Part shown: positions 1-61,750 of the stretch, piece after piece
Layout: the number at the start of each line of letters is the position of its first letter
Numbering within the stretch: position 1 is the stretch's first letter
Origin: Prevotella sp.
GTDB taxonomy: Bacteria > Bacteroidota > Bacteroidia > Bacteroidales > Bacteroidaceae
DNA length: 61,750 nt
Direction: 5' to 3'
Assembly: GCA_017447515.1 (NCBI GenBank)
Contig: JAFSNG010000031.1
Coordinates: 1 to 61,750 of the forward strand
The notes under the pieces: generated by a model
Seen by the model: only the letters and a program-made list of their open reading frames with translations
Database searches by the model: none
Told to the model about the DNA's origin: nothing
Position numbers and translations under genes: made by a program

Positions 1-1
1 C

Positions 2-433
2 TGGCAGGCCTCGCGCGACCTCCGTCTCCATGCCCATATCGGTTTCGAGGGACGCCAGCACTACTCCTATCTCAACATCCTCCCGTATGGTGTCTATACC
101 AGCACTGTCAACATGTTGGCCGACTATATGATGAGGCTTACCGAATATGTGCAGACCCCCAACCCCGACCCCGCCGTCATCGCAAAATATGAGGAGCAGA
201 TTAACTACTTCGTGGCGTATGCCAATGAGATTAAGCCCACGCTGTATTCCGAGGACACCCTCCCTGCCCGCGTCCTCTTCGACGTCGGCGCCAGCTATCA
301 TCTCGGCAATGTCACCTTCACCCTCGACGTCAAGAACCTCCTCAACCACTCCTACCGCCAGAGCGGCATGTCCACATGCCTCGTCCCACAGCGCGGCCGC
401 TGGTTCCTCGCCACCATCGGCTATAAATTCTAA
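2..433 (+). CDS. TonB-dependent outer-membrane receptor, C-terminal fragment (5' end outside window)
   Basis: The frame is open from base 2 to the TAA at 431-433, so only the last ~143 residues are present. They show beta-barrel character: alternating aromatic strands (VLFDVGASYHLG, VTFTLDVKNLLNHSYRQ) and a terminal strand ending in an aromatic residue (LATIGYKF), typical of TonB-dependent receptors. The 'VKNLLNHSYR' strand is a common signature near the end of these barrels. An internal ATG at 113 is not the real start. The ligand cannot be inferred. The stop codon overlaps the stop of the convergent downstream gene (TAA at 431-433 against CTA at 430-432), so no terminator separates them. 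Confidence 0.85.
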   Translation, partial: WQASRDLRLHAHIGFEGRQHYSYLNILPYGVYTSTVNMLADYMMRLTEYVQTPNPDPAVIAKYEEQINYFVAYANEIKPTLYSEDTLPARVLFDVGASYHLGNVTFTLDVKNLLNHSYRQSGMSTCLVPQRGRWFLATIGYKF

Positions 434-843
434 TTTTTTGACACCACTTTCTCGATAGTCAGCACATTCTTATTATCCATGTAGGCATAGCGGACATCAT
501 CCATTTTCTTGATGACGAGCAGGATGCCAAGTCCGCCAATGGTGCGCTGTTCCCAACTGATGGTCGTGTCAGGAGGAGGCTGTTCCAAGGGGTTAAAAGA
601 TATGCCGCCGTCCTCGAAACGGATGATGATGCGGTTGTCTGTCTTTTGGATGAACACGTCCAGAAAGCCATCGGAACCTTTCGGATAGGCGTAGGATGTC
701 ACATTCATGACTATTTCCTCGCATGCCAGGCGTATGAGCAGCCTATCCTTCATGCAGCACGAGGATACCTCGGGTGTCTGCAGGATGGTCTTGAGTATCT
801 CTCGCGCCTTCCCCTTGATGGGCTGGAAATGCAGTTCACTCAT
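430..843 (-). CDS. RsbW/SpoIIAB-like anti-sigma factor serine kinase (HATPase_c)
   Basis: A 137-residue single-domain GHKL ATPase. Visible motifs are the N box (EE...N, residues 42-47), the G1 box DGG (78-80) and the G2 box GGLG (103-106). This layout without a dimerisation/phosphoacceptor domain fits cytoplasmic anti-sigma serine kinases rather than sensor histidine kinases. It is the last gene of the operon starting at 5538, which also carries a STAS protein and a PP2C phosphatase. The three make a full partner-switching set: the kinase would phosphorylate the STAS protein and the phosphatase would reverse it. Its output target is not identifiable here; Bacteroidetes lack a clear SigB. Confidence 0.85.
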   Translation of the reverse strand: MSELHFQPIKGKAREILKTILQTPEVSSCCMKDRLLIRLACEEIVMNVTSYAYPKGSDGFLDVFIQKTDNRIIIRFEDGGISFNPLEQPPPDTTISWEQRTIGGLGILLVIKKMDDVRYAYMDNKNVLTIEKVVSKN

Positions 844-844
844 C

Positions 845-875
845 CTTTTGCCTTTTTACTTTTTTACCTTTCCCA
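845..875. repeat. 7-8-bp T-rich tandem microrepeat
   Basis: TTTTGCC (846), TTTTTAC (853), TTTTTTAC (860), then CTTTCCC. It lies across the stop of the debranching enzyme gene (856) and encodes its KVKK tail. It is the weakest of the arrays because T-richness alone could mimic it. Confidence 0.5.
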
Positions 876-2970
876 CGAGGATCATAATGGAACGAGGGCC
901 GAGGAGCACCTCGCGCTGGTTGTCGGTGAGGGGTTCCGCACCAAGTTCGGCGATAACGTCGGGAGACTCCATGCCGGTATTGGCGAAGACGTGCCAGGCC
1001 ATGCCTTCGGGCAGCTGGGGGAGTTCGAAGCCATGCATCTCCCAGTGCATGTTCATGGCGACGTAGATGAAATCGTCATTATCAACATATTGGCCGTTGA
1101 GGAGGAAGGCAGCGGTGAGGTTGTTATGGCCGGTCTCGGGCTGCCAAGCCTTTACGCCGTGCCATGAGAAGTCGGGGTAGCCCAGGTTGCGATAGTCGGT
1201 GAAACACAGGTGGTCGTCGTAGCGCAAGACCTTGTGCTGACGGCGGAAATGGATCATCTGCTTGAAATAGCGGAAGATGTCGGCATTGCGCTCGAGATCG
1301 TTCCAGTCGAGCCACGCAATTTCGTTGTCCTGACAATAGGCGTTGTTGTTGCCTTGCTGCGAGTTGCCCATCTCGTCGCCCGAGAGCACCATGGGGATGC
1401 CCTGACTGACCATAAGCAGCGTGATGGCGTTCTTCACCTGACGGTGGCGCAGGCGGTTGATGTCGGCGTCGTCGGTCGGACCCTCGCAGCCGCAGTTCCA
1501 GCTGTTGTTGTGGTTTTCGCCGTCGCGGTTGTCCTCGCCATTGGCTTCGTTGTGCTTGTCGTTGTAGGACACAAGGTCCATCATAGTAAAGCCGTCGTGG
1601 GCGGTGACGAAGTTGACGCTGGCCTTGATGCCGCGTTTCTGTGAGGCGTAGAGGTCGGGGGAGCCGATGATGCGCTCCTTGACGTCGGCCAGCACGTCGG
1701 TGTCGCTCTTGATGAAGCGGCGGATGCTGTCGCGGAACTTTCCGTTCCACTCTGCCCAGCGCCCCCATGAAGGGAAGGAGCCTACCTGGTAGAGTCCTCC
1801 TGCATCCCAGGCCTCGGCGATGAGTTTTGTCTTGCCGAGGACGGGGTCGTGGGCGAGCGATTCGAGCAGCGGGGGATTCGACATGGGATTGCCGTTCTGG
1901 TCGCGTCCGAGAATGGCAGCGAGGTCGAAACGGAAACCGTCGATGTGGTAGTCGGTGACCCAGTAGCGCAGGCTCTCGACAATCATGTCGCGCACGTTGG
2001 GGTTGTTGCAGTTCATCGTGTTGCCGCAACCGCTGAAGTTGAAGTACGAGCCATCGGGCGTGAGCATGTAATAGGTCTTGTTGTCGATACCGCGATAGGA
2101 GATGTACGGTCCCTCCTCGTTGCCCTCGGCGGTATGGTTGAAGACGACGTCGAGCATCACTTCGATGCCGTTGGCGTGCAGCTGCTTGACGAGGTTCTTC
2201 AGTTCGTCCACCTGCATGGCAAAGCGTCCCGACGAGGCGTATGCCGCCTTGGGAGCAAAGAAACCGACGTTGCTGTAGCCCCAGAGGTTGTAGAGCGGAT
2301 GGCCGTCGACGGGCGACGGGCGGTAGTTTTCGAATTCGTCGAACTCGTGGATGGGCATCAGTTCCACGCAGTTGACGCCGAGTTCCTTCAGGTAAGGAAT
2401 TTTTTCGACGATGCCTGCAAACGTTCCCTTATGCTTTACGCCAGCGCCTGCTCCGCAGGTGAAGTTGCGCACGTGCATCTCGTAGACGACAAGGTCGTTG
2501 ACGGGCGTCTCCAGCGGCAGGTCGTTCTCCCAGTCGAAGTCGTCGAACACCACGCGTGCGCGGTACTGATATATATTGTCCATATTGGGCTGCTTGCCCC
2601 ATACGTCGCGACCCACGATGAGCTTGGCATAGGGGTCGAGCAGGATCTTCGTCTTGTCGAAGCGATGTCCCTCGGCGGGAATGAACGGTCCGTCCATGCG
2701 GTAGCCGTACTCGATGTTCTCGTAATCCAGGTCGAAGACCATCATCGAGAACACGTTGCCCAGGCGGAACTCCTTGAAGAACGGAATCTCGATGAACGGC
2801 TGCTCTTCGCGGTTGTGGAAGAGCACCAGCGTGCACGAGGTGGCGTAGCGGGAATACACGGAGAAATTGACCGCATTGCCATAGACCGTTGCGCCAAAGG
2901 GATAGGGCCTTCCTGGGCGCAGCTTCAGCCCCTGGTACTCGTGCGTGGGGAAAATATCGACTCTATGCAT
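856..2970 (-). CDS. glgX: Isoamylase-type glycogen debranching enzyme (GH13, GlgX/TreX-like)
   Basis: A 704-residue cytoplasmic enzyme expected to cleave alpha-1,6 branches of glycogen or maltodextrin. An N-terminal CBM48-like domain (about 18-110) precedes the GH13 barrel. Conserved regions are DVVFNH (274-279), GFRFD with the nucleophile Asp349, AEAWD with acid/base Glu386, and AHD with Asp459. No signal peptide is present. The start at 2970 overlaps the end of the STAS gene by 8 nt, so the two are probably translationally coupled. The 3' end carries a short A-rich microrepeat that supplies the KVKK tail. The exact branch-length specificity cannot be read from the sequence. Confidence 0.93.
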   Translation of the reverse strand: MHRVDIFPTHEYQGLKLRPGRPYPFGATVYGNAVNFSVYSRYATSCTLVLFHNREEQPFIEIPFFKEFRLGNVFSMMVFDLDYENIEYGYRMDGPFIPAEGHRFDKTKILLDPYAKLIVGRDVWGKQPNMDNIYQYRARVVFDDFDWENDLPLETPVNDLVVYEMHVRNFTCGAGAGVKHKGTFAGIVEKIPYLKELGVNCVELMPIHEFDEFENYRPSPVDGHPLYNLWGYSNVGFFAPKAAYASSGRFAMQVDELKNLVKQLHANGIEVMLDVVFNHTAEGNEEGPYISYRGIDNKTYYMLTPDGSYFNFSGCGNTMNCNNPNVRDMIVESLRYWVTDYHIDGFRFDLAAILGRDQNGNPMSNPPLLESLAHDPVLGKTKLIAEAWDAGGLYQVGSFPSWGRWAEWNGKFRDSIRRFIKSDTDVLADVKERIIGSPDLYASQKRGIKASVNFVTAHDGFTMMDLVSYNDKHNEANGEDNRDGENHNNSWNCGCEGPTDDADINRLRHRQVKNAITLLMVSQGIPMVLSGDEMGNSQQGNNNAYCQDNEIAWLDWNDLERNADIFRYFKQMIHFRRQHKVLRYDDHLCFTDYRNLGYPDFSWHGVKAWQPETGHNNLTAAFLLNGQYVDNDDFIYVAMNMHWEMHGFELPQLPEGMAWHVFANTGMESPDVIAELGAEPLTDNQREVLLGPRSIMILVGKVKK

Positions 2971-3238
2971 AATCGAAGAAATTATCGAATCCCGTGACGG
3001 ACATGATGTCCTTGACCTCGTCGCTCACGCCCTTCAGATAGATTTTCAGTCCCTTGGCAGCCGCCACCTTCTTGGTATAGAGCAGCACGCGCAAACCTGT
3101 ACTCGATACATAGTTACAGGCCGTCATGTCAAGTACCGCACTACTGCCTTTTTCCAGAATGGCCAGAATGCCATTCTGCACTTCCTGGTAGTTGAAAGAG
3201 TCGAGCTCTTCGCCTAATTTGTAAGTTTCCGTATCCAT
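2963..3238 (-). CDS. STAS-domain anti-sigma factor antagonist (RsbV/SpoIIAA-like)
   Basis: I choose the ATG at 3238, giving 91 residues; the frame extends to a TTG at 3256, but that segment consists of a 7-bp tandem repeat. The protein is a single STAS domain. The segment VSSTGLRVLL aligns with the DSSGLGVLL phosphorylation loop of SpoIIAA/RsbV, so a Ser in VSS is the likely target of the RsbW-like kinase. It lies between the phosphatase gene (stop at 3257) and the debranching enzyme gene, which it overlaps by 8 nt. Expected role: release of a partner held by the kinase when it is dephosphorylated. Confidence 0.88.
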   Translation of the reverse strand: MDTETYKLGEELDSFNYQEVQNGILAILEKGSSAVLDMTACNYVSSTGLRVLLYTKKVAAAKGLKIYLKGVSDEVKDIMSVTGFDNFFDYA

Positions 3239-3246
3239 CGCTATTT

Positions 3247-3267
3247 CAATTATCAATTATCCATTGT
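3247..3267. repeat. 7-bp tandem microrepeat (CAATTAT type), 3 units
   Basis: CAATTAT, CAATTAT, CCATTGT at 3247, 3254 and 3261, across the junction of the phosphatase stop (3257) and the STAS gene start (3238). Includes the phosphatase stop codon. Confidence 0.75.
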
Positions 3268-4417
3268 TTACATACCTGATGGCGAGCATGGTGAGGTCGT
3301 CACTCTGGGGAGCATCACCCACGAACTCGTGTACCGCCTGCGTCATCCGATCTATCTGAGTTTTACAATCCAAATCGCTTTGCAAATGGTCGATGAGCCG
3401 CTGACTGCCAAACTGCTCGTGTCTGTCGGTCATAGCTTCCGTCAGGCCGTCGGTGTAGAGGAACAGCATCGTACCGGCGGGGATGTCGCATTCGCCCAAC
3501 GTGTACGTCGCACTCTCCTCCACGCCGAGAGGCAGGCCAGGCTTGGCGTCGAGGAACTGACCGTTGAAGACGGGCTTGTTGTGACCGGCGTTGCAGTACT
3601 GCAGATGTCCGGTCGCCAGGTCGAGCACGCCGACGAAGAACGTGACGAAGACCATGGTGTCGTTGCCGTCGCTTATGAATTTATTAATGTACGTGGTAAT
3701 CATCGTTACGTCGTCAATATAACTGGCGACGATGCGGAACTGACTCATGGTCTGAGCCATGACGAGTGCAGCGGGTACGCCCTTGCCCGATACGTCGCCG
3801 ATGCAGAAGAACAGCTTGCCGTCGCGGATGAAGAAGTCGTAGAGGTCTCCCCCAACCTCGCGTGCAGGCGTCAGCGAACCGTAGATGTCGAGTCGGCTGT
3901 CGTCAGCGGGCGAATAGGGTTTCGGCAACATCGACAGCTGCATGTCGCGCGCCACCTTCAGCTCTCCTTCCATGCGACCTTTGGCCTCGTTCACCTGTTT
4001 CAGCTCCTCCATCTGCTGCGCCAGCGACTGCTGCATCAGACTGAAGGAATGGCGCAGCCGGTACATCTCGTCGCGGGAATGAATCTCGGGCAGAACGGCC
4101 TGTAGATTGCCGCGCGCCACCTCGTCGACGGCCTTTGTAAACGTGGTCAGCGGCGCAATGAGCCGATGGATGGTGCGTCGCAGCAGATAGGTCAGCAGCA
4201 CCATTGTCAGCAGGAACAACGCCGTCAGTATTATAGCCATCCAACGCATGCCGATGGCATAGAGAATGCCGTTTTCCTGAATGGCGCGGACGATTTTCAG
4301 CACGTAATAATTGCCCACGTAGCCAGATATGCCAAGCACCACGACTACATACAACACCACTCTCAGGGTGATGCGGCTGGCGAGCGACTCACGAATGCGT
4401 GACAGACGGTAGTTCAT
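3257..4417 (-). CDS. Membrane-bound PP2C/SpoIIE-type serine phosphatase with HAMP domain (RsbU-like)
   Basis: 386 residues. Two transmembrane helices (about 17-40 and 59-80) frame a short extracytoplasmic loop and are followed by a HAMP domain (about 80-135), a coiled-coil linker (about 125-160) and a SpoIIE-type PP2C domain. Metal-binding motifs are GGDLYD (Asp191) and GDVSGKG (Asp208). The small periplasmic part suggests sensing in or near the membrane. It overlaps the upstream amylase gene by 4 nt (ATGA) and is next to its likely substrate, the STAS protein. Known role of the family: dephosphorylating STAS antagonists under stress or signal input. Confidence 0.9.
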   Translation of the reverse strand: MNYRLSRIRESLASRITLRVVLYVVVVLGISGYVGNYYVLKIVRAIQENGILYAIGMRWMAIILTALFLLTMVLLTYLLRRTIHRLIAPLTTFTKAVDEVARGNLQAVLPEIHSRDEMYRLRHSFSLMQQSLAQQMEELKQVNEAKGRMEGELKVARDMQLSMLPKPYSPADDSRLDIYGSLTPAREVGGDLYDFFIRDGKLFFCIGDVSGKGVPAALVMAQTMSQFRIVASYIDDVTMITTYINKFISDGNDTMVFVTFFVGVLDLATGHLQYCNAGHNKPVFNGQFLDAKPGLPLGVEESATYTLGECDIPAGTMLFLYTDGLTEAMTDRHEQFGSQRLIDHLQSDLDCKTQIDRMTQAVHEFVGDAPQSDDLTMLAIRYVNNG

Positions 4418-5538
4418 CGTTTCCAGTTCATGCAGTTGCGGACGCGGAGGTCGGCATAGGGCTCGGCGTTGACTATCGTAGGATTGTTGGTCATCAGCTG
4501 CTCCGTGCCATAGAGGAACGAGAAGGGCCGCGACAGGGACTTCGTAAAGTCAAGGGCTTCGTGCAAGAGGTTTACGTCGTCGTGGCAGTTGAAGAGGAAG
4601 CGGTCTGTGTCGTGATTGTCCAGGAACAGCACCAGCTTGAAGTCGTCGGGGTACTGGGTGAAATGGGCCTCCACCTTGCGCTTGAGCTTCGCATTGCCCT
4701 TGATGCCGCGACCAGCGCGGACTTCTTCGAGTAGAATGTCGCGGTAGGCGAAGTCCAAGACACCGTCGATGGTGCCGATGTAATCGGTTTGCAGCGTGTC
4801 CTGCGAGAAGGGCGTGGTATCCTGCGCCATGAATTCCTGCAGGCGTTCGTCGGTCTTGAAGTAGAGCTGACTGGCCATCTGCGGTCCGATGCCGAAGGCC
4901 CAGACTTCGCCGAAAACGACGATGTCGCTACGAATGGCCTGCATGCTGTCGCTGAAACGATTCAGGAACGTATGCGGTTGTCCCAAAGCGTGGTCGATAC
5001 GGAACGCATCTACTCCCATACGGACGAGTTTTTCTGCCTTTTCAATCATGAAGCCTGCCACCTCGGGGTTCGTCAGATTGAACTTCGGCAGATCGCCATA
5101 GCCGAGGAACGACACGAACTCATCGCTATCCTCATTCTTAAACCAGAACCAGTCGCGGTGCTTGCCGCCGTTCTTGAGCAGCGCCTCCTGGAACATCGGC
5201 GCCTCGTACCAGCAGTGGTTGGGCACGAAGTCGCAGACAATCTTCATCCCCTTCGCATGGGCTGTGTCCAACAGCCGCTGATAGTCGTCCCACGTGCCGA
5301 AATGCGGATCCACGTCGTCGAAGTTCAGCGTGTGGTAGCCATGATAGTTGGCCGACGCGTAGATGGGCGATAACATCACCGCATTGAACCCGAGTCCCTG
5401 GATGTAGTCCAGCTTGTCGGTGACTCCCTGCAGGTTTCCACCGCAGAATACGTTCTCGCTCCGTGGCGGCTCCTGCCAGCCTCCGTTGAATCTGTCAATC
5501 AGCAGATGATAGATTCGGATATTGTCAAACCAGTTCAT
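4414..5538 (-). CDS. GH13 alpha-amylase family glycosidase
   Basis: 374 residues with all GH13 signatures: DFVPNH (103-108), DAFRIDHA with nucleophile Asp182, FGEVW with Glu211 and LDNHD with Asp310. There is no signal peptide, so it should act in the cytoplasm on maltodextrin or glycogen-derived chains. It is short for an amylase because it nearly lacks the C-terminal beta domain, which is common in small Bacteroidales GH13 enzymes. It is the first gene of the five-gene operon and has a TAnnTTTG promoter at 5570-5577. Whether it is hydrolytic or a transglycosylase is not decidable here. Confidence 0.9.
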   Translation of the reverse strand: MNWFDNIRIYHLLIDRFNGGWQEPPRSENVFCGGNLQGVTDKLDYIQGLGFNAVMLSPIYASANYHGYHTLNFDDVDPHFGTWDDYQRLLDTAHAKGMKIVCDFVPNHCWYEAPMFQEALLKNGGKHRDWFWFKNEDSDEFVSFLGYGDLPKFNLTNPEVAGFMIEKAEKLVRMGVDAFRIDHALGQPHTFLNRFSDSMQAIRSDIVVFGEVWAFGIGPQMASQLYFKTDERLQEFMAQDTTPFSQDTLQTDYIGTIDGVLDFAYRDILLEEVRAGRGIKGNAKLKRKVEAHFTQYPDDFKLVLFLDNHDTDRFLFNCHDDVNLLHEALDFTKSLSRPFSFLYGTEQLMTNNPTIVNAEPYADLRVRNCMNWKR

Positions 5539-5569
5539 ACCTTATATATAATATTTATAATTTGTGGCA

Positions 5570-5577
5570 CAAAAATA
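5570..5577 (-). promoter_or_regulatory. Bacteroidetes-type promoter for the GH13/partner-switch operon
   Basis: The -7 box reads TATTTTTG (TAnnTTTG) on the minus strand. A TTG lies 20 nt upstream (5598-5600) as a reduced -33 box. It sits about 30 nt before the start at 5538. Confidence 0.6.
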
Positions 5578-5640
5578 AGAAAAAAAATCGATTCACGCAA
5601 GAAAATGCGACAATTCTTTCGAATAATGGAATTAAATTAC

Positions 5641-5648
5641 TATCTTTG
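5641..5648 (+). promoter_or_regulatory. Bacteroidetes-type promoter for the FISUMP-like gene
   Basis: TATCTTTG matches TAnnTTTG exactly; TTTC at 5617-5620, 20 nt upstream, is a near match to the -33 TTTG. Transcription would start near 5653, which rules out any start upstream of 5683. Confidence 0.75.
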
Positions 5649-5682
5649 CAGACAAATTGGAAATCAAGGTACGATATTAACT

Positions 5683-6378
5683 ATGAACAAGAACGTAAAA
5701 TTGGATATGAGAAAGCTCATTATATTGGCCGCGGTGCTCATCGTGGCGGGGAACGTGGCGATGGCTCGCACGGCGGGCGAACAGGGCGACGACGCCGGCA
5801 AGGTAGAGGCCGTCGACCTGGGACTCAGCGTGAAGTGGGCCAACATGAATGTGGGGGCAAAGAAACCTTCGGGCTATGGCACCTACTTCGCGTGGGGCGA
5901 GACGAAGGGCAAGGAATACTACTCGTGGAAAACCTACGCCTGGAGCAAGGACGACTCGGAATTTCTGACGAAATATTCGCTGAACGACAGGCGCACTCAG
6001 CTGGCCCCTGTGGATGATGCCGCCCACGCCGTGTTGGGTGGACAGTGGCGCATGCCCACGGCCGACGAGTTCGACGAACTGGTGAATCCCGACAACTGCA
6101 CATGGGAATGGACGTCGCGCGACGGCATCAACGGCTACAAAGTAACGGGCAAGAAGACCGGCAACAGCATCTTCCTGCCCATCACCGGTTTCCGCTTCTA
6201 TGCCGACACCCAGTTCCGCGCCATCAACGGCATCTACTGGTCGTCGACCCTCTACACCGGCAATCCCAACAAGGCGTGGTGCCTGGAGTTCAACTTCCAA
6301 GACTACTCGGTCCACTACGGCAACCTCTCCAGCAACCGCTTCAGCGGCCGCTGCGTCCGCGCCGTACAAGGGAAATAG
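5683..6378 (+). CDS. Secreted FISUMP/DUF1566-type protein of unknown role
   Basis: 231 residues from ATG 5683; an alternative ATG at 5707 removes 8 residues and leaves a cleaner signal peptide (MRKLIILAAVLIVAGNVAMA). The frame stays open back to 5506, but the promoter at 5641 excludes this. The mature part has the pattern of the Fibrobacter succinogenes major paralogous domain: VDLGLSVKWANMNVGA near the start, GGQWRMPTADEFDEL in the middle, and YWSSTLY...SGRCVRAV at the end. These domains are abundant in Bacteroidales surface proteins and resemble sugar-binding lectin folds; function is not established. It stands alone and is followed by a strong hairpin terminator. Confidence 0.85.
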   Translation: MNKNVKLDMRKLIILAAVLIVAGNVAMARTAGEQGDDAGKVEAVDLGLSVKWANMNVGAKKPSGYGTYFAWGETKGKEYYSWKTYAWSKDDSEFLTKYSLNDRRTQLAPVDDAAHAVLGGQWRMPTADEFDELVNPDNCTWEWTSRDGINGYKVTGKKTGNSIFLPITGFRFYADTQFRAINGIYWSSTLYTGNPNKAWCLEFNFQDYSVHYGNLSSNRFSGRCVRAVQGK

Positions 6379-6420
6379 CCCCGCACTATTTTACACTATA
6401 AAGACCAAACAACTTTAAAC

Positions 6421-6461
6421 AAAAAGAATGGACTGACACCTTCGTCAGCCCATTTCTTTTT
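6421..6461. terminator. Bidirectional intrinsic terminator
   Basis: A long imperfect hairpin: AAAAAGAATGGACTGAC pairs with GTCAGCCCATTTCTTTTT, with a T run at the 3' end on both strands. It lies between the convergent FISUMP-like gene (ends 6378) and rnfA (ends 6503) and would serve both. Confidence 0.85.
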
Positions 6462-6502
6462 GATAACATCAGACCTCAGCTCTATACCTTATTATATAGC
6501 GA

Positions 6503-7105
6503 TCAGTCGAGGCCGAAGAGGATCTTCAGGCCGCCGTCGACACCCGAGAAGCCCATGAAGGCCAGCGAGAGCAGGCCGGCGGAAATCATGACGATGGCCA
6601 TGCCGCGCATGCCCTTGGGGATGGTCACCAGTTCCAGCTGCTCGCGCATTCCAGCAAAGACGGTCAGCGCCAGGCCGAAGCCAAGGGCCGTCGAGAAGGC
6701 GTAGACCACGGACTCAAGCAGGTTGAAATCCTTCTGGATGACGAGGATGGCGACACCCAGCACGGCGCAGTTGGTCGTGATGAGCGGCAGGAAGATGCCC
6801 AGTGCCTGATAGAGCGCTGGCGACACCTTCTTCAGGATAATCTCCACCATCTGCACCAGCGAGGCGATGACGAGGATGAAGGCGATGGTCTGCAGGTATT
6901 CCAGCCCGTTGGGCTCGAGCACATACTTCTGGACGCACCACGTCACGATGGTGGCCAGCGTCAGCACGAAGGCCACGGCGGCGGCCATGCCCAGCGAGGT
7001 TTCGACCTTCTTCGACACGCCGAGGAACGGACAGATGCCGAGGAACTGCGACAGGATGATATTGTTGACGAATATCGCGCTAATGAAAATCAAAATATAT
7101 TCCAT
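6503..7105 (-). CDS. rnfA: Rnf complex membrane subunit RnfA
   Basis: 200 residues with six predicted transmembrane helices and the typical opening YILIFISAIFVNNIILSQFLGICPFLGVS. RnfA pairs with RnfE in the membrane core of the ion-translocating ferredoxin:NAD+ oxidoreductase and helps bind an inter-subunit iron-sulfur centre through conserved Cys residues (such as the Cys in LGICPFLG). It is the last gene of the rseC-rnfBCDGEA operon, followed by the terminator at 6421-6461. The gap to rnfE contains a 10-bp CTAGGA tandem repeat. Confidence 0.96.
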   Translation of the reverse strand: MEYILIFISAIFVNNIILSQFLGICPFLGVSKKVETSLGMAAAVAFVLTLATIVTWCVQKYVLEPNGLEYLQTIAFILVIASLVQMVEIILKKVSPALYQALGIFLPLITTNCAVLGVAILVIQKDFNLLESVVYAFSTALGFGLALTVFAGMREQLELVTIPKGMRGMAIVMISAGLLSLAFMGFSGVDGGLKILFGLD

Positions 7106-7117
7106 AACTTATTTTTT

Positions 7118-7147
7118 CTAGGATTACCTAGGATATCCTAGGAATTC
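7118..7147. repeat. 10-bp tandem microrepeat (CTAGGA type), 3 units
   Basis: CTAG occurs at 7118, 7128 and 7138, an exact 10-bp period (CTAGGATTAC, CTAGGATATC, CTAGGAATTC). It fills the rnfE-rnfA gap, and the rnfE stop codon (TAG, minus strand, 7138-7140) lies inside the third unit. Confidence 0.85.
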
Positions 7148-7722
7148 TTAAGTTTATTAACAATCGCAATGAGGAATCCCAGCATGATGAACGCTCCCGG
7201 AGGAAGCACAAAGAGCAGGATGTTGTACGTCTCGGGCAACAGCATGAAGCCGAACACCGAGCCGGAACCTAAGATTTCGCGGCAGACACCCAGCAGCGTC
7301 AGACCCAGCGTGAAGCCGAGGCCGATGCCTATGCCGTCGAACAGCGACGCTACGGGCGAGTTCTTCGCGGCGAAAGCCTCCGCACGGCCGAGGATGATGC
7401 AGTTCACCACAATCAGCGGAATGAACAGTCCTAGGGCGGCGTCGATGTCGGGCAGGTAGGCCTTGATGACCAGCTGCAACATCGTCACGAAGGCGGCGAT
7501 GACCACGATGAATACGGGGATGCGCACCTTGTCGGGTGTCACCGACTTCAGGCACGAAATCACAACGTTGGTACAGATGAGCACGGCCATCGTTGCCAGG
7601 CCCATCGACATACCATTCATGGCAGAGGTGGTAGTGGCCAGCGTCGGACACATACCGAGCATCAGGACGAACGTCGGGTTCTCCTTGATGATGCCATTTT
7701 TGATGATACTTATATAACTCAT
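7138..7722 (-). CDS. rnfE: Rnf complex membrane subunit RnfE
   Basis: 194 residues, multi-spanning, homologous to RnfA and NqrD. Typical segments are NGIIKENPTFVLMLGMCPTLA at the start (the Cys is the conserved iron-sulfur ligand position) and GLFIPLIVVNCIILGRAEAFA. It forms the pseudo-symmetric membrane pair with RnfA. It starts 8 nt after the rnfG stop, and that junction is itself a 9-bp tandem repeat. Its own stop codon lies within another microrepeat, so its last residues (KNS) are specified by repeat-adjacent sequence. Confidence 0.96.
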   Translation of the reverse strand: MSYISIIKNGIIKENPTFVLMLGMCPTLATTTSAMNGMSMGLATMAVLICTNVVISCLKSVTPDKVRIPVFIVVIAAFVTMLQLVIKAYLPDIDAALGLFIPLIVVNCIILGRAEAFAAKNSPVASLFDGIGIGLGFTLGLTLLGVCREILGSGSVFGFMLLPETYNILLFVLPPGAFIMLGFLIAIVNKLKNS

Positions 7723-7750
7723 AAATCCGTTTAATCCGTTAAATCCGTTG
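7723..7750. repeat. 9-bp tandem microrepeat (AATCCGTTT type), 3 units, forming the rnfG C-terminus
   Basis: Three nonamers (AATCCGTTT, AATCCGTTA, AATCCGTTG) with CC at 7727, 7736 and 7745. On the minus strand they encode the last residues of RnfG (TTDLTD) and its TAA stop, so a gene terminus is built from the repeat. Confidence 0.85.
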
Positions 7751-8372
7751 TTTTCTCTTGTTTTGTAGCGCCGGTTTCGCCGTCCGTGGCGGGCGTCGTC
7801 TTATAGGCGTTATACGCATTGTTGACGGCCAGGAGGAACGCGCGGCTGGTAATGGTCGACGCCGTGATGGCATCCACCTGACCGCCGTCCTTCGACACGG
7901 TCAGCGGCTCCTTCGGGTCCTTGCCGATGATGTCGCCCTTAGCGCCCTTCTGGAACCACTTATCAGCCTTGGCACCCAGCCCCGGCGTCTCGCTCTGTTC
8001 CAGCAGCGTATAACCGAGAATCTTTCCCTCGGGGTCGAAACCCACGAGCACTTTCAAGTTGCCGCCGAAGCCCATCGTGGTGCTCTTCACCGCGGCACCG
8101 AGGTCGTTGCCCTGAGCGTCCTGCACCTGATAGACGGTGAACGTCATCTCCTTGCCCTTAGCGTCGTTCTGCTTCACCTCGTCGGTCTTCGCCACCTTGA
8201 GGTCGTTACACGCCATGACGGCCTTGATACCGTCAGCCAGCGCCTTCTCCTTCTGTTGTGCAATGGGGCCCTCGGTCAGATGGTTCACATAAGCGAGGAT
8301 GCCACCCATGATGACTGCTACCAGCGTCAGTACCAGCACCATATTCATTAAAGATGATTCAAGTTTCTTCAT
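7731..8372 (-). CDS. rnfG: Rnf complex FMN-binding subunit RnfG
   Basis: 213 residues: one N-terminal transmembrane helix (about 10-30) and a periplasmic FMN-binding domain. The motif DAITASTITSRA matches the site where FMN is covalently linked to a threonine in RnfG/NqrC. After about residue 190 the tail is low-complexity (TTPATDGETGATKQEKTT) and ends in TDLTD, encoded by a nonamer repeat. It overlaps rnfD by 4 nt. Role: electron transfer from RnfD flavin through the periplasmic-side flavin during ion-coupled ferredoxin oxidation. Confidence 0.95.
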   Translation of the reverse strand: MKKLESSLMNMVLVLTLVAVIMGGILAYVNHLTEGPIAQQKEKALADGIKAVMACNDLKVAKTDEVKQNDAKGKEMTFTVYQVQDAQGNDLGAAVKSTTMGFGGNLKVLVGFDPEGKILGYTLLEQSETPGLGAKADKWFQKGAKGDIIGKDPKEPLTVSKDGGQVDAITASTITSRAFLLAVNNAYNAYKTTPATDGETGATKQEKTTDLTD

Positions 8373-9361
8373 TTTGTGACCTCCCCGAAACGTTTTGGTT
8401 TGACATAAGTGTTAATAAGCGGCGTGAACGCATTCATTATCAGAATGGCGAACGACATTCCCTCGGGATAGGCACCCCAGTTGCGGATGACGATGGTCAG
8501 CACGCCGATGGCCACGCCGTAGATGAGCTGGCCCTTGGCTGTCATCGGGCTCGTCACGTAGTCCGTAGCCATGAAGATGGCGCCGAGCATCAGACCACCG
8601 GAGAAGATGACTGCAAACGGGTCGGCATAGGCGGGATTAGCCAAGTGCATCAGTGCAGCGAGGACGAACACCGTGCCGATGATGGACACGGGGATGTGCC
8701 ACGTGATGATATTCTTCCAAAGCATGTAGGCCAGGCCCAGCAGCAGTGCCAGCGCGCAAATCTCACCCATCGCGCCGCCACCGTCGGGATGGTTGCCGAG
8801 GAAGAGTTCGAGCGACGAGGGCAGCTGGTCGAGCAGCGAGGCGTCGCCATGCTTGATGGCATCCTTCATGATAGCCAGCGGCGTAGCACCCGTCTCGGCA
8901 TCCAGATAAGCCCAACCCTGACCGACTATCGGCCACGTGGTCATCTGAGCCGGGAAGGCCACCAGCAGGGCTGCACGGCCCACCAAGGCAGGATTGAAGA
9001 GGTTATTGCCCAATCCGCCGAACGTCATCTTGGCCACACCGATGGCGAACAGCGCGCCGATGATGATGATCCAGACAGGCAGGTTGCTGGGCAGGTTGAA
9101 GCCGAGCAGCAGACCGGTCAGGATGGCCGAGCCGTCGCAAACGGTCGTGCGCTCGTTCTTCATCATAAACTTATTGATGGCCCACTCGAAGAATACGCAG
9201 GCCGCAACGCTCGTAGCACAGACAATGGCCGAGCCAATGCCGAAGAACCAGAACGACACGAGCAAGGCAGGTATGAGGGCAATGATGACCCCGTACATAT
9301 TCTTCTCGACGGTGTCAGTCCCGTGTGCGTGAGGCGAAAGTGATACAATTAATTTTCCCAT
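8369..9361 (-). CDS. rnfD: Rnf complex FMN-binding membrane subunit RnfD
   Basis: 330 residues, about 9-10 transmembrane helices, related to NqrB. The segment ETGATPLA contains the threonine to which FMN is attached in RnfD. It opens with the typical MGKLIVSLSPHAHGTDTVEKNMY. It overlaps rnfG by 4 nt and is separated from rnfC by 36 nt made mostly of an 8-bp tandem repeat. This is the main ion-translocating membrane subunit. Confidence 0.95.
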   Translation of the reverse strand: MGKLIVSLSPHAHGTDTVEKNMYGVIIALIPALLVSFWFFGIGSAIVCATSVAACVFFEWAINKFMMKNERTTVCDGSAILTGLLLGFNLPSNLPVWIIIIGALFAIGVAKMTFGGLGNNLFNPALVGRAALLVAFPAQMTTWPIVGQGWAYLDAETGATPLAIMKDAIKHGDASLLDQLPSSLELFLGNHPDGGGAMGEICALALLLGLAYMLWKNIITWHIPVSIIGTVFVLAALMHLANPAYADPFAVIFSGGLMLGAIFMATDYVTSPMTAKGQLIYGVAIGVLTIVIRNWGAYPEGMSFAILIMNAFTPLINTYVKPKRFGEVTK

Positions 9362-9367
9362 TGTTTT

Positions 9368-9407
9368 ATTTCACAATTTGACTATTTCACGATTTAACTA
9401 TTTCTTA
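9368..9407. repeat. 8-bp tandem microrepeat (ATTTnACn type), 5 units
   Basis: Five octamers starting at 9368, 9376, 9384, 9392 and 9400: ATTTCACA, ATTTGACT, ATTTCACG, ATTTAACT, ATTTCTTA. They occupy the rnfC-rnfD gap and include the rnfC stop codon (9398-9400, TAG on the minus strand). Confidence 0.85.
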
Positions 9408-10765
9408 GCCGCACGAGCGCGGATGATTCCCATGACGGTCGACTTGGCCTGACGGATGTTGTCGAGCAGCGGACGGTGGGCAGGACACGTGAACTGACAC
9501 GAGCCGCACTCGATGCAGCTGACAACTTCTTCCTTCTCAGCACGCTCCCAGTTCTGGACGGCAGCGAGCTTGGCCAGCAAGTAGGGTTCAAGGCCCATCG
9601 GACAAGCCGAGACGCACTTCGCACAGCGGATACAGGGCTGCGGTTCCTTGCGGAAAGCCTCGTCGTCGGAGATGATGGTCACCGAGTTAGTACCCTTGCA
9701 GATGGGCACCTCGACGCTTGTCAGCGCCTTACCCATCATCGGACCGCCAGCCAACAGTTTGTTGTCGCCCTCGGGCATACCGCCACAGGCATCGATGAGG
9801 TCCTTCATCGGCGTGCCCATACGAACTTGGAAATTGCCCGGGTGAGCCAGTTTCTTGCCCGTCACGGTGGTATAGCGCTCAAACAAGGGCTTGTTCTTCA
9901 TCACAGCCTCGTAGACGGCGAAGGCAGTTCCTACGTTCTGAACGATGGCGCCGACGTTGACGGGAATGGCGGGAGGCGCTGGTACCTGACGATTGATGAC
10001 AGCATCCACGAGCTGCTTCTCACCGCCCTGCGGATAGCGCTGCTTCAGGGGCACGACCTCGACGGTGTATTCCGAAGTGCCGAACACTTCGGCACACTTG
10101 CGTGTGAGCAATTCGATGGCGGGCATCTTGTTGGTCTCGATGCCAATGTAGCCTTTGGTCACCTTCGCACCCTTCATCAACAACTCCAAACCCACGAGGA
10201 TTTCGTCGGCATGCTCCATCATCAGACGGAAGTCAGCGGTGATGTAGGGCTCGCACTCTACGGCATTGATAATCACGCACTCGGCCTTGGCCGTCGGCGG
10301 CGGACATAATTTAATAAAGGTGGGGAAACAGGCACCGCCCATACCCACGACACCAGCGGCCTTGATGCGCTCAACGATTTCCTCGGGCGTCAGTTCGGGA
10401 TGGTCTTTCACCAGTTCCAGCTTGTCAGAGCGGTCGATGTTTTCTTCCCACTCGTCACCTTCTACATTAATAATAATAGCGGGCTTACGATAGCCAGTGG
10501 CATCGATAGCAGTGTCAATCTTGAATACAGTACCGCTGACGCTAGAGAATATCGGAGCTGACACGAAGCCGCCAGCCTCGGCAATCAGCGTACCGACCTT
10601 CACCTTGTCACCCTTGGCGACAACAGGCTTTGCGGGAGCGCCAATGTGCTGACTCAACGGGAAGATGGCCTGCTCCGGCAGCGCAGCCAACTTGGTTTCA
10701 ACGTCGTGCGTCAGTTTATTCTCTTCGGGGTGTACACCACCAATACGGAATGTTCTTACGTTCAT
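9398..10765 (-). CDS. rnfC: Rnf complex NADH/FMN and iron-sulfur subunit RnfC
   Basis: 455 residues. The N-terminal barrel and flavin/NADH domain (about 40-330, with GVVGMGGACFPTFIKL near 155-170) is followed by two [4Fe-4S] motifs: CIRCAKCVSACP and CIECGSCQFTCP. RnfC is the peripheral subunit that passes electrons to NAD+. It is within the usual size range and lacks the long repetitive C-terminal tail found in some gamma-proteobacterial RnfC. It overlaps rnfB by 4 nt. Confidence 0.96.
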   Translation of the reverse strand: MNVRTFRIGGVHPEENKLTHDVETKLAALPEQAIFPLSQHIGAPAKPVVAKGDKVKVGTLIAEAGGFVSAPIFSSVSGTVFKIDTAIDATGYRKPAIIINVEGDEWEENIDRSDKLELVKDHPELTPEEIVERIKAAGVVGMGGACFPTFIKLCPPPTAKAECVIINAVECEPYITADFRLMMEHADEILVGLELLMKGAKVTKGYIGIETNKMPAIELLTRKCAEVFGTSEYTVEVVPLKQRYPQGGEKQLVDAVINRQVPAPPAIPVNVGAIVQNVGTAFAVYEAVMKNKPLFERYTTVTGKKLAHPGNFQVRMGTPMKDLIDACGGMPEGDNKLLAGGPMMGKALTSVEVPICKGTNSVTIISDDEAFRKEPQPCIRCAKCVSACPMGLEPYLLAKLAAVQNWERAEKEEVVSCIECGSCQFTCPAHRPLLDNIRQAKSTVMGIIRARAAKK

Positions 10766-11706
10766 GCTTGTTCCTCCTTCTTTTCGTTAGTGGGATTTTC
10801 CCCAGCGACGGAATCGCTGGGCACTGTTGCTTCGGCCGCTGGCGCTGGTGTGGGCGCTGTAGCTTCTGGCGCTGGTTTCGGAGCTGGGAAATTGACGGCA
10901 TGGATAGCTCCCGTAGGACATACGGCCACGCACTTGCGGCAGATGCGGCACTTCTCGTGGTCAATGTAGCAGACATTGTTCTCGACGGTAATAGCGCCGA
11001 ACTTACACTCCTTCTCGCACTTGCCACAGCCGATACAAGCAGCCTTACAAGCCTTCATGGCCACAGGACCTTTGTCTTTGTTGACGCAGGAGACAAACAC
11101 TCTCCTACCCTTCGGACCCTTCTTGCGGAGCTCGATGATGTTGCGCGGACAAGCTTTTACACATGCACCGCAAGCCACACATTTCTCTTCGTCAACCTCA
11201 GGAAGTCCGGTCTCAGGATTCATGTGGATGGCATCAAACTGACAAGCCGCCACGCAATCGCCACAGCCCAGACAACCAAAACCGCAGGCCGTCTCACCGG
11301 CACCACAGGAGTTCATCGCTGCACATGTGCGCAACCCACTGTACTCGGCAATCTTCGGACGTAAAGCACATGTACCGTTACAACGCACGACAGCAACCTT
11401 GGGTTCACCATTGGCAATGGCCATCCCAAGGAGATCGGCCACCTTACCCATCACTTCTTGTCCGCCCACGGGACACATCAGTCCCTCAAGGCTGCCAGCA
11501 TCGGCTCCTTTGACCAAAGCATCAGCCAAACCGCTGCAACCGGCAAATCCACAACCGCCACAATTAGCCCCCGGCAATTGCTCGGTAACCTGAGCAATGC
11601 GCGGATCTTCGTAGACAGCGAATTTCTTGGAGCAGACATACAGTACAAGGGCAGCAATCAATCCGATGGCACCCAGCACTAATACTGCAATCAAAATGAA
11701 ATTCAT
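10762..11706 (-). CDS. rnfB: Rnf complex ferredoxin-accepting subunit RnfB
   Basis: 314 residues: one N-terminal membrane helix (3-25), then the RnfB-type cluster motif (ANCGGCGFAGCSGLADAL), then Cys-rich ferredoxin motifs CLGCGDCVAACQ, CVACGACVKACP, CIGCGKCEKECK and CRICRKCVAVCP. It takes electrons from reduced ferredoxin. The tail after about residue 268 is Ala/Pro-rich (PKPAPEATAPTPAP) and then acidic, likely a flexible extension. It starts 56 nt after the rseC stop. Confidence 0.95.
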   Translation of the reverse strand: MNFILIAVLVLGAIGLIAALVLYVCSKKFAVYEDPRIAQVTEQLPGANCGGCGFAGCSGLADALVKGADAGSLEGLMCPVGGQEVMGKVADLLGMAIANGEPKVAVVRCNGTCALRPKIAEYSGLRTCAAMNSCGAGETACGFGCLGCGDCVAACQFDAIHMNPETGLPEVDEEKCVACGACVKACPRNIIELRKKGPKGRRVFVSCVNKDKGPVAMKACKAACIGCGKCEKECKFGAITVENNVCYIDHEKCRICRKCVAVCPTGAIHAVNFPAPKPAPEATAPTPAPAAEATVPSDSVAGENPTNEKKEEQA

Positions 11707-11762
11707 AAAGTTACTTGTTTTTAAATATTTGTTTTAATAATGTTATTCTTTCTATTTGCGCC

Positions 11763-12176
11763 TTACGATTCTATCCAAAAGCGAAGCCGTTCGCGCATCC
11801 TATCACGCATCAACCACAGCACAAAATAATATGGTATGAGAGCCGCCAAGGCTGATAATGCTGCAAGCCCCTCATTGGACGTCAGCAACAACACAACAAC
11901 CAAGACCGCAACAAGAACCACAAAGGGGAATCCGAATCCCCACAATAATGCTCGCGCCGCAACACCACCAGAGGCACTTACCACCACCTGCTGACCAAGT
12001 TTGTAGACAGCACTATCGGCACAAAACACATCAATCATCTTTTCCTTCGATTCCGATGCATTGCAATAGCCGGCGACTTTACAGGCAGCACAAGCAGAAG
12101 TCTGGACAATGCGCACTTGCACCTTATCCTTTTCAATGCGTTCTATGACCCCCGAATGACTTATTTTAGTACTCAT
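11763..12176 (-). CDS. rseC: RseC/SoxR-reducing-system family membrane protein
   Basis: I choose the ATG at 12176 (137 residues, MSTKISHSGVIER). The frame extends to 12218, but that would overlap the promoter -7 box at 12205-12212. The protein has the RseC N-terminal domain with the Cys cluster CAACKVAGYC, then two transmembrane helices (about 75-120). RseC proteins are commonly encoded with Rnf and are linked to redox control of iron-sulfur regulators. It is the first gene of the Rnf operon. The basic C-terminus (RDRMRERLRF) should be cytoplasmic. Confidence 0.9.
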   Translation of the reverse strand: MSTKISHSGVIERIEKDKVQVRIVQTSACAACKVAGYCNASESKEKMIDVFCADSAVYKLGQQVVVSASGGVAARALLWGFGFPFVVLVAVLVVVLLLTSNEGLAALSALAALIPYYFVLWLMRDRMRERLRFWIES

Positions 12177-12204
12177 TAGTTTTGCAATCTCATGTTTGCA
12201 ATTG

Positions 12205-12212
12205 CAAAGGTA
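12205..12212 (-). promoter_or_regulatory. Promoter of the rseC-rnf operon
   Basis: The -7 box reads TACCTTTG on the minus strand; no clear TTTG -33 box is visible. Predicted transcription start is about 20 nt before ATG 12176, which fixes that start. Confidence 0.7.
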
Positions 12213-12297
12213 CGACAAAAATATGAATTAAAGATGTAATTATTTAAGTTTTTTCGAAAAAAACTCGAAAACGTTTGCGATTTCAGCTTTTTTTTTC

Positions 12298-12305
12298 TAC
12301 TTTTG
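12298..12305 (+). promoter_or_regulatory. Promoter of the small acidic protein gene
   Basis: TACTTTTG with TTTG at 12274-12277, spacing 20 nt: a full match to the Bacteroidetes consensus. The leader to ATG 12323 is only about 12 nt. Confidence 0.85.
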
Positions 12306-12322
12306 CCACGTTAAAACGCAAA

Positions 12323-12769
12323 ATGACGATGAAAGTAAACGAACAGACACTTCAACAAGTAGAGAGAGCCTTACGCAAAGTAGCCGAAAAATTCCCATCA
12401 ACGGAAGAGGCCATTCAGCTCACTGACATTCATTTGAGAGTCAGTCAAGAGTCGGGTGAATTGGCAGCATTCGACGATGACGACAAGGAAATAACCCGTT
12501 GTGTCGTTGAGCAATGGATTGACAACAAAGAAGATACATTTTACAGCGATGTGGCCGTAGTGCTCCATAATGTCTTGAACAAGCAAAAGAAACTGATTGA
12601 GGAAATGTCAATCCTGAAGCCCTACTCTTTCGTGTTGGAAAACGATGATCACGAGAACGTGGAAGAGCTCTATTTGGTTGACGACGACATCGTCATCATT
12701 GACGAAGAACTGATGAAGGACCTCGATAGTGATTTAGACAATTTTCTTAACAATCTCCTGAAAGACTGA
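12323..12769 (+). CDS. Conserved acidic protein of unknown function
   Basis: 148 residues from ATG 12323 (or 146 from ATG 12329). The frame is open to 12275, but the promoter at 12298 excludes the longer form. The protein is soluble and strongly acidic, with clusters FDDDDKE, LENDDHENVEE, VDDDIVIIDEE and a final KDLDSDLDNFLNNLLKD. I do not recognise the family. It is monocistronic, and its stop (12767-12769) abuts the stop of the convergent glucosaminidase gene at 12770 with no gap. The full consensus promoter and very short leader argue that it is a real, well-expressed gene. Confidence 0.8.
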   Translation: MTMKVNEQTLQQVERALRKVAEKFPSTEEAIQLTDIHLRVSQESGELAAFDDDDKEITRCVVEQWIDNKEDTFYSDVAVVLHNVLNKQKKLIEEMSILKPYSFVLENDDHENVEELYLVDDDIVIIDEELMKDLDSDLDNFLNNLLKD

Positions 12770-13672
12770 CTATCTGAGCCTTATTGCTTCACCTACCCGG
12801 ATCTGATAGTCAGGCGGAAGATTATTTGTTTTATATAATTTCTTCAGTCTTATTCCGTAACGCTGTGAGATAGAATACATTGACTCTCCAGCTTTGACAT
12901 AATGAGCGCGGCCTTTATAATCTTTCGGAGCCTTGCTGCGTTTCTTCTTCAACCAAACAATTTCTCCCTCTTCTAACTTGTCATTTTTATTGCGTTCATT
13001 ATATTTGGCAAGTTTACGATAGGACACATCCACCTCTTTTGCTATGCTACGGAAAGTATCACCCTTACGAGCTATTAAATAGTAGTTCATGTTAAAGGCA
13101 TAGATATGACGAAGGTCGCCATTCTTAACCTGCTGAGTCTGGAATTTATCATATCCTTTAGCAGTATCATATTGGTAAAGCTTGTAGAGTTGGATAATCT
13201 CTATCAACTTTGTGGCATAGGTGGGGCTGGTGGCATATCCACAGGCTTTTAATCCCTTAGCCCATCCTTTATAATCAGTCAGTTTCAGTTGGAAAAGACT
13301 GCTGTAGCGTTTGCTCGTAGTAAGGAATATCGAATGGTCCTTATAACTTTCATATACATTATCATATGCACGGAAGCATTCGTTACGCTCGTCATCATCA
13401 TGATAGCTCTTACGGCCCGTCCATCCGTTACATTTGATTCCAAAATGGTTGTTGGCTCTGGTTGCCAACTCACTTCTTCCCGCTCCCGATTCAAGAACAC
13501 CCTGAGCCAGCGTGATACTTGCCGGGATATGGTATTTCAACATCTGTTCAACAGCTACATCCTTATATTGATCAAAATAATCCTGATAGCGTTGATTCCA
13601 GGATATTGACTGAGAAAGGGCCAATTGGAGTGCCAAAAACAGGCAGAAAAGTGAAAATATTGTTCGTTTCAT
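12770..13672 (-). CDS. Secreted glucosaminidase (FlgJ/LytG-type) with two LysM domains
   Basis: 300 residues with a signal peptide (MKRTIFSLFCLFLALQLALS). A GH73-like glucosaminidase domain (about 25-170) carries LAQGVLESGAGRSELA with the catalytic Glu61 and the family motif NNHFGIKC. Two LysM peptidoglycan-binding modules follow, about 200-245 (ARKGDTFRSIAKE) and 258-300 (VKAGESMYSISQRYG). It should cut the N-acetylglucosaminyl bond in peptidoglycan in the periplasm and act in wall remodelling. It is divergent from cdd and shares a compact promoter region with it. Confidence 0.93.
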   Translation of the reverse strand: MKRTIFSLFCLFLALQLALSQSISWNQRYQDYFDQYKDVAVEQMLKYHIPASITLAQGVLESGAGRSELATRANNHFGIKCNGWTGRKSYHDDDERNECFRAYDNVYESYKDHSIFLTTSKRYSSLFQLKLTDYKGWAKGLKACGYATSPTYATKLIEIIQLYKLYQYDTAKGYDKFQTQQVKNGDLRHIYAFNMNYYLIARKGDTFRSIAKEVDVSYRKLAKYNERNKNDKLEEGEIVWLKKKRSKAPKDYKGRAHYVKAGESMYSISQRYGIRLKKLYKTNNLPPDYQIRVGEAIRLR

Positions 13673-13695
13673 GAATAAAAATCTGAATTATTTTG

Positions 13696-13703
13696 CAAAA
13701 GTA
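13696..13703 (-). promoter_or_regulatory. Promoter of the glucosaminidase gene
   Basis: The minus-strand -7 box is TACTTTTG, with TTG at 13724-13726 (20-nt spacing). It abuts the -33 TTTG of the cdd promoter; the palindrome TTTTGCAAAA at 13691-13700 carries parts of both promoters. Confidence 0.75.
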
Positions 13704-13715
13704 GAGAAAAATAAT

Positions 13716-13723
13716 TAAATTTG
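13716..13723 (+). promoter_or_regulatory. Promoter of cdd
   Basis: TAAATTTG with TTTG at 13692-13695 and 20-nt spacing. The start codon at 13743 lies about 15 nt after the expected transcription start. Confidence 0.8.
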
Positions 13724-13742
13724 CAACAAAAATCGAAAGATT

Positions 13743-14216
13743 ATGAAGGAAATAGAGGTAAAACCCCATATTTTGGAAGCGCAAATGGATGAGTTGACGC
13801 CCGAAGAGCGTTCACTGATAGAACAAGCCATCGAAGGAACGAACCGTTCATACTCTCCTTATTCCCATTTCCATGTCGGAGCTGCATTGAAACTCCAAAA
13901 CGGAGTGACTTTCATTGGATGTAACCAAGAGAATGCTGCCTTCCCTGCCGGCATTTGTGCTGAACGCTCAGCCATCTTTGCTGCAGGAGCACAATACCCT
14001 GACCAGCCTATTACCATGTTGGCCATTGCTGCACGCAATAAAGAAGGAGAATTCACAAAGGATCCTGTCAGTCCTTGCGGTACATGCCGACAAGTACTCA
14101 TTGAAACCGAGACACGATTTCATCACTCTGTCCGAATACTGCTATACGGCCAGCGATGCGTATATATTGTAGACAGCATCAAACAGCTGATGCCTCTATC
14201 GTTTACTGAATTCTAA
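13743..14216 (+). CDS. cdd: Cytidine deaminase
   Basis: 157 residues. Zinc-binding signatures CAERSAIF (Cys ligand plus catalytic Glu) and PCGTCRQVL (two Cys ligands) are intact, as is the substrate motif SPYSHFHVGAAL. It converts cytidine or deoxycytidine to uridine forms in pyrimidine salvage. The size fits the homotetrameric class. It is followed after 25 nt by the malic enzyme gene on the same strand with no promoter consensus in between, so read-through is likely. Confidence 0.95.
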   Translation: MKEIEVKPHILEAQMDELTPEERSLIEQAIEGTNRSYSPYSHFHVGAALKLQNGVTFIGCNQENAAFPAGICAERSAIFAAGAQYPDQPITMLAIAARNKEGEFTKDPVSPCGTCRQVLIETETRFHHSVRILLYGQRCVYIVDSIKQLMPLSFTEF

Positions 14217-14241
14217 ACAACTTAACTTATATAATATAAAA

Positions 14242-16545
<2,304 letters not shown>

Positions 16546-16576
16546 CAAGAAATAAGCTCTTTAATATTTTTTAAGT

Positions 16577-16617
16577 AAAAAAACGGCCCGTTAGAGTACA
16601 ACAAGCCGTTTTTTTTC
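16577..16617 (+). terminator. Intrinsic terminator after maeB
   Basis: AAAAAACGGC pairs with GCCGTTTTTT around a loop of about 17 nt and ends in a run of eight T residues. It sits between maeB and the rpoD promoter. Confidence 0.85.
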
Positions 16618-16618
16618 G

Positions 16619-16626
16619 TAACTTTG
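16619..16626 (+). promoter_or_regulatory. Promoter of rpoD
   Basis: TAACTTTG immediately after the maeB terminator T tract. There is no clear -33 TTTG. The leader to ATG 16703 would be about 70 nt. Confidence 0.65.
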
Positions 16627-16702
16627 CACCGCTTTTAAAGGCTAATTCAAACACATACTCCTGATTATCAGCGAGTTAAGACAATTTAAGAAAGTTTTTT
16701 AG

Positions 16703-17575
16703 ATGAGACAATTAAAGATTCAAAAGAGTATTACGAATCGTTCGAGTGAAGCACTGGATAAGTATCTGGTGGAAATCGGTCGTGCACCACTGATCAGTAT
16801 CGATGAGGAAATTGAACTGGCTCAGAAAATCCGTAAAGGCGGTCCTGAGGGCGAGCGTGCCAAGGACAGGCTGGTAACGGCAAATCTGCGATTCGTAGTA
16901 TCCGTCGCTAAGCAGTATCAGCATCAGGGATTGACGCTGACTGACCTAATCGACGAGGGTAACATTGGCTTGATTAAGGCCGCACAGAAGTTCGATGAGA
17001 CTCGAGGCTTCAAATTTATTTCATACGCAGTATGGTGGATTCGTCAGAGCATCCTGCAAGCTATTGCAGAGCAAAGTCGTATTGTACGTCTGCCTCTCAA
17101 TCAGGTAGGTTCATTGAGCAAGATTAATCATGAGATTAACAAGTTTGAGCAGGAGAATCAGCGTCACCCGTCCATCTCAGAGTTGAGTGATGCAACAAGT
17201 TTGGACGAAGAGAAAATTTCGCAGTCAATGATGGCTGACGGTCATCATGTGTCGATTGACGCACCTTTCCAGGATGGAGAAGACAATTGTATGCTCGACG
17301 TGATGGCATCTGGTGACGATTCACGTACTGATCGCCAAGTTGACCATGAGTCTATGGCACTCGAACTGAACAATGTTCTTCAGAAAGTTTTGAAAGAACG
17401 TGAGATTACCATTATCCGCGAATGTTTCGGTATTGGTTGCCACGAAAAGGGACTTGAAGAGATAGGCGACCAGTTGGGACTTACTCGTGAGCGTGTCCGT
17501 CAGATTCGCGAAAAGAGCATTGCAAAGCTTCGTGATTCGGGCAATGCACGCATCTTAATGAAATATTTAGGCTAA
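16703..17575 (+). CDS. rpoD: Primary RNA polymerase sigma factor (Bacteroidetes type)
   Basis: 290 residues, much shorter than E. coli RpoD because region 1.1 and the non-conserved insert are missing. Visible parts: region 1.2 (SSEALDKYLVEIGRAPLIS), region 2 (TANLRFVVSVAKQYQHQGL, FKFISYAVWWIRQSILQAI), region 3, and region 4 with LGLTRERVRQIREKSIAKL. Bacteroidetes primary sigma factors of this form recognise the TTTG/TAnnTTTG promoters found across this window. The gene is monocistronic; the next promoter starts right after it. Confidence 0.95.
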   Translation: MRQLKIQKSITNRSSEALDKYLVEIGRAPLISIDEEIELAQKIRKGGPEGERAKDRLVTANLRFVVSVAKQYQHQGLTLTDLIDEGNIGLIKAAQKFDETRGFKFISYAVWWIRQSILQAIAEQSRIVRLPLNQVGSLSKINHEINKFEQENQRHPSISELSDATSLDEEKISQSMMADGHHVSIDAPFQDGEDNCMLDVMASGDDSRTDRQVDHESMALELNNVLQKVLKEREITIIRECFGIGCHEKGLEEIGDQLGLTRERVRQIREKSIAKLRDSGNARILMKYLG

Positions 17576-17602
17576 AAGTTTTGTGGCTCCATTTTTTTTT
17601 CG

Positions 17603-17610
17603 TACTTTTG
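17603..17610 (+). promoter_or_regulatory. Promoter of the DUF5686-addAB operon
   Basis: TACTTTTG with TTTG at 17580-17583 and 19-nt spacing, a full consensus. The preferred GTG start at 17616 is only 5 nt after the box, implying a leaderless or nearly leaderless transcript. Confidence 0.85.
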
Positions 17611-17615
17611 GGGCC

Positions 17616-19688
17616 GTGAATCAGAAGCTACGCATATTGACACTAATGCTGGGCATGATGACTCTCATGCCCAGTTTTTGTTTAGCCCGCAGTTATACCG
17701 ACTCGTTGATATTAAATCGAGTTTGGAACTACAGGCGCAACTTTACTGTTCCCGTTCATGGAATAGAGAAGAATGTTTATATGCGCTATACTTTTGGGAT
17801 GGACCGTCGTAATGCCTTGCTTTTCCTTGTGCCAACGATGTATGTCATTGCCCAGGGCGACCGTCATTATGTAGGAGAATCCTATTGCAAACTTAATTTT
17901 CGCGACGTTGACGAATACGACGTTAAAAGACAAGTTGTATGGGGTACCATTCCCCGACAGCGTACTGCGATGCCCGTCTTATTAGAATTTAGCACCCCTG
18001 ATTTCTACGATGATAAACTTTATCCCGACTATATTCTCTCACCTTTTTATAGGGGCAACAGTTTCTTCTATCATTATAAAATAAGACTTGTGGAAGATAA
18101 CATGGCCGTCATCCGTTTTGCACCCAAGAAGAATAATACGCAGTTAGTGAAAGGTTTTGCTACTGTCGATGTCAATACCGGCAGACTACAGTCAGTTGAT
18201 TTTGAAGGAGAGTTTGATATGGTCGCTTTCAAAGTATCGGCCGAGATGAATGAGAACGATACCCAATCAAAGCTTCCTAAGCGTTGCACTACCGATGCTG
18301 CATTCAATTTTCTGGGAAATAAGGTTACAGCAACTTTTACTGCTGCCTATGATTGCCCGCGAACTCTCCCCGACTCGCTCGATGACGAGAAGAATCGCGA
18401 ACTGATGGAAGAGTTGCGCCCAATCCCGCTAAACCAACGTGAACAGGAGATTTATGCCCGATATGACAGCATCAATAATGCCTCCCTAAAAAACAATACG
18501 GTGGATACACATGCTGTAGATACTATAACTGGGGATACTATAGCAGTGGATACGACTCTACAGGAGAAACATCATGGCAATGATTGGTTAAAAAAAATTG
18601 GTTGGGACATCATTGGCTATAACCTCATTAACGGCAACAGAACAGATGTCGGCGCAGTGACAATGCGTTTTTCACCTTTGCTAAACCCGCTTTACTTTGG
18701 CTACAGCAAAAGTCGAGGCATCAGCTATAGGCTAAAATTCGGTTTCCGCTATAGTTGGAATGCTCACCGCTATCTGACGCTGAATCCACAGTTCGGTTAC
18801 AACTTCAAGCTAAACCAGATATTCTACAAGATCCCCTTGCGAATGACCTACAACCCCAAACGTAACGGTTACGCAGAAATTTCATGGGCCAACGGCAACC
18901 ACATTTCGAATAGTGCGTTGGCTGACGATTTTCAAAAGATTATGGGTGATTCTATCAATATGCCTGATTTCAAGGATATGTCCATTCAGGCTGTCAACAA
19001 CGTTGTGGCTTACGACTGGTTGGAAATCATGACTGGCTTGGTCTTCCACCGACGTGTTTCCTTAGATCCAGAACTCATGAAGGAAGCAGGAATGGATTGG
19101 GAATTCCGAAGCTTTGCATCTACAGTAACCGTCAGACTAACCCCCTGGCACAACGGACCGACCCTGACTGCCAATTTCGAACAAAGCATCAAAGGTGTAT
19201 TCGGCTCAAATCTTGACTACCAGCGTTGGGAATTTGACGCATCCTATTTGAAACATATACCCAGCTTACGCATTCTCAACTTACGAGGTGGTGCAGGTTT
19301 TTATACACAACGTAATTCCAATTACTTCGTCGACTATGCCAACTTCCACGACGACAACCTTCCATCGGGCTGGGAAGACGACTGGGCCGGACAATTTCAA
19401 TTGCTTAGAAGCTCATGGTACAACCAGTCTAACTACTATGTGAGAGGACATGTCTCATTCGATACGCCAATGTTGTTGCTCTCTTATCTTCCTATTGTTG
19501 GGAGATACCTTGAAGTGGAGCGTCTTTATGTAAGTGCGTTGTCTATTCAACACACAAGGCCCTATTTCGAACTGGGCTACGGATTTACTAACCGTTATTT
19601 CTCCATGGCTGTCTTCACGAATCTGCTCGGAGGTAAAATTCAGGAATTCGGCTGCAAATTCACAGTAGAACTATTTAGAAGATGGTAA
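17616..19688 (+). CDS. Exported DUF5686-like outer-membrane protein
   Basis: About 690 residues from GTG 17616. The frame continues to GTG 17583, but the promoter at 17603 rules that out; ATG 17646 would give a longer leader but loses the basic n-region. From 17616 the signal peptide is VNQKLRILTLMLGMMTLMPS with cleavage near FCLA/RS. The C-terminal half has many aromatic, alternating strands and ends EFGCKFTVELFRRW, like a membrane barrel. The family assignment (DUF5686) rests on overall character and is moderate. No carboxypeptidase-like N-terminal domain is evident. It overlaps addA by 7 nt. Confidence 0.75.
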   Translation: MNQKLRILTLMLGMMTLMPSFCLARSYTDSLILNRVWNYRRNFTVPVHGIEKNVYMRYTFGMDRRNALLFLVPTMYVIAQGDRHYVGESYCKLNFRDVDEYDVKRQVVWGTIPRQRTAMPVLLEFSTPDFYDDKLYPDYILSPFYRGNSFFYHYKIRLVEDNMAVIRFAPKKNNTQLVKGFATVDVNTGRLQSVDFEGEFDMVAFKVSAEMNENDTQSKLPKRCTTDAAFNFLGNKVTATFTAAYDCPRTLPDSLDDEKNRELMEELRPIPLNQREQEIYARYDSINNASLKNNTVDTHAVDTITGDTIAVDTTLQEKHHGNDWLKKIGWDIIGYNLINGNRTDVGAVTMRFSPLLNPLYFGYSKSRGISYRLKFGFRYSWNAHRYLTLNPQFGYNFKLNQIFYKIPLRMTYNPKRNGYAEISWANGNHISNSALADDFQKIMGDSINMPDFKDMSIQAVNNVVAYDWLEIMTGLVFHRRVSLDPELMKEAGMDWEFRSFASTVTVRLTPWHNGPTLTANFEQSIKGVFGSNLDYQRWEFDASYLKHIPSLRILNLRGGAGFYTQRNSNYFVDYANFHDDNLPSGWEDDWAGQFQLLRSSWYNQSNYYVRGHVSFDTPMLLLSYLPIVGRYLEVERLYVSALSIQHTRPYFELGYGFTNRYFSMAVFTNLLGGKIQEFGCKFTVELFRRW

Positions 19689-22600
19689 AGCCACTAACAA
19701 TCTACAAGGCCAGTGCAGGCTCTGGAAAGACCTTCACACTGGCAACAGAATACATCAAACTGCTCGTCAAAAATCCGATGAGCTATCGTTCTATCTTGGC
19801 CGTGACGTTTACCAACAAAGCGACGGAAGAGATGAAAATGCGCATTCTCAGTCAGCTTTATGGAATATGGAAACTGTTGCCCGATTCATCGGATTACCTG
19901 AAACACATTGTTGCTGCGACAGGTCTTTCCGAGTCTCAAGTCAGCCAACGTTCAGGTGAAGCCCTTCATCAGTTGTTACACAATTACAACTATTTCCGTG
20001 TTGAGACAATAGACACTTTTTTCCAGAGTGTCCTTCGCAATCTTGCCCGTGAACTGGACTTGACTGCTAACCTTCGCATCGGACTGAACGACACTCAAGT
20101 GGAAGAACAAGCCGTCGATCGTCTTATTGATTCTCTCACCCATACAGACGTCATGCTGCAATGGTTGCTGAAATATATTATGGAGACTATCAGTGACGAC
20201 CGTTCGTGGAACATTATCGGACAGGTGAAGCAATTTGGACGCACCATCTTCCGCGATTTCTATAAAGAAAAGAGCGACGAACTAAAGCAACGGATTAACC
20301 AGAAAGACTTCTTAAGCAACTATATGAGTCAAATGCGCCAGATTCGTTCCGATGCTCTCCAGCACATGAAAGAAATTGGCGACCATTTCTTCGACGTTCT
20401 CAATCAGGAAGGCATATCCATTACCGATCTGTCTTATGGAAAATCTGGCGTGGCTGGTTTTTTCATCAAGCTACAGAACGGTCAGTTTGACGAAGGCATC
20501 ATGGGCAAACGCGTCACCGACTGCATAGAAGATACGACCAAATGGTGTAGCAAGAAAAACGAACGTGCTGACTTCATCTATTCCCTGGCAGACACCACGC
20601 TCGTCCCTATCTTGCAAAAAGCAATAGCCGAACAGCCCCGTCAGTGGAAACTCTACAAATCCGCTGACCTGACCTTGCAACATCTTAACCAGTTGCGTCT
20701 GCTTGGGAGCATCGAACAAAAGGTTCGTGAGATGAACAGCGAGGCCAACCGTTTTCTGCTCAGCGATACTCAGCAACTGCTCCATTCACTCATTAAGGAT
20801 AGCGACTCCCCGTTCATCTTTGAGAAGATTGGTACCCAACTGGAACATGTGATGATTGACGAGTTCCAGGACACATCGACCGTTCAGTGGCAGAACTTCA
20901 AGATTCTCCTGCAGGAATGTATGAGTCACGTCGACACCGAGAATCTCATTGTCGGCGACGTCAAGCAAAGCATCTACCGTTGGCGCTCAGGTGACTGGCG
21001 ACTCTTGAATGCTATCGACCAAGAATTTCCTCATGCAGATTCGATGATGGACATTCGTCCACTGGACACCAACTACCGTTCTGAACGGCGCATCATAGAG
21101 TTCAATAACGCCTTCTTCATCGAGGCCGCCCTGCAGGAGTATGAAACACAGCGTGAGAATTATCCATCAGGTGCAGAACTCCTCAAACACGCCTATGCCG
21201 ATGTTGCCCAAAAGGTCCCGGAAAAGCTGAAGACGAATGGATTTATCAACATCCGTCTACTGCCGGCAAAGGACTACCAAACAGAAACCCTAGAACAACT
21301 GACCGATACGGTGTCCATGCTTCTCGACAAAGGAGTAAAGCCACAGAATATAGCCATTCTCGTACGAACCAACAGCAGTATTCCCTTAGTGGCAGACTTT
21401 TTCGCCGGACACATGCCTCAGGTAAGTATTGTCAGCGACGAAGCCTTCCGTCTCGATGTCTCCGTCAGCGTCTGCCTGCTCGTTCAGGCACTCCATGTGC
21501 TTACCCATCCCGACGACCTGTTGGCCAAGGCGACTGTCGCAAAACTCTACCAGCGCACCGTGCACGGCAATTCTGTTGCCGAGAGCGAGCTGTTCATCAA
21601 AGACCGTCCTATTGACGAACTGCTTCCTCCCGACTTCACCCAACAGACCGCTGCCCTGCTCCACCTGCCGCTCTACGAACTGACGGAACGTCTTTTCCAT
21701 ATCTTCCAACTGGACCGTTTAAAAGATGAAAGTGCCTACGTCTGTGCCTTCTACGACCAGCTGAACAAGTTCACGCTCGACAACAGCACCGACATTGATG
21801 CCTTTGTCCGTGAATGGGATGAAACCATCTGTAGCAAGACCATTCAGAACACAGCTACCGACGGCATCCGCATCCTCTCCATCCACAAGAGCAAGGGTCT
21901 GGAGTTCGACCATGTCATCATTCCTTTCTGCGACTGGCGCCTCGAACACAGCGACATTCTCTGGTGTCAGCCCAAAGATTCGCCGTTCGACGCCCTGCCC
22001 ATCGTCCCCGTCGATTATAGCGGCAAGCAGATGATGGGTACCATTTACGAACCGAACTATTTGGACGAGCATCTCCAAAACACCGTCGACAACCTCAATC
22101 TGCTTTATGTCGCTTTCACGCGAGCCTCCAAAAGCCTCTTTGTCCTGGGCCGACGTGATTCCAAAGGCAGCCGTTCGGCACTCATCGAATCCGTATTGCC
22201 CAATCTCAAACTTGACGGCAGCACTTTGGAGGGAATGGAGGAAAACGAGTCGGCCATCGAGTTTACCTATGGTGATCTCTACGTAGAATCCGAGAAACCA
22301 AAGAATACAAAGACTGCCAACGTCTTCCTGCAGCCCGTCACTCCCAAGTCTGTCACCATCGAGAGCTTTGATGTCAAGACTGAATTCCGTCAGAGCAACA
22401 AGAGCCGTGAATTTATCGAAGGCGACGACGAACAACAGGAGCTAAGCTATATTAAAATCGGCAGTGTGTTGCACAATGTGTTCTCAACCATTCATACCAG
22501 TGCCGATATCGAACATGCGCTGGCACAGTTGCAGCGCGACGGGGTGCTCTACGACGATGAGGTGACTGCTGAGAAAGTCACCAGCATGTTACGTAAGCGG

Positions 22601-22888
22601 CTCGAAAGCCCACGTATCAAGGACTGGTTCTCCGACCGCTGGCAACTATTCAACGAGTGTAGCATCCTCACACTCGATGGTCAGGGTAACATGCAGGAGC
22701 GTCGTCCCGACCGCGTGATGACTGACGGACACGAAACTCACGTCGTCGATTTCAAATTCGGACGTTCCCAGGCTGAATACCATGAGCAAGTCCGCGAATA
22801 CATGCAACTGCTGCGCTCTATGGGAATGTCCAATGTCAAGGGCTGGCTCTGGTATGTATATATTAATAAGGTAGAAGAAGTGATATGA
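19682..22888 (+). CDS. addA: UvrD/RecB-type helicase-nuclease (AddA-like)
   Basis: 1068 residues. SF1 helicase motifs appear in order: Walker A ASAGSGKT (10-17), DEFQDTS, GDVKQSIYRWRSGDW, LDTNYRSERRII, SIHKSKGLEFDHV and LYVAFTRASKSL. The C-terminus has a PD-(D/E)XK nuclease core ending VVDFKFG. With the next gene it would form an AddAB-type enzyme that resects double-strand breaks for recombination. It overlaps the gene before by 7 nt and the next by 4 nt, so the three form one transcript. An unusual point is coupling to an outer-membrane protein gene. Confidence 0.92.
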   Translation: MVKPLTIYKASAGSGKTFTLATEYIKLLVKNPMSYRSILAVTFTNKATEEMKMRILSQLYGIWKLLPDSSDYLKHIVAATGLSESQVSQRSGEALHQLLHNYNYFRVETIDTFFQSVLRNLARELDLTANLRIGLNDTQVEEQAVDRLIDSLTHTDVMLQWLLKYIMETISDDRSWNIIGQVKQFGRTIFRDFYKEKSDELKQRINQKDFLSNYMSQMRQIRSDALQHMKEIGDHFFDVLNQEGISITDLSYGKSGVAGFFIKLQNGQFDEGIMGKRVTDCIEDTTKWCSKKNERADFIYSLADTTLVPILQKAIAEQPRQWKLYKSADLTLQHLNQLRLLGSIEQKVREMNSEANRFLLSDTQQLLHSLIKDSDSPFIFEKIGTQLEHVMIDEFQDTSTVQWQNFKILLQECMSHVDTENLIVGDVKQSIYRWRSGDWRLLNAIDQEFPHADSMMDIRPLDTNYRSERRIIEFNNAFFIEAALQEYETQRENYPSGAELLKHAYADVAQKVPEKLKTNGFINIRLLPAKDYQTETLEQLTDTVSMLLDKGVKPQNIAILVRTNSSIPLVADFFAGHMPQVSIVSDEAFRLDVSVSVCLLVQALHVLTHPDDLLAKATVAKLYQRTVHGNSVAESELFIKDRPIDELLPPDFTQQTAALLHLPLYELTERLFHIFQLDRLKDESAYVCAFYDQLNKFTLDNSTDIDAFVREWDETICSKTIQNTATDGIRILSIHKSKGLEFDHVIIPFCDWRLEHSDILWCQPKDSPFDALPIVPVDYSGKQMMGTIYEPNYLDEHLQNTVDNLNLLYVAFTRASKSLFVLGRRDSKGSRSALIESVLPNLKLDGSTLEGMEENESAIEFTYGDLYVESEKPKNTKTANVFLQPVTPKSVTIESFDVKTEFRQSNKSREFIEGDDEQQELSYIKIGSVLHNVFSTIHTSADIEHALAQLQRDGVLYDDEVTAEKVTSMLRKRLESPRIKDWFSDRWQLFNECSILTLDGQGNMQERRPDRVMTDGHETHVVDFKFGRSQAEYHEQVREYMQLLRSMGMSNVKGWLWYVYINKVEEVI

Positions 22889-25620
22889 AAGATTTCCTCG
22901 CATACGTCGCCGAAGACATTCTCCGCAAATATGGCACCAACCTGTCGCGCGTTGCCGTGGTGTTTCCCAACAAGCGTGCATCGTTGTTCCTCAACGACCA
23001 TCTCGCCCGCATAGCCAAACAACCCATTTGGAGCCCTGCCTACATCACCATCAGCGAACTCTTCCGTCAGCAGTCACCGCTTCAGGTTGCCGACCCTATC
23101 AAGCTCATCTGCGACCTCCATAAGTCGTTCTGCCGCTGCACGGGATCTGACGAGAGCCTGGATAAATTTTACGGCTGGGGGCAGCTACTGCTCACCGACT
23201 TCGACGACATTGACAAGAACATGGCCGACGCCGACCGTGTCTTCGCCAACTTACGTGACATCCACGAGCTCGACGATATTTCCTATCTCACCGACGAACA
23301 ACGCGAGATGATTCGCCGATTCTTCAGCAATTTCTCCGAAGACCATAACACCGAACTGAAGGAGCGTTTCCTCCGGCTGTGGAGTCACTTCGCTGACATC
23401 TACCACGACTTCAACCGTCGCCTATCCTCTCAAGGCCTAACCTACGAGGGCGCCCTCTACCGCCAGATAGTCTATTCAGCATGTTGCTGTGCCACAGCAA
23501 CAGACACGACCACCGACGTCCTCTCTTTCCCTTACGACCACTACCTCTTCGTCGGCTTCAACCTGCTGCAAAAGGTCGAGCAACAACTGTTCACCCACTT
23601 GCAAAAGGAGGGCAAGGCTCATTTCTATTGGGACTTCGACCACTATTATATGCAAAATCACGAGGCCGGACAGTACATCCGCCGTTACCTCGAACATTTC
23701 CCCAATGAACTCGACACCACGTCGGAAGCCGTCTACGGCAATTTCAGCCACAAACGCCACATTAGCATCATCTCCGCTCCCACCGAGGATATCCAGGCCC
23801 GCTACGTCAGCACCTGGCTCCATGCCACCACTCCCGACGGGTCACCGTCGGGTTACTTCCCCCGCATCGCTGCCGGTCGCCGCACGGCCATCGTGCTCTG
23901 CAACGAGAACCTCCTGCCCACCGTCATCCACTGCTTGCCCGACGAGGTCGACAAAGTGAATGTCACCACGGGCTATCCTCTCTCGCAGACGCCTGTCGCC
24001 TCGCTCATCCAACTCTGGTTTGATATGCAATTGCAGGGCCGTACGCCTCGCCTCCTCCGCATCTTCCAGCGCCATCCCTATGCCAAATACGTCAGCGATG
24101 ACCAGCAACCCCTGGCACAACTTCTGCGCGAGGTGGCCACAAAGGGTAGCACAGACATCAACGATCCGATGTTTCAGGAGTCGCTGTTCCGCGCCTATAC
24201 ATTGGTTAACCGTCTCGACGACCTGCAGCGCAGTGGCGACCTGACGGTGACGCAAACCACCCTTCAGCGGCTGGTCACGCAAGTCATCCAGCAGACCAGC
24301 ATCCCCTTCCACGGCGAACCCGCCGAAGGCCTTCAGATCATGGGCGTGCTGGAGACGCGCAACCTCGACTTCGACCATGTGCTGCTGCTCTCCTGCAACG
24401 AGGGCAACATGCCGAAGGGCGTCAACGACTCGTCGTTTATTCCCCACAGCCTACGCCACGCCTACGAACTGACGACCGTCGAAAACAAGGTGGCCATCTA
24501 CGCTTATTACTTCCATCGCCTTTTGCAACGGGCTGGCGACATCACCATCCTCTACAATAGTTCTACCGAGGATGGTCAGCGCGGCGAGATGAGCCGTTTC
24601 ATACTCCAACTGATGGTCGAGAGTCCACACACCATCTCGCTCCACACGCTGCTCTCCGGACAGTCAACATTGAAGTGGCAACCTGCACCCATTGACAAGA
24701 CGCCACACGTCATGCAAGTCATCCAGTCGCAGTTCACCACGCAACACCCGATGCTCTCGCCGACGGCTATTGCCAAATACATGCGCTGTCCGTTGCAGTT
24801 CTATTACAGCTATGTGGCCGACATCCAACAGTCCGACGTTCCCGACGACGAACAGGAACTCGACAACCGCATCTTCGGTAACGTCTTCCATGAAGCCGCA
24901 GAAATCATCTATCGCCAACTGCCGCGCGAAATTGACAAGCCGCTGCTCGACCACCTATTGAAGTCGAAGGTTGAAATCGAGCGTGCTGTTGACGAGGCCT
25001 TCCACAAGGTGATGCCCTTTGCAACGAAGAGCGGACTGCACCTCATCAATCGCGAGGTCATCATCCACTACCTCCGCCAGCTCATCACCATTGACCGTCG
25101 CCTGGCGCCCTTCACCATCCTCGGCCTCGAGCACGACGTCAAGCGCCCGCTATCAATCATCAACAATCCACGCTCCATTGGCGGTCGCATCGACCGACTT
25201 GATCTCATCAACGACGAGTACATCCGCGTCGTTGATTACAAGACCGGCAGCAAACGCCTGAAGGCGCTGGCCGACGTCGATGCCATCTTTGAGCCCGAAA
25301 ACATCCACGAACATTCCGACTATTACCTGCAGACGTTCGTCTATGCCGACATCGTCAGCCGTCAGATGAAAGCTCGCAATCCACAAGCTAAAGTCTCCCC
25401 CGCCCTGCTATTCATTCAGTATGCCGGTGGCGAGGACTACGACCCCACGCTTTGTCTAGGCCGCGAACCAGTCCGCGACATCGCCGAAGTGTCAGCGCGT
25501 TTCAACGAGCTGCTGGATGCAAAGATTCAGGAAATGTTCTCGCCCGATGTGCCGTTCTTGCCTACCGACAACATGAAGACGTGCAGCACGTGTCCCTACC
25601 GTCTAATGTGCCGACGCTGA
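22885..25620 (+). CDS. addB: PD-(D/E)XK nuclease subunit (AddB-like)
   Basis: 911 residues. The N-terminal part resembles an inactivated helicase (VVFPNKRASLFLNDHLA but no intact P-loop). The C-terminal nuclease shows GGRIDRLDL and VVDYKTGSKR. A Cys in the YMRCPLQFYY segment together with the final CSTCPYRLMC fits the [4Fe-4S] staple of AddB nucleases. It starts in an ATGA overlap with addA. Its last 25 nt overlap the 3' end of the convergent lipoprotein gene, so both stop codons lie inside the other gene. Confidence 0.9.
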   Translation: MKDFLAYVAEDILRKYGTNLSRVAVVFPNKRASLFLNDHLARIAKQPIWSPAYITISELFRQQSPLQVADPIKLICDLHKSFCRCTGSDESLDKFYGWGQLLLTDFDDIDKNMADADRVFANLRDIHELDDISYLTDEQREMIRRFFSNFSEDHNTELKERFLRLWSHFADIYHDFNRRLSSQGLTYEGALYRQIVYSACCCATATDTTTDVLSFPYDHYLFVGFNLLQKVEQQLFTHLQKEGKAHFYWDFDHYYMQNHEAGQYIRRYLEHFPNELDTTSEAVYGNFSHKRHISIISAPTEDIQARYVSTWLHATTPDGSPSGYFPRIAAGRRTAIVLCNENLLPTVIHCLPDEVDKVNVTTGYPLSQTPVASLIQLWFDMQLQGRTPRLLRIFQRHPYAKYVSDDQQPLAQLLREVATKGSTDINDPMFQESLFRAYTLVNRLDDLQRSGDLTVTQTTLQRLVTQVIQQTSIPFHGEPAEGLQIMGVLETRNLDFDHVLLLSCNEGNMPKGVNDSSFIPHSLRHAYELTTVENKVAIYAYYFHRLLQRAGDITILYNSSTEDGQRGEMSRFILQLMVESPHTISLHTLLSGQSTLKWQPAPIDKTPHVMQVIQSQFTTQHPMLSPTAIAKYMRCPLQFYYSYVADIQQSDVPDDEQELDNRIFGNVFHEAAEIIYRQLPREIDKPLLDHLLKSKVEIERAVDEAFHKVMPFATKSGLHLINREVIIHYLRQLITIDRRLAPFTILGLEHDVKRPLSIINNPRSIGGRIDRLDLINDEYIRVVDYKTGSKRLKALADVDAIFEPENIHEHSDYYLQTFVYADIVSRQMKARNPQAKVSPALLFIQYAGGEDYDPTLCLGREPVRDIAEVSARFNELLDAKIQEMFSPDVPFLPTDNMKTCSTCPYRLMCRR

Positions 25621-26987
25621 ACCCATCCGGCGGGAAGCGTGCGGCGTCCGACGGCATTCACGTCGGGCTCTGCGGGAATGGGAATACGACCGATACCGTG
25701 CTGTAACGCAGGTGAAATGCTATCCAACGCGAAATCATAAATCAGGTTTTCTTCATCCACGAGGACGAAGTGGTGCTTGCCCTGCACGCTATCCTTCGGT
25801 GTCTCCCAGATGACGCGCTCGAAGCGCAGGGAGTCCTCGACGGCGGGTGTTCGCAGCAAGCAATCGGCAAAGCGATAGTCAAACAGCGAATCGGCATTCT
25901 CCACGACCTCACCCATCACCACGTCGTCCGCATAGCCCGTCGCCAGCGTCCACCGGCAGTCGAGCACCATCGGCAATTCCGTGTTGGCAAAACGCAATGC
26001 CGCGCCGCGATTAGCCGAGAAAGGATAGAACTGCGCCAGCGTCGAATGCTCAACGATGGCCTCACAACCATAGAACGACAGACAGTCGCCGTAGGTATTG
26101 CTGAACTGGCAATACTCGACATACACATCGGAATGGCGTGCTAAAAGACCTTCTCCGCTGGCGTTATGCACAATCGTATTAAACATATAGAGCGACGTAC
26201 TGTCACACATCAAAGCATCAACAGCATTGCGAATCTCACAGTTGGAGAAGCAGTTGTCACCGTTGTGCGAATGCAGCTCGATGCCGCGCCACTGACCGCT
26301 GATGCGGTCGTAAGGCAGATAGTCGAACATACGGTCCAGACGGTCGCCGCGAAACAGTGAATTCTCAGCCACCACATTACCATAGGCCGTGATACCCGCG
26401 CCGTCGTGGAAGTACAGCGACGTATTGCGAATGGTTAGCGTAGCGTTCTCTTCGACACTGATGCCATCACCGTAGATGACGACGGGCCGCGATGTCTCAA
26501 TCACCGTATCCTGCCGGACTACAAGACTATCCAACTGGATAGCATCCCAACTATACGTCCGTAGGTTGACACGCTGCTGGGCACCGCTCTCCAGCGTAAA
26601 AACGAGATTGTCCTCCACCAGTTGCGGCTCGTCAGCGTAATTCTCGCGGGTGGTAATCTCGACGAACACTAGCAGACTGTCGCCCTTGCGCACCTCGAAG
26701 TCGGAGCCAACAGGGTCCAGATAGGTGCCATCGACATTCACGCGGTAACCGCTTTGGTTGCTGCGTTCCAGTCGTGCGGTGACGATGCGAATGCCATCAC
26801 TCGATTCGTTGTGCACCCAGAAAGTCCGGGTAGATGAGGGAACGGTGGAAAACACCGTGTCAAACCGAACGGTATCCTCCGAGAATGTCAGTCGGTTACC
26901 GGGGCTGCTGCTGAACGAATCGTTGTCCGTGCAAGCCGTAAGCATCACGACAACGACAAACATCAAAAAGAAAAGTCGTCTTACCAT
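25596..26987 (-). CDS. Lipoprotein with predicted right-handed beta-helix
   Basis: 463 residues with a lipoprotein signal ending in the lipobox LTAC (Cys about residue 19). After an N-terminal beta-rich part, the region about 150-390 has repeating short strands with Asn and Gly turns (ITAYGNVVAENSLFRGD, NCFSNCEIRNAVDAL, VYVEYCQFSNTYGDCLSF), the pattern of parallel beta-helix proteins. No catalytic motif is recognisable, so a binding or structural role is as likely as polysaccharide lyase activity. The 3' end overlaps addB by 25 nt in the opposite direction. A 10-bp inverted repeat brackets its start codon. Confidence 0.8.
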   Translation of the reverse strand: MVRRLFFLMFVVVVMLTACTDNDSFSSSPGNRLTFSEDTVRFDTVFSTVPSSTRTFWVHNESSDGIRIVTARLERSNQSGYRVNVDGTYLDPVGSDFEVRKGDSLLVFVEITTRENYADEPQLVEDNLVFTLESGAQQRVNLRTYSWDAIQLDSLVVRQDTVIETSRPVVIYGDGISVEENATLTIRNTSLYFHDGAGITAYGNVVAENSLFRGDRLDRMFDYLPYDRISGQWRGIELHSHNGDNCFSNCEIRNAVDALMCDSTSLYMFNTIVHNASGEGLLARHSDVYVEYCQFSNTYGDCLSFYGCEAIVEHSTLAQFYPFSANRGAALRFANTELPMVLDCRWTLATGYADDVVMGEVVENADSLFDYRFADCLLRTPAVEDSLRFERVIWETPKDSVQGKHHFVLVDEENLIYDFALDSISPALQHGIGRIPIPAEPDVNAVGRRTLPAGWVQRRHIRR

Positions 26988-27008
26988 ATATAGATAAAAC
27001 GACTTTTC
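26970..27008 (-). promoter_or_regulatory. Inverted repeat bracketing the lipoprotein start codon
   Basis: GAAAAGTCGT (26970-26979) and ACGACTTTTC (26999-27008) form a perfect 10-bp inverted repeat with a 19-nt loop that contains the ATG at 26985-26987. In the mRNA the start codon would sit in the loop of a hairpin. Confidence 0.55.
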
Positions 27009-27022
27009 ACGCGATTTATTGT

Positions 27023-27062
27023 CTAGGGGACTAGATAATCTAGAGATTCTAGAGGTTCTAGA
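27023..27062. repeat. 9-bp tandem microrepeat (TCTAGAnnn type), 5 units
   Basis: CTAG at 27023, 27031, 27040, 27049 and 27058: one 8-bp and three 9-bp steps. It fills the gap between the rubrerythrin stop (27063) and the lipoprotein start, both on the minus strand. Each CTAG carries a TAG on both strands. Confidence 0.85.
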
Positions 27063-27620
27063 TTATTTTCCGAAGTAGCGCTTCAGCAGTCCTGCGAAGC
27101 CGGCACCATGGCGGGCCTCGTCCTTAGCCATTTCGTGAACGGTGTCGTGGATGGCATCGAAACCGGCAGCCTTGGCGTTCTTGGCAATGCGGAACTTGTC
27201 CTCGCAAGCACCGGCCTCGGCAGCAGCGCGCTTCTCCAGATTGGTCTTGGTGTCCCACACGACCTCGCCCAGCAGCTCAGCGAAACGAGAAGCATGGTCA
27301 GCCTCTTCGAAAGCGTAACGCTTGAAGGCCTCGGCAATCTCGGGATAGCCCTCGCGGTCGGCCTGACGAGCCATAGCCAGATACTGACCTACCTCGCTGC
27401 ACTCGCCGTTGAAGTGTGCACGCAGGTCGTTAATCATTTCCTCGCTGACGCCCTCGGGCTTGCCATCACCAATGCGATGAACGGTGGCATACGTGGTCTC
27501 GCCGTCCTCTTTCAACTCAGAGAACTTTGATGCGGGAGCCTTACAAATGGGGCACTTCTCGGGAGCAGCATCGCCTTCGTAGATATATCCACAAACGGCG
27601 CAAATGAACTTTTTCTTCAT
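27063..27620 (-). CDS. Rubrerythrin with N-terminal rubredoxin domain (reverse rubrerythrin layout)
   Basis: 185 residues. The rubredoxin domain is at the N-terminus (CAVCGYIY with Cys7 and Cys10; CPICKAP with Cys23 and Cys26) and the ferritin-like di-iron domain follows (EEADH, Glu106 and His109; DEARH, Glu168 and His171; Glu73 and Glu163 as other ligands). This is the reverse of the classical rubrerythrin order and is known from anaerobes. It reduces hydrogen peroxide in the cytoplasm. It has its own promoter and is followed by a CTAG repeat and the lipoprotein gene. Confidence 0.93.
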
Positions 27621-27675
27621 AGTCGTTTTGTATTTGTTTAGTTAATAATAAAAGTATTTCGGTTCTCAACGACTG

Positions 27676-27683
27676 CAAATATA
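27676..27683 (-). promoter_or_regulatory. Promoter of the rubrerythrin gene
   Basis: The minus-strand box is TATATTTG, with a TTG at 27704-27706 and 20-nt spacing. The leader to the start at 27620 is about 50 nt. Confidence 0.75.
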
Positions 27684-27726
27684 CGAATAATATTCGGGAA
27701 AAGCAACTTTTTTCCGAAATATTTCT

Positions 27727-27734
27727 TAACTTTG
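27727..27734 (+). promoter_or_regulatory. Promoter of the CE15-like esterase gene
   Basis: TAACTTTG about 32 nt upstream of ATG 27767. A clear -33 box is not seen. Confidence 0.65.
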
Positions 27735-27766
27735 CAGCATAATTCATCAATCATCACGCGAAACGT

Positions 27767-28843
27767 ATGAAAAAACTAACTATCTTATCAGCATTATTCC
27801 TCGTGTGCACAACGGTTTCCGCACAGTTCGCGGAACCCATGTACGAACTCCCCGACCCGCTCCTTATGAACGACGGACGGCAAGTAAAAACCATCGCCGA
27901 CTGGAACGAACGCCGGTTGGAAATCGCCGACATGATTCAGACCTTCGGCATCGGACGCATCCCCGCCGTGCCGCGCGAAGCCGTCAAGGCACGCATGGAC
28001 GGTGACACGCTCATCGTTGACGTCACTGTGAACGGACAAACGCTCACCCTGAAATCTGCCATCGCCTATCCCACCGTCGGAGAGCCACCCTACGCGCTGA
28101 TGATCGGCACCAGTATGTTGGCACTGCCCAAGGACATCTTCGACCCGCGACCCATTGCCCGCATGAACTACCGCGAGTCGCAGGTGAACGACTACTCGCA
28201 GTGGCGGCCTCACAAGGAGCGCGGCGAACACAATTTCGACCGCCTCTATCCCGAACTCAAGGACAACGGCGCCTACAGCGAGTGGGCCTGGGGACTGCAG
28301 CGACTCATTGACGGACTGGAGCAGCTCGGCCCTGAGAAAACGAAAATTGATGTGAAGCGTATCGGTGTCAGCGGATGTTCATACGCCGGCAAGATGGCCC
28401 TCTTCTGCGGAGCCTTCGACGACCGCGTAGCCCTCACCATCGCACAGGAACCCGGTGGCGGCGGTGCAGCATCGTGGCGCTACAGCCACAAGCTGGACAG
28501 CGTCGAAAACCTTGACCGCACCGACTATCACTGGTTCCTCGAATCCATGCGCGAACGCTTCCACGGCGACAGCGTCTATCTCATGCCCTACGACCACCAT
28601 GAGCTCTGCGCCATGGTTTGTCCCCGCGCCCTTCTCGTGTTAGGCAATCCTGACTACAAGTGGCTCGCAGACGAGAGTGCCGCCTATTCCATGGCCGCAG
28701 CACGCAAAGTCTGGGAACGCCTCGGACTCGGTGATCGCGTTGATATTGACATCGTTGGCGGCCACGGCCACTGCCAGCTGCCCAAGAGCCAATATCCCAT
28801 TGTCGAGCGATTCATCGACCAATTCCTCCTCGGCAAAGAGTAG
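27767..28843 (+). CDS. Secreted CE15-type glucuronoyl esterase
   Basis: 358 residues with a signal peptide cleaved near SAQ (about 20). An alpha/beta-hydrolase with CE15 signatures: nucleophile motif GCSYAGK (Ser205), QEPGGGGAASWR with Glu228 (23 residues after the Ser, the spacing of the acid Glu in known CE15 enzymes), the PYDHHELCAMVCPRALLV block, and GHCQLP with His335. CE15 enzymes cut ester links between glucuronoxylan and lignin. The Arg that normally follows the nucleophile (GCSRxGK) is Tyr206 here. Size and motif order otherwise fit. It is monocistronic and ends 1 nt from the convergent nadE stop. Confidence 0.85.
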   Translation: MKKLTILSALFLVCTTVSAQFAEPMYELPDPLLMNDGRQVKTIADWNERRLEIADMIQTFGIGRIPAVPREAVKARMDGDTLIVDVTVNGQTLTLKSAIAYPTVGEPPYALMIGTSMLALPKDIFDPRPIARMNYRESQVNDYSQWRPHKERGEHNFDRLYPELKDNGAYSEWAWGLQRLIDGLEQLGPEKTKIDVKRIGVSGCSYAGKMALFCGAFDDRVALTIAQEPGGGGAASWRYSHKLDSVENLDRTDYHWFLESMRERFHGDSVYLMPYDHHELCAMVCPRALLVLGNPDYKWLADESAAYSMAAARKVWERLGLGDRVDIDIVGGHGHCQLPKSQYPIVERFIDQFLLGKE

Positions 28844-28844
28844 G

Positions 28845-30770
28845 TCAGAGCTCGTCGCACTCTTTGAGCCAAAGGGCGGAGCTGGCGTCACTCGGCATAC
28901 GCCAGTCGCCACGGGGCGAGAGGCTGATGCTGCCGACTTTGGGGCCGTCGGGCAAACAAGAACGCTTGAACTGCTGCGAGAAGAATCGGCGGCAGAAAGT
29001 CTTGAGCCATTTCAGGATGATGTCACGGTCGTACTTGTCGCCGAAAGCCTGCTTGGCAAGCAGGAAAATCTTGGCAGGACGGAATCCGAAACGCAGGAAG
29101 TAGTAGAGGAAAAAGTCGTGAAGTTCGTAAGGTCCTACGAGGTCTTCGGTCTTTTGTTTGATATTGCCCTTCTCGTCGGCAGGCGTCAGCTCGGGGGAGA
29201 TGGGCGTGTCGATAATGTCGAGCAGCGTGTCGCGCTGTGCTGAGAACGCCGGCATGGAGGCGTAATAGCGGATGAGATACTGGATAAGCGTCTTGGGGAT
29301 ACTGGCATTGACACCATACATCGACATGTGGTCGCCGTTATACGTTGCCCAGCCGAGGGCAAGTTCGGAGAGGTCTCCGGTGCCAACAACGAGAGCATTC
29401 AGCTTGTTGGCAAGGTCCATCAGAATCTGTGTCCGTTCGCGAGCCTGCGAGTTTTCGTAGGTGGCGTCGTGGATTTTAGCGTCGTGACCAATGTCGGAGA
29501 AATGCTGTTCGACGGCCTTCGCAATAGAAATCTCCATCTGCGAAATACCCAGTGTCTGCATTAGCGTCGAGGCATTGTCGTGAGTGCGTTCGGTGGTGCC
29601 GAAGCCCGGCATCGTCACGCCAATGATTCCCTTGCGGTCGTAGCCTAACTTGTCGAAAGTGCGCACGCAAACGAGCAGAGCCAGCGTAGAGTCGAGACCG
29701 CCGCTGATGCCGATAACAACGTGTTCACAACAGGTATGAATGAGGCGCTTGGCCAGTCCGGCCGTCTGGATGTTCAGAATCTCTTCGCACGTCGCGGCCA
29801 TCTCATCGTCGGCCGGAATGAAGGGATGAGCATCGACGGCGCGCAGGAGCTGGAACGGATGTTCGTCCAACGGCGGTTTGCAGTCAACCATCTGTGCATG
29901 GGCTTCGCGCTGGGCATTGATGAACGTGGAATTGGTCTGACGCTCGGTGCGCAGGCGTTCGACGTCAATCTGTGCCGACTGCATCTGCGGCTGGAACGAG
30001 AAGCGGTCACCCTCGACCAACACGCGGCCATTCTCAAAAATCATCGCATTGCCGCCGTAGACCACATCCTGCGTCGACTCGCCGAAACCGCACGAGCTGT
30101 AGACGTAGCCGCTCATGGTGCGCGCACTCTGCTGTGCCACCAGCGAACGCAGGTAGCGGTGCTTACCGATGAGCTCGTCGCTGGCGGAGCAGTTGAAGAC
30201 AATCTCGGCACCAGCCATCGTCAGGTTGTTGCTTGGCGGAATCGGTGCCCAGACATCCTCGCAGATTTCCACGCCGAACTTCACGCCGTCGGATGTCTGA
30301 AACAGCTGCGGTTCGGACGACAGACGGACGGGCGTGCCGGCCAAATAGATGTTAGTAGGATTCAGGTCCTGCGCCGAAGCAAACCAGCGCTTCTCGTAGA
30401 ACTCGTTGTAGTTGGGCAGATAAGTCTTGGGGATGACGCCCAGAATGCCGCCGCGCTGGATGACTGCGGCGCAGTTGAGCAGGAGTCCGCCAGCCTGAAC
30501 AGGCAGTCCGACAATGCAAATGATGTCGAGTTTGCGGGTAAACTCCAGCAGCATGAGCAGCCCTTCTTCCGATTTCGACAGCAACAGCTGCTCCTTGAAC
30601 AAGTCCTGACACGTGTAACCCGTAATGCACAGTTCAGGGAAACACACAATCTCAACATGCTCGCCGTCAGCAAGCGAAATGAGCTTTTCAATCTCCTGGA
30701 CGTTGTATTCCACGTCAGCCACGCGAACAGCGGGAACGGCAGCAGCCACTTTGATGAATCCGTACTTCAT
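28845..30770 (-). CDS. nadE: Glutamine-dependent NAD+ synthetase
   Basis: 641 residues in two domains. The nitrilase-type glutaminase (about 1-280) has the triad Glu46 (FPELCITG), Lys115 (IPKTYLPN) and Cys170 (GVEICED). The ATP-pyrophosphatase synthetase domain has SGGLDS (356-361). It makes NAD+ from deamido-NAD+ with ammonia tunnelled from glutamine. It is the last gene of the long moxR/bat operon, following queA after a 54-nt gap that contains a 7-bp tandem repeat. Confidence 0.96.
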   Translation of the reverse strand: MKYGFIKVAAAVPAVRVADVEYNVQEIEKLISLADGEHVEIVCFPELCITGYTCQDLFKEQLLLSKSEEGLLMLLEFTRKLDIICIVGLPVQAGGLLLNCAAVIQRGGILGVIPKTYLPNYNEFYEKRWFASAQDLNPTNIYLAGTPVRLSSEPQLFQTSDGVKFGVEICEDVWAPIPPSNNLTMAGAEIVFNCSASDELIGKHRYLRSLVAQQSARTMSGYVYSSCGFGESTQDVVYGGNAMIFENGRVLVEGDRFSFQPQMQSAQIDVERLRTERQTNSTFINAQREAHAQMVDCKPPLDEHPFQLLRAVDAHPFIPADDEMAATCEEILNIQTAGLAKRLIHTCCEHVVIGISGGLDSTLALLVCVRTFDKLGYDRKGIIGVTMPGFGTTERTHDNASTLMQTLGISQMEISIAKAVEQHFSDIGHDAKIHDATYENSQARERTQILMDLANKLNALVVGTGDLSELALGWATYNGDHMSMYGVNASIPKTLIQYLIRYYASMPAFSAQRDTLLDIIDTPISPELTPADEKGNIKQKTEDLVGPYELHDFFLYYFLRFGFRPAKIFLLAKQAFGDKYDRDIILKWLKTFCRRFFSQQFKRSCLPDGPKVGSISLSPRGDWRMPSDASSALWLKECDEL

Positions 30771-30782
30771 ATATTTTTGACG

Positions 30783-30810
30783 TTTGAAGTTTAAAATTTG
30801 AAGTTTATGA
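30783..30810. repeat. 7-bp tandem microrepeat (TTTGAAG type), 4 units
   Basis: Units TTTGAAG, TTTAAAA, TTTGAAG, TTTATGA start at 30783, 30790, 30797 and 30804. It lies in the queA-nadE gap. Confidence 0.8.
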
Positions 30811-30824
30811 TGACTATAATTCTT

Positions 30825-32036
30825 TCAAGGAATGAGGAGCGAGGAATCGCCGTAGCTCAGGAAGCGGAAATCGTGAGTCAGGGCGTAGTCGTAAATCTTG
30901 TGCCAGTCACCATGCACGAAAGCACTCACCAGCAGCAACAGCGTCGACTGCGGCTGATGGAAATTGGTGATGAGCATCTTCACAATCTTGTAGTTGTAGC
31001 CCGGGGCAATGATGATCTGCGTGGAGGAGTGAAGAACGGTTTCGCCGTTCTCGTCATACCACGCCAACAGATTCTGCAAAGCCTTCATGGGCGCAATATT
31101 GGCAGCCTGTTCGTAAGGCTCCCATTGATGAACATGGAGGTCTTCGGCTGAGAGACCAGGATTGGTTTCCAGTTTCAGACCCATATAATAGAGGCTTTCG
31201 AGCGTGCGGACGCTGGTGGTGCCGACGGCAATCGCCTCGCCATTGTGTGCCAACAGACGCTCAATCGTATGGCGATGAACGGCGATATACTCCGTGTGCA
31301 TCGGATGTTCGCCAATCGTCTCGCTCTTGACGGGGCGGAAAGTTCCTGCGCCGACGTGCAGCGTCACTTCCTCGCGCTCAATGCCTCGGGCGTCGATGTC
31401 GTTCAAGACGCGCTCGGTGAAGTGCAATCCAGCTGTCGGAGCCGCCACGCTACCCTTAATCTTCGAATAGACGGTCTGATAGGTCGTCTTGTCGCCCTCC
31501 TGCGTCTCGCGGTTCAGATAAGGCGGAATGGGCAGTTCACCCATCACGTCAATCACTTCCGCGAAAGAAACATTCCCAGTCCATTCGAATTCGATGAGCT
31601 GGCTCGTGCCGACCTCACCCTTGCGCGTGGCACTAACTCTTAATTCTTCATTCTTAATTCTTAATTCCCTTGTCAGCGCCCCTTCCTTCCATTTCTTCTG
31701 ATTACCCACCAGACACAGCCACGCGCAACGCTTCGTCTGCTGGAACATCTGTTCGTAGTCGGCTGGCTCGGCGGGCTCTAACAGGAATATCTCGATGAGG
31801 GCTCCCGTTTCCTTGCGGAAGTGCAGTCGTGCCTGGATGACGCGCGTGTTGTTCATCACCATCAAAGCCCCCTGCGGCAGGTGTTTGGGCAGGTTGTAGA
31901 ACACATCCTCCCCCACCTCACCATGCTTATACAGCAACAGCTTCGAGTGGTCGCGCTCTGCCTTCGGAAACTTCGCAATGCGCTCGTCAGGCAGGTCGTA
32001 GGTATAATCGCTGATATGTATTTCTTTCGTATTCAT
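30825..32036 (-). CDS. queA: tRNA preQ1(34) S-adenosylmethionine ribosyltransferase-isomerase
   Basis: 403 residues. QueA builds epoxyqueuosine at the wobble base of tRNAs decoding His, Asn, Asp and Tyr. Recognisable blocks are YDLPDERIAKFP, LMVMNNTRVIQARL, PTAGLHFTERVL, LHVGAGTFRPVK and ITNFHQPQSTLLLLVSAF. An oddity: residues about 123-135 (RELRIKNEELRVS) are encoded by a 7-bp tandem repeat at 31632-31667, so this stretch appears to be an in-frame repeat insertion in a surface region. It is 3 nt after the PAP2 gene stop codon boundary at 32040. Confidence 0.96.
   Translation of the reverse strand: MNTKEIHISDYTYDLPDERIAKFPKAERDHSKLLLYKHGEVGEDVFYNLPKHLPQGALMVMNNTRVIQARLHFRKETGALIEIFLLEPAEPADYEQMFQQTKRCAWLCLVGNQKKWKEGALTRELRIKNEELRVSATRKGEVGTSQLIEFEWTGNVSFAEVIDVMGELPIPPYLNRETQEGDKTTYQTVYSKIKGSVAAPTAGLHFTERVLNDIDARGIEREEVTLHVGAGTFRPVKSETIGEHPMHTEYIAVHRHTIERLLAHNGEAIAVGTTSVRTLESLYYMGLKLETNPGLSAEDLHVHQWEPYEQAANIAPMKALQNLLAWYDENGETVLHSSTQIIIAPGYNYKIVKMLITNFHQPQSTLLLLVSAFVHGDWHKIYDYALTHDFRFLSYGDSSLLIP
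31632..31667. repeat. 7-bp tandem microrepeat (CTTAATT type) inside queA
   Basis: Units at 31639, 31646, 31653 and 31660 (CTTAATT, CTTCATT, CTTAATT, CTTAATT), plus a degenerate unit at 31632. It is translated in frame as part of QueA. Confidence 0.85.
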
Positions 32037-32039
32037 CGT

Positions 32040-32690
32040 TTACAACAGTTTCAGCAACGCCTTGACGACGGCAAAGAGCAGCGTCAGGCAAAGCACGGCA
32101 ATGGGAATGTCGCACATCTGGCGCGTATAGACGGCCGGACGCGTAATGCGGCAATAGCCTTTGTAGACGCAGAATCCGACAAAACCGCCCCAAATCAGTC
32201 CGACGGTAATATCTCCGGGATAGTGCACGCCCAGATAGAGCCGCGTATAGCAATTGATGAGCGACCACGCCACGAGGAAGATTGTCAGCAGTCGCTGACG
32301 CATCAGCAACGACATGAATATCGCTATGGAGAACGTGTTGGCCGCATGAGCCGAGAAGAATCCGTATTTTCCGCCGCGATAGCCGTCAACGGTATCAACC
32401 AGCATGCCAATTTCAGGGTCGCGACCAGGGCGCCAGCGCGCGACAAGGGGTTTGACGATGGTGTCGTCAACGGCTCCTGCCAACAGCACACATGCTCCGG
32501 CAGCAGCCAGAACGAGCAGGATGTCGCGAACGGTGCTATTGCTTTTCAGCACGACATAAAACAACGCCAGATACATGGGAATCCACGTCTTGGCATTGGT
32601 CAACGTCATAATGATCGTGTCCATGAAGAGCGAGTCGCTGCCATTGAACCAAAGCAGCAGTTGCTTGTCAAAATGAATCAGTTCTTCCAT
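32040..32690 (-). CDS. PAP2-family membrane phosphatase
   Basis: 216 residues with about five to six transmembrane helices. The three PAP2 motifs are present: KPLVARWRP (KX6RP), FSAHAANT (in place of PSGH) and RLYLGVHYPGD (R-X5-H-X3-D). The substrate may be a polyprenyl or lipid phosphate; it is not decidable from the sequence. It follows the batD-batE fusion by 1 nt and precedes queA by 3 nt, so it is within the same transcript. Confidence 0.9.
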   Translation of the reverse strand: MEELIHFDKQLLLWFNGSDSLFMDTIIMTLTNAKTWIPMYLALFYVVLKSNSTVRDILLVLAAAGACVLLAGAVDDTIVKPLVARWRPGRDPEIGMLVDTVDGYRGGKYGFFSAHAANTFSIAIFMSLLMRQRLLTIFLVAWSLINCYTRLYLGVHYPGDITVGLIWGGFVGFCVYKGYCRITRPAVYTRQMCDIPIAVLCLTLLFAVVKALLKLL

Positions 32691-32691
32691 A

Positions 32692-35286
32692 TCATATTAC
32701 TTCTATTTCCGATACTTCCAACCAGCCTTCCTTGCCGTCAGCCACACGAATCTTCCGCCATTCACGCATGGTTGCATCAGTCACCGTGACCTTCGTTCCT
32801 TCGTGCAGGATATACAAGTCGGTGCCATTCTTCGACGGCGTACTCTTCACATTGACTGCCGACTTGATGACGATGGCTCCCGTGCGCTGCGTCAGGTTGC
32901 GCTTCTGCTGCCAGGCAAAGAGATTGCTCGTCAGGAACACAAGCAACAGCAGGATGCCGCCGAAGAATCCTATCTTGCGCAGCCAGATGCGGTCGGAGAA
33001 CAAGTAGAACAACGCTAGTACGATGGCAATAATCAAAGCCACAAGAGCCGTGCGAGCCCAACCGTCGACACTCATCACGTTGACCAGCGAACGGTACCAC
33101 GTCACAAAGAACATCTCCGACTCAGGCGTAATCTTGTCGATAGTCTTCGAACGAGCCATCTGCAAGTTGAAGCGTATGTCCTCGTCGCCTGGCGACAGCA
33201 ACAACGCACGCTCGTAATTGAGCACGGCTTGCGTCATCTGATCCATACGATAGTAGCAGTTGCCGAGATTATAGTAGAGGTCGGCACTGACGCCCTGTTT
33301 CAGCAAGGCCTCGTAGTCCTTGGCCGCCTGCTGATAGCGTTCCTGCACATAGGCGCTGTCAGCCTCCGCCTTCGTGACGGCCTGCGCAGCTAGTGGCACG
33401 AGCAACAGCAGCAATACAGCCGTCAACGGTTTTGTATTCTTCCCTTTTTTCATCGTCGCAGCAATCTGCGTAATGGCAGTCATTGCCGCATCATATACCT
33501 TATTCATATTACCTGTAGCGTCGCCCGGCGCATAGCGTGCAAACTCACATTCATCGAGCGCACCGATAAACTGGCTGATGGTCTCGCCGGAAACATTGTG
33601 CGACTCCAGCTGCTGACTGATATTTTCACGCGAAAGCTGTTCGACCGGCATGTTGAGCTTGTCGCCAACGTAGCCCCAAAGCGCGCGCAGCACCTCGTCG
33701 TAGAACTCGTTCTGCTTGCCACCCGCCATCAGCTTAGCAGCCTTCTTCAGTCGCTTGGTGGCTACCTTATTCGCCTTGCCTGCACGCTGTTTCACGATGT
33801 CGGCATTCTCGATAGCACGCTGACGGAAGATGATGAACAACGAAATGAATCCCAACAGCAGCACCGCCAGACTCACCCAATATTCCGTAGAGGCAAAGAA
33901 GAATTCATCGATGCCGCGCTGGCGGGTTTCGCCAGTCTTGATGTAATGGATGTCGCTGTTCAACTGCTTGATATCCTCCTGCCCGGTATAGGTCGCCGTA
34001 GCCGTGCCACTACCCTTTTCCACATGGAGTTTGAACGGCTCGGTCTTCACCGTCTTATAAGCGTTGGCCTGCGTGTCGAAGTAGACGTATTCAATGGCAG
34101 GAATCTCGAAATCGCCCTGATGACGTGGAACAGCGAGGAAGTCGTAGATGATGGAGCCTTCAAGACCGTTCGTCGTCAGCTGGGTCTTGTCAGTGACTTT
34201 GGCGTCGTAGTGGTCGAAATCCTTGGGGAATTTCACCTCAGGCTGCTTCAACAGCTTCATATTGCCGACGCCTGAAACCACAACACGTAACTTGACGGGG
34301 TCGTTGGCCTTCACTTCGTTCTGGTCCAACTGGGCAGAAATGGAATAATGGCCGACACCCCCTGAGAATCCTGCCGGACGCTGCGGTAGCGGGTCTACCT
34401 GAATGGTAATTCCAGGGGCTTTGATTTGCTTCTTCACCTCGACATAGCCGGAACCGCCGTTGAAGAAGGCCTCGAAGGGGTCGACGTTGCGGTTCTGCTG
34501 CACGACAATTCCCTCGTAGGTAATGCTGGGAATCTCCAGCTTTCCCGTCGTCTGCGGGAACACGACATATTGCTGCCACGTGACGGTCTTATAAGCTCGG
34601 CCGTTGAGAGTTTCTATGTGAAACTGCTTTTCCTGAGGCAGGGGAACCTCGCGCGAGTAAAAGCTCTTCAAGTCGGCCATCTTACCATTCAGCTGGGTCA
34701 GTCCGACGAGCGTGTAAACCTTATACGTCAACAGAATGGGCTCCTGTTCGCGGACGTGCTGCTTCGATGCCGTCACCTTAATGAACAGGTCGCTGCCGGA
34801 AATGGCACTGCCGGCATTGCGGATTTCTCCCGTGCTGCTCTGCTGATGGCCGCCGCCCTGTTGTCCGCCCTGCTGAGCCTGTCCGCTCACCTTGATGTGC
34901 AGTTCGTTCGACGTGATGCTCTTGCCGCCTACGGTTACGTGGGCAGCAGGAATGGTAAACGTACCGTTCTTATTAGCCGAGAGGATATAGGTGTAGGTGA
35001 TGCTCGACGAACTCGATGTATGGCCGTTGACCATCTGAAAACTCGACTGCTGTGACGTCGACGGACCCATCAACACGTCGAAAGCGTCAGGGATGTCGCC
35101 TGCGCGGAAACCTTTTGCGTCGTCGGTGTTCACCGTATAGCTCAAACGGAATTGCTCGCCCACAGCAACCTGTGCCGGAGCGCGACCTGTGAGCGTCTGA
35201 CCTATAGAGGTGAGAGGTGAGAAGTATGAGGTGAGAGATATGACCATCAATAGCAGAAGCCTTGACGGTGTAGATATATTTTTCAT
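32692..35286 (-). CDS. BatD-BatE fusion: oxygen-tolerance protein with TPR and SH3 domains
   Basis: 864 residues from ATG 35286; a GTG at 35307 adds 7 residues but falls in a 7-bp repeat. The N-terminal two thirds are BatD: signal peptide, beta-rich periplasmic domains and a transmembrane helix near 470-490. A second signal-like segment (TKPLTAVLLLLLVPLAAQA) begins the BatE part: TPR repeats (YYNLGNCYYRMDQMTQAVLNYERAL), two transmembrane helices and a terminal SH3b domain (VNVKSTPSKNGTDLYILHEG). The retained internal signal peptide points to fusion of two ancestral genes. The first signal peptide contains SLTSYFSPLTS, encoded by a 7-bp repeat. Confidence 0.85.
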   Translation of the reverse strand: MKNISTPSRLLLLMVISLTSYFSPLTSIGQTLTGRAPAQVAVGEQFRLSYTVNTDDAKGFRAGDIPDAFDVLMGPSTSQQSSFQMVNGHTSSSSSITYTYILSANKNGTFTIPAAHVTVGGKSITSNELHIKVSGQAQQGGQQGGGHQQSSTGEIRNAGSAISGSDLFIKVTASKQHVREQEPILLTYKVYTLVGLTQLNGKMADLKSFYSREVPLPQEKQFHIETLNGRAYKTVTWQQYVVFPQTTGKLEIPSITYEGIVVQQNRNVDPFEAFFNGGSGYVEVKKQIKAPGITIQVDPLPQRPAGFSGGVGHYSISAQLDQNEVKANDPVKLRVVVSGVGNMKLLKQPEVKFPKDFDHYDAKVTDKTQLTTNGLEGSIIYDFLAVPRHQGDFEIPAIEYVYFDTQANAYKTVKTEPFKLHVEKGSGTATATYTGQEDIKQLNSDIHYIKTGETRQRGIDEFFFASTEYWVSLAVLLLGFISLFIIFRQRAIENADIVKQRAGKANKVATKRLKKAAKLMAGGKQNEFYDEVLRALWGYVGDKLNMPVEQLSRENISQQLESHNVSGETISQFIGALDECEFARYAPGDATGNMNKVYDAAMTAITQIAATMKKGKNTKPLTAVLLLLLVPLAAQAVTKAEADSAYVQERYQQAAKDYEALLKQGVSADLYYNLGNCYYRMDQMTQAVLNYERALLLSPGDEDIRFNLQMARSKTIDKITPESEMFFVTWYRSLVNVMSVDGWARTALVALIIAIVLALFYLFSDRIWLRKIGFFGGILLLLVFLTSNLFAWQQKRNLTQRTGAIVIKSAVNVKSTPSKNGTDLYILHEGTKVTVTDATMREWRKIRVADGKEGWLEVSEIEVI
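35207..35241. repeat. 7-bp tandem microrepeat (GAGGTGA type) inside the batD signal peptide
   Basis: Units at 35207, 35214, 35221, 35228 and 35235 (GAGGTGA, GAGGTGA, GAAGTAT, GAGGTGA, GAGATAT). On the minus strand they encode SLTSYFSPLTS in the signal peptide. Confidence 0.85.
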
Positions 35287-35300
35287 ATGCGGTAGCAAAT

Positions 35301-35328
35301 TATTCACTTTTCACTATTCCCTTTTTAC
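35301..35328. repeat. 7-bp tandem microrepeat (TATTCAC type), 4 units
   Basis: TATTCAC, TTTTCAC, TATTCCC, TTTTTAC at 35301, 35308, 35315 and 35322, in the gap between the two Bat fusion genes. Confidence 0.8.
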
Positions 35329-35334
35329 ATTAAC

Positions 35335-37038
35335 TTACCAGTTCTTTTCCAGGCGGCGCTTCTGCGGCTGCTGCTGAGCCTTCTTCATGCGCTCCTGTGT
35401 CTGTTTCTCTTCCTGCATGGCAGCATTCAGCAACTGCTCGGCATTCTCTTTGCTCATCTGTTGTTTCTGTTGCTGCTGCTCCTGCTTTTGCTCGTCCTGC
35501 TTCTGCTGCTGTTGCTGCTGCTTCTGCTGGTCTTGCTTGTCTTGATTATCCTTATTATCCTTATTTTGCTGGTTCTGATCCTGCTGCTGGTCTTGCTGCT
35601 GACGCTTGCAGAGTTCCAAGTTGTAGCGCGTCTCGTTGTCGGTAGGATTGTTGCGCAACGCTTCCTTATAAGCTTCAATGGCTTCGCCGAACATCCTGTG
35701 TTGCTGACAGATAACGCCCATGTTATGATAAGCCTGAGCACGGCGCAGTGGATTAGTTTCCAGCTTGGCAGCCTTCTCAAACTGGGTGATGGCGAGCGAG
35801 TCCTTACGCTGCCCCATCAGTGCATTGCCGAGGTTATAGTTCGCCTGCGGATTCCGTTCGTTGCGTTCTACCGCCTTCCGATACGACACCTCTGCCTCTG
35901 CCACATTGCCCTTGCGATATTGCTTGTTACCCTGCCGAATCATCTGACGGTCAGTCTGAGCATTAGAGGTGAGTGGTGAGAGGTAAGAGGTAAGAGAAAT
36001 GAACAAGAGCAGAATAAGGCGGGTTTTAAACAACGACAGGTTCTTCAACATCGGGTTCTTGATTTCAAGGATGCACACCTCCAATATCAACAGCAACAGC
36101 ACGATGATGGCCACAGCCTGGAACTGCTCGTCGTAGTCGCTGTAGATGGTAGAGGATGTTTCTTTCTTTGCTAACTTGTCGAGCTCGTTATCCAACTGCT
36201 CCTGCGCATTGGTATTGTTCTCTACGTGGATGTAGGCGCCGCTGCCGGCATCGGCCAACTGGCGGCACATGTCCTCGTTCAATGCCGACATCACCGTCTG
36301 ACCGCTATTGTCCTTCATATAGTCGCCATTGCCTGTAGGAATCGGAGCGCCATTCGGCGAACCGACACCCAAGACATACGTGTTCATACCTTTCTCCTTG
36401 GCTTCCTTGGCGGCTTCCAGCGCACCGCCTTCGTGGTCTTCGCCGTCGGTAATGACAATGATTGCCTTACCGATGTTCTCCTCCTGCGTAAAACTATGCG
36501 AGGCCATCGAGATAGCCGCGGCGATATCGGTACCCTGCGTGGGAATCATGTCGGGCGTGATGCTCGAAAGGAACATTTTTGCCGAGACGTAGTCGCTGGT
36601 AATGGGCAGCTGCACAAAGGCATCGCCGGCAAAGACAATCAGTCCGATTTTGTCGTTGGTGAAGTGGTCAACAAGATTTTCCACCATCATCTTCGCACGA
36701 TCCAGGCGACTGGGCGTGACGTCCTCGGCCAGCATCGAATTACTGATATCCATACAGATGATGGTCTCGATGCCTGTACGCTTCTCGTGACTGATTTTCG
36801 TACCTAACTGCGGACGCGCCAAGACAACGATGAGCAATGCCAATGCCGCCAGCAGCAAGTAGAACTTCACCATCGGACGGAATCGCGACACGTCGGGCAT
36901 CAGCTGGCGAACCAGTTCAAGGTCACCGAACTTGCGCAGCCGTTTCTTCTGCTGACGAACCATGAAAAAGCGTATCAGCGCCAACAGGGGAATCAGCACT
37001 AATAAATATAGGTATATGGGGGCTTCGAATCTAAACAT
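35335..37038 (-). CDS. BatB-BatC fusion: VWA-domain membrane protein with TPR domain
   Basis: 567 residues. Membrane helices near 8-25 and 55-75, then a von Willebrand A domain (about 85-300) with the MIDAS motif DISNSM, then a helix near 305-325. A second signal-like segment (TRLILLLFISLTSYLSPLTS) starts the BatC part with TPR repeats (about 355-455). It continues with a Gln/Lys/Asp low-complexity region (about 460-530) and the conserved BatC tail SKENAEQLLNAAMQEEK. The internal signal peptide carries the same SLTSY(L/F)SPLTS peptide as the neighbouring BatD, from the same class of 7-bp repeat. Likely role: envelope protein complex for oxygen or stress tolerance. Confidence 0.87.
   Translation of the reverse strand: MFRFEAPIYLYLLVLIPLLALIRFFMVRQQKKRLRKFGDLELVRQLMPDVSRFRPMVKFYLLLAALALLIVVLARPQLGTKISHEKRTGIETIICMDISNSMLAEDVTPSRLDRAKMMVENLVDHFTNDKIGLIVFAGDAFVQLPITSDYVSAKMFLSSITPDMIPTQGTDIAAAISMASHSFTQEENIGKAIIVITDGEDHEGGALEAAKEAKEKGMNTYVLGVGSPNGAPIPTGNGDYMKDNSGQTVMSALNEDMCRQLADAGSGAYIHVENNTNAQEQLDNELDKLAKKETSSTIYSDYDEQFQAVAIIVLLLLILEVCILEIKNPMLKNLSLFKTRLILLLFISLTSYLSPLTSNAQTDRQMIRQGNKQYRKGNVAEAEVSYRKAVERNERNPQANYNLGNALMGQRKDSLAITQFEKAAKLETNPLRRAQAYHNMGVICQQHRMFGEAIEAYKEALRNNPTDNETRYNLELCKRQQQDQQQDQNQQNKDNKDNQDKQDQQKQQQQQQKQDEQKQEQQQQKQQMSKENAEQLLNAAMQEEKQTQERMKKAQQQPQKRRLEKNW
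35966..36000. repeat. 7-bp tandem microrepeat (GAGGTGA/GAGGTAA type) inside batB-batC
   Basis: Units at 35966, 35973, 35980, 35987 and 35994 (GAGGTGA, GTGGTGA, GAGGTAA, GAGGTAA, GAGAAAT). Minus-strand translation gives SLTSYLSPLTS in the internal signal peptide. Confidence 0.85.
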
Positions 37039-37044
37039 TTCTTC

Positions 37045-38055
37045 TTACGGTAATTTTCTGAATATCGTGATGCGGAGCAGCAATTCCAGCAGCAACAACA
37101 GGACTGCCGCCAGTGCAAAAGGCTGGTAAGCCTCGTAGCGACGGCTGAATTTCTTGACGTTCAGCTTAGTCTTCTCCAGTTTGTCGATAGCTTGATAGAT
37201 GTTCTGCAACTCGCGGTTGTTCGTGGCACGATAGAAGTCGCCGTCCGTTGCTCCGGCAATGTCGGACAGCGTCTTCGTGTCAATCTCAACAGGCAGGTTC
37301 ACATAGCCGGGCAGACCCGTTGCCGAAGGCGGGAAGGGCGCAGTGCCTTTCGTGCCGACACCAATCGTGTAGACGCGAATGCCCAGACTCTTGGCAATCT
37401 CTGCGGCAGTCATCGGCGAGAGGTCACCGCGGTTGTTCGAGCCGTCGGTCAACAGAATGACCACGCGGCTCTTCGCCTTCGAATCCTTCAGGCGAGAAAC
37501 GGCATTGGCCAAACCCATGCCGATGGCTGTTCCGTCTTCGATGCCGCCGCCTTGCGGACCGCGCGCTGCGATGTCAGTGCGCACGTTCTGCAACAGACTC
37601 AGCAGCGAGCTGTGGTCGGTAGTCATCGGACACTGCGTAAAGGCCTCGCCGGCAAAGATGGTCAGACCGATATTATCGTTAGGACGGCCTGCGATAAACT
37701 CTGCTGCCACCTGCTTGGCGGCTTCTATGCGGTTCGGTTTCAGGTCTTCGGCCAGCATCGACGTCGACACGTCCATAGCCATCATGATGTCAATACCTTC
37801 CACCGTCTGGTTTTTCCAGGAGTTCTGTGTCTGCGGACGCGCCAGGACGCACACCACGAGCACGAAGACCGCCATGCGCAACAGGGGCTGCAGGGGCATG
37901 AGCGTCACTTTCCACGAACGCGGTGCGAAGCGATAGGCATTGGTATCGCCAAGGCGAATCGTGGGCTCGGCCTTCTTCCTGTACATCAGATACCACACGA
38001 GGTAAGGTATCAGCAGCAACAGCAGTAAAAAATATTCTTTATTGGCAAACTCCAT
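37045..38055 (-). CDS. batA: BatA-like VWA-domain membrane protein
   Basis: 336 residues: N-terminal membrane helices (about 8-25 and 55-75), a von Willebrand A domain with MIDAS motif DVSTSM (about 94-99) plus TDGSNNRGD, and a C-terminal helix (FALAAVLLLLLELLLRI). The VWA domain should lie on one face of the inner membrane and bind partners through a metal ion. It sits between the BatD-like protein (1-nt gap) and the BatB-BatC fusion (6-nt gap). It works with MoxR ATPase and the other Bat proteins. Confidence 0.92.
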   Translation of the reverse strand: MEFANKEYFLLLLLLIPYLVWYLMYRKKAEPTIRLGDTNAYRFAPRSWKVTLMPLQPLLRMAVFVLVVCVLARPQTQNSWKNQTVEGIDIMMAMDVSTSMLAEDLKPNRIEAAKQVAAEFIAGRPNDNIGLTIFAGEAFTQCPMTTDHSSLLSLLQNVRTDIAARGPQGGGIEDGTAIGMGLANAVSRLKDSKAKSRVVILLTDGSNNRGDLSPMTAAEIAKSLGIRVYTIGVGTKGTAPFPPSATGLPGYVNLPVEIDTKTLSDIAGATDGDFYRATNNRELQNIYQAIDKLEKTKLNVKKFSRRYEAYQPFALAAVLLLLLELLLRITIFRKLP

Positions 38056-38056
38056 T

Positions 38057-39100
38057 TTAACTCAACAGTTGATATACATTATATATAACATAGCAGAAGA
38101 GCACCGCTGCGACAACGGCAATCACTGCTATCACGGCCTTCAACACGCGACGCTCCTTCTGCGAACGCTGATCGGCGGCAGAAAGCACAGGCTTCTGCAC
38201 CTCTTCCGTCGGCTGGTTCTCGAGCTTCGTCTGGTTGATGAAATCGATGGCACTCACGAGGTTGGCGTCGTTCTCGTTCACCAGCGTAGAATATTTGGCG
38301 AACTTCACCAGGTCGGCAGTGCTAAACAGCTGGCGCAACTCGTCCAGACTCTGTTGGTCGCCCTGCGACATCAGGCGTTCGATAATCTCGCTACTGGTCA
38401 TTTCCATTGCAGAGAATCCGTAACGCTCCTCAATATACTTACGCAGCGTCTCGGTCAGCTTCGTATAGTATTCTTTCTGGTCTTCCGACGACACCATCTT
38501 GTCGGCCTTGATTTGCTCAATCTCCTTCATCGCCTTCTGATGAGGCAGCAGGCGGCGCACAATCTTGATATGGGTGATGATGGGCTTGTTGTCGCGCAAC
38601 CGCAAGTAGAGCCAGTATCCCAACGCCAGCAACAGCAACAACAGCACGCTCAGCCAAAACAGCAGGCTCCAGTCGCTCCACTGGAAGGGACTGTCCTGCA
38701 CATCTTTAGGTCCGAAGAAGGCGTTCATCTGCGTCGTGTCAACTTCCACCTCTACCACTTTCAGTGCCAGCTCCTCGGTTTTCACCTCCTTGCCGTTGAC
38801 CTTGACCGCAAATGGCGGCAGCGGATAGAGGTTGCCGTCGAACGAGGTCAGAATAATCTGCATCGTGTTCCACGTCGGATGCTGCGTGTTGATAACCTCA
38901 ACGCCCGGCACCACCATCTGTCGCGCCTTCAACTGGGGCCATTCTATCTTGGCTCCCTCGTCGGCATCGACAGTCAGCATCACCTGCGCCTGCTCGCCTA
39001 TCATCATTTCAATAGGATTGATGACAGCTTTAACGCTTGCTTGCGCCATCGCAAGCAACGTACTGATAATCAACCCTATAAAAATCAACGTTCTTTTCAT
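38057..39100 (-). CDS. BatD-related membrane protein of the Bat operon
   Basis: 347 residues. A signal peptide (MKRTLIFIGLIISTLLAMAQ), a beta-rich periplasmic domain (about 20-130), a transmembrane helix (about 148-168), a helical cytoplasmic region (about 175-310) and a last transmembrane helix near the C-terminus. This layout is usual for the extra protein between the DUF58 and batA genes in Bacteroidales. It shares 1 nt with the DUF58 stop (TAATG). The function within the complex is not known to me. Confidence 0.8.
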   Translation of the reverse strand: MKRTLIFIGLIISTLLAMAQASVKAVINPIEMMIGEQAQVMLTVDADEGAKIEWPQLKARQMVVPGVEVINTQHPTWNTMQIILTSFDGNLYPLPPFAVKVNGKEVKTEELALKVVEVEVDTTQMNAFFGPKDVQDSPFQWSDWSLLFWLSVLLLLLLALGYWLYLRLRDNKPIITHIKIVRRLLPHQKAMKEIEQIKADKMVSSEDQKEYYTKLTETLRKYIEERYGFSAMEMTSSEIIERLMSQGDQQSLDELRQLFSTADLVKFAKYSTLVNENDANLVSAIDFINQTKLENQPTEEVQKPVLSAADQRSQKERRVLKAVIAVIAVVAAVLFCYVIYNVYQLLS

Positions 39101-39969
39101 TAGCTTCTTTGTTTAAACAGCATCAGCAATGCCTTCACATAGTCATCATTGGTAGCAATACTGACCAGGTCGACATTACTCTTGTTCATCGTTTCGCGCA
39201 GCACTTCCTGACGCTGGCGCCAGTACTTTTCGTGAGCCTGACGCAGGCGTTTGCTCGACGTGTCAATATACTGCTCGTAACCCGTCTCGGCATCCACCAC
39301 GCGCATCAGTCCGACATCGGGCAACTCGCGGGCGCGCTGGTCGTAAACCTGCAAAGCCACTACGTCGTGTTTGCGGTTGGCAATCTGCAGGGGCTGCAGG
39401 AAGTCCTGACGGTCGTAGAAGTCGCTCAGCACGAAGGCTGTGCAGCGACGCTTCGACACGCTGGTCAGAAACTCCAGTGCCTGCTTCACGTCCGTACGCT
39501 TCGACTGCGGATGGAAGTCCAGCATTTCGCGGATGATGTAAAGGATGTGCTTGCGGCCTTTCTTGGGCGGGATATACTTTTCTATGCGGTCGGAGAAGAA
39601 CGCCACGCCGATTTTGTCGTTGTTCTGGATGGCCGAGAAGGCAATGGTAGCGGCAATCTCCGTCACCATGTCGCGCTTCATCTGACGCTGCGTGCCGAAA
39701 TCCAGCGAACCGCTGACGTCAATCATCAGCATCACCGTCAGCTCGCGCTCCTCCTCAAACACCTTCACGTAAGGGCGGTGGAAGCGGGCGGTCACGTTCC
39801 AGTCAATATCGCGGACATCATCGCCGTACTGATACTCGCGCACCTCCGAGAAGGCCATACCCCTACCCTTGAAGGCGCTGTGGTATTGCCCTGCGAAGAC
39901 GTTCGAGCTCAGCCCGCGAGCCTTAATCTCAATCTTCCGTACTTTTTTTAATATCTCACTTGTTTCCAT
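39100..39969 (-). CDS. DUF58 domain protein of the MoxR/Bat operon
   Basis: 289 residues. Contains the DUF58 signature (SNVFAGQYHSAFKGRGMAFSEVREYQYGDDVRDIDWNVTARF) and a VWA-like fold with DVSGSLDFG. There is no signal peptide, and it is likely at the cytoplasmic side of the membrane. DUF58 proteins are almost always encoded next to MoxR AAA ATPases and are thought to act with them as chaperone-like modules. The gap to moxR is filled by a 9-bp TCTAGA repeat. Confidence 0.92.
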   Translation of the reverse strand: METSEILKKVRKIEIKARGLSSNVFAGQYHSAFKGRGMAFSEVREYQYGDDVRDIDWNVTARFHRPYVKVFEEERELTVMLMIDVSGSLDFGTQRQMKRDMVTEIAATIAFSAIQNNDKIGVAFFSDRIEKYIPPKKGRKHILYIIREMLDFHPQSKRTDVKQALEFLTSVSKRRCTAFVLSDFYDRQDFLQPLQIANRKHDVVALQVYDQRARELPDVGLMRVVDAETGYEQYIDTSSKRLRQAHEKYWRQRQEVLRETMNKSNVDLVSIATNDDYVKALLMLFKQRS

Positions 39970-39976
39970 ATCGTTA

Positions 39977-40012
39977 TCTAGATGTTCTAGAATATCTAGA
40001 GTTTCTAGAATC
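39977..40012. repeat. 9-bp tandem microrepeat (TCTAGAnnn type), 4 units
   Basis: CTAG at 39978, 39987, 39996 and 40005, exactly 9 bp apart, filling the moxR-DUF58 gap up to the moxR stop codon. Confidence 0.9.
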
Positions 40013-41006
40013 AGGGCACTTCCACTTTGTTAATTATCTTCGAGACGATTTCCTCGCTCGTCACATTCGAGGCCTCGGCTTCGTAAGTCAGTCCGATGCG
40101 GTGGCGCAGCACGTCGTGAGCAATGGCGCGAACGTCCTCAGGCACCACATAGCCGCGACGCTTGATGAAGGCGTAGGCGCGGGCTGCCTTGGCCAAATTG
40201 ATGGAGGCACGGGGCGAACCGCCGAACGATATCATGTCCTTCATATCCTTCAGGCCATAGCGGTCGGGATAGCGCGTGGCAAACACGATGTCGGCAATAT
40301 ACTGCTCAATCTTTTCGTCGATATACACCTCGCGAACCACCTGACGGGCTTTCAGAATCTCGTCGGAAGTGGTTACGGGACGCACCTTCGGCAGCGATTC
40401 CTGGATGTTCTCGCGGATAATCTTCTTTTCCTCATCGATGGTCGGATAGCCGATGACCACCTTCAACATGAAACGGTCCATCTGCGCCTCGGGCAGCGGA
40501 TAGGTGCCTTCCTGCTCGATAGGGTTCTGCGTGGCCATTACCAGGAAGGGGTTCGGCAGTTCGAACGTGTCGCTGCCAATTGTCACCTGCTTTTCCTGCA
40601 TGGCTTCCAGCAACGCACTCTGCACCTTCGCCGGAGCACGGTTGATTTCGTCCGCCAGCACGAAGTTGGCAAACACGGGGCCGCGCTTCACCTGGAACTT
40701 TTCTTCTTTCTGCGAGTAAATCATCGTACCCGTCACGTCAGCAGGCAGCAGGTCGGGGGTAAACTGAATGCGGCTGTACGTCGCGTCAATCAGCTGAGCC
40801 AACGTCTTGATAGCCAGCGTCTTTGCCAGTCCCGGCACACCTTCCAAGAGGATATTACCATCACTCAGCAGACCAATCAACAGCGAGTCCACCAAATGCT
40901 TCTGTCCTACAATCACCTGATCCATGCCCGAAACCAAGTTCTGCACGAATCCACTCTGTTGTTCTATCCGAATGTTCAATTCACGGATGTCAATAGCTTC
41001 TGCCAT
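40011..41006 (-). CDS. moxR: MoxR-family AAA+ ATPase
   Basis: 331 residues. Walker A is GVPGLAKT (about 75-82), with Walker B LADEINRAPAKVQSALLEAMQE and sensor region ATQNPIEQEGTYPLPEAQMDRF, all typical of MoxR. It is the first gene of the Bat operon and has a TAnnTTTG promoter at 41053-41060. It is expected to act as a chaperone-like ATPase for the VWA-domain Bat proteins. Confidence 0.96.
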   Translation of the reverse strand: MAEAIDIRELNIRIEQQSGFVQNLVSGMDQVIVGQKHLVDSLLIGLLSDGNILLEGVPGLAKTLAIKTLAQLIDATYSRIQFTPDLLPADVTGTMIYSQKEEKFQVKRGPVFANFVLADEINRAPAKVQSALLEAMQEKQVTIGSDTFELPNPFLVMATQNPIEQEGTYPLPEAQMDRFMLKVVIGYPTIDEEKKIIRENIQESLPKVRPVTTSDEILKARQVVREVYIDEKIEQYIADIVFATRYPDRYGLKDMKDMISFGGSPRASINLAKAARAYAFIKRRGYVVPEDVRAIAHDVLRHRIGLTYEAEASNVTSEEIVSKIINKVEVP

Positions 41007-41052
41007 AGTCTTATTTTCTTTATTATATACTCAATTTTCGTTTTCTGAGGTG

Positions 41053-41060
41053 CAAAAGTA
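41053..41060 (-). promoter_or_regulatory. Promoter of the moxR-bat-queA-nadE operon
   Basis: The minus-strand box TACTTTTG lies about 46 nt before the moxR start; the -33 element is weak. Confidence 0.65.
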
Positions 41061-41124
41061 CTCATTTTCCAGCTTATAACGCACATTTGTACATCTAAAT
41101 AATATTAAATTAAGTTTTATTTTG

Positions 41125-41132
41125 TACCTTTG
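41125..41132 (+). promoter_or_regulatory. Promoter of the metallo-beta-lactamase-fold gene
   Basis: TACCTTTG about 31 nt before ATG 41164; the -33 element is weak. It rules out the upstream TTG start at 41122. Confidence 0.7.
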
Positions 41133-41163
41133 CCACGGAAATAACAAAAGATTAACTATCGCT

Positions 41164-41841
41164 ATGGATATCAAACGCATCATGTGCAACCCCCTGCAGG
41201 AGAACTGCTACATCGTCAGCGACGAAAGCCGCGAGTGTGTCATCATCGACTGCGGAGCCTATTACGACGAAGAGTGCACGGCCATTCAGCGTTACATCAC
41301 AGACCAACAGCTGAAACCCGTACACCTCCTCGCCACACATGGTCATCTTGACCACAATTTCGGCAACGTTTTTATTTACAAAACATACGGCCTGCAACCC
41401 GAGATTTGCGAAGGTGACAGCGAACTGCTCGAAAACCTGCCACAACACGCCCAAGAGCTCTTTGGCATGAATATCCCCGACGAACAGCCACCCATCGGAC
41501 GTTTGCTGAAAAATGACGACATCATCACCTTCGGCAACCAACAGCTGCGAGTCATCCTCACACCCGGTCATTCCCACGGCTCAGCCATCTTCTACAGCCA
41601 GGCGGAAAACGTCGCATTCTCCAACCAACGTTCACAGTGTGGCGTTGCATTCTCAGGTGACACGCTCTTCCGCATGAGCATCGGCCGAACCGACTTCGCC
41701 GAAGGCAGCTGGACGGACATGGAGCAAAGCCTCCACACCATCGCCGCCCTCCTACCCCCCGACACCCTCATCCTACCCGGCCACGGCCCTCAAACCACCC
41801 TCTCCGACGAACTCGCCCACAATCCCTACATGAGATTCTAA
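41164..41841 (+). CDS. Metallo-beta-lactamase-fold hydrolase (glyoxalase II-like)
   Basis: 225 residues from ATG 41164. The metal-binding motif THGHLDH (58-64) is complete, with later ligands in PGHSHGS, SGDTLF and PGHGPQT. The size and motif spacing fit the small YcbL/glyoxalase II group that hydrolyses thioesters. No signal peptide. The gene is monocistronic and is followed by a three-copy 22-bp repeat, not a standard terminator. Confidence 0.9.
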   Translation: MDIKRIMCNPLQENCYIVSDESRECVIIDCGAYYDEECTAIQRYITDQQLKPVHLLATHGHLDHNFGNVFIYKTYGLQPEICEGDSELLENLPQHAQELFGMNIPDEQPPIGRLLKNDDIITFGNQQLRVILTPGHSHGSAIFYSQAENVAFSNQRSQCGVAFSGDTLFRMSIGRTDFAEGSWTDMEQSLHTIAALLPPDTLILPGHGPQTTLSDELAHNPYMRF

Positions 41842-41846
41842 TCACC

Positions 41847-41912
41847 TTCCCTGCTGTCCGGCGCTCTGCTCCCTGCTGTCCACCCGACACTTCCCTGCTA
41901 TCCGCCGTTCAT
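41847..41912. repeat. 22-bp tandem repeat, 3 units, at the edge of the accessory patch
   Basis: The core YTCCCTGCTRTCC starts at 41847, 41869 and 41891, an exact 22-bp period with diverged intervening bases. An inverted match, CAGGGAGC (41913-41920), can pair with GCTCCCTG of the second unit (41868-41875). It lies between the hydrolase stop (41841) and the stop of the convergent DUF7833 gene (41947). Confidence 0.75.
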
Positions 41913-41946
41913 CAGGGAGCAAACCGCCGAACACTGCCGGGCAGAA

Positions 41947-42966
41947 TCACTTCTTTGCAGACATCTTCGCCAGAAGTGAGTCGGGATGCGCCTTGGCGTA
42001 CTCTTCCAACGAAACGCTGTTCTTGCGCGCCTCCGCCATTTCCGCTTCACGCTTCGCGTCCGCCGCCTCGCGCTCCGCCGCAATGGCCTTCTGCTCGGGA
42101 CTGTTCTCGGCTGCCGAACAGCCGAGCACGCGCCCGCCGTTCAACGCCCCGCCGCCACCGCGACCTGCACCGCCCTTCTTCGCACGCTCCAGACGCAGCT
42201 TCGCGGCCTCGTTATCATATTGGTAGCTTCTATTCTCCCAATTTTTCATACGCATGGCCGTGTTCCACGTCTTTTGCATTTCGAAGAGCATCTTTTTCCC
42301 CGACCGGTTCTCCTGCGCCCAGTAGTTATAGAAGTTGTTAATCATCTCGTGATCAAACTTGTCGCCAAACGCCCTGCACTCTTCCAAGAAAGCCTTCTTA
42401 CGAAGCGGCAACGTTTCCTTAAGACTCTTACGACCGCGCTTCTTCCTCGTCCGGGCGGTAGCCTCACCTTCAAAACCAGCTTCAGCATCGCGTCCTACGA
42501 TAGATAGATTTTCTGAAACTTTTTCTTTATTTTCTTTTTCTAGTGTAAGGGGGCTGGGGGAAGAGGTTCTTTTGCTTTTCCTTGTTTTTCTGCTCTTTAA
42601 AGTGCAGCGCACCCCAAAAAAATTACGCAGCCTCTTCTGCTCCGCACCGACAACAGCCTGTTCGGCTTCATCCATCTTTACAAATATGGAAGCGGCCATG
42701 TACTGGTGACGCAACGCCTCATACGCAAGCGTCCCCACACTGTCACTACTGATACCACTGATTCTCAGCAGTTCATCAATATCTTTCTCAAACTGCTTCA
42801 CGTCGAAGTTTATGTTCTCGACGTCCTGTTTTTTCTTACTGTTTTCAAAATTCATTTTTTTTAATGTGTCGAAAATTGCCTCTCTTGCACTACCACGGTG
42901 ATATAGATTGGCGTTATTCATCCCATGGCTCGGAGCCGTGCTCAGTTTTTGACTGCTGACTAACAT
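41947..42966 (-). CDS. DUF7833-like protein
   Basis: 339 residues from ATG 42966, or 302 from ATG 42855, which skips a region with hairpin-forming sequence. The core (about 200-250: FDHEMINNFYNYWAQENRSG, LFEMQKTWNTAMRMKNW) is the Bacteroidetes DUF7833 pattern; I base this on memory of the motif. Before it lies a basic, Ser/Lys-rich linker (SRKTRKSKRTSS, RTRKKRGRKS). The C-terminal part (about 265-330) is a Gly stretch and a charged helix. Such proteins often occur near mobile or replication genes, but none is visible here. It has its own promoter at 43010-43017. Confidence 0.7.
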   Translation of the reverse strand: MLVSSQKLSTAPSHGMNNANLYHRGSAREAIFDTLKKMNFENSKKKQDVENINFDVKQFEKDIDELLRISGISSDSVGTLAYEALRHQYMAASIFVKMDEAEQAVVGAEQKRLRNFFGVRCTLKSRKTRKSKRTSSPSPLTLEKENKEKVSENLSIVGRDAEAGFEGEATARTRKKRGRKSLKETLPLRKKAFLEECRAFGDKFDHEMINNFYNYWAQENRSGKKMLFEMQKTWNTAMRMKNWENRSYQYDNEAAKLRLERAKKGGAGRGGGGALNGGRVLGCSAAENSPEQKAIAAEREAADAKREAEMAEARKNSVSLEEYAKAHPDSLLAKMSAKK

Positions 42967-42977
42967 CTGAAAAGAAT

Positions 42978-43010
42978 GCAGCAGAAACTCGCGAGTTCGA
43001 ATTCTGCTGC
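42978..43010 (-). promoter_or_regulatory. Hairpin at the 5' end of the DUF7833 transcript
   Basis: GCAGCAGAA (42978-42986) pairs with TTCTGCTGC (43002-43010); the interior holds the palindrome ACTCGCGAGT (42987-42996). It starts at or next to the predicted transcription start, so the mRNA would begin with a strong stem. Confidence 0.65.
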
Positions 43011-43017
43011 AAAGATA
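43010..43017 (-). promoter_or_regulatory. Promoter of the DUF7833 gene
   Basis: The minus-strand box is TATCTTTG with a TTG at 43038-43040 (20-nt spacing). The -33 element overlaps the inverted repeat at 43029-43061. Confidence 0.75.
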
Positions 43018-43028
43018 CGCACAAAGAA

Positions 43029-43061
43029 ATACTCTGTCAATTATTTAGTAAGACAGAGTAT
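43029..43061. promoter_or_regulatory. 10-bp inverted repeat over the -33 region (candidate operator)
   Basis: ATACTCTGTC (43029-43038) and GACAGAGTAT (43052-43061) are perfect inverse copies separated by 13 bp. The left arm abuts the -33 TTG, so a bound dimeric protein would block the DUF7833 promoter. Confidence 0.6.
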
Positions 43062-43125
43062 GAATTAGTATGAATTAATAAAAGAAAAATTTGATTTAGT
43101 AAGGACGTTACTAAATTTTAGTAAG
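43044..43125. repeat. Four copies of a TTTAGTAA motif
   Basis: TTTAGTAAG occurs directly at 43044-43052, 43095-43103 and 43117-43125, and inverted at 43108-43115. The second and inverted copies form a 9-bp inverted repeat (43094-43116) that overlaps the stop codon of the gene ending at 43111. Confidence 0.65.
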
Positions 43126-43731
43126 ATTTGGACGAATCAGCCTAAGAATGGTATCCCAAAATTCATCACATACGGTCTCGTAAGGATTGTTTTCCAGATC
43201 ATAGTATAATTCATTCGTGTCAATCTTTTTAGAGACGTTCGTCATTACTTTCCCGATTTTCAACTCCTCGGGAAAATCGTTAGGCGTAAACTTCTTGGCA
43301 TATTCAGTGAAATGACTTTGTATAGGATCCCCTGACAATCTGTCACGCACTACAAGGAATACGCCTATCCAATGCTGTTTCTTATTAAAAACATTACTGT
43401 CCCGTAATTGCTTCATCGCCTCGCGAAGCAATTTCAGTTGGTTTCCCTTGCTTAATCCTTTGAAATACCTCTTTGCCTCCTTTTCTAATGAGGGGTCGTT
43501 CGGCAGATTTCCCTCAGATGCAGGCGATTCGGGATAAGGGGAAGCGCCAAATTTCTCCATAATGTCCTGACACTGCGAAAACAACCAATTGTCTTCACGC
43601 TGTTTGGCAGCATAGAACAGCGAATTGAGGAAGGGTGCCGCTGAACCATAGTCAGGTGCCCCCTTTGCCATGCCTATAACAGTCAGGACAGACACCTCAG
43701 TATGATTATGGTAAATCATGTAATCTTCCAT
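43111..43731 (-). CDS. Protein of unknown function, second gene of a two-gene cassette
   Basis: 206 residues; I do not recognise the family. It is soluble with no signal peptide or membrane helix. The middle is basic and helical (EKEAKRYFKGLSKGNQLKLL, REAMKQLRD), followed by KQHWIGVFLVVRDRLSGDPI and a C-terminal helix rich in Trp/Phe. It follows the gene at 43746-44504 by 14 nt and is probably co-transcribed. Base composition looks more A+T-rich than in the neighbouring metabolic genes. No toxin, nuclease or HTH motif was visible by eye. Confidence 0.7.
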   Translation of the reverse strand: MEDYMIYHNHTEVSVLTVIGMAKGAPDYGSAAPFLNSLFYAAKQREDNWLFSQCQDIMEKFGASPYPESPASEGNLPNDPSLEKEAKRYFKGLSKGNQLKLLREAMKQLRDSNVFNKKQHWIGVFLVVRDRLSGDPIQSHFTEYAKKFTPNDFPEELKIGKVMTNVSKKIDTNELYYDLENNPYETVCDEFWDTILRLIRPNLTKI

Positions 43732-43745
43732 GCTTCACCAGTCAG

Positions 43746-44504
43746 CTACTCGTTATTATCATCCAAAAATGCAAACCGCTTCTCTTGTTCTCGATTCAGG
43801 CGGCTTGTAAGTCTGCTGAGAAGATGGGAATCTTCTTCAAATGGCGTGAAATTTATTGACAATTCTCTTTCTTCGCCTGTAAGTCGGGAGCAAACAGAAA
43901 CCATTGTGTGCCAGAAGTCGAATTGCTCCATCAAGGCTTTGACCGTCTTTTCTTCGTCCTTGTCAATTGGAGCCTCAAAGAGGAACCAGTCACCTATCGG
44001 ATGACCGCACATCTGAACACCATCCTCTTCCCAAGTTTCTAATTCGACATCAACTCCGCTGAAATTAGTTTGTGACGGTAGCGAACTGACTCCGACACCA
44101 AACCGTTGCAAGGCAATTTGCAGACGAAGCGCGGTGTCCGCAGCTTTCATCATGCCATGCCTCATGCCTCGTTTCCAAAGGCCTTGACCAATCTCGCACA
44201 GGAAATCATCACAGTCAATACTTCCGCTCTCAGCACAGAGCGTCGTCACATCGCTTTGCTCAACCTGGTCCCACACCACAGCCTCAGAATAAACGCCAGG
44301 GTACGAGATGCGACTGATGTTCTTCTTCGCCTCAGTACTGCAGTACGACACTACTGGGTGCGACTTGATTTCCACGACGCTCCCGCTAACCTCGTCCTGC
44401 CGCTCCGTGGTCACGATAAGGCTGCCAATCTGCAACCCTACCACTCCGTTGTAATAAATCACCCGATGCGGATGCTCCAGTGCTACGTAATTTGTCTGTA
44501 TCAT
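43746..44504 (-). CDS. Protein of unknown function, first gene of a two-gene cassette
   Basis: 252 residues, not recognised. No signal peptide. The N-terminal third is beta-rich (HRVIYYNGVVGLQIGSLIVT, GSVVEIKSHPVVSY), the centre contains IGQGLWKRGMRHGMMKAADT, and the C-terminal third is acidic with helical stretches ending SRLNREQEKRFAFLDDNNE. It has a full-consensus promoter (44585-44592 with TTTG at 44612-44615) and a ~74-nt leader. Three 21-bp repeats lie upstream of that promoter. The cassette looks like a regulated accessory unit. Confidence 0.7.
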   Translation of the reverse strand: MIQTNYVALEHPHRVIYYNGVVGLQIGSLIVTTERQDEVSGSVVEIKSHPVVSYCSTEAKKNISRISYPGVYSEAVVWDQVEQSDVTTLCAESGSIDCDDFLCEIGQGLWKRGMRHGMMKAADTALRLQIALQRFGVGVSSLPSQTNFSGVDVELETWEEDGVQMCGHPIGDWFLFEAPIDKDEEKTVKALMEQFDFWHTMVSVCSRLTGEERELSINFTPFEEDSHLLSRLTSRLNREQEKRFAFLDDNNE

Positions 44505-44584
44505 AGTCTTTCTATTTCAAATTTGTTTTTGGCTTTCTTGTTCAAAGTAGTATCTGACCTTCTGTTCAAATCTGTTTCCAGCTG

Positions 44585-44592
44585 CAAAGGTA
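44585..44592 (-). promoter_or_regulatory. Promoter of the unknown two-gene cassette
   Basis: The minus-strand -7 box is TACCTTTG, and TTTG at 44612-44615 is 19 nt upstream: a full consensus. Confidence 0.85.
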
Positions 44593-44658
44593 ACACAATT
44601 CAACCGAAAAACAAAACATTTCCTCGAATATTTTCCCTAACTCCTCCTCCGTCATTAT

Positions 44659-44721
44659 TCCGAAAGTATCCGTCAATAGTCCAAAAGTATTTTGCAATAC
44701 TCCAAAAGTATTGAAAAACAC
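44659..44721. repeat. 21-bp tandem repeat, 3 units (iteron- or operator-like)
   Basis: TCCRAAAGTAT begins at 44659, 44680 and 44701, exactly 21 bp (two helical turns) apart. Units two and three carry CAAAAGTA, which on the minus strand reads TACTTTTG, the same shape as a -7 box. The array lies about 45-105 bp upstream of the -33 box of the cassette promoter. Confidence 0.75.
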
Positions 44722-44813
44722 TCTTGCCGCGTTTTTTCTCTCCCGATTGCTACTTTTTCCGCAATTTTTCCGTTTTTCCGCATTGTATTTCAAAATTATC
44801 GTCCCATAATCTA

Positions 44814-44845
44814 CAAAATAAAACCCTGACCACGAATGATCAGGG
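44814..44845 (-). terminator. Intrinsic terminator of the nucleotide-sugar operon
   Basis: On the minus strand CCCTGA (44840-44845) pairs with TCAGGG (44824-44829), followed by TTTTATTTT. It lies 32 nt after the last stop codon of the operon. Confidence 0.8.
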
Positions 44846-44877
44846 CTTCATTTTGATATGATATCTGCGTGCAATGA

Positions 44878-45671
44878 TTACTGTTTCTCTAAGAATGCCT
44901 TGATGCGGTCGGCAACGTTCTGCTTCAGGTTGTTGAAGAAGAAGCCGTAGTCGTGGAGGTGGTAGCTCTCGGGACCGAACATGGCAGCGCCGTCGGCGAG
45001 GATGGCGTAGAGCTTGGCATCGGCAGTAGTAACGACAACGGAGCCGCGGACGGTATCAACGCGTGCATCGGCAATGCCGGGGGTAACGAGTTTGCCTTCA
45101 ACGGTGAGCGAACCGAGGTTTTCCTTGACCGAGGCGGGGGTGTCGTCGCGGCGCCAGTTAATCGGGTTGATGCTAATGCCGCCGGGGGCGAGCGTCATGT
45201 TATTCTCCTTCAAGTTGGCGGGCCCTCAGTGTTCCACGATACGATGACGCCGGTGTCAGTAGCGCCCTCGGCAAACTTCAGTCCGGTCTTGGCGAGCCAT
45301 TCCTTGGTCACAGCAAAGCCGATGGGATAGGCAGCCACCATGCGCTTCAAAGCCTCGGGATGCTTCGTCATGTAGTTCTCGAGCAGGGCAATGAGCACGG
45401 AAGCACCCTGCGAGTGTCCGGCGAGGATGAACGGGCGACCCTGGTTCAGGTTCGTGAGGTAATAGTCGAGTGCGTCGGTAGCATCGAACTTAGAGACGTA
45501 GTCGATGATGGCACGATAGTCCGAACCGGGCTTCGGCATGGAAATCTGGCGGTAGAGGGGCATGAAAACGTTACAACTCTCGTCGAACACGGCAGTCTGA
45601 ATCTGGCGCACCATCTGCGCACCTGAAATCATCATGGATGCGACGAGCGTAAAAAGATGCTCCTGTTTCAT
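44878..45671 (-). pseudogene. Broken DUF3089 alpha/beta-hydrolase gene
   Basis: Two frames together make one damaged gene. The first (45671-45210) has a signal peptide and the nucleophile elbow AGHSQGAS but stops after SWNTEGPPT. The second (45213-44878) continues at once with KENNMTLAPGGISINPINWRR and ends with HLHDYGFFFNNL, the region of the catalytic His. One missing base near 45218-45226 explains the break (EGP-A-N-L-K would restore the frame). In addition, the signal peptide joins directly to the middle of the domain, so about 100 residues expected in front of AQMVRQIQTAVFD seem to be deleted. Last gene of the polysaccharide operon. Confidence 0.8.
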
Positions 45672-45679
45672 ATTGTTTT

Positions 45680-46738
45680 CTATTTATAATATTGTTTATA
45701 CCACTCTGCAAAATGGCGGAGTCCTTCTCTCAGCGTGATTTTCGGCGTAAATCCGAAGTCGCGCTCCAAGGCCGTTGCATCAGCATACGTCGTGGGTACA
45801 TCGCCTGGCTGCATGGGGACGAGCTGCTTGTGCGACTCGAAGTCAAAGTCTGAAGGCAGGACTCCTGCGCGAACCAGTTCCTCCTGCAGAATCGTCACGA
45901 AGTCCAGCAGATTCTCGGGCTGACCACCACCGATATTATATACGGCATATGGAGGAACGGGCAGGCCGTCCTCGCCTTTCTCGCGAGACGGGGCACCTTG
46001 CATCACGCGGACAACACCTTCAACGATATCATCGACATAGGTAAAGTCGCGACGACAATTGCCATAATTAAAAATCTGGATGGTATCACCCTTCAGCAAC
46101 TTGTTGGTAAATCCGAAGTAAGCCATATCGGGTCTGCCGGCAGGGCCATAAACGGTAAAGAATCTCAGTCCCGTCGAAGGGATGTTGTAGAGCTTCGAAT
46201 AGCAATGCGCCATCAGCTCGTTCGACTTCTTCGTGGCCGCATAGAGACTCACCGGATTATCCACCCTGTCATCGGTCGAGAACGGCACCTTCTTGTTGCC
46301 GCCATAGACACTCGATGATGAAGCATAAACCAAGTGCTGCACGGGGTTATGCCTACACGCCTCCATTATATTGTAGAACCCTATCATGTTACTCTGTATA
46401 TACGCATCGGGATTCTCAATGGAATATCGCACGCCAGCCTGCGCAGCGAGGTTCACCACCACATCAAAGTGATAATCCGCAAAGAGCTTGTCAATAAGCG
46501 CCTTGTCTGCCAAATCACCTTTCACGAAAGAATAATCTATTCCAGCAGGCTTGGCTTGCTCAATCTCGCGCAGCCTGTAATCCTTTAGCGACGGGTCGTA
46601 GTAGTCGTTCATATTATCCAATCCTACCACTACCCCACTCTGCATATCTTTAAACAACCGCAGCACCAGATTCGAGCCAATAAACCCGGCACTTCCCGTG
46701 ACCAATATGGTCTTTCCATTCAACTCAATTCTTTCCAT
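45680..46738 (-). CDS. UDP-glucuronate 4-epimerase-like NAD-dependent sugar epimerase
   Basis: 352 residues, extended SDR family. N-terminal Rossmann motif VTGSAGFIGSNL and catalytic YAATKKSNEL (YxxxK), with LDNMNDYYDPSLKDYRL typical of the CapI/GAE group that converts UDP-glucuronate to UDP-galacturonate. No membrane segment. It follows the nucleotidyltransferase by 11 nt. Product use in capsule, LPS or exopolysaccharide is inferred from the operon with gmd and fcl. Confidence 0.88.
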   Translation of the reverse strand: MERIELNGKTILVTGSAGFIGSNLVLRLFKDMQSGVVVGLDNMNDYYDPSLKDYRLREIEQAKPAGIDYSFVKGDLADKALIDKLFADYHFDVVVNLAAQAGVRYSIENPDAYIQSNMIGFYNIMEACRHNPVQHLVYASSSSVYGGNKKVPFSTDDRVDNPVSLYAATKKSNELMAHCYSKLYNIPSTGLRFFTVYGPAGRPDMAYFGFTNKLLKGDTIQIFNYGNCRRDFTYVDDIVEGVVRVMQGAPSREKGEDGLPVPPYAVYNIGGGQPENLLDFVTILQEELVRAGVLPSDFDFESHKQLVPMQPGDVPTTYADATALERDFGFTPKITLREGLRHFAEWYKQYYK

Positions 46739-46749
46739 ATTCGTTTTAT

Positions 46750-47556
46750 TTATATTTTGCCTGCTCTCGCTAATTCGCAGGCTTCATAATACGTATCTAA
46801 ACTTCCAATGTCGAACCTTCCGGCACTCATCTTCCAGGCGTGCATAGTAGTATGTTCCACCATATAATGCGCCAAGTTGCCTGGAGCATCCTTGCCACAC
46901 CCGTTCTCTACGGAATGCCGCACCAAGTCCAAGTCCTTCTTCATATATATATAAAAAGGTGGAACGGCCCAGTGACTCTTTGGCACTTGAGGCTTCTCCT
47001 CCATACCAAGCACCTTGTTGTCAGCATCCAACTCTACGACGCCTGTGCGTTGCAGTCTCTCAATCGAGGGCTGCTCGTGGCACATAATGCAACTCGTTCC
47101 TTTCGCCTTGGCAAAGTCCACGAACTCCTGAAACGAGAAGAACAACAGATTATCCGCCGCAACGACCAGCATATCATCATCTATCTGCAATTTCTCCATC
47201 GCAAACAGCAAATCACACACCGCCCCTAAACGGGTTTCATTGGTCTCAGTCCCGTCATCAACAATGGTGATGGGCTTCACCCATCTACGGTCTGAGGTCT
47301 GAGGTCTAAGGTCTAAGGTCTCTTCGCCTTTGACCGAGTCCCTTTGACCTTGGTCTTTCGCCCATTGGGCGAATATCGGTGCGAACTTGTGATTCGTGAT
47401 AATGATGTGCTCGTCAATCTCCGGAATCCGATCGATATCATCCAGCATCCGACCCAGAATCGTATTCTCACCTATCTTCAGCAACGGCTTCGGAAAGTTC
47501 TTCGTCAACTCCCCCAACCTCGTTGCATACCCTGCCGCTATAACTATATTCTTCAT
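46750..47556 (-). CDS. Sugar-phosphate nucleotidyltransferase
   Basis: 268 residues. The N-terminal signature AAGYATRLGELTKNFPKPLLKI is the NTP-binding loop of NDP-sugar pyrophosphorylases. Later motifs include VAADNLLFF and GTSCIMCHEQ. It probably activates a sugar-1-phosphate for the same surface glycan; base and sugar specificity are unknown. Residues about 69-92 (around DLRPQTSDRRW) look like an insertion compared with the family and are encoded partly by a 7-bp tandem repeat at 47289-47321. Confidence 0.85.
   Translation of the reverse strand: MKNIVIAAGYATRLGELTKNFPKPLLKIGENTILGRMLDDIDRIPEIDEHIIITNHKFAPIFAQWAKDQGQRDSVKGEETLDLRPQTSDRRWVKPITIVDDGTETNETRLGAVCDLLFAMEKLQIDDDMLVVAADNLLFFSFQEFVDFAKAKGTSCIMCHEQPSIERLQRTGVVELDADNKVLGMEEKPQVPKSHWAVPPFYIYMKKDLDLVRHSVENGCGKDAPGNLAHYMVEHTTMHAWKMSAGRFDIGSLDTYYEACELARAGKI
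47289..47321. repeat. 7-bp tandem microrepeat (GGTCTGA/GGTCTAA type) inside the nucleotidyltransferase gene
   Basis: Units start at 47289, 47296, 47303, 47310 and 47317, exactly 7 bp apart. They are translated in frame as LDLRPQTSDR on the minus strand. A nearby doubled CCTTTGACC (about 47327-47350) extends the low-complexity segment. Confidence 0.85.
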
Positions 47557-47588
47557 AAACCTGTGTTAACTTATTTCATAAAACATGC

Positions 47589-48842
47589 TTAATTCTCCAA
47601 CGATTCTTTATACCACTCGAATAATTTCCGAACGCCATCCTCAATCTCCACCTTATGCGTCCAACCCAGCGAATGCAACTTGCTTACATCTATCAGTTTA
47701 CGCATAGTTCCATCAGGCTTGCTGACATCGAATTTCACCGTGCCTTCAAAGCCCACGGCTTTCACTACCAGCTCGCTCAGTTCGCGGATGGTGAGTTCTT
47801 TGCCAGTACCGACATTGATATGGCAGTTGCGAATCTCACCCAGGCTGGGGATGTAACCACCACGGCCTGCGCTGTGGTTGCGGTCAACTGCACCGTCGGT
47901 GCTGGCGCCATAGTGTACTGAACTGTATTTCTCGATACCGATGATGTCGCTGAAGTTCACATTCAATAGCACATGCACGCTGGCATCCGCCATGTCTTCA
48001 GACCACAGGAATTCGCGGAGGGGTTTGCCTGTGCCCCACAAGACGACCTTGTTGTCATAGATTCCATACTTAGCGAGAACACGAAGGACTTCTTCTTTTT
48101 TAGACGAACACGGATTGCACGAATCTAACGAATCTTTTTTAGAGTCAAGAATTTGAGAATTAGAGAATTCATTTCCTGAGAGGCCTGCGCCGGTGACGCC
48201 TTCGACAGGGCGTTTGTTCAGGTCGATGGCTATCTTGTCCCAGGCTCCATCGTGAATGAGCTTGGCCAGATACACCTTGCGCATCATAGCCGGCATCACG
48301 TGCGAGTTCTCCAAATGGAAGTTGTCGTTGGGACCATAGAGGTTCGTGGGCATTACGGCAATGTAGTTGGTGCCGTACTGAAGGTTGTAGCTCTCGCACA
48401 TCTTCAGGCCAGCAATCTTCGCAATGGCATACTCCTCGTTGGTGTATTCCAACGGGCTCGTCAGCAGGCAGTCCTCCTTCATGGGCTGGGGTGCATTTTT
48501 GGGATAGATGCAGGTGCTGCCCAGGAACAGCAGTTTCTTCACGCCGTGGGCATACGCCTCGCTGATGACGTTGCACTGAATCTTCATGTTCATCATGATG
48601 AAGTCCGCCCTGTACAGCATATTCGCCATGATGCCGCCAACAAAAGCTGCCGCCAGCACCACTGCATCGGGCTTCTCTTCATCGAAGAACTTCTTGACAG
48701 CATTTTGATCCGTCAAGTCCAACTCCTTGTGCGAACGGCCAACAAGGTTATTATAACCACGTTGCTTTAAATTATTCCATATCGCTGAACCCACAAGGCC
48801 GTTGTGACCAGCAACGTATATCTTAGAATTCTTATCTAACAT
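47589..48842 (-). CDS. fcl: GDP-L-fucose synthase with an in-frame insertion
   Basis: 417 residues, longer than the usual ~320-390. SDR motifs: GHNGLVGS (12-19), active-site Ser109 in GSTCIYP and Tyr138xxxLys142 in YAIAK. It epimerises and reduces GDP-4-keto-6-deoxymannose to GDP-L-fucose. Between RPVEGV (211-216) and EEVLRVLAKYG (250-260) there are about 30 extra residues (GNEFSNSQILDSKK, SCNPCSSKK) encoded by 9-bp and 8-bp tandem repeats. The frame is maintained and both flanks match normal Fcl. It follows gmd by 30 nt. Confidence 0.92.
   Translation of the reverse strand: MLDKNSKIYVAGHNGLVGSAIWNNLKQRGYNNLVGRSHKELDLTDQNAVKKFFDEEKPDAVVLAAAFVGGIMANMLYRADFIMMNMKIQCNVISEAYAHGVKKLLFLGSTCIYPKNAPQPMKEDCLLTSPLEYTNEEYAIAKIAGLKMCESYNLQYGTNYIAVMPTNLYGPNDNFHLENSHVMPAMMRKVYLAKLIHDGAWDKIAIDLNKRPVEGVTGAGLSGNEFSNSQILDSKKDSLDSCNPCSSKKEEVLRVLAKYGIYDNKVVLWGTGKPLREFLWSEDMADASVHVLLNVNFSDIIGIEKYSSVHYGASTDGAVDRNHSAGRGGYIPSLGEIRNCHINVGTGKELTIRELSELVVKAVGFEGTVKFDVSKPDGTMRKLIDVSKLHSLGWTHKVEIEDGVRKLFEWYKESLEN
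48110..48170. repeat. 9-bp (3 units) and 8-bp (3 units) tandem microrepeats inside fcl
   Basis: Nonamers ACGGATTGC, ACGAATCTA, ACGAATCTT start at 48110, 48119 and 48128. Octamers AGAATTTG, AGAATTAG, AGAATTC start at 48148, 48156 and 48164. Together they encode most of the extra peptide in fucose synthase. Confidence 0.85.
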
Positions 48843-48872
48843 CTTTCTGCGTTTTCTGCAATTTCTGCGGGA

Positions 48873-49976
48873 CTATTTAACGATTCCTTTTTCCAAATAT
48901 TCGGCGAGGTTGGTGCGGACTTTGGCGGCAGCACCTTCAGCGGCAACCTTGGCAATGTCGTGCTCCACCATTAATTTAACCAATTGTTCAAAACTGGTTT
49001 TAGCTGGATTCCAGCCCAGTTTGGCTTTGGCCTTGGTGGGGTCGCCCCAGAGGTTAACGACATCCGTTGGGCGATAAAAATCCTCACTAACAGCCACGAC
49101 AGTCTTGCCGATGAGTTTTTCAGGTCCCTTCACCACGATTCCCTTCTCATCAAGTCCTTTACCTTCAAACTTCAGTTCAATCCCCGCATGCTTGAAAGCC
49201 AATTGGGTAAACTCACGAACTGAGTGCTGTACGCCAGAAGCTATCACAAAGTCTTCCGGCTTCTCCTGCTGCAGAATCAGCCACATGCACTCTACATAGT
49301 CCTTAGCATAGCCCCAATCGCGCAACGAATCCATATTGCCTAAATACAAACAATTCTGAACGCCCTGCGAAATACGTGCTGCTGCCAGGGTAATCTTTCT
49401 TGTTACAAACGTCTCACCACGGCGTTCACTCTCATGGTTAAACAAGATTCCTGAACAGCAATACATATTATATGCCTCACGATACTCCTTCACAATCCAG
49501 AAACCGTATTGCTTGGCAACGGCATACGGACTATAAGGGTGGAACGGCGTATTCTCGTTCTGGGGAACCTCCTCCACTTTACCATACAGCTCCGACGTCG
49601 AAGCCTGATAGATACGGCACTTATCGGCCATTCCAAGTTGTCGCACAGCCTCAAGGATTCTCAGCACACCGACGGCATCCACATCTGCCGTAAACTCCGG
49701 CGAGTCAAAGCTTACCTGCACATGACTCTGCGCTGCCAGATTATATATCTCGTCAGGGCGCACCTTGCCAATGACGCCCAGCACACTCATCGAGTCACCC
49801 AAATCGGCATAGTGCAGATGAAAATGCGGCTTGCCCTCCAGATGAGCAATTCTCTCACGGAAGTCCACCGATGAACGACGAATCGTTCCATGCACATCAT
49901 ATCCTTTCTCCAACAAAAACTCAGCCAGATAACTACCATCCTGACCTGTAATTCCTGTAATTAATGCGGTCTTCAT
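48873..49976 (-). CDS. gmd: GDP-mannose 4,6-dehydratase
   Basis: 367 residues. Motifs [20 protein letters not shown] at the N-terminus, [17 protein letters not shown] for the catalytic region, and [11 protein letters not shown] (YxxxK). It produces GDP-4-keto-6-deoxymannose, the substrate of the next gene. First gene of the nucleotide-sugar operon with a TAnnTTTG box at 50011-50018. Confidence 0.96.
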
Positions 49977-50010
49977 ATCTTTCTTTGCATTATTTTATCC
50001 ATATCATTTG

Positions 50011-50018
50011 CAAAATTA
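50011..50018 (-). promoter_or_regulatory. Promoter of the gmd operon
   Basis: The minus-strand box reads TAATTTTG; the -33 element is weak. The leader to the gmd start is about 30 nt. Confidence 0.6.
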
Positions 50019-50155
50019 CATTTTTTCTCTGAAATAGAAGAAATAATCAGGTTAAAAAATATTTATAACCAAGCCTTGAAGCAACTCCGTCGCACAATCC
50101 CATACTCAGATACTAAATATTTGCATTTTCGTTTGGTTGGTTCATTTTTTTTTCG

Positions 50156-50163
50156 TACCTTTG
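50156..50163 (+). promoter_or_regulatory. Promoter of rho
   Basis: TACCTTTG with TTTG at 50132-50135 and 20-nt spacing, a full consensus. The leader to ATG 50265 is about 95 nt, long for this genome. Confidence 0.85.
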
Positions 50164-50264
50164 CAGCCGAATTCAGAAAAGTGTGTTTCCGTCCGTGAAG
50201 CACCCTTCTTTCCAAGAAAACAAATTCCGACATTTGAATCATTAACGATATACTGTATATTAAT

Positions 50265-52223
50265 ATGTACACGAAAGAACAATTAGAGAAGCTGCCTATC
50301 CCAGAGCTGATGGAGATAGCCAACGAGCTGGGCGTCAAAGTGTCGCAGAACGACGAACTGGAGAACGTCATATACGCCATTCTGGACAAAGCTGCCGAAC
50401 AGGCTGCTGCAGGAGAACCTGCCACCAAGCGCAAGCGCACACGCATAGCAAAGGACAATAGCAAGGTGTATACCGTAAACGGCTCGGAAAGCACCACGCT
50501 GGACAAAAAGGCCACCAAGGCCGAGAAGAAACCCACGCTGGATGCCCTGATAGCCGAACAGGCTGCTGCTGAGAAAGCCGAACAGGCTGAACAGGCTGCC
50601 GCCGAGCAGACTGAAGAGGAACCTGCACCCAAGAAGCGCGGACGCAAGTCGAAGAAGGAGCAGGAGGCAGAGGCTGCTGCCACAGAATCCGCTACTGCCG
50701 AACCTACTGCTGAGCCCGAGAAAAAGAAGACGACCCGCAAGAAGGCCGCCAAGAAAGAAGAGGCAGACCTGTTTACGGAAGAGCCCGCAGCCGATGTCAT
50801 TCCCGAGGCTGCTACCGAAAGTGCCGGCGAAGAACTGTCGGCCGAGATGATTGGTCAGTTGCAGGAGAAGATGACTAACAACGGCGAGAGCGAAGAGGCT
50901 CCTATAGAGGAAGTTGCCGAAGGTGTTTGGGAAGGTGATCCCGGCGACGGCACAGACTTCATCACCGTTGTCGACCTGCCCATTGAAGATCAGGCAGCCA
51001 TCCCGACAGTGGACATCTTTGACCGCCCCGTAGCACAACAAACCCAGAACGAGCCCGTAGCTACTGAATATCGCCAGCCGGCACAGCCTGCTGCATTCGA
51101 CTTCGGAGAACTCATCACAGGTACCGGCGTGCTGGAAATCATCCAGGAAGGCTACGGTTTCCTGCGTTCATCGGACTATAACTACCTGTCGTCGCCGGAC
51201 GACATCTACGTGAACCCACAGCAAATCAGACGCTGGAGTCTGAAGACGGGTGATGTCGTAGAATGTACCGTTCGTCCGCCGCATGACAACGAAAAATACT
51301 TCGCCCTGTCGAACGTCACCAGCATCAACGGACGCAATCCGCAGGAGGTGCGCGACCGCGTGGCCTTCGAGCATCTGACACCGCTGTTCCCCGACGAGAA
51401 ATTCACCCTCTGCGGCAACGCGGAAACGACGAATCCGTCAGTGCGCATTGTCGACCTCTTCGCACCTATCGGTAAAGGTCAGCGCGCCCTCATCGTGGCA
51501 CAGCCCAAGACTGGTAAGACGCTATTAATGAAGGATATAGCCAACGCCATTGCAGCAAATCATCCGGAGGCTTACATCATGATGCTGCTTATCGATGAGC
51601 GTCCTGAGGAGGTGACGGATATGGCTCGTACCGTCAACGCAGAGGTCATTGCTTCGACGTTTGACGAGCCTGCCGACCGTCACGTGAAGATTGCCGGTAT
51701 CGTGCTGGAGAAAGCCAAGCGAATGGTAGAATGCGGACATGATGTTGTCATCTTCCTCGACTCTATCACACGCCTAGCACGAGCCTACAACACCGTTGCT
51801 CCCGCCAGCGGAAAAGTGCTTACCGGTGGTGTCGACGCTAACGCCCTGCAGAAGCCCAAGCGTTTCTTCGGTGCTGCCCGAAACATCGAGGGCGGCGGTT
51901 CGCTGACCATCATCGCTACCGCCCTGACCGATACGGGTTCAAAGATGGACGAGGTGATCTTCGAGGAATTCAAGGGAACAGGTAACTCGGAACTGCAGCT
52001 TGACCGCATGTTGGCCAACAAGCGTATATTCCCTGCCGTCAACCTGGTACTTTCTTCTACACGTCGCGACGACTTACTGCAGGATCAGACCACGCTGAAC
52101 CGCATGTGGATTATCCGCAAGTTCATAGCCGAGATGAACCCCATCGAGGCCATGAGCACCATCCGCGACCGTCTGGTGCAGACGCACTCCAACGAGGAGT
52201 TCCTGCTCTCGATGAACGGATAA
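50265..52223 (+). CDS. rho: Transcription termination factor Rho with long disordered insertion
   Basis: 652 residues against about 420 in E. coli. The N-terminal helix bundle (1-42: [18 protein letters not shown]) is followed by a ~235-residue region of low complexity (about 43-278), Ala/Glu/Lys-rich with several basic clusters ([28 protein letters not shown]). Then come the cold-shock-like RNA-binding domain ([21 protein letters not shown]) and the hexameric ATPase (Walker A AQPKTGKT 412-419, [12 protein letters not shown]). Bacteroides Rho has a similar insert, reported to drive phase separation. It is co-transcribed with ansA, 21 nt downstream. Confidence 0.97.
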
Positions 52224-52244
52224 GACATATAACATTTACGCACC

Positions 52245-53273
52245 ATGCAGAGCAAGGTATTACTCATCTATACAGGTGGGACCATCGGCATGAACCGCAA
52301 TCCGCACACAGGTGCTCTGGAGCCTTTCGACTTCGAGCACCTGTTGCTGCGTGTGCCGGAACTGAAGCAGTTCAACATGCAGATAGACACGCATCAGTTC
52401 AATCCGCCCATCGACTCCAGCGATATGTCTCCACAGCTATGGACAGACCTGTCGCACGTCATTGCCGACAGTTACGACCAATACGACGGATTCGTCGTGC
52501 TACACGGCACCGACACGATGGCCTATACGGCCTCTGCCCTCTCCTACATGCTGGAGAACCTGACGAAACCCGTCATCTTCACTGGTTCGCAACTGCCCAT
52601 CGGACAGCTCCGCACCGACGGCAAGGAGAATTTCATCACGAGCATTGAGATTGCCGCAACGAAGGACGAAGAAGGTCATGCCCGTGTGCCGGAAGTAGGC
52701 ATCTACTTCAACGGCCATCTACTGCGCGGCAACCGCACGACGAAGCAGAGTGCCGACGAGTTCAACGCCTTCGAGTCGTTCAACTTTCCGCACCTGGTAG
52801 ACGCCGGCGTCAACATTACCTATCATGAGGAGCGTATTCTGAAACCCGACTGGAGCAAACCCATGACGCCACACTTCCGACTGGACAACAACGTGATTAT
52901 CTTCTCGCTATTTCCCGGCATCCGCGAAGACCTCATTCGGCACATCATCCATACGCCCAACCTCAAGGCTATCGTGATGCGAACGTTCGGTTCGGGCAAC
53001 GCACCCCAGCGTCCTTGGCTGCTGAACGCGCTCAAGGAAGGTACCAAGCACGGCAAGGTGATTGTCAACATCAGCCAATGTATGCAGGGAATGGTCGAGA
53101 TGGGCAGATACGACACCGGCTTCCAGTTGAAGGAAGCCGGCGTGGTAAGCGGTTATGATTCGACGGTGGAAAGTGCCGTCACCAAATTGATGTTCCTGCA
53201 GTCACACTACAATGACCCAGAGAAGGTGCGCGAAATGATGAACCGCAGTATCAGGGGAGAAATTACGGTTTAG
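52245..53273 (+). CDS. ansA: Type I L-asparaginase
   Basis: 342 residues. TGGTIGM (threonine nucleophile) near the N-terminus and HGTDTMAYTA with the second catalytic Thr-Asp pair. No signal peptide, so it is the cytoplasmic type I. It converts asparagine to aspartate and ammonia. It follows rho by 21 nt without a promoter consensus, which suggests co-transcription. Confidence 0.94.
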   Translation: MQSKVLLIYTGGTIGMNRNPHTGALEPFDFEHLLLRVPELKQFNMQIDTHQFNPPIDSSDMSPQLWTDLSHVIADSYDQYDGFVVLHGTDTMAYTASALSYMLENLTKPVIFTGSQLPIGQLRTDGKENFITSIEIAATKDEEGHARVPEVGIYFNGHLLRGNRTTKQSADEFNAFESFNFPHLVDAGVNITYHEERILKPDWSKPMTPHFRLDNNVIIFSLFPGIREDLIRHIIHTPNLKAIVMRTFGSGNAPQRPWLLNALKEGTKHGKVIVNISQCMQGMVEMGRYDTGFQLKEAGVVSGYDSTVESAVTKLMFLQSHYNDPEKVREMMNRSIRGEITV

Positions 53274-53300
53274 GCTATTCTCCCCCTCAACTCGGTTATA

Positions 53301-54818
53301 TTACTGATGCTGGTCGCGAAGCAGGTCGTTGACGGTCTTCACGGGATTGAACGTCGACAGGGGAACCTCAACGAATACGGTCGACCAGTCGCTCATGGCA
53401 CCATTCCACAAGCCAGGCAATTCGAGAGCTTGCAGTTCCTTGCCACTCTTTGACTTCTGAGAAATGAAGCCCGTTGTCGGGTCGACATACTTGGGCAGGT
53501 CGAAGGCGTTGCCCTTGTAGTCCTTCACGGCGCAGACGAGGTCGACGGGATTGAAGTGTGTGCCCTTGGTGAACATCTCCATATACTCCTTGTTCGACTT
53601 GTCAATCTGAGAACTCTCAAGAATCTGCAGGCTGACGGTACCATCCTGATTGTAGGTCAGGAACGGACCACCGCCAGGCTCGCCCACATTCTTCACGACG
53701 CCACACACGCGCATGGGGCGGTTAAGCTTGTTGCGCAGATAGATGACGAGTTCGGCATCCTCCAATTCCTTGATGTCAGCCTTGCGGCAGCAGAGGTCGT
53801 TCTGCACGAAACGGATGATGTCCTCAATCTGCTCGTGAGTGTACTTGCCGGTATCCAACAAGCGCAGATATTCGAAAGCCTTCTTCTGCAGGGTGACGAG
53901 TACACCGGCAATCACCTGCTTCCACTCGACGGTATCGTCCTTCAGACGATCGGGCACAACGTTGTCGATATTCTTCACGAAGATAACGTCAGCCTCAATC
54001 TCGTTCAGGTTCTCAATGAGTGCGCCGTGTCCACCCGGGCGGAACAACAGACTTCCGTCAGAGTTGCGGAACAGCGTGCCGTCAGGATTTGCGGCAACAG
54101 TATCCGTCGAGGGCTTCTGCTCAGAGAAGCTGATGTCGTACTTGATACCATACTTCTTGGCATAGAGGTCGGCCTTCTGAGCCACCTTGGCCTTGAAGAG
54201 TTCCATGTGCTCGTGACTGACGGTAAAATGCACGTGGGCCTCACCATTACTTGCTGCATACAAAGCACCCTCAACGAGGTGTTCTTCCATTGGTGTACGA
54301 GCACCCTCGGGATAGTTGTGGAACAGCAACAAGCCCTTGGGCAACTGTCCGTAGTTCAGTCCCTCGGCCTTCAGCATGTTGGCAGCTACGGCCTTGTAGT
54401 TACCCTCGGCAATGAGCGCCTTGATGCCCTTGCCCTGATTTTTCTGGCAGGCAGCATCCAGCTCGTCGTAGAAGGCAAACTTCTCAATGTTGTCGAAATA
54501 CTTCTTCTCGAAATCGGTGGTAGGAACGTCGTAGTCAGCATCCACAAAGGCAAACATGTCCTTGAACATACGGCTGGCGGCACCCGATGCGGGCACGAAC
54601 TTCACCACCTTCTTGCCCTCGGCCTTGTACTGTTGCCAAGCCTCAACATACTGCTTGCACTCAGCGTCAGACGGGGCTACGATGCCCTTACCGATAGCTG
54701 CTGCGGCCTCCAATTTCAGGAAGGGGAAACCAGTTTTAAACTCACCTAATTGTCTCTCGATTTGTGCCTCAGAAATACCTTTCTGAGCCAACTGCTTCAG
54801 GTCTTGCTGTGATAACAT
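53301..54818 (-). CDS. DUF4301 family protein
   Basis: 505 residues, a Bacteroidetes-restricted family. No signal peptide or membrane helix. Notable segments: FVPASGAASRMFKDMFAF near the N-terminus, reminiscent of a nucleotide-sugar transferase loop, then LLFHNYPEGARTPMEEHLVEG and LLFRPGGHGALIENLNEI. It resembles nucleotidyltransferase-like enzymes in overall feel, but this is an inference. It has its own full-consensus promoter. Confidence 0.85.
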   Translation of the reverse strand: MLSQQDLKQLAQKGISEAQIERQLGEFKTGFPFLKLEAAAAIGKGIVAPSDAECKQYVEAWQQYKAEGKKVVKFVPASGAASRMFKDMFAFVDADYDVPTTDFEKKYFDNIEKFAFYDELDAACQKNQGKGIKALIAEGNYKAVAANMLKAEGLNYGQLPKGLLLFHNYPEGARTPMEEHLVEGALYAASNGEAHVHFTVSHEHMELFKAKVAQKADLYAKKYGIKYDISFSEQKPSTDTVAANPDGTLFRNSDGSLLFRPGGHGALIENLNEIEADVIFVKNIDNVVPDRLKDDTVEWKQVIAGVLVTLQKKAFEYLRLLDTGKYTHEQIEDIIRFVQNDLCCRKADIKELEDAELVIYLRNKLNRPMRVCGVVKNVGEPGGGPFLTYNQDGTVSLQILESSQIDKSNKEYMEMFTKGTHFNPVDLVCAVKDYKGNAFDLPKYVDPTTGFISQKSKSGKELQALELPGLWNGAMSDWSTVFVEVPLSTFNPVKTVNDLLRDQHQ

Positions 54819-54856
54819 AATATTGTTCGTTTTGATTAGTTTGTATATCTATCCTG

Positions 54857-54864
54857 CAAAGATA
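54857..54864 (-). promoter_or_regulatory. Promoter of the DUF4301 gene
   Basis: The minus-strand box TATCTTTG has TTTG at 54885-54888 with 20-nt spacing, a full consensus. It overlaps the 3' noncoding edge of the upstream amidase gene. Confidence 0.85.
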
Positions 54865-54903
54865 CGAAAAGCTGACGAAACCGCCAAACATTTAACACAG
54901 AAT

Positions 54904-55683
54904 TTAACGATTAATCACAAAATCGTCTCGGTCGTCCAAAACGCGGAACTTGCTGCGACGGCGTTGCAGTTCCGTAAGATCAAGATCAACGGTGAGACTT
55001 TCAATGCTGTTTTTATGACATTGGGCAAGGGCTTTGCCATAAGCGTCGACCACGACCGAACAACCGGCATAGTGGGAATGCTGGTCGTCGCCCACTCGGT
55101 TGCTGCCAATGAGATAGCATTGGTTCTCTATCGCACGGGAACGGGTAAGCAGTTGCCACGCTGACTGACGGGACTCGGGCCAATTGGCAACCAAAATAAT
55201 AGCGTCATATTCAAGCGTATCAGCATAACGGCTCCAACACGGGAAGCGCAGATCATAGCACGTCAGCAACAGGAAGCGGAAATCTCCGTAGGTGACGACG
55301 ATTTGCTCCTGACCAGCCGTATAGTATTCATCCTCGTGACCATAAGTAAAGAGGTGGTGCTTGTCGTAGAAAGAAACCTTGCCGCCTCGCCCGTCGACAA
55401 AATAGTGGCGATTGCGGAAAGAGCCATCTGGCAGACAAACAGCCAGGCTCCCGGCAATTGCACATTGCCGGCGCGCTGCTGTCTCCTGCATCCATAAGAA
55501 AGCTGGATTCGTCGCCTCATCGGCAGCAACACCGTGAGGTTTCGTTGCAAACCCCGTGCTCCACATTTCCGGCAACACATAAAGGTCGCTCTCTTCAGCA
55601 TTGGAGAGCAAATGGTCAGCACGGCGAATGTTTTCTTCAGGCTGAGCCCAGAGGATATCTGTCTGAAGGAGTGTAACGTTCAA
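54904..55683 (-). CDS. Nitrilase-superfamily amidohydrolase (omega-amidase/YafV-like)
   Basis: 259 residues. Catalytic triad Glu39 (LPEMWSTGF), Lys108 (YDKHHLF) and Cys142 (LTCYDLRFP), the arrangement of omega-amidase YafV. It may hydrolyse 2-oxoglutaramate or 2-oxosuccinamate in the methionine-salvage/repair route; specificity is by family only. The start codon overlaps the stop of the lipoprotein gene (4 nt). Confidence 0.9.
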   Translation of the reverse strand: MNVTLLQTDILWAQPEENIRRADHLLSNAEESDLYVLPEMWSTGFATKPHGVAADEATNPAFLWMQETAARRQCAIAGSLAVCLPDGSFRNRHYFVDGRGGKVSFYDKHHLFTYGHEDEYYTAGQEQIVVTYGDFRFLLLTCYDLRFPCWSRYADTLEYDAIILVANWPESRQSAWQLLTRSRAIENQCYLIGSNRVGDDQHSHYAGCSVVVDAYGKALAQCHKNSIESLTVDLDLTELQRRRSKFRVLDDRDDFVINR

Positions 55684-56471
55684 TATTCAAGCAGTTTAAC
55701 GGATGATTTTCCCTTAAAGTCAACAATCTGGTCGATGAGGTAACAGCTGGCTTCGTCGGGCACGCAGACGGAAACATTGAAATGGAAACCGCTGGCGTCG
55801 ACCTTCACAAACTCCATGTTATTCAAAACAGACTGCTGCAGAATCTGAGCAGGCACATTCTCGGCATACTGCTGTTTGCGGAAGTCACGCGAGAACAACT
55901 GGGTGGCGCCATTGAAGATGCTGAGATGGATAATATTGTCATAGTAAACATTCTCCACCTCCATGCCGTCATCATTGATGGTCTGATGGGTTACCTTATA
56001 CTTCGTTGGATTGACGGCAATATACAGATGATAGCGCTGACTGTCGAAGAATACCACCGTGTCGCGCTTCAGCACTTCGGTGAGAGTTAGAATCTGGGGC
56101 TTCGACTGTTCGAACTCGTCCTTCGTATTTGTATCGTCACTCTTAACGAACTTCAACAAATCGCCATTCTGATTGCGGAACCACAACAAATGCTCGGTGT
56201 GTTTCTCTATGGGATAACGGTTGGAACCGACGAACAGCGTGTCGCCAATGACCCAAAAGCGGGCAGGCATGGAAGTACTGTCAGCATAGAAAATGGAGTC
56301 GCCCTTCATCTGGAATACTGCAGTTTCGTCGTCTTCCTCCATCCATACACCTTGCAGCAACTGCTTGGCTTCGCGGCTCTCCTCCTGATGAGATACAGGC
56401 TTCTGACCGCCACAGGCCACAAAGCCTATAGCCATCAGCAAACACATGATATGGTATAATACCTTATTCAT
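55680..56471 (-). CDS. DUF4738-like lipoprotein
   Basis: 263 residues with a lipoprotein signal ending FVACGG (Cys about 20). The mature part is beta-rich (VWMEEDDETAVFQMKGDSIFYADST), Asp/Asn-rich, with no catalytic motif seen. Assignment to DUF4738 is from general resemblance and is moderate. It overlaps the amidase gene by 4 nt and has a promoter at 56528-56535. Confidence 0.7.
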   Translation of the reverse strand: MNKVLYHIMCLLMAIGFVACGGQKPVSHQEESREAKQLLQGVWMEEDDETAVFQMKGDSIFYADSTSMPARFWVIGDTLFVGSNRYPIEKHTEHLLWFRNQNGDLLKFVKSDDTNTKDEFEQSKPQILTLTEVLKRDTVVFFDSQRYHLYIAVNPTKYKVTHQTINDDGMEVENVYYDNIIHLSIFNGATQLFSRDFRKQQYAENVPAQILQQSVLNNMEFVKVDASGFHFNVSVCVPDEASCYLIDQIVDFKGKSSVKLLEY

Positions 56472-56527
56472 ATATAATATGAGCCTTTCTAATGCTTCTT
56501 TTTCCTATTCAAATCTCATTTCGCTTG

Positions 56528-56535
56528 CAAAGGTA
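56528..56535 (-). promoter_or_regulatory. Promoter of the lipoprotein-amidase operon
   Basis: The minus-strand box reads TACCTTTG; TTTG at 56559-56562 is 23 nt upstream, slightly too far. It is divergent from the HU/SPOR gene promoter. Confidence 0.65.
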
Positions 56536-56589
56536 AGAAAAAAAAATCGATTTACCTGCAAAAAATTTGGTTTTTTGCTCGCTAATTCG

Positions 56590-56597
56590 TACCTTTG
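56590..56597 (+). promoter_or_regulatory. Promoter of the HU/SPOR gene
   Basis: TACCTTTG with TTTG at 56566-56569 and 20-nt spacing, a full consensus. The GTG start at 56603 is 5 nt after the box, so the transcript should be nearly leaderless. Confidence 0.85.
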
Positions 56598-56602
56598 CAG
56601 TC

Positions 56603-57694
56603 GTGATTGAACTACAGAGACATATAGAAATACTTCTTTTGGACAATGACTGCGTCATCGTACCCGACTTCGGAGGTTTTGTAGCACACCACGTTGCAGC
56701 CCGTTACGAAGCCGAAGACCACTTGATGTTGCCGCCCACGCGCACACTTGGATTTAACCCCCAATTGCGCATCAACGACTCGTTACTCGTGCAGTCGTAT
56801 ATCAATGCGCTGGACATCAGCTACCCCGAGGCTTTGCGTCGGATAGAACACGAGGTCGAAGAAATGAAGCAGAAACTCAACGAAAAGGGGTATTTTACCC
56901 TGGAGGATATCGGCACACTAAGTATCAATAGTGACGGTAACATCCAGTTTGATCCCTGCGAGGCAGGTATCCTGTCGCCAGACTTCTACGGACTCAGTGC
57001 TTGCGAGTTCCCCACACTGAAAGACGCCCGTGAGGCCAGAATGGCAGGCAACGCACTACCTGCAACCATAGAGAATGTCCAAGTTGCCGACCCCACCCTT
57101 TTGGAATTCATTGACGACGAAGAAAAGGACGAAGACCGCGCCATCCAGATCAAGATGTCGTGGATTCGCAACGCCGTAGCTGTTGCAGCTGCCGTTGTGG
57201 CATTCTTCCTGATAACGCCCCCCATTGCCAATAGTGATCTCGGCACTCGCACGATGAGCAATCTGCAGGGAAACCTGCTGGGTAAGTTGATGCCCAAGGA
57301 CACGAACATGGCTTCAGCCCAGCCCGTCATAAAGCCTACTGCCGTAAGCACCCCTGAAACTGAGGAGGCAAAGCAAGAGGTAACACCAAAGAAGGAAGAC
57401 GTGAAGGCTGTTACGAAAGAACAAAGTAATACAGACCCTGTTTACTGTATCGTTTTGGCCAGTCAGGTAAAGCTCAGCAATGCAGAGTATTACGTCGAGC
57501 AGTTAAAGAAACGCGGCATAAAGGATGCAGAGGTATTTATCCATCACAATATCGTACGCGTAGTTTGCGGAACGTATAAGACCGAGTCCGAGGCATATCG
57601 ACATCTGAACAAACTGAACAATGATGACGAGTTTGCTGAGGCATGGGTATACAAGAAACCGACGGACAGTACTCGACATTCAGCAGAAATATAA
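56603..57694 (+). CDS. HU-CCDC81 domain and SPOR domain membrane protein
   Basis: 363 residues from GTG 56603. The frame continues to 56567, but the promoter rules this out; from the GTG the sequence opens VIELQRHIEILLLDNDCVIV, the usual first residues of this family. The N-terminal tandem HU-like (CCDC81-type) region (about 1-140) is followed by a transmembrane helix (about 190-208), a Pro/Lys linker and a C-terminal SPOR domain (about 280-350: YCIVLASQVKLSNAEYYVEQ), which binds denuded peptidoglycan at the division site. Thus the protein may tie DNA or a protein partner to the division wall. It is 4 nt before the FHA gene. Confidence 0.88.
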   Translation: MIELQRHIEILLLDNDCVIVPDFGGFVAHHVAARYEAEDHLMLPPTRTLGFNPQLRINDSLLVQSYINALDISYPEALRRIEHEVEEMKQKLNEKGYFTLEDIGTLSINSDGNIQFDPCEAGILSPDFYGLSACEFPTLKDAREARMAGNALPATIENVQVADPTLLEFIDDEEKDEDRAIQIKMSWIRNAVAVAAAVVAFFLITPPIANSDLGTRTMSNLQGNLLGKLMPKDTNMASAQPVIKPTAVSTPETEEAKQEVTPKKEDVKAVTKEQSNTDPVYCIVLASQVKLSNAEYYVEQLKKRGIKDAEVFIHHNIVRVVCGTYKTESEAYRHLNKLNNDDEFAEAWVYKKPTDSTRHSAEI

Positions 57695-57698
57695 AATC

Positions 57699-58253
57699 AT
57701 GAAACGTGTAAGATGCCCTAAGTGCGACAACTACATCACGTTCGATGAGACTAAGTATGTCGCTGGTCAGTCGTTGGTGTTTAAGTGCGACCAATGTGGA
57801 AAGGAATTCGGTATCCGCATCGGCGTATCAAAGTTGCGCAACACGCAGAAACAGGAGAATGCCGAGATGACGGCCGATTCAGGAGAGCGTTCGACAGAAG
57901 AGGCTCCCTGCGGAAGTATCGTGGTCATTGAGAATGTGTTCCACTACAAGCAGGTCATTCCGCTTCGTATGGGCGACAACATCATTGGCCGTTACCAGAA
58001 GGGCAACCCCATTAACACGCCGTTTGAAACCGTAGATCCCAGCGTCGACCTCAATCACTGCACCATTACCGTCAGTCGCGACAAGCGTGGGCAACTGCGT
58101 TATACGCTGTCTGACAACAACAGCAATACGGGAACGTTTGTCGATAATGTAGAACTGACTCCTCGCGAGCGACGTATCATCGAGGACGGAACGCTGTTCA
58201 CCCTCGGAGCCACAAGCATCCTGTTACGGACGGCTGAGAATCAAGAAGAATAA
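57699..58253 (+). CDS. Zinc-ribbon and FHA domain protein
   Basis: 184 residues from ATG 57699; the frame extends to 57621 inside the gene before. The N-terminal MJ0042-type zinc ribbon (VRCPKCDNYI, FKCDQCGKEF) is followed by an FHA domain (about 85-180: NIIGRYQKGNPINTPFETVD, LNHCTITVSRD, LSDNNSNTGTFVDN) that should bind phosphothreonine. No membrane helix. It sits between the HU/SPOR gene (4 nt) and hisG (27 nt). Confidence 0.88.
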   Translation: MKRVRCPKCDNYITFDETKYVAGQSLVFKCDQCGKEFGIRIGVSKLRNTQKQENAEMTADSGERSTEEAPCGSIVVIENVFHYKQVIPLRMGDNIIGRYQKGNPINTPFETVDPSVDLNHCTITVSRDKRGQLRYTLSDNNSNTGTFVDNVELTPRERRIIEDGTLFTLGATSILLRTAENQEE

Positions 58254-58280
58254 GAATCAGATAAAGGTAAAAATAAGAAT

Positions 58281-59132
58281 ATGTTAAGAATTGCCGTACA
58301 ATCAAAAGGTCGTCTGTTCGACGACACCATGAACCTGCTTGCTGAAGCAGATATCAAGATTAGTGCCTCGAAGCGTACACTCCTGGTACAGTCAAGTAAC
58401 TTCCCGCTGGAGGTACTTTACCTTCGCGACGATGATATCCCACAGAGCGTTGCCAGCGGTGTGGCAGATATTGGCGTCGTAGGAGAAAACGAGTTCATCG
58501 AACGAGGCGAGGATGCCGATATCATCTCTCGTCTAGGGTTCTCGCAGTGCCGTCTGTCGCTGGCCATTCCCAAGGAGATTGAGTATCGCGGCGTCAACTG
58601 GTTTAATGGCAAGAAGATTGCCACCTCATACCCGAATATCCTGCGTAAGTATATGAAGGAAAAGGGCGTCGACTGCGAGATTCACGTCATCACGGGAAGC
58701 GTGGAAATCAGCCCGGGCATCGGACTTGCCGACGGAATCTTTGATATCGTTAGCTCTGGTTCTACGCTCGTCAGCAACAATCTGCGCGAGGTGGAAGTGG
58801 TGATGCAAAGCGAAGCTCTGCTCATCGGCAACAAAAACATGAGCAAGGACAAGCATGCCACATTGGAGGAAATGCTGTTCCGCTTTAAGGCTGTGAAGGA
58901 TGCAGAGGACAAGAAATACGTCCGCATGAATGCCCCCAAGGCTCGTCTGCAGGAGATTATCAACGTACTGCCGGGTCTGAAGAGTCCTACGATTATTCCC
59001 CTGGCCGACGAGGATTGGTGCTCCGTTCATACCGTACTCGACCAGAAGCGCTTCTGGGAGATTATCGGCAAGTTGAAGGAAATGGGTGCCCAGGGCATCC
59101 TCGTTACCCCGATTGAAAAAATGATACTTTAG
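58281..59132 (+). CDS. hisG: ATP phosphoribosyltransferase, long form
   Basis: 283 residues: long-form HisG with the catalytic domains and a C-terminal ACT-like regulatory domain (after about 210), so no HisZ is needed. Opening LRIAVQSKGRLFDDTMNLL and the PRPP-binding region IFDIVSSGSTLVSNNL are typical. First step of histidine synthesis, feedback inhibited by histidine in this class. There is no leader peptide or attenuator between it and the FHA gene. The stop TAG is also the first three bases of a hairpin repeat. Confidence 0.96.
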   Translation: MLRIAVQSKGRLFDDTMNLLAEADIKISASKRTLLVQSSNFPLEVLYLRDDDIPQSVASGVADIGVVGENEFIERGEDADIISRLGFSQCRLSLAIPKEIEYRGVNWFNGKKIATSYPNILRKYMKEKGVDCEIHVITGSVEISPGIGLADGIFDIVSSGSTLVSNNLREVEVVMQSEALLIGNKNMSKDKHATLEEMLFRFKAVKDAEDKKYVRMNAPKARLQEIINVLPGLKSPTIIPLADEDWCSVHTVLDQKRFWEIIGKLKEMGAQGILVTPIEKMIL

Positions 59133-59156
59133 TGTGTTCGACGGTTTCCCGTCGAA
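59130..59156 (+). repeat. TTCGACGG hairpin element, copy 1
   Basis: TAGTGTG then TTCGACGG (59137-59144), loop TTTC, CCGTCGAA (59149-59156): a perfect 8-bp stem. It begins at the hisG stop codon. Confidence 0.85.
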
Positions 59157-59168
59157 AAAAGAAACAGT

Positions 59169-60452
59169 ATGAAGATATATAGATATCCGAAACGGGAACT
59201 GTGGGACGAGATTACGTCTCGTCCACGCCTGGACCTGACAAAACTCAACGAGACAGTCGCCACCGTACTTGCCGACATCCGTCAGCGCGGCGACGAGGCC
59301 GTCCGCGAGTATGAACTGAAATTCGATAAGGCGGAACTGGGCAACCTCGCTATCACCGAACAGGAAATGGATGAAGCCGAAAAACTCGTGAGCAACGAAC
59401 TACGTGACGCCATCATCCTTGCACACCATAATATTAAGGTGTTCCACATCTCCCAGCGCTTCGTCGGTCAGAAGGTAAAGACGCAGGAAGGCGTCACCTG
59501 TTGGCAAAAGAGCGTCGCTATCGAACGCGTCGGTCTCTACATCCCCGGTGGCACTGCCCCACTCTTCTCTACCGTCCTCATGCTCGCTACTCCTGCCAAG
59601 ATTGCTGGCTGCAAGGAGATTGTGCTCTGCACACCTCCCAACAAGGAGGGCAAGGTGAATCCCGCCATCCTCGTCGCTGCCCGCATTGCCGGAGTCAGCA
59701 AGATATTCAAGATTGGCGGTGTTCAGGCCATTGGAGCGATGGCTTACGGCACCGAGAGTGTGCCCAAAGTCTTCAAGATTTTTGGCCCTGGCAACCAATA
59801 CGTGATGGCCGCCAAACAACACGTCTCACTCGACGAGGTCGCAATCGATATGCCTGCCGGCCCCAGTGAGGTCTGCGTATTGGCCGACGAAACCACCAAT
59901 GCGGAATTTGTTGCTTCAGACCTCCTTTCGCAAGCCGAACACGGCATCGACTCACAGGTACTGCTTATCACGACATCGGAAGCAAAACTCAGCGAGGTAC
60001 AGGCAGAAGTTGACCGTCAACTGGCACTACTACCCCGTAAGGAAATTGCCGTTAAGGCCCTCGATAACAGCCGTCTTGTGCTCGTCGATTCCGTCGACGA
60101 GATGATCAACCTCTCCAACCTCTACGCTCCCGAACACCTCATCATACAGGTAAAGGACTACGAACAACTCGCCGAGCGTGTCGTCAATGCCGGCAGCGTA
60201 TTCCTCGGTCCCTACGCTTGCGAGAGTGCCGGCGACTATGCCAGCGGTACCAATCACACCCTGCCCACGCACGGCTATGCCACCGCCTACAATGGTGTCA
60301 ACCTCGACTCCTACTGCCGTAAGATTACCTTCCAACATCTCACGGAAGACGGTATCCGACATATTGGTCGCGCCGTAGAACTGATGGCCGAAGCCGAACA
60401 GCTCGACGCTCACAAGAACGCTATGACAGTACGCATCAAATCAATAAAATAG
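59169..60452 (+). CDS. hisD: Histidinol dehydrogenase
   Basis: 427 residues. NAD-binding and Zn regions are visible: VGLYIPGGTAPLFSTVLM, GPGNQYVMAAKQHV, DLLSQAEHGIDSQV, LYAPEHLIIQ and YASGTNHTLPTHGYA. It performs the last two oxidations of histidine synthesis. It is 36 nt from hisG, with the gap mostly occupied by a hairpin element. Its TAG stop is the start of hairpin copy 2. Confidence 0.96.
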   Translation: MKIYRYPKRELWDEITSRPRLDLTKLNETVATVLADIRQRGDEAVREYELKFDKAELGNLAITEQEMDEAEKLVSNELRDAIILAHHNIKVFHISQRFVGQKVKTQEGVTCWQKSVAIERVGLYIPGGTAPLFSTVLMLATPAKIAGCKEIVLCTPPNKEGKVNPAILVAARIAGVSKIFKIGGVQAIGAMAYGTESVPKVFKIFGPGNQYVMAAKQHVSLDEVAIDMPAGPSEVCVLADETTNAEFVASDLLSQAEHGIDSQVLLITTSEAKLSEVQAEVDRQLALLPRKEIAVKALDNSRLVLVDSVDEMINLSNLYAPEHLIIQVKDYEQLAERVVNAGSVFLGPYACESAGDYASGTNHTLPTHGYATAYNGVNLDSYCRKITFQHLTEDGIRHIGRAVELMAEAEQLDAHKNAMTVRIKSIK

Positions 60453-60476
60453 TGTGTTCGACGGTTCTCCCATAGA
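60450..60476 (+). repeat. TTCGACGG hairpin element, copy 2 (decayed)
   Basis: TAGTGTG, TTCGACGG (60457-60464), TTCT, CCATAGAA. The right arm has two changes relative to copy 1, so the stem is imperfect. It begins at the hisD stop codon. Confidence 0.8.
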
Positions 60477-60483
60477 AAAATAA

Positions 60484-60511
60484 TAGTGTGTTCGACGGTT
60501 CAGCCGTCGAA
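60484..60511 (+). repeat. TTCGACGG hairpin element, copy 3
   Basis: TAGTGTG, TTCGACGG (60491-60498), loop TTCAG, CCGTCGAA (60504-60511): perfect 8-bp stem. It lies between copy 2 and the hisC start. Confidence 0.85.
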
Positions 60512-60528
60512 ATAAAAAAGAAAAGACA

Positions 60529-61566
60529 ATGATGAAGCCCTTAGAACAACTGGTCAGAAAGAACATCTGGAGTCTCGCCCCCTACTCTTCCGCTCGCGAC
60601 GAGTATTCAGGCAAGGAAGCTCACGTCTTTCTCGATGCCAACGAGAATCCCTATAACGAGCCTTACAACCGCTATCCCGACCCTCTGCAACGCGAACTGA
60701 AAAGCGCCTTGAAGAAGGTAAAGGGCGTGCCCGAGGAGAATATCTTCCTGGGTAACGGCAGCGACGAAGCCATCGACCTCGCTTATCGCGTATTCTGCAA
60801 TCCCGGTCGCGACAACGTGGTATCCATCGCTCCAACTTACGGCATGTATCAGGTCTGTGCCGACATCAACGACATCGAGTTTCGTCAAGTTCTGCTTGAC
60901 GACAATTACGAGATGCATGCCGACCAGTTGCTGGCAGCCTGCGACGACCATACAAAGATCATTTGGATTTGCTCGCCTAACAATCCTACAGGCAACTCGC
61001 TCAACCGCGACGAAATTTTGAAGGTCATTAATGGTTTTGAGGGAATTGTCATTGTCGACGAAGCTTACATCGACTTCGCCCAACAGCTCTCACTACGCCA
61101 GGAACTCGCCACCCACCCCAACCTCATTATCCTTCAGACGATGTCGAAGGCTTGGGGGTCGGCAGCTATCCGTCTGGGCATGGCTTTCGCCTCGAAGGAC
61201 ATCATTAATATATATAATAAGGTGAAATATCCCTACAACGTCAACCAGCTCACCCAGCAACAGGCGATGGTGATGTTGAAAGACCCCTTCGAAATCGATA
61301 AATACGTCAAAATCCTGCTTGCCGAGCGTGGCCGGCTGATGTCCGCCTTCCAGGATTTGCCCATCTGCGAACAGGTGTACAAGACAGATGCCAACTTCTT
61401 CCTGGCAAAGATGACCGACGCGCAGGCCATCTATGACTATCTCGTTGACAAAGGCATCATCGTCCGCAACCGCACCCGCGTCCAGCTCTGCCACAACTGT
61501 CTGCGCGTCACCATCGGCAATCGATCCGAGAACAACGAACTGCTCAGTGCATTAAGACAATACTAG
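60529..61566 (+). CDS. hisC: Histidinol-phosphate aminotransferase
   Basis: 345 residues (344 if the second ATG at 60532 is used). Fold type I PLP aminotransferase: [41 protein letters not shown], and the PLP lysine in [14 protein letters not shown]. It makes histidinol phosphate from imidazole acetol phosphate. The stop TAG at 61564-61566 is inside a 9-bp TCTAGA array. Confidence 0.95.
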
Positions 61567-61606
61567 ATTGTCTAGAATATCTAGATTATCTAGAGTCTCT
61601 AGTTAA
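61562..61606. repeat. 9-bp tandem microrepeat (TCTAGAnnn type), 5 units
   Basis: CTAG at 61563, 61572, 61581, 61590 and 61599, exactly 9 bp apart. It fills the hisC-MFS gap and includes the hisC stop. Confidence 0.9.
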
Positions 61607-61615
61607 TCAAGCCCC

Positions 61616-61750
61616 ATGGAACGCCTGTGGAATAGCAACTATATAAAGGTGATGATAGCGAACTTCTCGCTATTCACCGCCTTTTATTTGTTGACGCCAC
61701 TGTTGCCGCTCTATCTTCATGAGACTTTCGGAGCCACCAAGGACGTCATC
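61616..61750 (+). CDS. MFS transporter, N-terminal fragment (runs off window)
   Basis: 45 residues are present from ATG 61616: a short polar start (MERLWNSNYIKV) then a hydrophobic helix (MIANFSLFTAFYLLTPLLPL) and YLHETFGATKDVI, which resembles the first helix and loop of major facilitator transporters in Bacteroidales. Substrate unknown. It follows hisC by 49 nt filled by a TCTAGA repeat. Confidence 0.7.
   Translation, partial: MERLWNSNYIKVMIANFSLFTAFYLLTPLLPLYLHETFGATKDVI

What the first reader, a model, noticed from the sequence alone, without database searches (positions are those of the whole stretch)
845..61606. A genome-wide class of short tandem arrays with fixed 7-, 8-, 9- or 10-bp units in gaps between co-directional genes and inside genes
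Fifteen or so arrays were found in 61.7 kb. Within an array the unit length is constant and the sequence is a slightly diverged tandem; between arrays both length and sequence change (CAATTAT, TTTGAAG, CTTAATT, GAGGTGA, GGTCTGA = 7; ATTTnACn, AGAATTnG = 8; TCTAGAnnn, AATCCGTTT, ACGAATCTA = 9; CTAGGATTAC = 10). They lie at 845, 3247, 7118, 7723, 9368, 27023, 30783, 31632, 35207, 35301, 35966, 39977, 47289, 48110 and 61562. All are between genes on the same strand or within a gene; none was seen in a divergent promoter region. Many include the stop codon of the upstream gene. Cyanobacterial heptamer STRR repeats are the nearest known analogue; I know of no named class in Bacteroidales. This looks like a mechanism that repeatedly writes short tandems at gene junctions.
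Basis: seen in the sequence. Interest (0 to 1): 0.75.

Follow-up and report, generated by a model that had tools for sequence, protein, structure and literature searches.

The report
Tandem 7–9-base words overwriting Prevotella genes
In one group of rumen-type Prevotella bacteria, short tandem repeats of 7 to 9 bases keep appearing and changing where genes can tolerate them (between genes, in secretion signals, in part of an enzyme), apparently through a repeated DNA copying error.

Summary
The arrays are real. At a score where shuffles give 0.7 arrays per window, 16 are seen and 10 of the 15 listed are re-found; the other five are individually weak. Periods are almost only 7, 8 and 9. The class is lineage-limited: 10-26 arrays per 100 kb in this genome and six sampled relatives, 1-4 in four others of the same GTDB genus and in four other families, none in 50 kb of E. 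coli. At six orthologous junctions, 34 arrays (0.7 expected) carry 28 different words. Relatives about 93% identical differ by clean presence or absence, including two named X. ruminicola strains. Words recur across loci and species and are lineage-specific. The arrays are not confined to co-directional junctions: they form signal peptides and replace a QueA segment at constant length with four unrelated words. Some genes carry reverse-complement words in leader and signal peptide, so the mRNA could fold around the start codon. Best explanation: recurrent template switching or slippage with a 7-9-nt hop, filtered by tolerance. Tested candidate genes do not track the arrays. Nearest known: intergenic heptamer repeats (TAACTGA, STRR, GGGAATC).

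The parts
846..871 (.). 8-mer array TTTTACCT in the gap between two minus-strand genes (430-843, 856-2970)
   Evidence: TRF score 38; weak
3246..3265 (.). 7-mer array TCAATTA across the stop of the SpoIIE/HAMP gene 3257-4417
   Evidence: gene named
7118..7143 (.). CCTAGG palindromes spaced 10 bp, in the gap after gene 7138-7722 (Rnf-Nqr subunit)
   Evidence: the period of 10 is not a supported class
7722..7749 (.). 9-mer array TAAATCCGT across stop and start between 7731-8372 and 7138-7722
9367..9404 (.). 8-mer array ATTTnACn filling the gap between the RnfC-like 9398-10765 and RnfD/NQR2-like 8369-9361 genes
27031..27062 (.). 9-mer array TCTAGAnnn right after the stop of the rubrerythrin-like gene 27063-27620
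30776..30806 (.). 7-mer array TTTGAAG in the gap before gene 28845-30770 (NAD synthase); relatives carry other words or lengths
   Evidence: weak
31634..31667 (-). 7-mer array inside queA (30825-32036), read in frame as ELRIKNEELRV; the same position carries other words in other species at the same length
35206..35243 (-). 7-mer array CTCACCT coding the hydrophobic part of the BatD signal peptide (ISLTSYFSPLTS)
35303..35325 (-). weak 7-mer array in the leader of the BatD gene (gap 35287-35334)
   Evidence: re-found only at score 7
35968..35996 (-). 7-mer array CTCACCT in the VWA/TPR (Bat-like) gene 35335-37038, coding a hydrophobic segment before the TPR part
39975..40011 (.). 9-mer array TCTAGAnnn filling the MoxR (40011-41006) to DUF58 (39100-39969) gap; orthologous gaps hold ACTAGTnnn, AGGTAAG, GATTAAA, TTGAACA and others, or no spacer
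47284..47321 (-). 7-mer array TCAGACC inside the nucleotidyltransferase gene 46750-47556
48148..48169 (-). 8-mer array AGAATTnG inside the epimerase gene 47589-48842
48844..48868 (.).
61559..61602 (.). 9-mer array TCTAGAnnn across the stop of the aminotransferase gene 60529-61566

Best explanation
In a lineage of rumen-type Prevotella around Xylanibacter ruminicola and P. communis, DNA copying repeatedly re-uses a template after a hop of 7, 8 or 9 nt. The hop can be local (adding units, or overwriting the next bases with the previous unit), to a similar array elsewhere (spreading lineage-specific words), or to the opposite strand (placing the reverse-complement word nearby). Sites that tolerate such writing keep the product: stop-to-start gaps, signal peptides and tolerant protein segments. 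SHOWN: the arrays, the 7-9 spectrum, the lineage limit, presence/absence between close relatives, shared words, replacement at constant length in QueA, complementary leader/signal-peptide words in some genes. INFERRED: that template switching is the writer and that location is set by tolerance. UNKNOWN: the enzyme and the reason for 7-9.
For: Spectrum 7/8/9 with almost none at 5, 10, 11. Six orthologous junctions: 34 arrays at score 10 against 0.7 in shuffled spacers, 28 different words (at score 7, 55 against 7.4, 46 words). G265 against G309, 93.3% identical over 13.3 kb: all five indels >=5 nt involve arrays. X. ruminicola Ga6B6 has a 31-nt TAGTGAA array between TGA and TGG where strain D31d has none; its 24-nt core recurs exactly at two other Ga6B6 places, and a 15-nt part at five Ga6B6 loci with unrelated flanks. 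Identical-unit pairs among 225 heptamer arrays: 386 against 72 for letter-shuffled units, maximum 101 in 500. Words are lineage-specific: pattern TTGAACNTTGAACNTTGAAC with up to 2 mismatches gives 324 hits in G265 and 295 in G071 but 16 in G007 and 0 in G266; reversed-pattern control 0-14 per genome (overlapping hits counted). QueA: 42 of 58 species have the same segment length, with four distinct words in five array-bearing species, two of them sisters, plus one weak case (own row once). G097: 6 of 8 neighbouring same-period pairs are reverse complements, chance 0.5-1.1. BatD: leader and signal peptide of the same species pair better than permuted partners, -20.0 against -17.3 kcal/mol, 0 of 5000.
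Against: No writer gene was found. The 20-nt insert in G309 has no exact second copy in G309, only near matches, so copying from a donor is not proven there. The array at 39970-40010 is identical in G000 and G265 (41 of 41) although flanks are 84-89% identical, which suggests constraint on some arrays. In TCTAGAnnn arrays the core is kept while nnn varies, not expected of plain slippage. Inverted pairing is significant alone only in G097; in G007 it is 1 of 11. The BatD permutation does not remove the effect of one species favouring one word at both places. Substitution cannot be told from balanced deletion plus insertion in QueA.
Confidence: 0.5

Rival explanations
1. Ordinary replication slippage only: each array grows from a chance two-copy seed in weakly constrained DNA, as proposed for bacterial 5-11-nt repeats.
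For: Heptamer excess is known in bacteria and was ascribed to polymerase slippage (PMC4679880 section 3; PMC4692102 passages). Unit-step changes occur.
Against: In two gains (G309 at the gap orthologous to 32691, Ga6B6 at the MoxR/DUF58 gap) I see no seed for the new word in the empty sister site (by reading). Words recur across loci and species. Complementary leader/signal-peptide words. Lineage limitation.
Confidence: 0.2
2. Functional elements kept by selection: purine-rich leaders or binding sites near the start codon, and leader/signal-peptide hairpins that regulate translation of secreted proteins.
For: Arrays hug stop and start codons; gaps with arrays are more purine-rich (0.616 against 0.570, p = 0.001); of 19 pairs folded, 18 have z of -3.1 to -9.2 (six were chosen by pattern or lie beside such a locus, two G265 and two G309 pairs are the same loci); identical array in G000 and G265. 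Structure over the SD position lowered expression in P. bryantii (PMC3155529, abstract).
Against: Orthologous genes have many different words or none; gaps without arrays are purine-rich too; arrays sit in QueA and in genes of unrelated function. Strong structure 20 bp upstream of the start did not inhibit in P. bryantii (PMC3155529, section heading only).
Confidence: 0.2
3. Small mobile palindromic elements whose arms are arrays spread through the genome and decay to single arrays.
For: Array-core-inverted-array units occur, e.g. the 187-nt indel in G265; a MITE holding a minisatellite is known in Porphyromonas gingivalis (PMC4596501, abstract).
Against: The cores printed differ and several contain the start codon and signal peptide of the host gene; neighbouring pairs are few (30 pairs among 334 arrays in seven genomes, 12 inverted); Y1 transposases do not separate array-rich from array-poor genomes.
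Confidence: 0.07
4. A reverse-transcriptase (telomerase-like) system writes the tandem DNA.
For: DRT10 makes tandem-repeat DNA with a non-coding RNA (PMC12632851, search listing only). RVT_1 is present in some array-rich genomes (G265, G309, G097, G281, G315, G323).
Against: RVT_1 matches 14 of 28 genomes and is absent from array-rich G007, G071 and G316-G322, including complete P. communis E15-14 (G321), while array-poor G010 and G325 have 6 and 19 matches. Each genome holds many different words.
Confidence: 0.03

Closest known systems
TAACTGA heptamer direct repeats of Beggiatoaceae, Cyanobacteria and five Bacteroidetes (MacGregor 2015, PMC4679880)
   Same: [quoted passage not shown] relatives lacking the repeats at the same junction; stop codons in all frames.
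   Different: There one word dominates (related heptamers rare as repeats in that genome). Here many words, periods 7, 8 and 9, lineage-specific vocabularies, frequent in-gene arrays in signal peptides and QueA, and complementary leader/signal-peptide pairs.
GGGAATC / GGGGA(T/C)T heptamer repeats of Xanthomonas and Nostoc (PMC4692102, passages)
   Same: 186 repeat patterns in one Xanthomonas genome, degenerate units, mostly between the same genes in a related species but with different length and sequence, inverted repeats noted.
   Different: G-rich quadruplex-forming single motif; the common words here are A/G-rich or A/T-rich mixtures.
Cyanobacterial STRR and the 'long simple sequence repeats' with 5-11-nt units (Mrazek 2007)
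   Same: Heptamer preference, lineage-patchy.
   Different: STRR are known to me from recall and search listings; Mrazek 2007 only as cited in PMC4679880 and PMC4692102 (paper not held). Rewriting at the same site and leader/signal-peptide pairing are not mentioned in what I read.
BrickBuilt MITE of Porphyromonas gingivalis (PMC4596501, abstract)
   Same: Bacteroidales, tandem repeat within an inverted-repeat unit.
   Different: 23-nt unit, 19 occurrences in one strain, always 49 nt or more from coding sequences.

Membership tests
TAACTGA-type intergenic heptamer repeats | Tandem heptamers close upstream of start codons, often overlapping the upstream stop | tested here: met
   57 of 74 gap arrays (periods 7-9) within 15 nt of the stop, 41 of 74 within 15 nt of the start
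TAACTGA-type intergenic heptamer repeats | One dominant word TAACTGA, related heptamers rare | tested here: not met
   103 distinct canonical heptamers in 225 arrays; TAACTGA (canonical AACTGAT) is not among the 40 most common that were printed
Long simple sequence repeats (5-11 nt units) | More tandem repeats than expected by chance, heptamers most common | tested here: met
   49 against 1.0 in 389 kb; 31 of 90 arrays with periods 4-14 are heptamers, the largest class
Cyanobacterial STRR | Member of the cyanobacterial heptamer families by sequence | not tested
   STRR sequences were not fetched; similarity is of kind only
MITE / REP-type mobile element | Shared core sequence and target-site duplication | tested here: inconclusive
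   Empty sites compared in five close pairs, boundaries ambiguous; cores of inverted pairs that were printed differ
DRT10-like tandem-repeat writer | Reverse transcriptase gene in genomes that have the arrays | tested here: not met
   No RVT_1 in array-rich G007, G071, G316-G322, though present in six other array-rich genomes
Mismatch-repair-deficient repeat instability | Loss of MutS in array-rich genomes | tested here: not met
   Full-strength MutS match in 25 of 28 genomes including 13 array-rich ones; the three without (G000, G317, G318) are array-rich draft genomes. A third MutS relative does not track density

The most novel reading that the evidence does not exclude
These Prevotella carry an active sequence-writing process with a fixed 7-9-nt hop that copies words along a strand, between loci and onto the opposite strand. 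It overwrites gaps, signal peptides and a QueA segment without changing length, and wraps start codons of secreted-protein genes in hairpins whose arms change in step while the word itself changes between species, so the process both mutates the genome and sets translation of the secretome.
Probability: 0.25. Interest if true: 0.88.

Novelty: new variant of a known kind. Interest (0 to 1): 0.7.

Why it matters
Heptamer excess in bacterial genomes has been noted since 2007, with slippage proposed (as cited in PMC4679880 and PMC4692102). This lineage supplies many arrays in closely related species and named strains (X. ruminicola, P. communis), with empty sites, gains and word changes at known orthologous junctions, so origin, hop length and templating become directly measurable. 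It also shows a route by which DNA-level repeats make new coding sequence: signal peptides built from CTCACCT- or TTCACTA-type words, and a QueA segment rewritten at constant length.

Tried and rejected
Reverse transcriptase as writer: RVT_1 absent from many array-rich genomes. Y1 transposases and Y-family polymerases do not separate array-rich from array-poor genomes. MutS: a full-strength match in 25 of 28 genomes; the three without it are array-rich drafts. A third MutS-family protein of about 600-690 aa looked promising (present in 11 of 12 genomes I grouped as array-poor, absent as a full gene from all but one of 16 grouped as array-rich, G000 being incomplete). With 72 genomes (16 with, 56 without) there was no overall difference (p = 0.12); the far group differed as expected (p = 0.005), but the near clade tended the other way (2.1 against 1.4 per 10 kb, p = 0.07), so I read it as shared ancestry (eight short loci dropped).

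Assembly artefact: rejected, arrays are in named strains including the complete P. communis E15-14 chromosome, and a clean gain separates two X. ruminicola strains.

Exclusive targeting of co-directional junctions: not supported once normalised by length, although co-directional gaps hold about 2.8 times more per kb than divergent ones (p = 0.024).

The first inverted-pair count (21 inverted, 5 same) included loci chosen by pattern and is biased. One search counted 13 inverted and 1 same of 30 on stretches not chosen by word; one G007 pair had been called inverted although the words run the same way, so the corrected count is 12 inverted, 2 same, 16 unrelated. G265 and G309 share two of those pairs by descent.

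One search counted junction arrays at a low score without a null; one search adds shuffles and stricter scores.

Literature searches for an earlier description in Prevotella/Bacteroidales: (for the cyanobacterial class, for reverse transcriptases); PMC4679880 was the closest. Absence from this open-licence library is not absence from print.
Full report
WHAT WAS CHECKED. All 15 places exist. With a lag-match finder and shuffles that keep dinucleotides within each gene and gap, the window holds 16 arrays at score 10 against 0.7 expected; 10 of the 15 listed pass that level, 14 pass score 8 and 15 pass score 7, where chance is no longer small. In 389 kb of the same genome (window plus 20 stretches) the spectrum is sharp: 31, 14 and 19 arrays with period 7, 8 and 9 against about 1 each, and nothing clearly above chance at 5, 10 or 11. 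Gene calls are from a home-made coding model, so some starts and classes are approximate.

WHO HAS IT. At score 12, arrays per 100 kb were 12.6 in this genome, 18.9 in G265, 22.6 in G309, 20.9 in G097, 26.1 in G007, 10.0 in G071 and in G281, but 3.7, 2.5, 1.2 and 1.2 in G010, G016, G266 and G201 of the same GTDB genus, 1.2-3.7 in four other families, and none in 50 kb of E. coli. In 80 loci of mostly about 20 kb (1.49 Mb), periods 7, 8 and 9 gave 132, 41 and 52 arrays against 2, 3 and 7 for periods 5, 10 and 11; 15 had period 6 and 38 period 12. Density of 7- and 8-mers rises with closeness to the window (rho 0.36), but 27 of the 80 loci have none (7 of 43 near, 20 of 37 far).

SAME JUNCTION, DIFFERENT WORDS. 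At the MoxR-to-DUF58 gap (39970-40010) 30 loci were read, this genome and 29 relatives. By eye, 17 have a clear array, one a two-unit trace, ten no spacer at all (stop and start overlap), and two a spacer without array. The words include TCTAGAnnn, ACTAGTnnn, ACTAGGnnn, AGGTAAG, GATTAAA, TTGAACA, ATGCATA and AATTAGG. Over six junctions, with 29 to 83 species each, there are 34 arrays at score 10 against 0.7 in shuffled spacers, with 28 different words; at score 7 there are 55 against 7.4, with 46 words. One of the six junctions (32037) shows no excess. This genome and G265 share an identical 41-nt array although the flanking gene ends are 84-89% identical; that array looks constrained, which plain neutrality does not predict.

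GAIN AND LOSS. G265 and G309 are 93.3% identical over 13.3 kb, and all five indels of 5 nt or more involve arrays: two arrays at stop-to-start gaps, one in-gene CTCACCT array (33 nt, in QueA by its position next to the array), one array-core-inverted-array stretch, and one 7-nt step. G309's 20-nt TTGAACA insert is absent from G265 and from this genome at the same gap. X. ruminicola Ga6B6 has a 31-nt TAGTGAA array between TGA and TGG of the MoxR/DUF58 junction where D31d has none; the start there becomes GTG by my reading. In the other pairs many indels are not arrays: most of those between the X. ruminicola strains lie in one stretch of coding repeats, and the single one in L203/L204 is a coding repeat.

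SHARED VOCABULARY. Among 225 heptamer arrays, identical units pair up 386 times against 72 with letters shuffled within units. The 24-nt core of the Ga6B6 insert occurs exactly at two other places in that genome; a 15-nt part of it was found at five Ga6B6 loci with unrelated flanks, each before a start codon on the sense strand (by reading, among the stretches fetched). G309's insert has no exact second copy. Words differ between lineages: TTGAACN triples give 324 hits in G265, 295 in G071, 16 in G007 and 0 in G266.

INSIDE GENES. In co-directional gaps arrays are mostly purine-rich on the sense strand (56 purine-rich, 10 pyrimidine-rich of 74); in the first 120 nt of genes they are mostly pyrimidine-rich (15 of 19); elsewhere in genes there is no bias (39 and 33 of 78) (some loci were chosen for their arrays). 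Gaps without arrays are purine-rich too (0.570 against 0.616), so part of this is general. CTCACCT and TTCACTA words read as L, S, T, F, P and I and make up signal peptides, as in BatD of this window. In QueA the segment TRxLxIxxxxLxIxATR keeps its length in 42 of 58 species, yet carries AATTAAG in this genome, ACGTTGA in G265 and G309, AATTAGA in G007 and AATGCAT in L155, one weak case in L190, and no array at that score in the rest. There sequence has been replaced, not simply inserted. That the segment is a beta-hairpin is my inference from the residue pattern; no structure was predicted.

COMPLEMENTARY PAIRS. In G097, 6 of 8 neighbouring same-period arrays are reverse complements, against 0.5-1.1 expected from the same genome's vocabulary (0 of 2000 draws as high); the other six genomes do not reach significance alone, and G007 has 1 of 11. 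At BatD, 80 orthologues were located and 55 tested (gap 12-140 nt, one duplicate and one near-duplicate dropped); leader and signal peptide of the same species pair better than permuted ones (-20.0 against -17.3 kcal/mol, 0 of 5000), also within the 18 with signal-peptide arrays (p = 0.0008) and, less, in the 37 without (p = 0.003). The strongest case (L177) is a non-array inverted repeat. This window's own BatD is not among the 22 strongest. Of 19 pairs folded, 18 have z of -3.1 or below, and in about ten a likely start codon lies between the arms or within the first arm (six were selected loci, and the G265 and G309 pairs are the same two loci). In P. bryantii a structure of -5.2 kcal/mol over the SD position lowered expression fivefold (PMC3155529, abstract). 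Regulation is therefore plausible but untested; a strand-switching copy error would give the same pairs.

MECHANISM. I favour template switching with a 7-9-nt hop, because one process can add units, overwrite at constant length, carry words between loci and place inverted copies. The enzyme is unknown; reverse transcriptase, Y1 transposase, Y-family polymerases, MutS loss and a third MutS relative were tested and do not explain the distribution.

KNOWN KINDS. Intergenic heptamers before start codons are described as TAACTGA repeats in Beggiatoaceae, Cyanobacteria and five Bacteroidetes (PMC4679880: abstract, passages, sections 3 and 12) and as GGGAATC repeats in Xanthomonas (PMC4692102: passages). 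What differs here is the many-word, lineage-specific vocabulary, the in-gene replacement and the complementary leader/signal-peptide pairs. Hence: new variant of a known kind.

Noticed in passing
L177 (MAG RGIG1522), leader and signal peptide of the BatD orthologue: A long inverted repeat that is not a tandem array (CCCTCCC..AAAGGGAGGG type) links leader and signal peptide, duplex -67.6 kcal/mol, so leader/signal-peptide pairing is not limited to arrays.
   Followed up: no
L280-L284 and L093-L094 (G007): Short GC-rich palindromes such as GCGGGCTTTGCCC or GCGCGAAGCGCGC directly adjoin several arrays in this genome.
   Followed up: no
L341:376-2178, L344:1800-3611, L342:2104-4023, L340:2014-3915: A third MutS-family protein of about 600-640 aa (MutS_V, sometimes weak MutS_III, no NCBIfam model over cut-off), patchy in Prevotella; only a 147-aa remnant in G097.
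   Followed up: partly
window 35335-37038: VWA and TPR parts are joined in one reading frame here and in some near relatives, while several others end before the TPR part.
   Followed up: no
window 39970-40010 and L053, L054, L058-L060, L064, L066: CTAG-centred 9-mer arrays change their outer bases together (TCTAGA, ACTAGT, ACTAGG) while the spacer stays variable; adjacent units could pair as 6-bp hairpins with 3-nt loops.
   Followed up: partly
window 59133-59168 and 60453-60528: The string TGTGTTCGACGGTT with a following inverted part is repeated in two neighbouring gaps, a different kind of short repeat.
   Followed up: no
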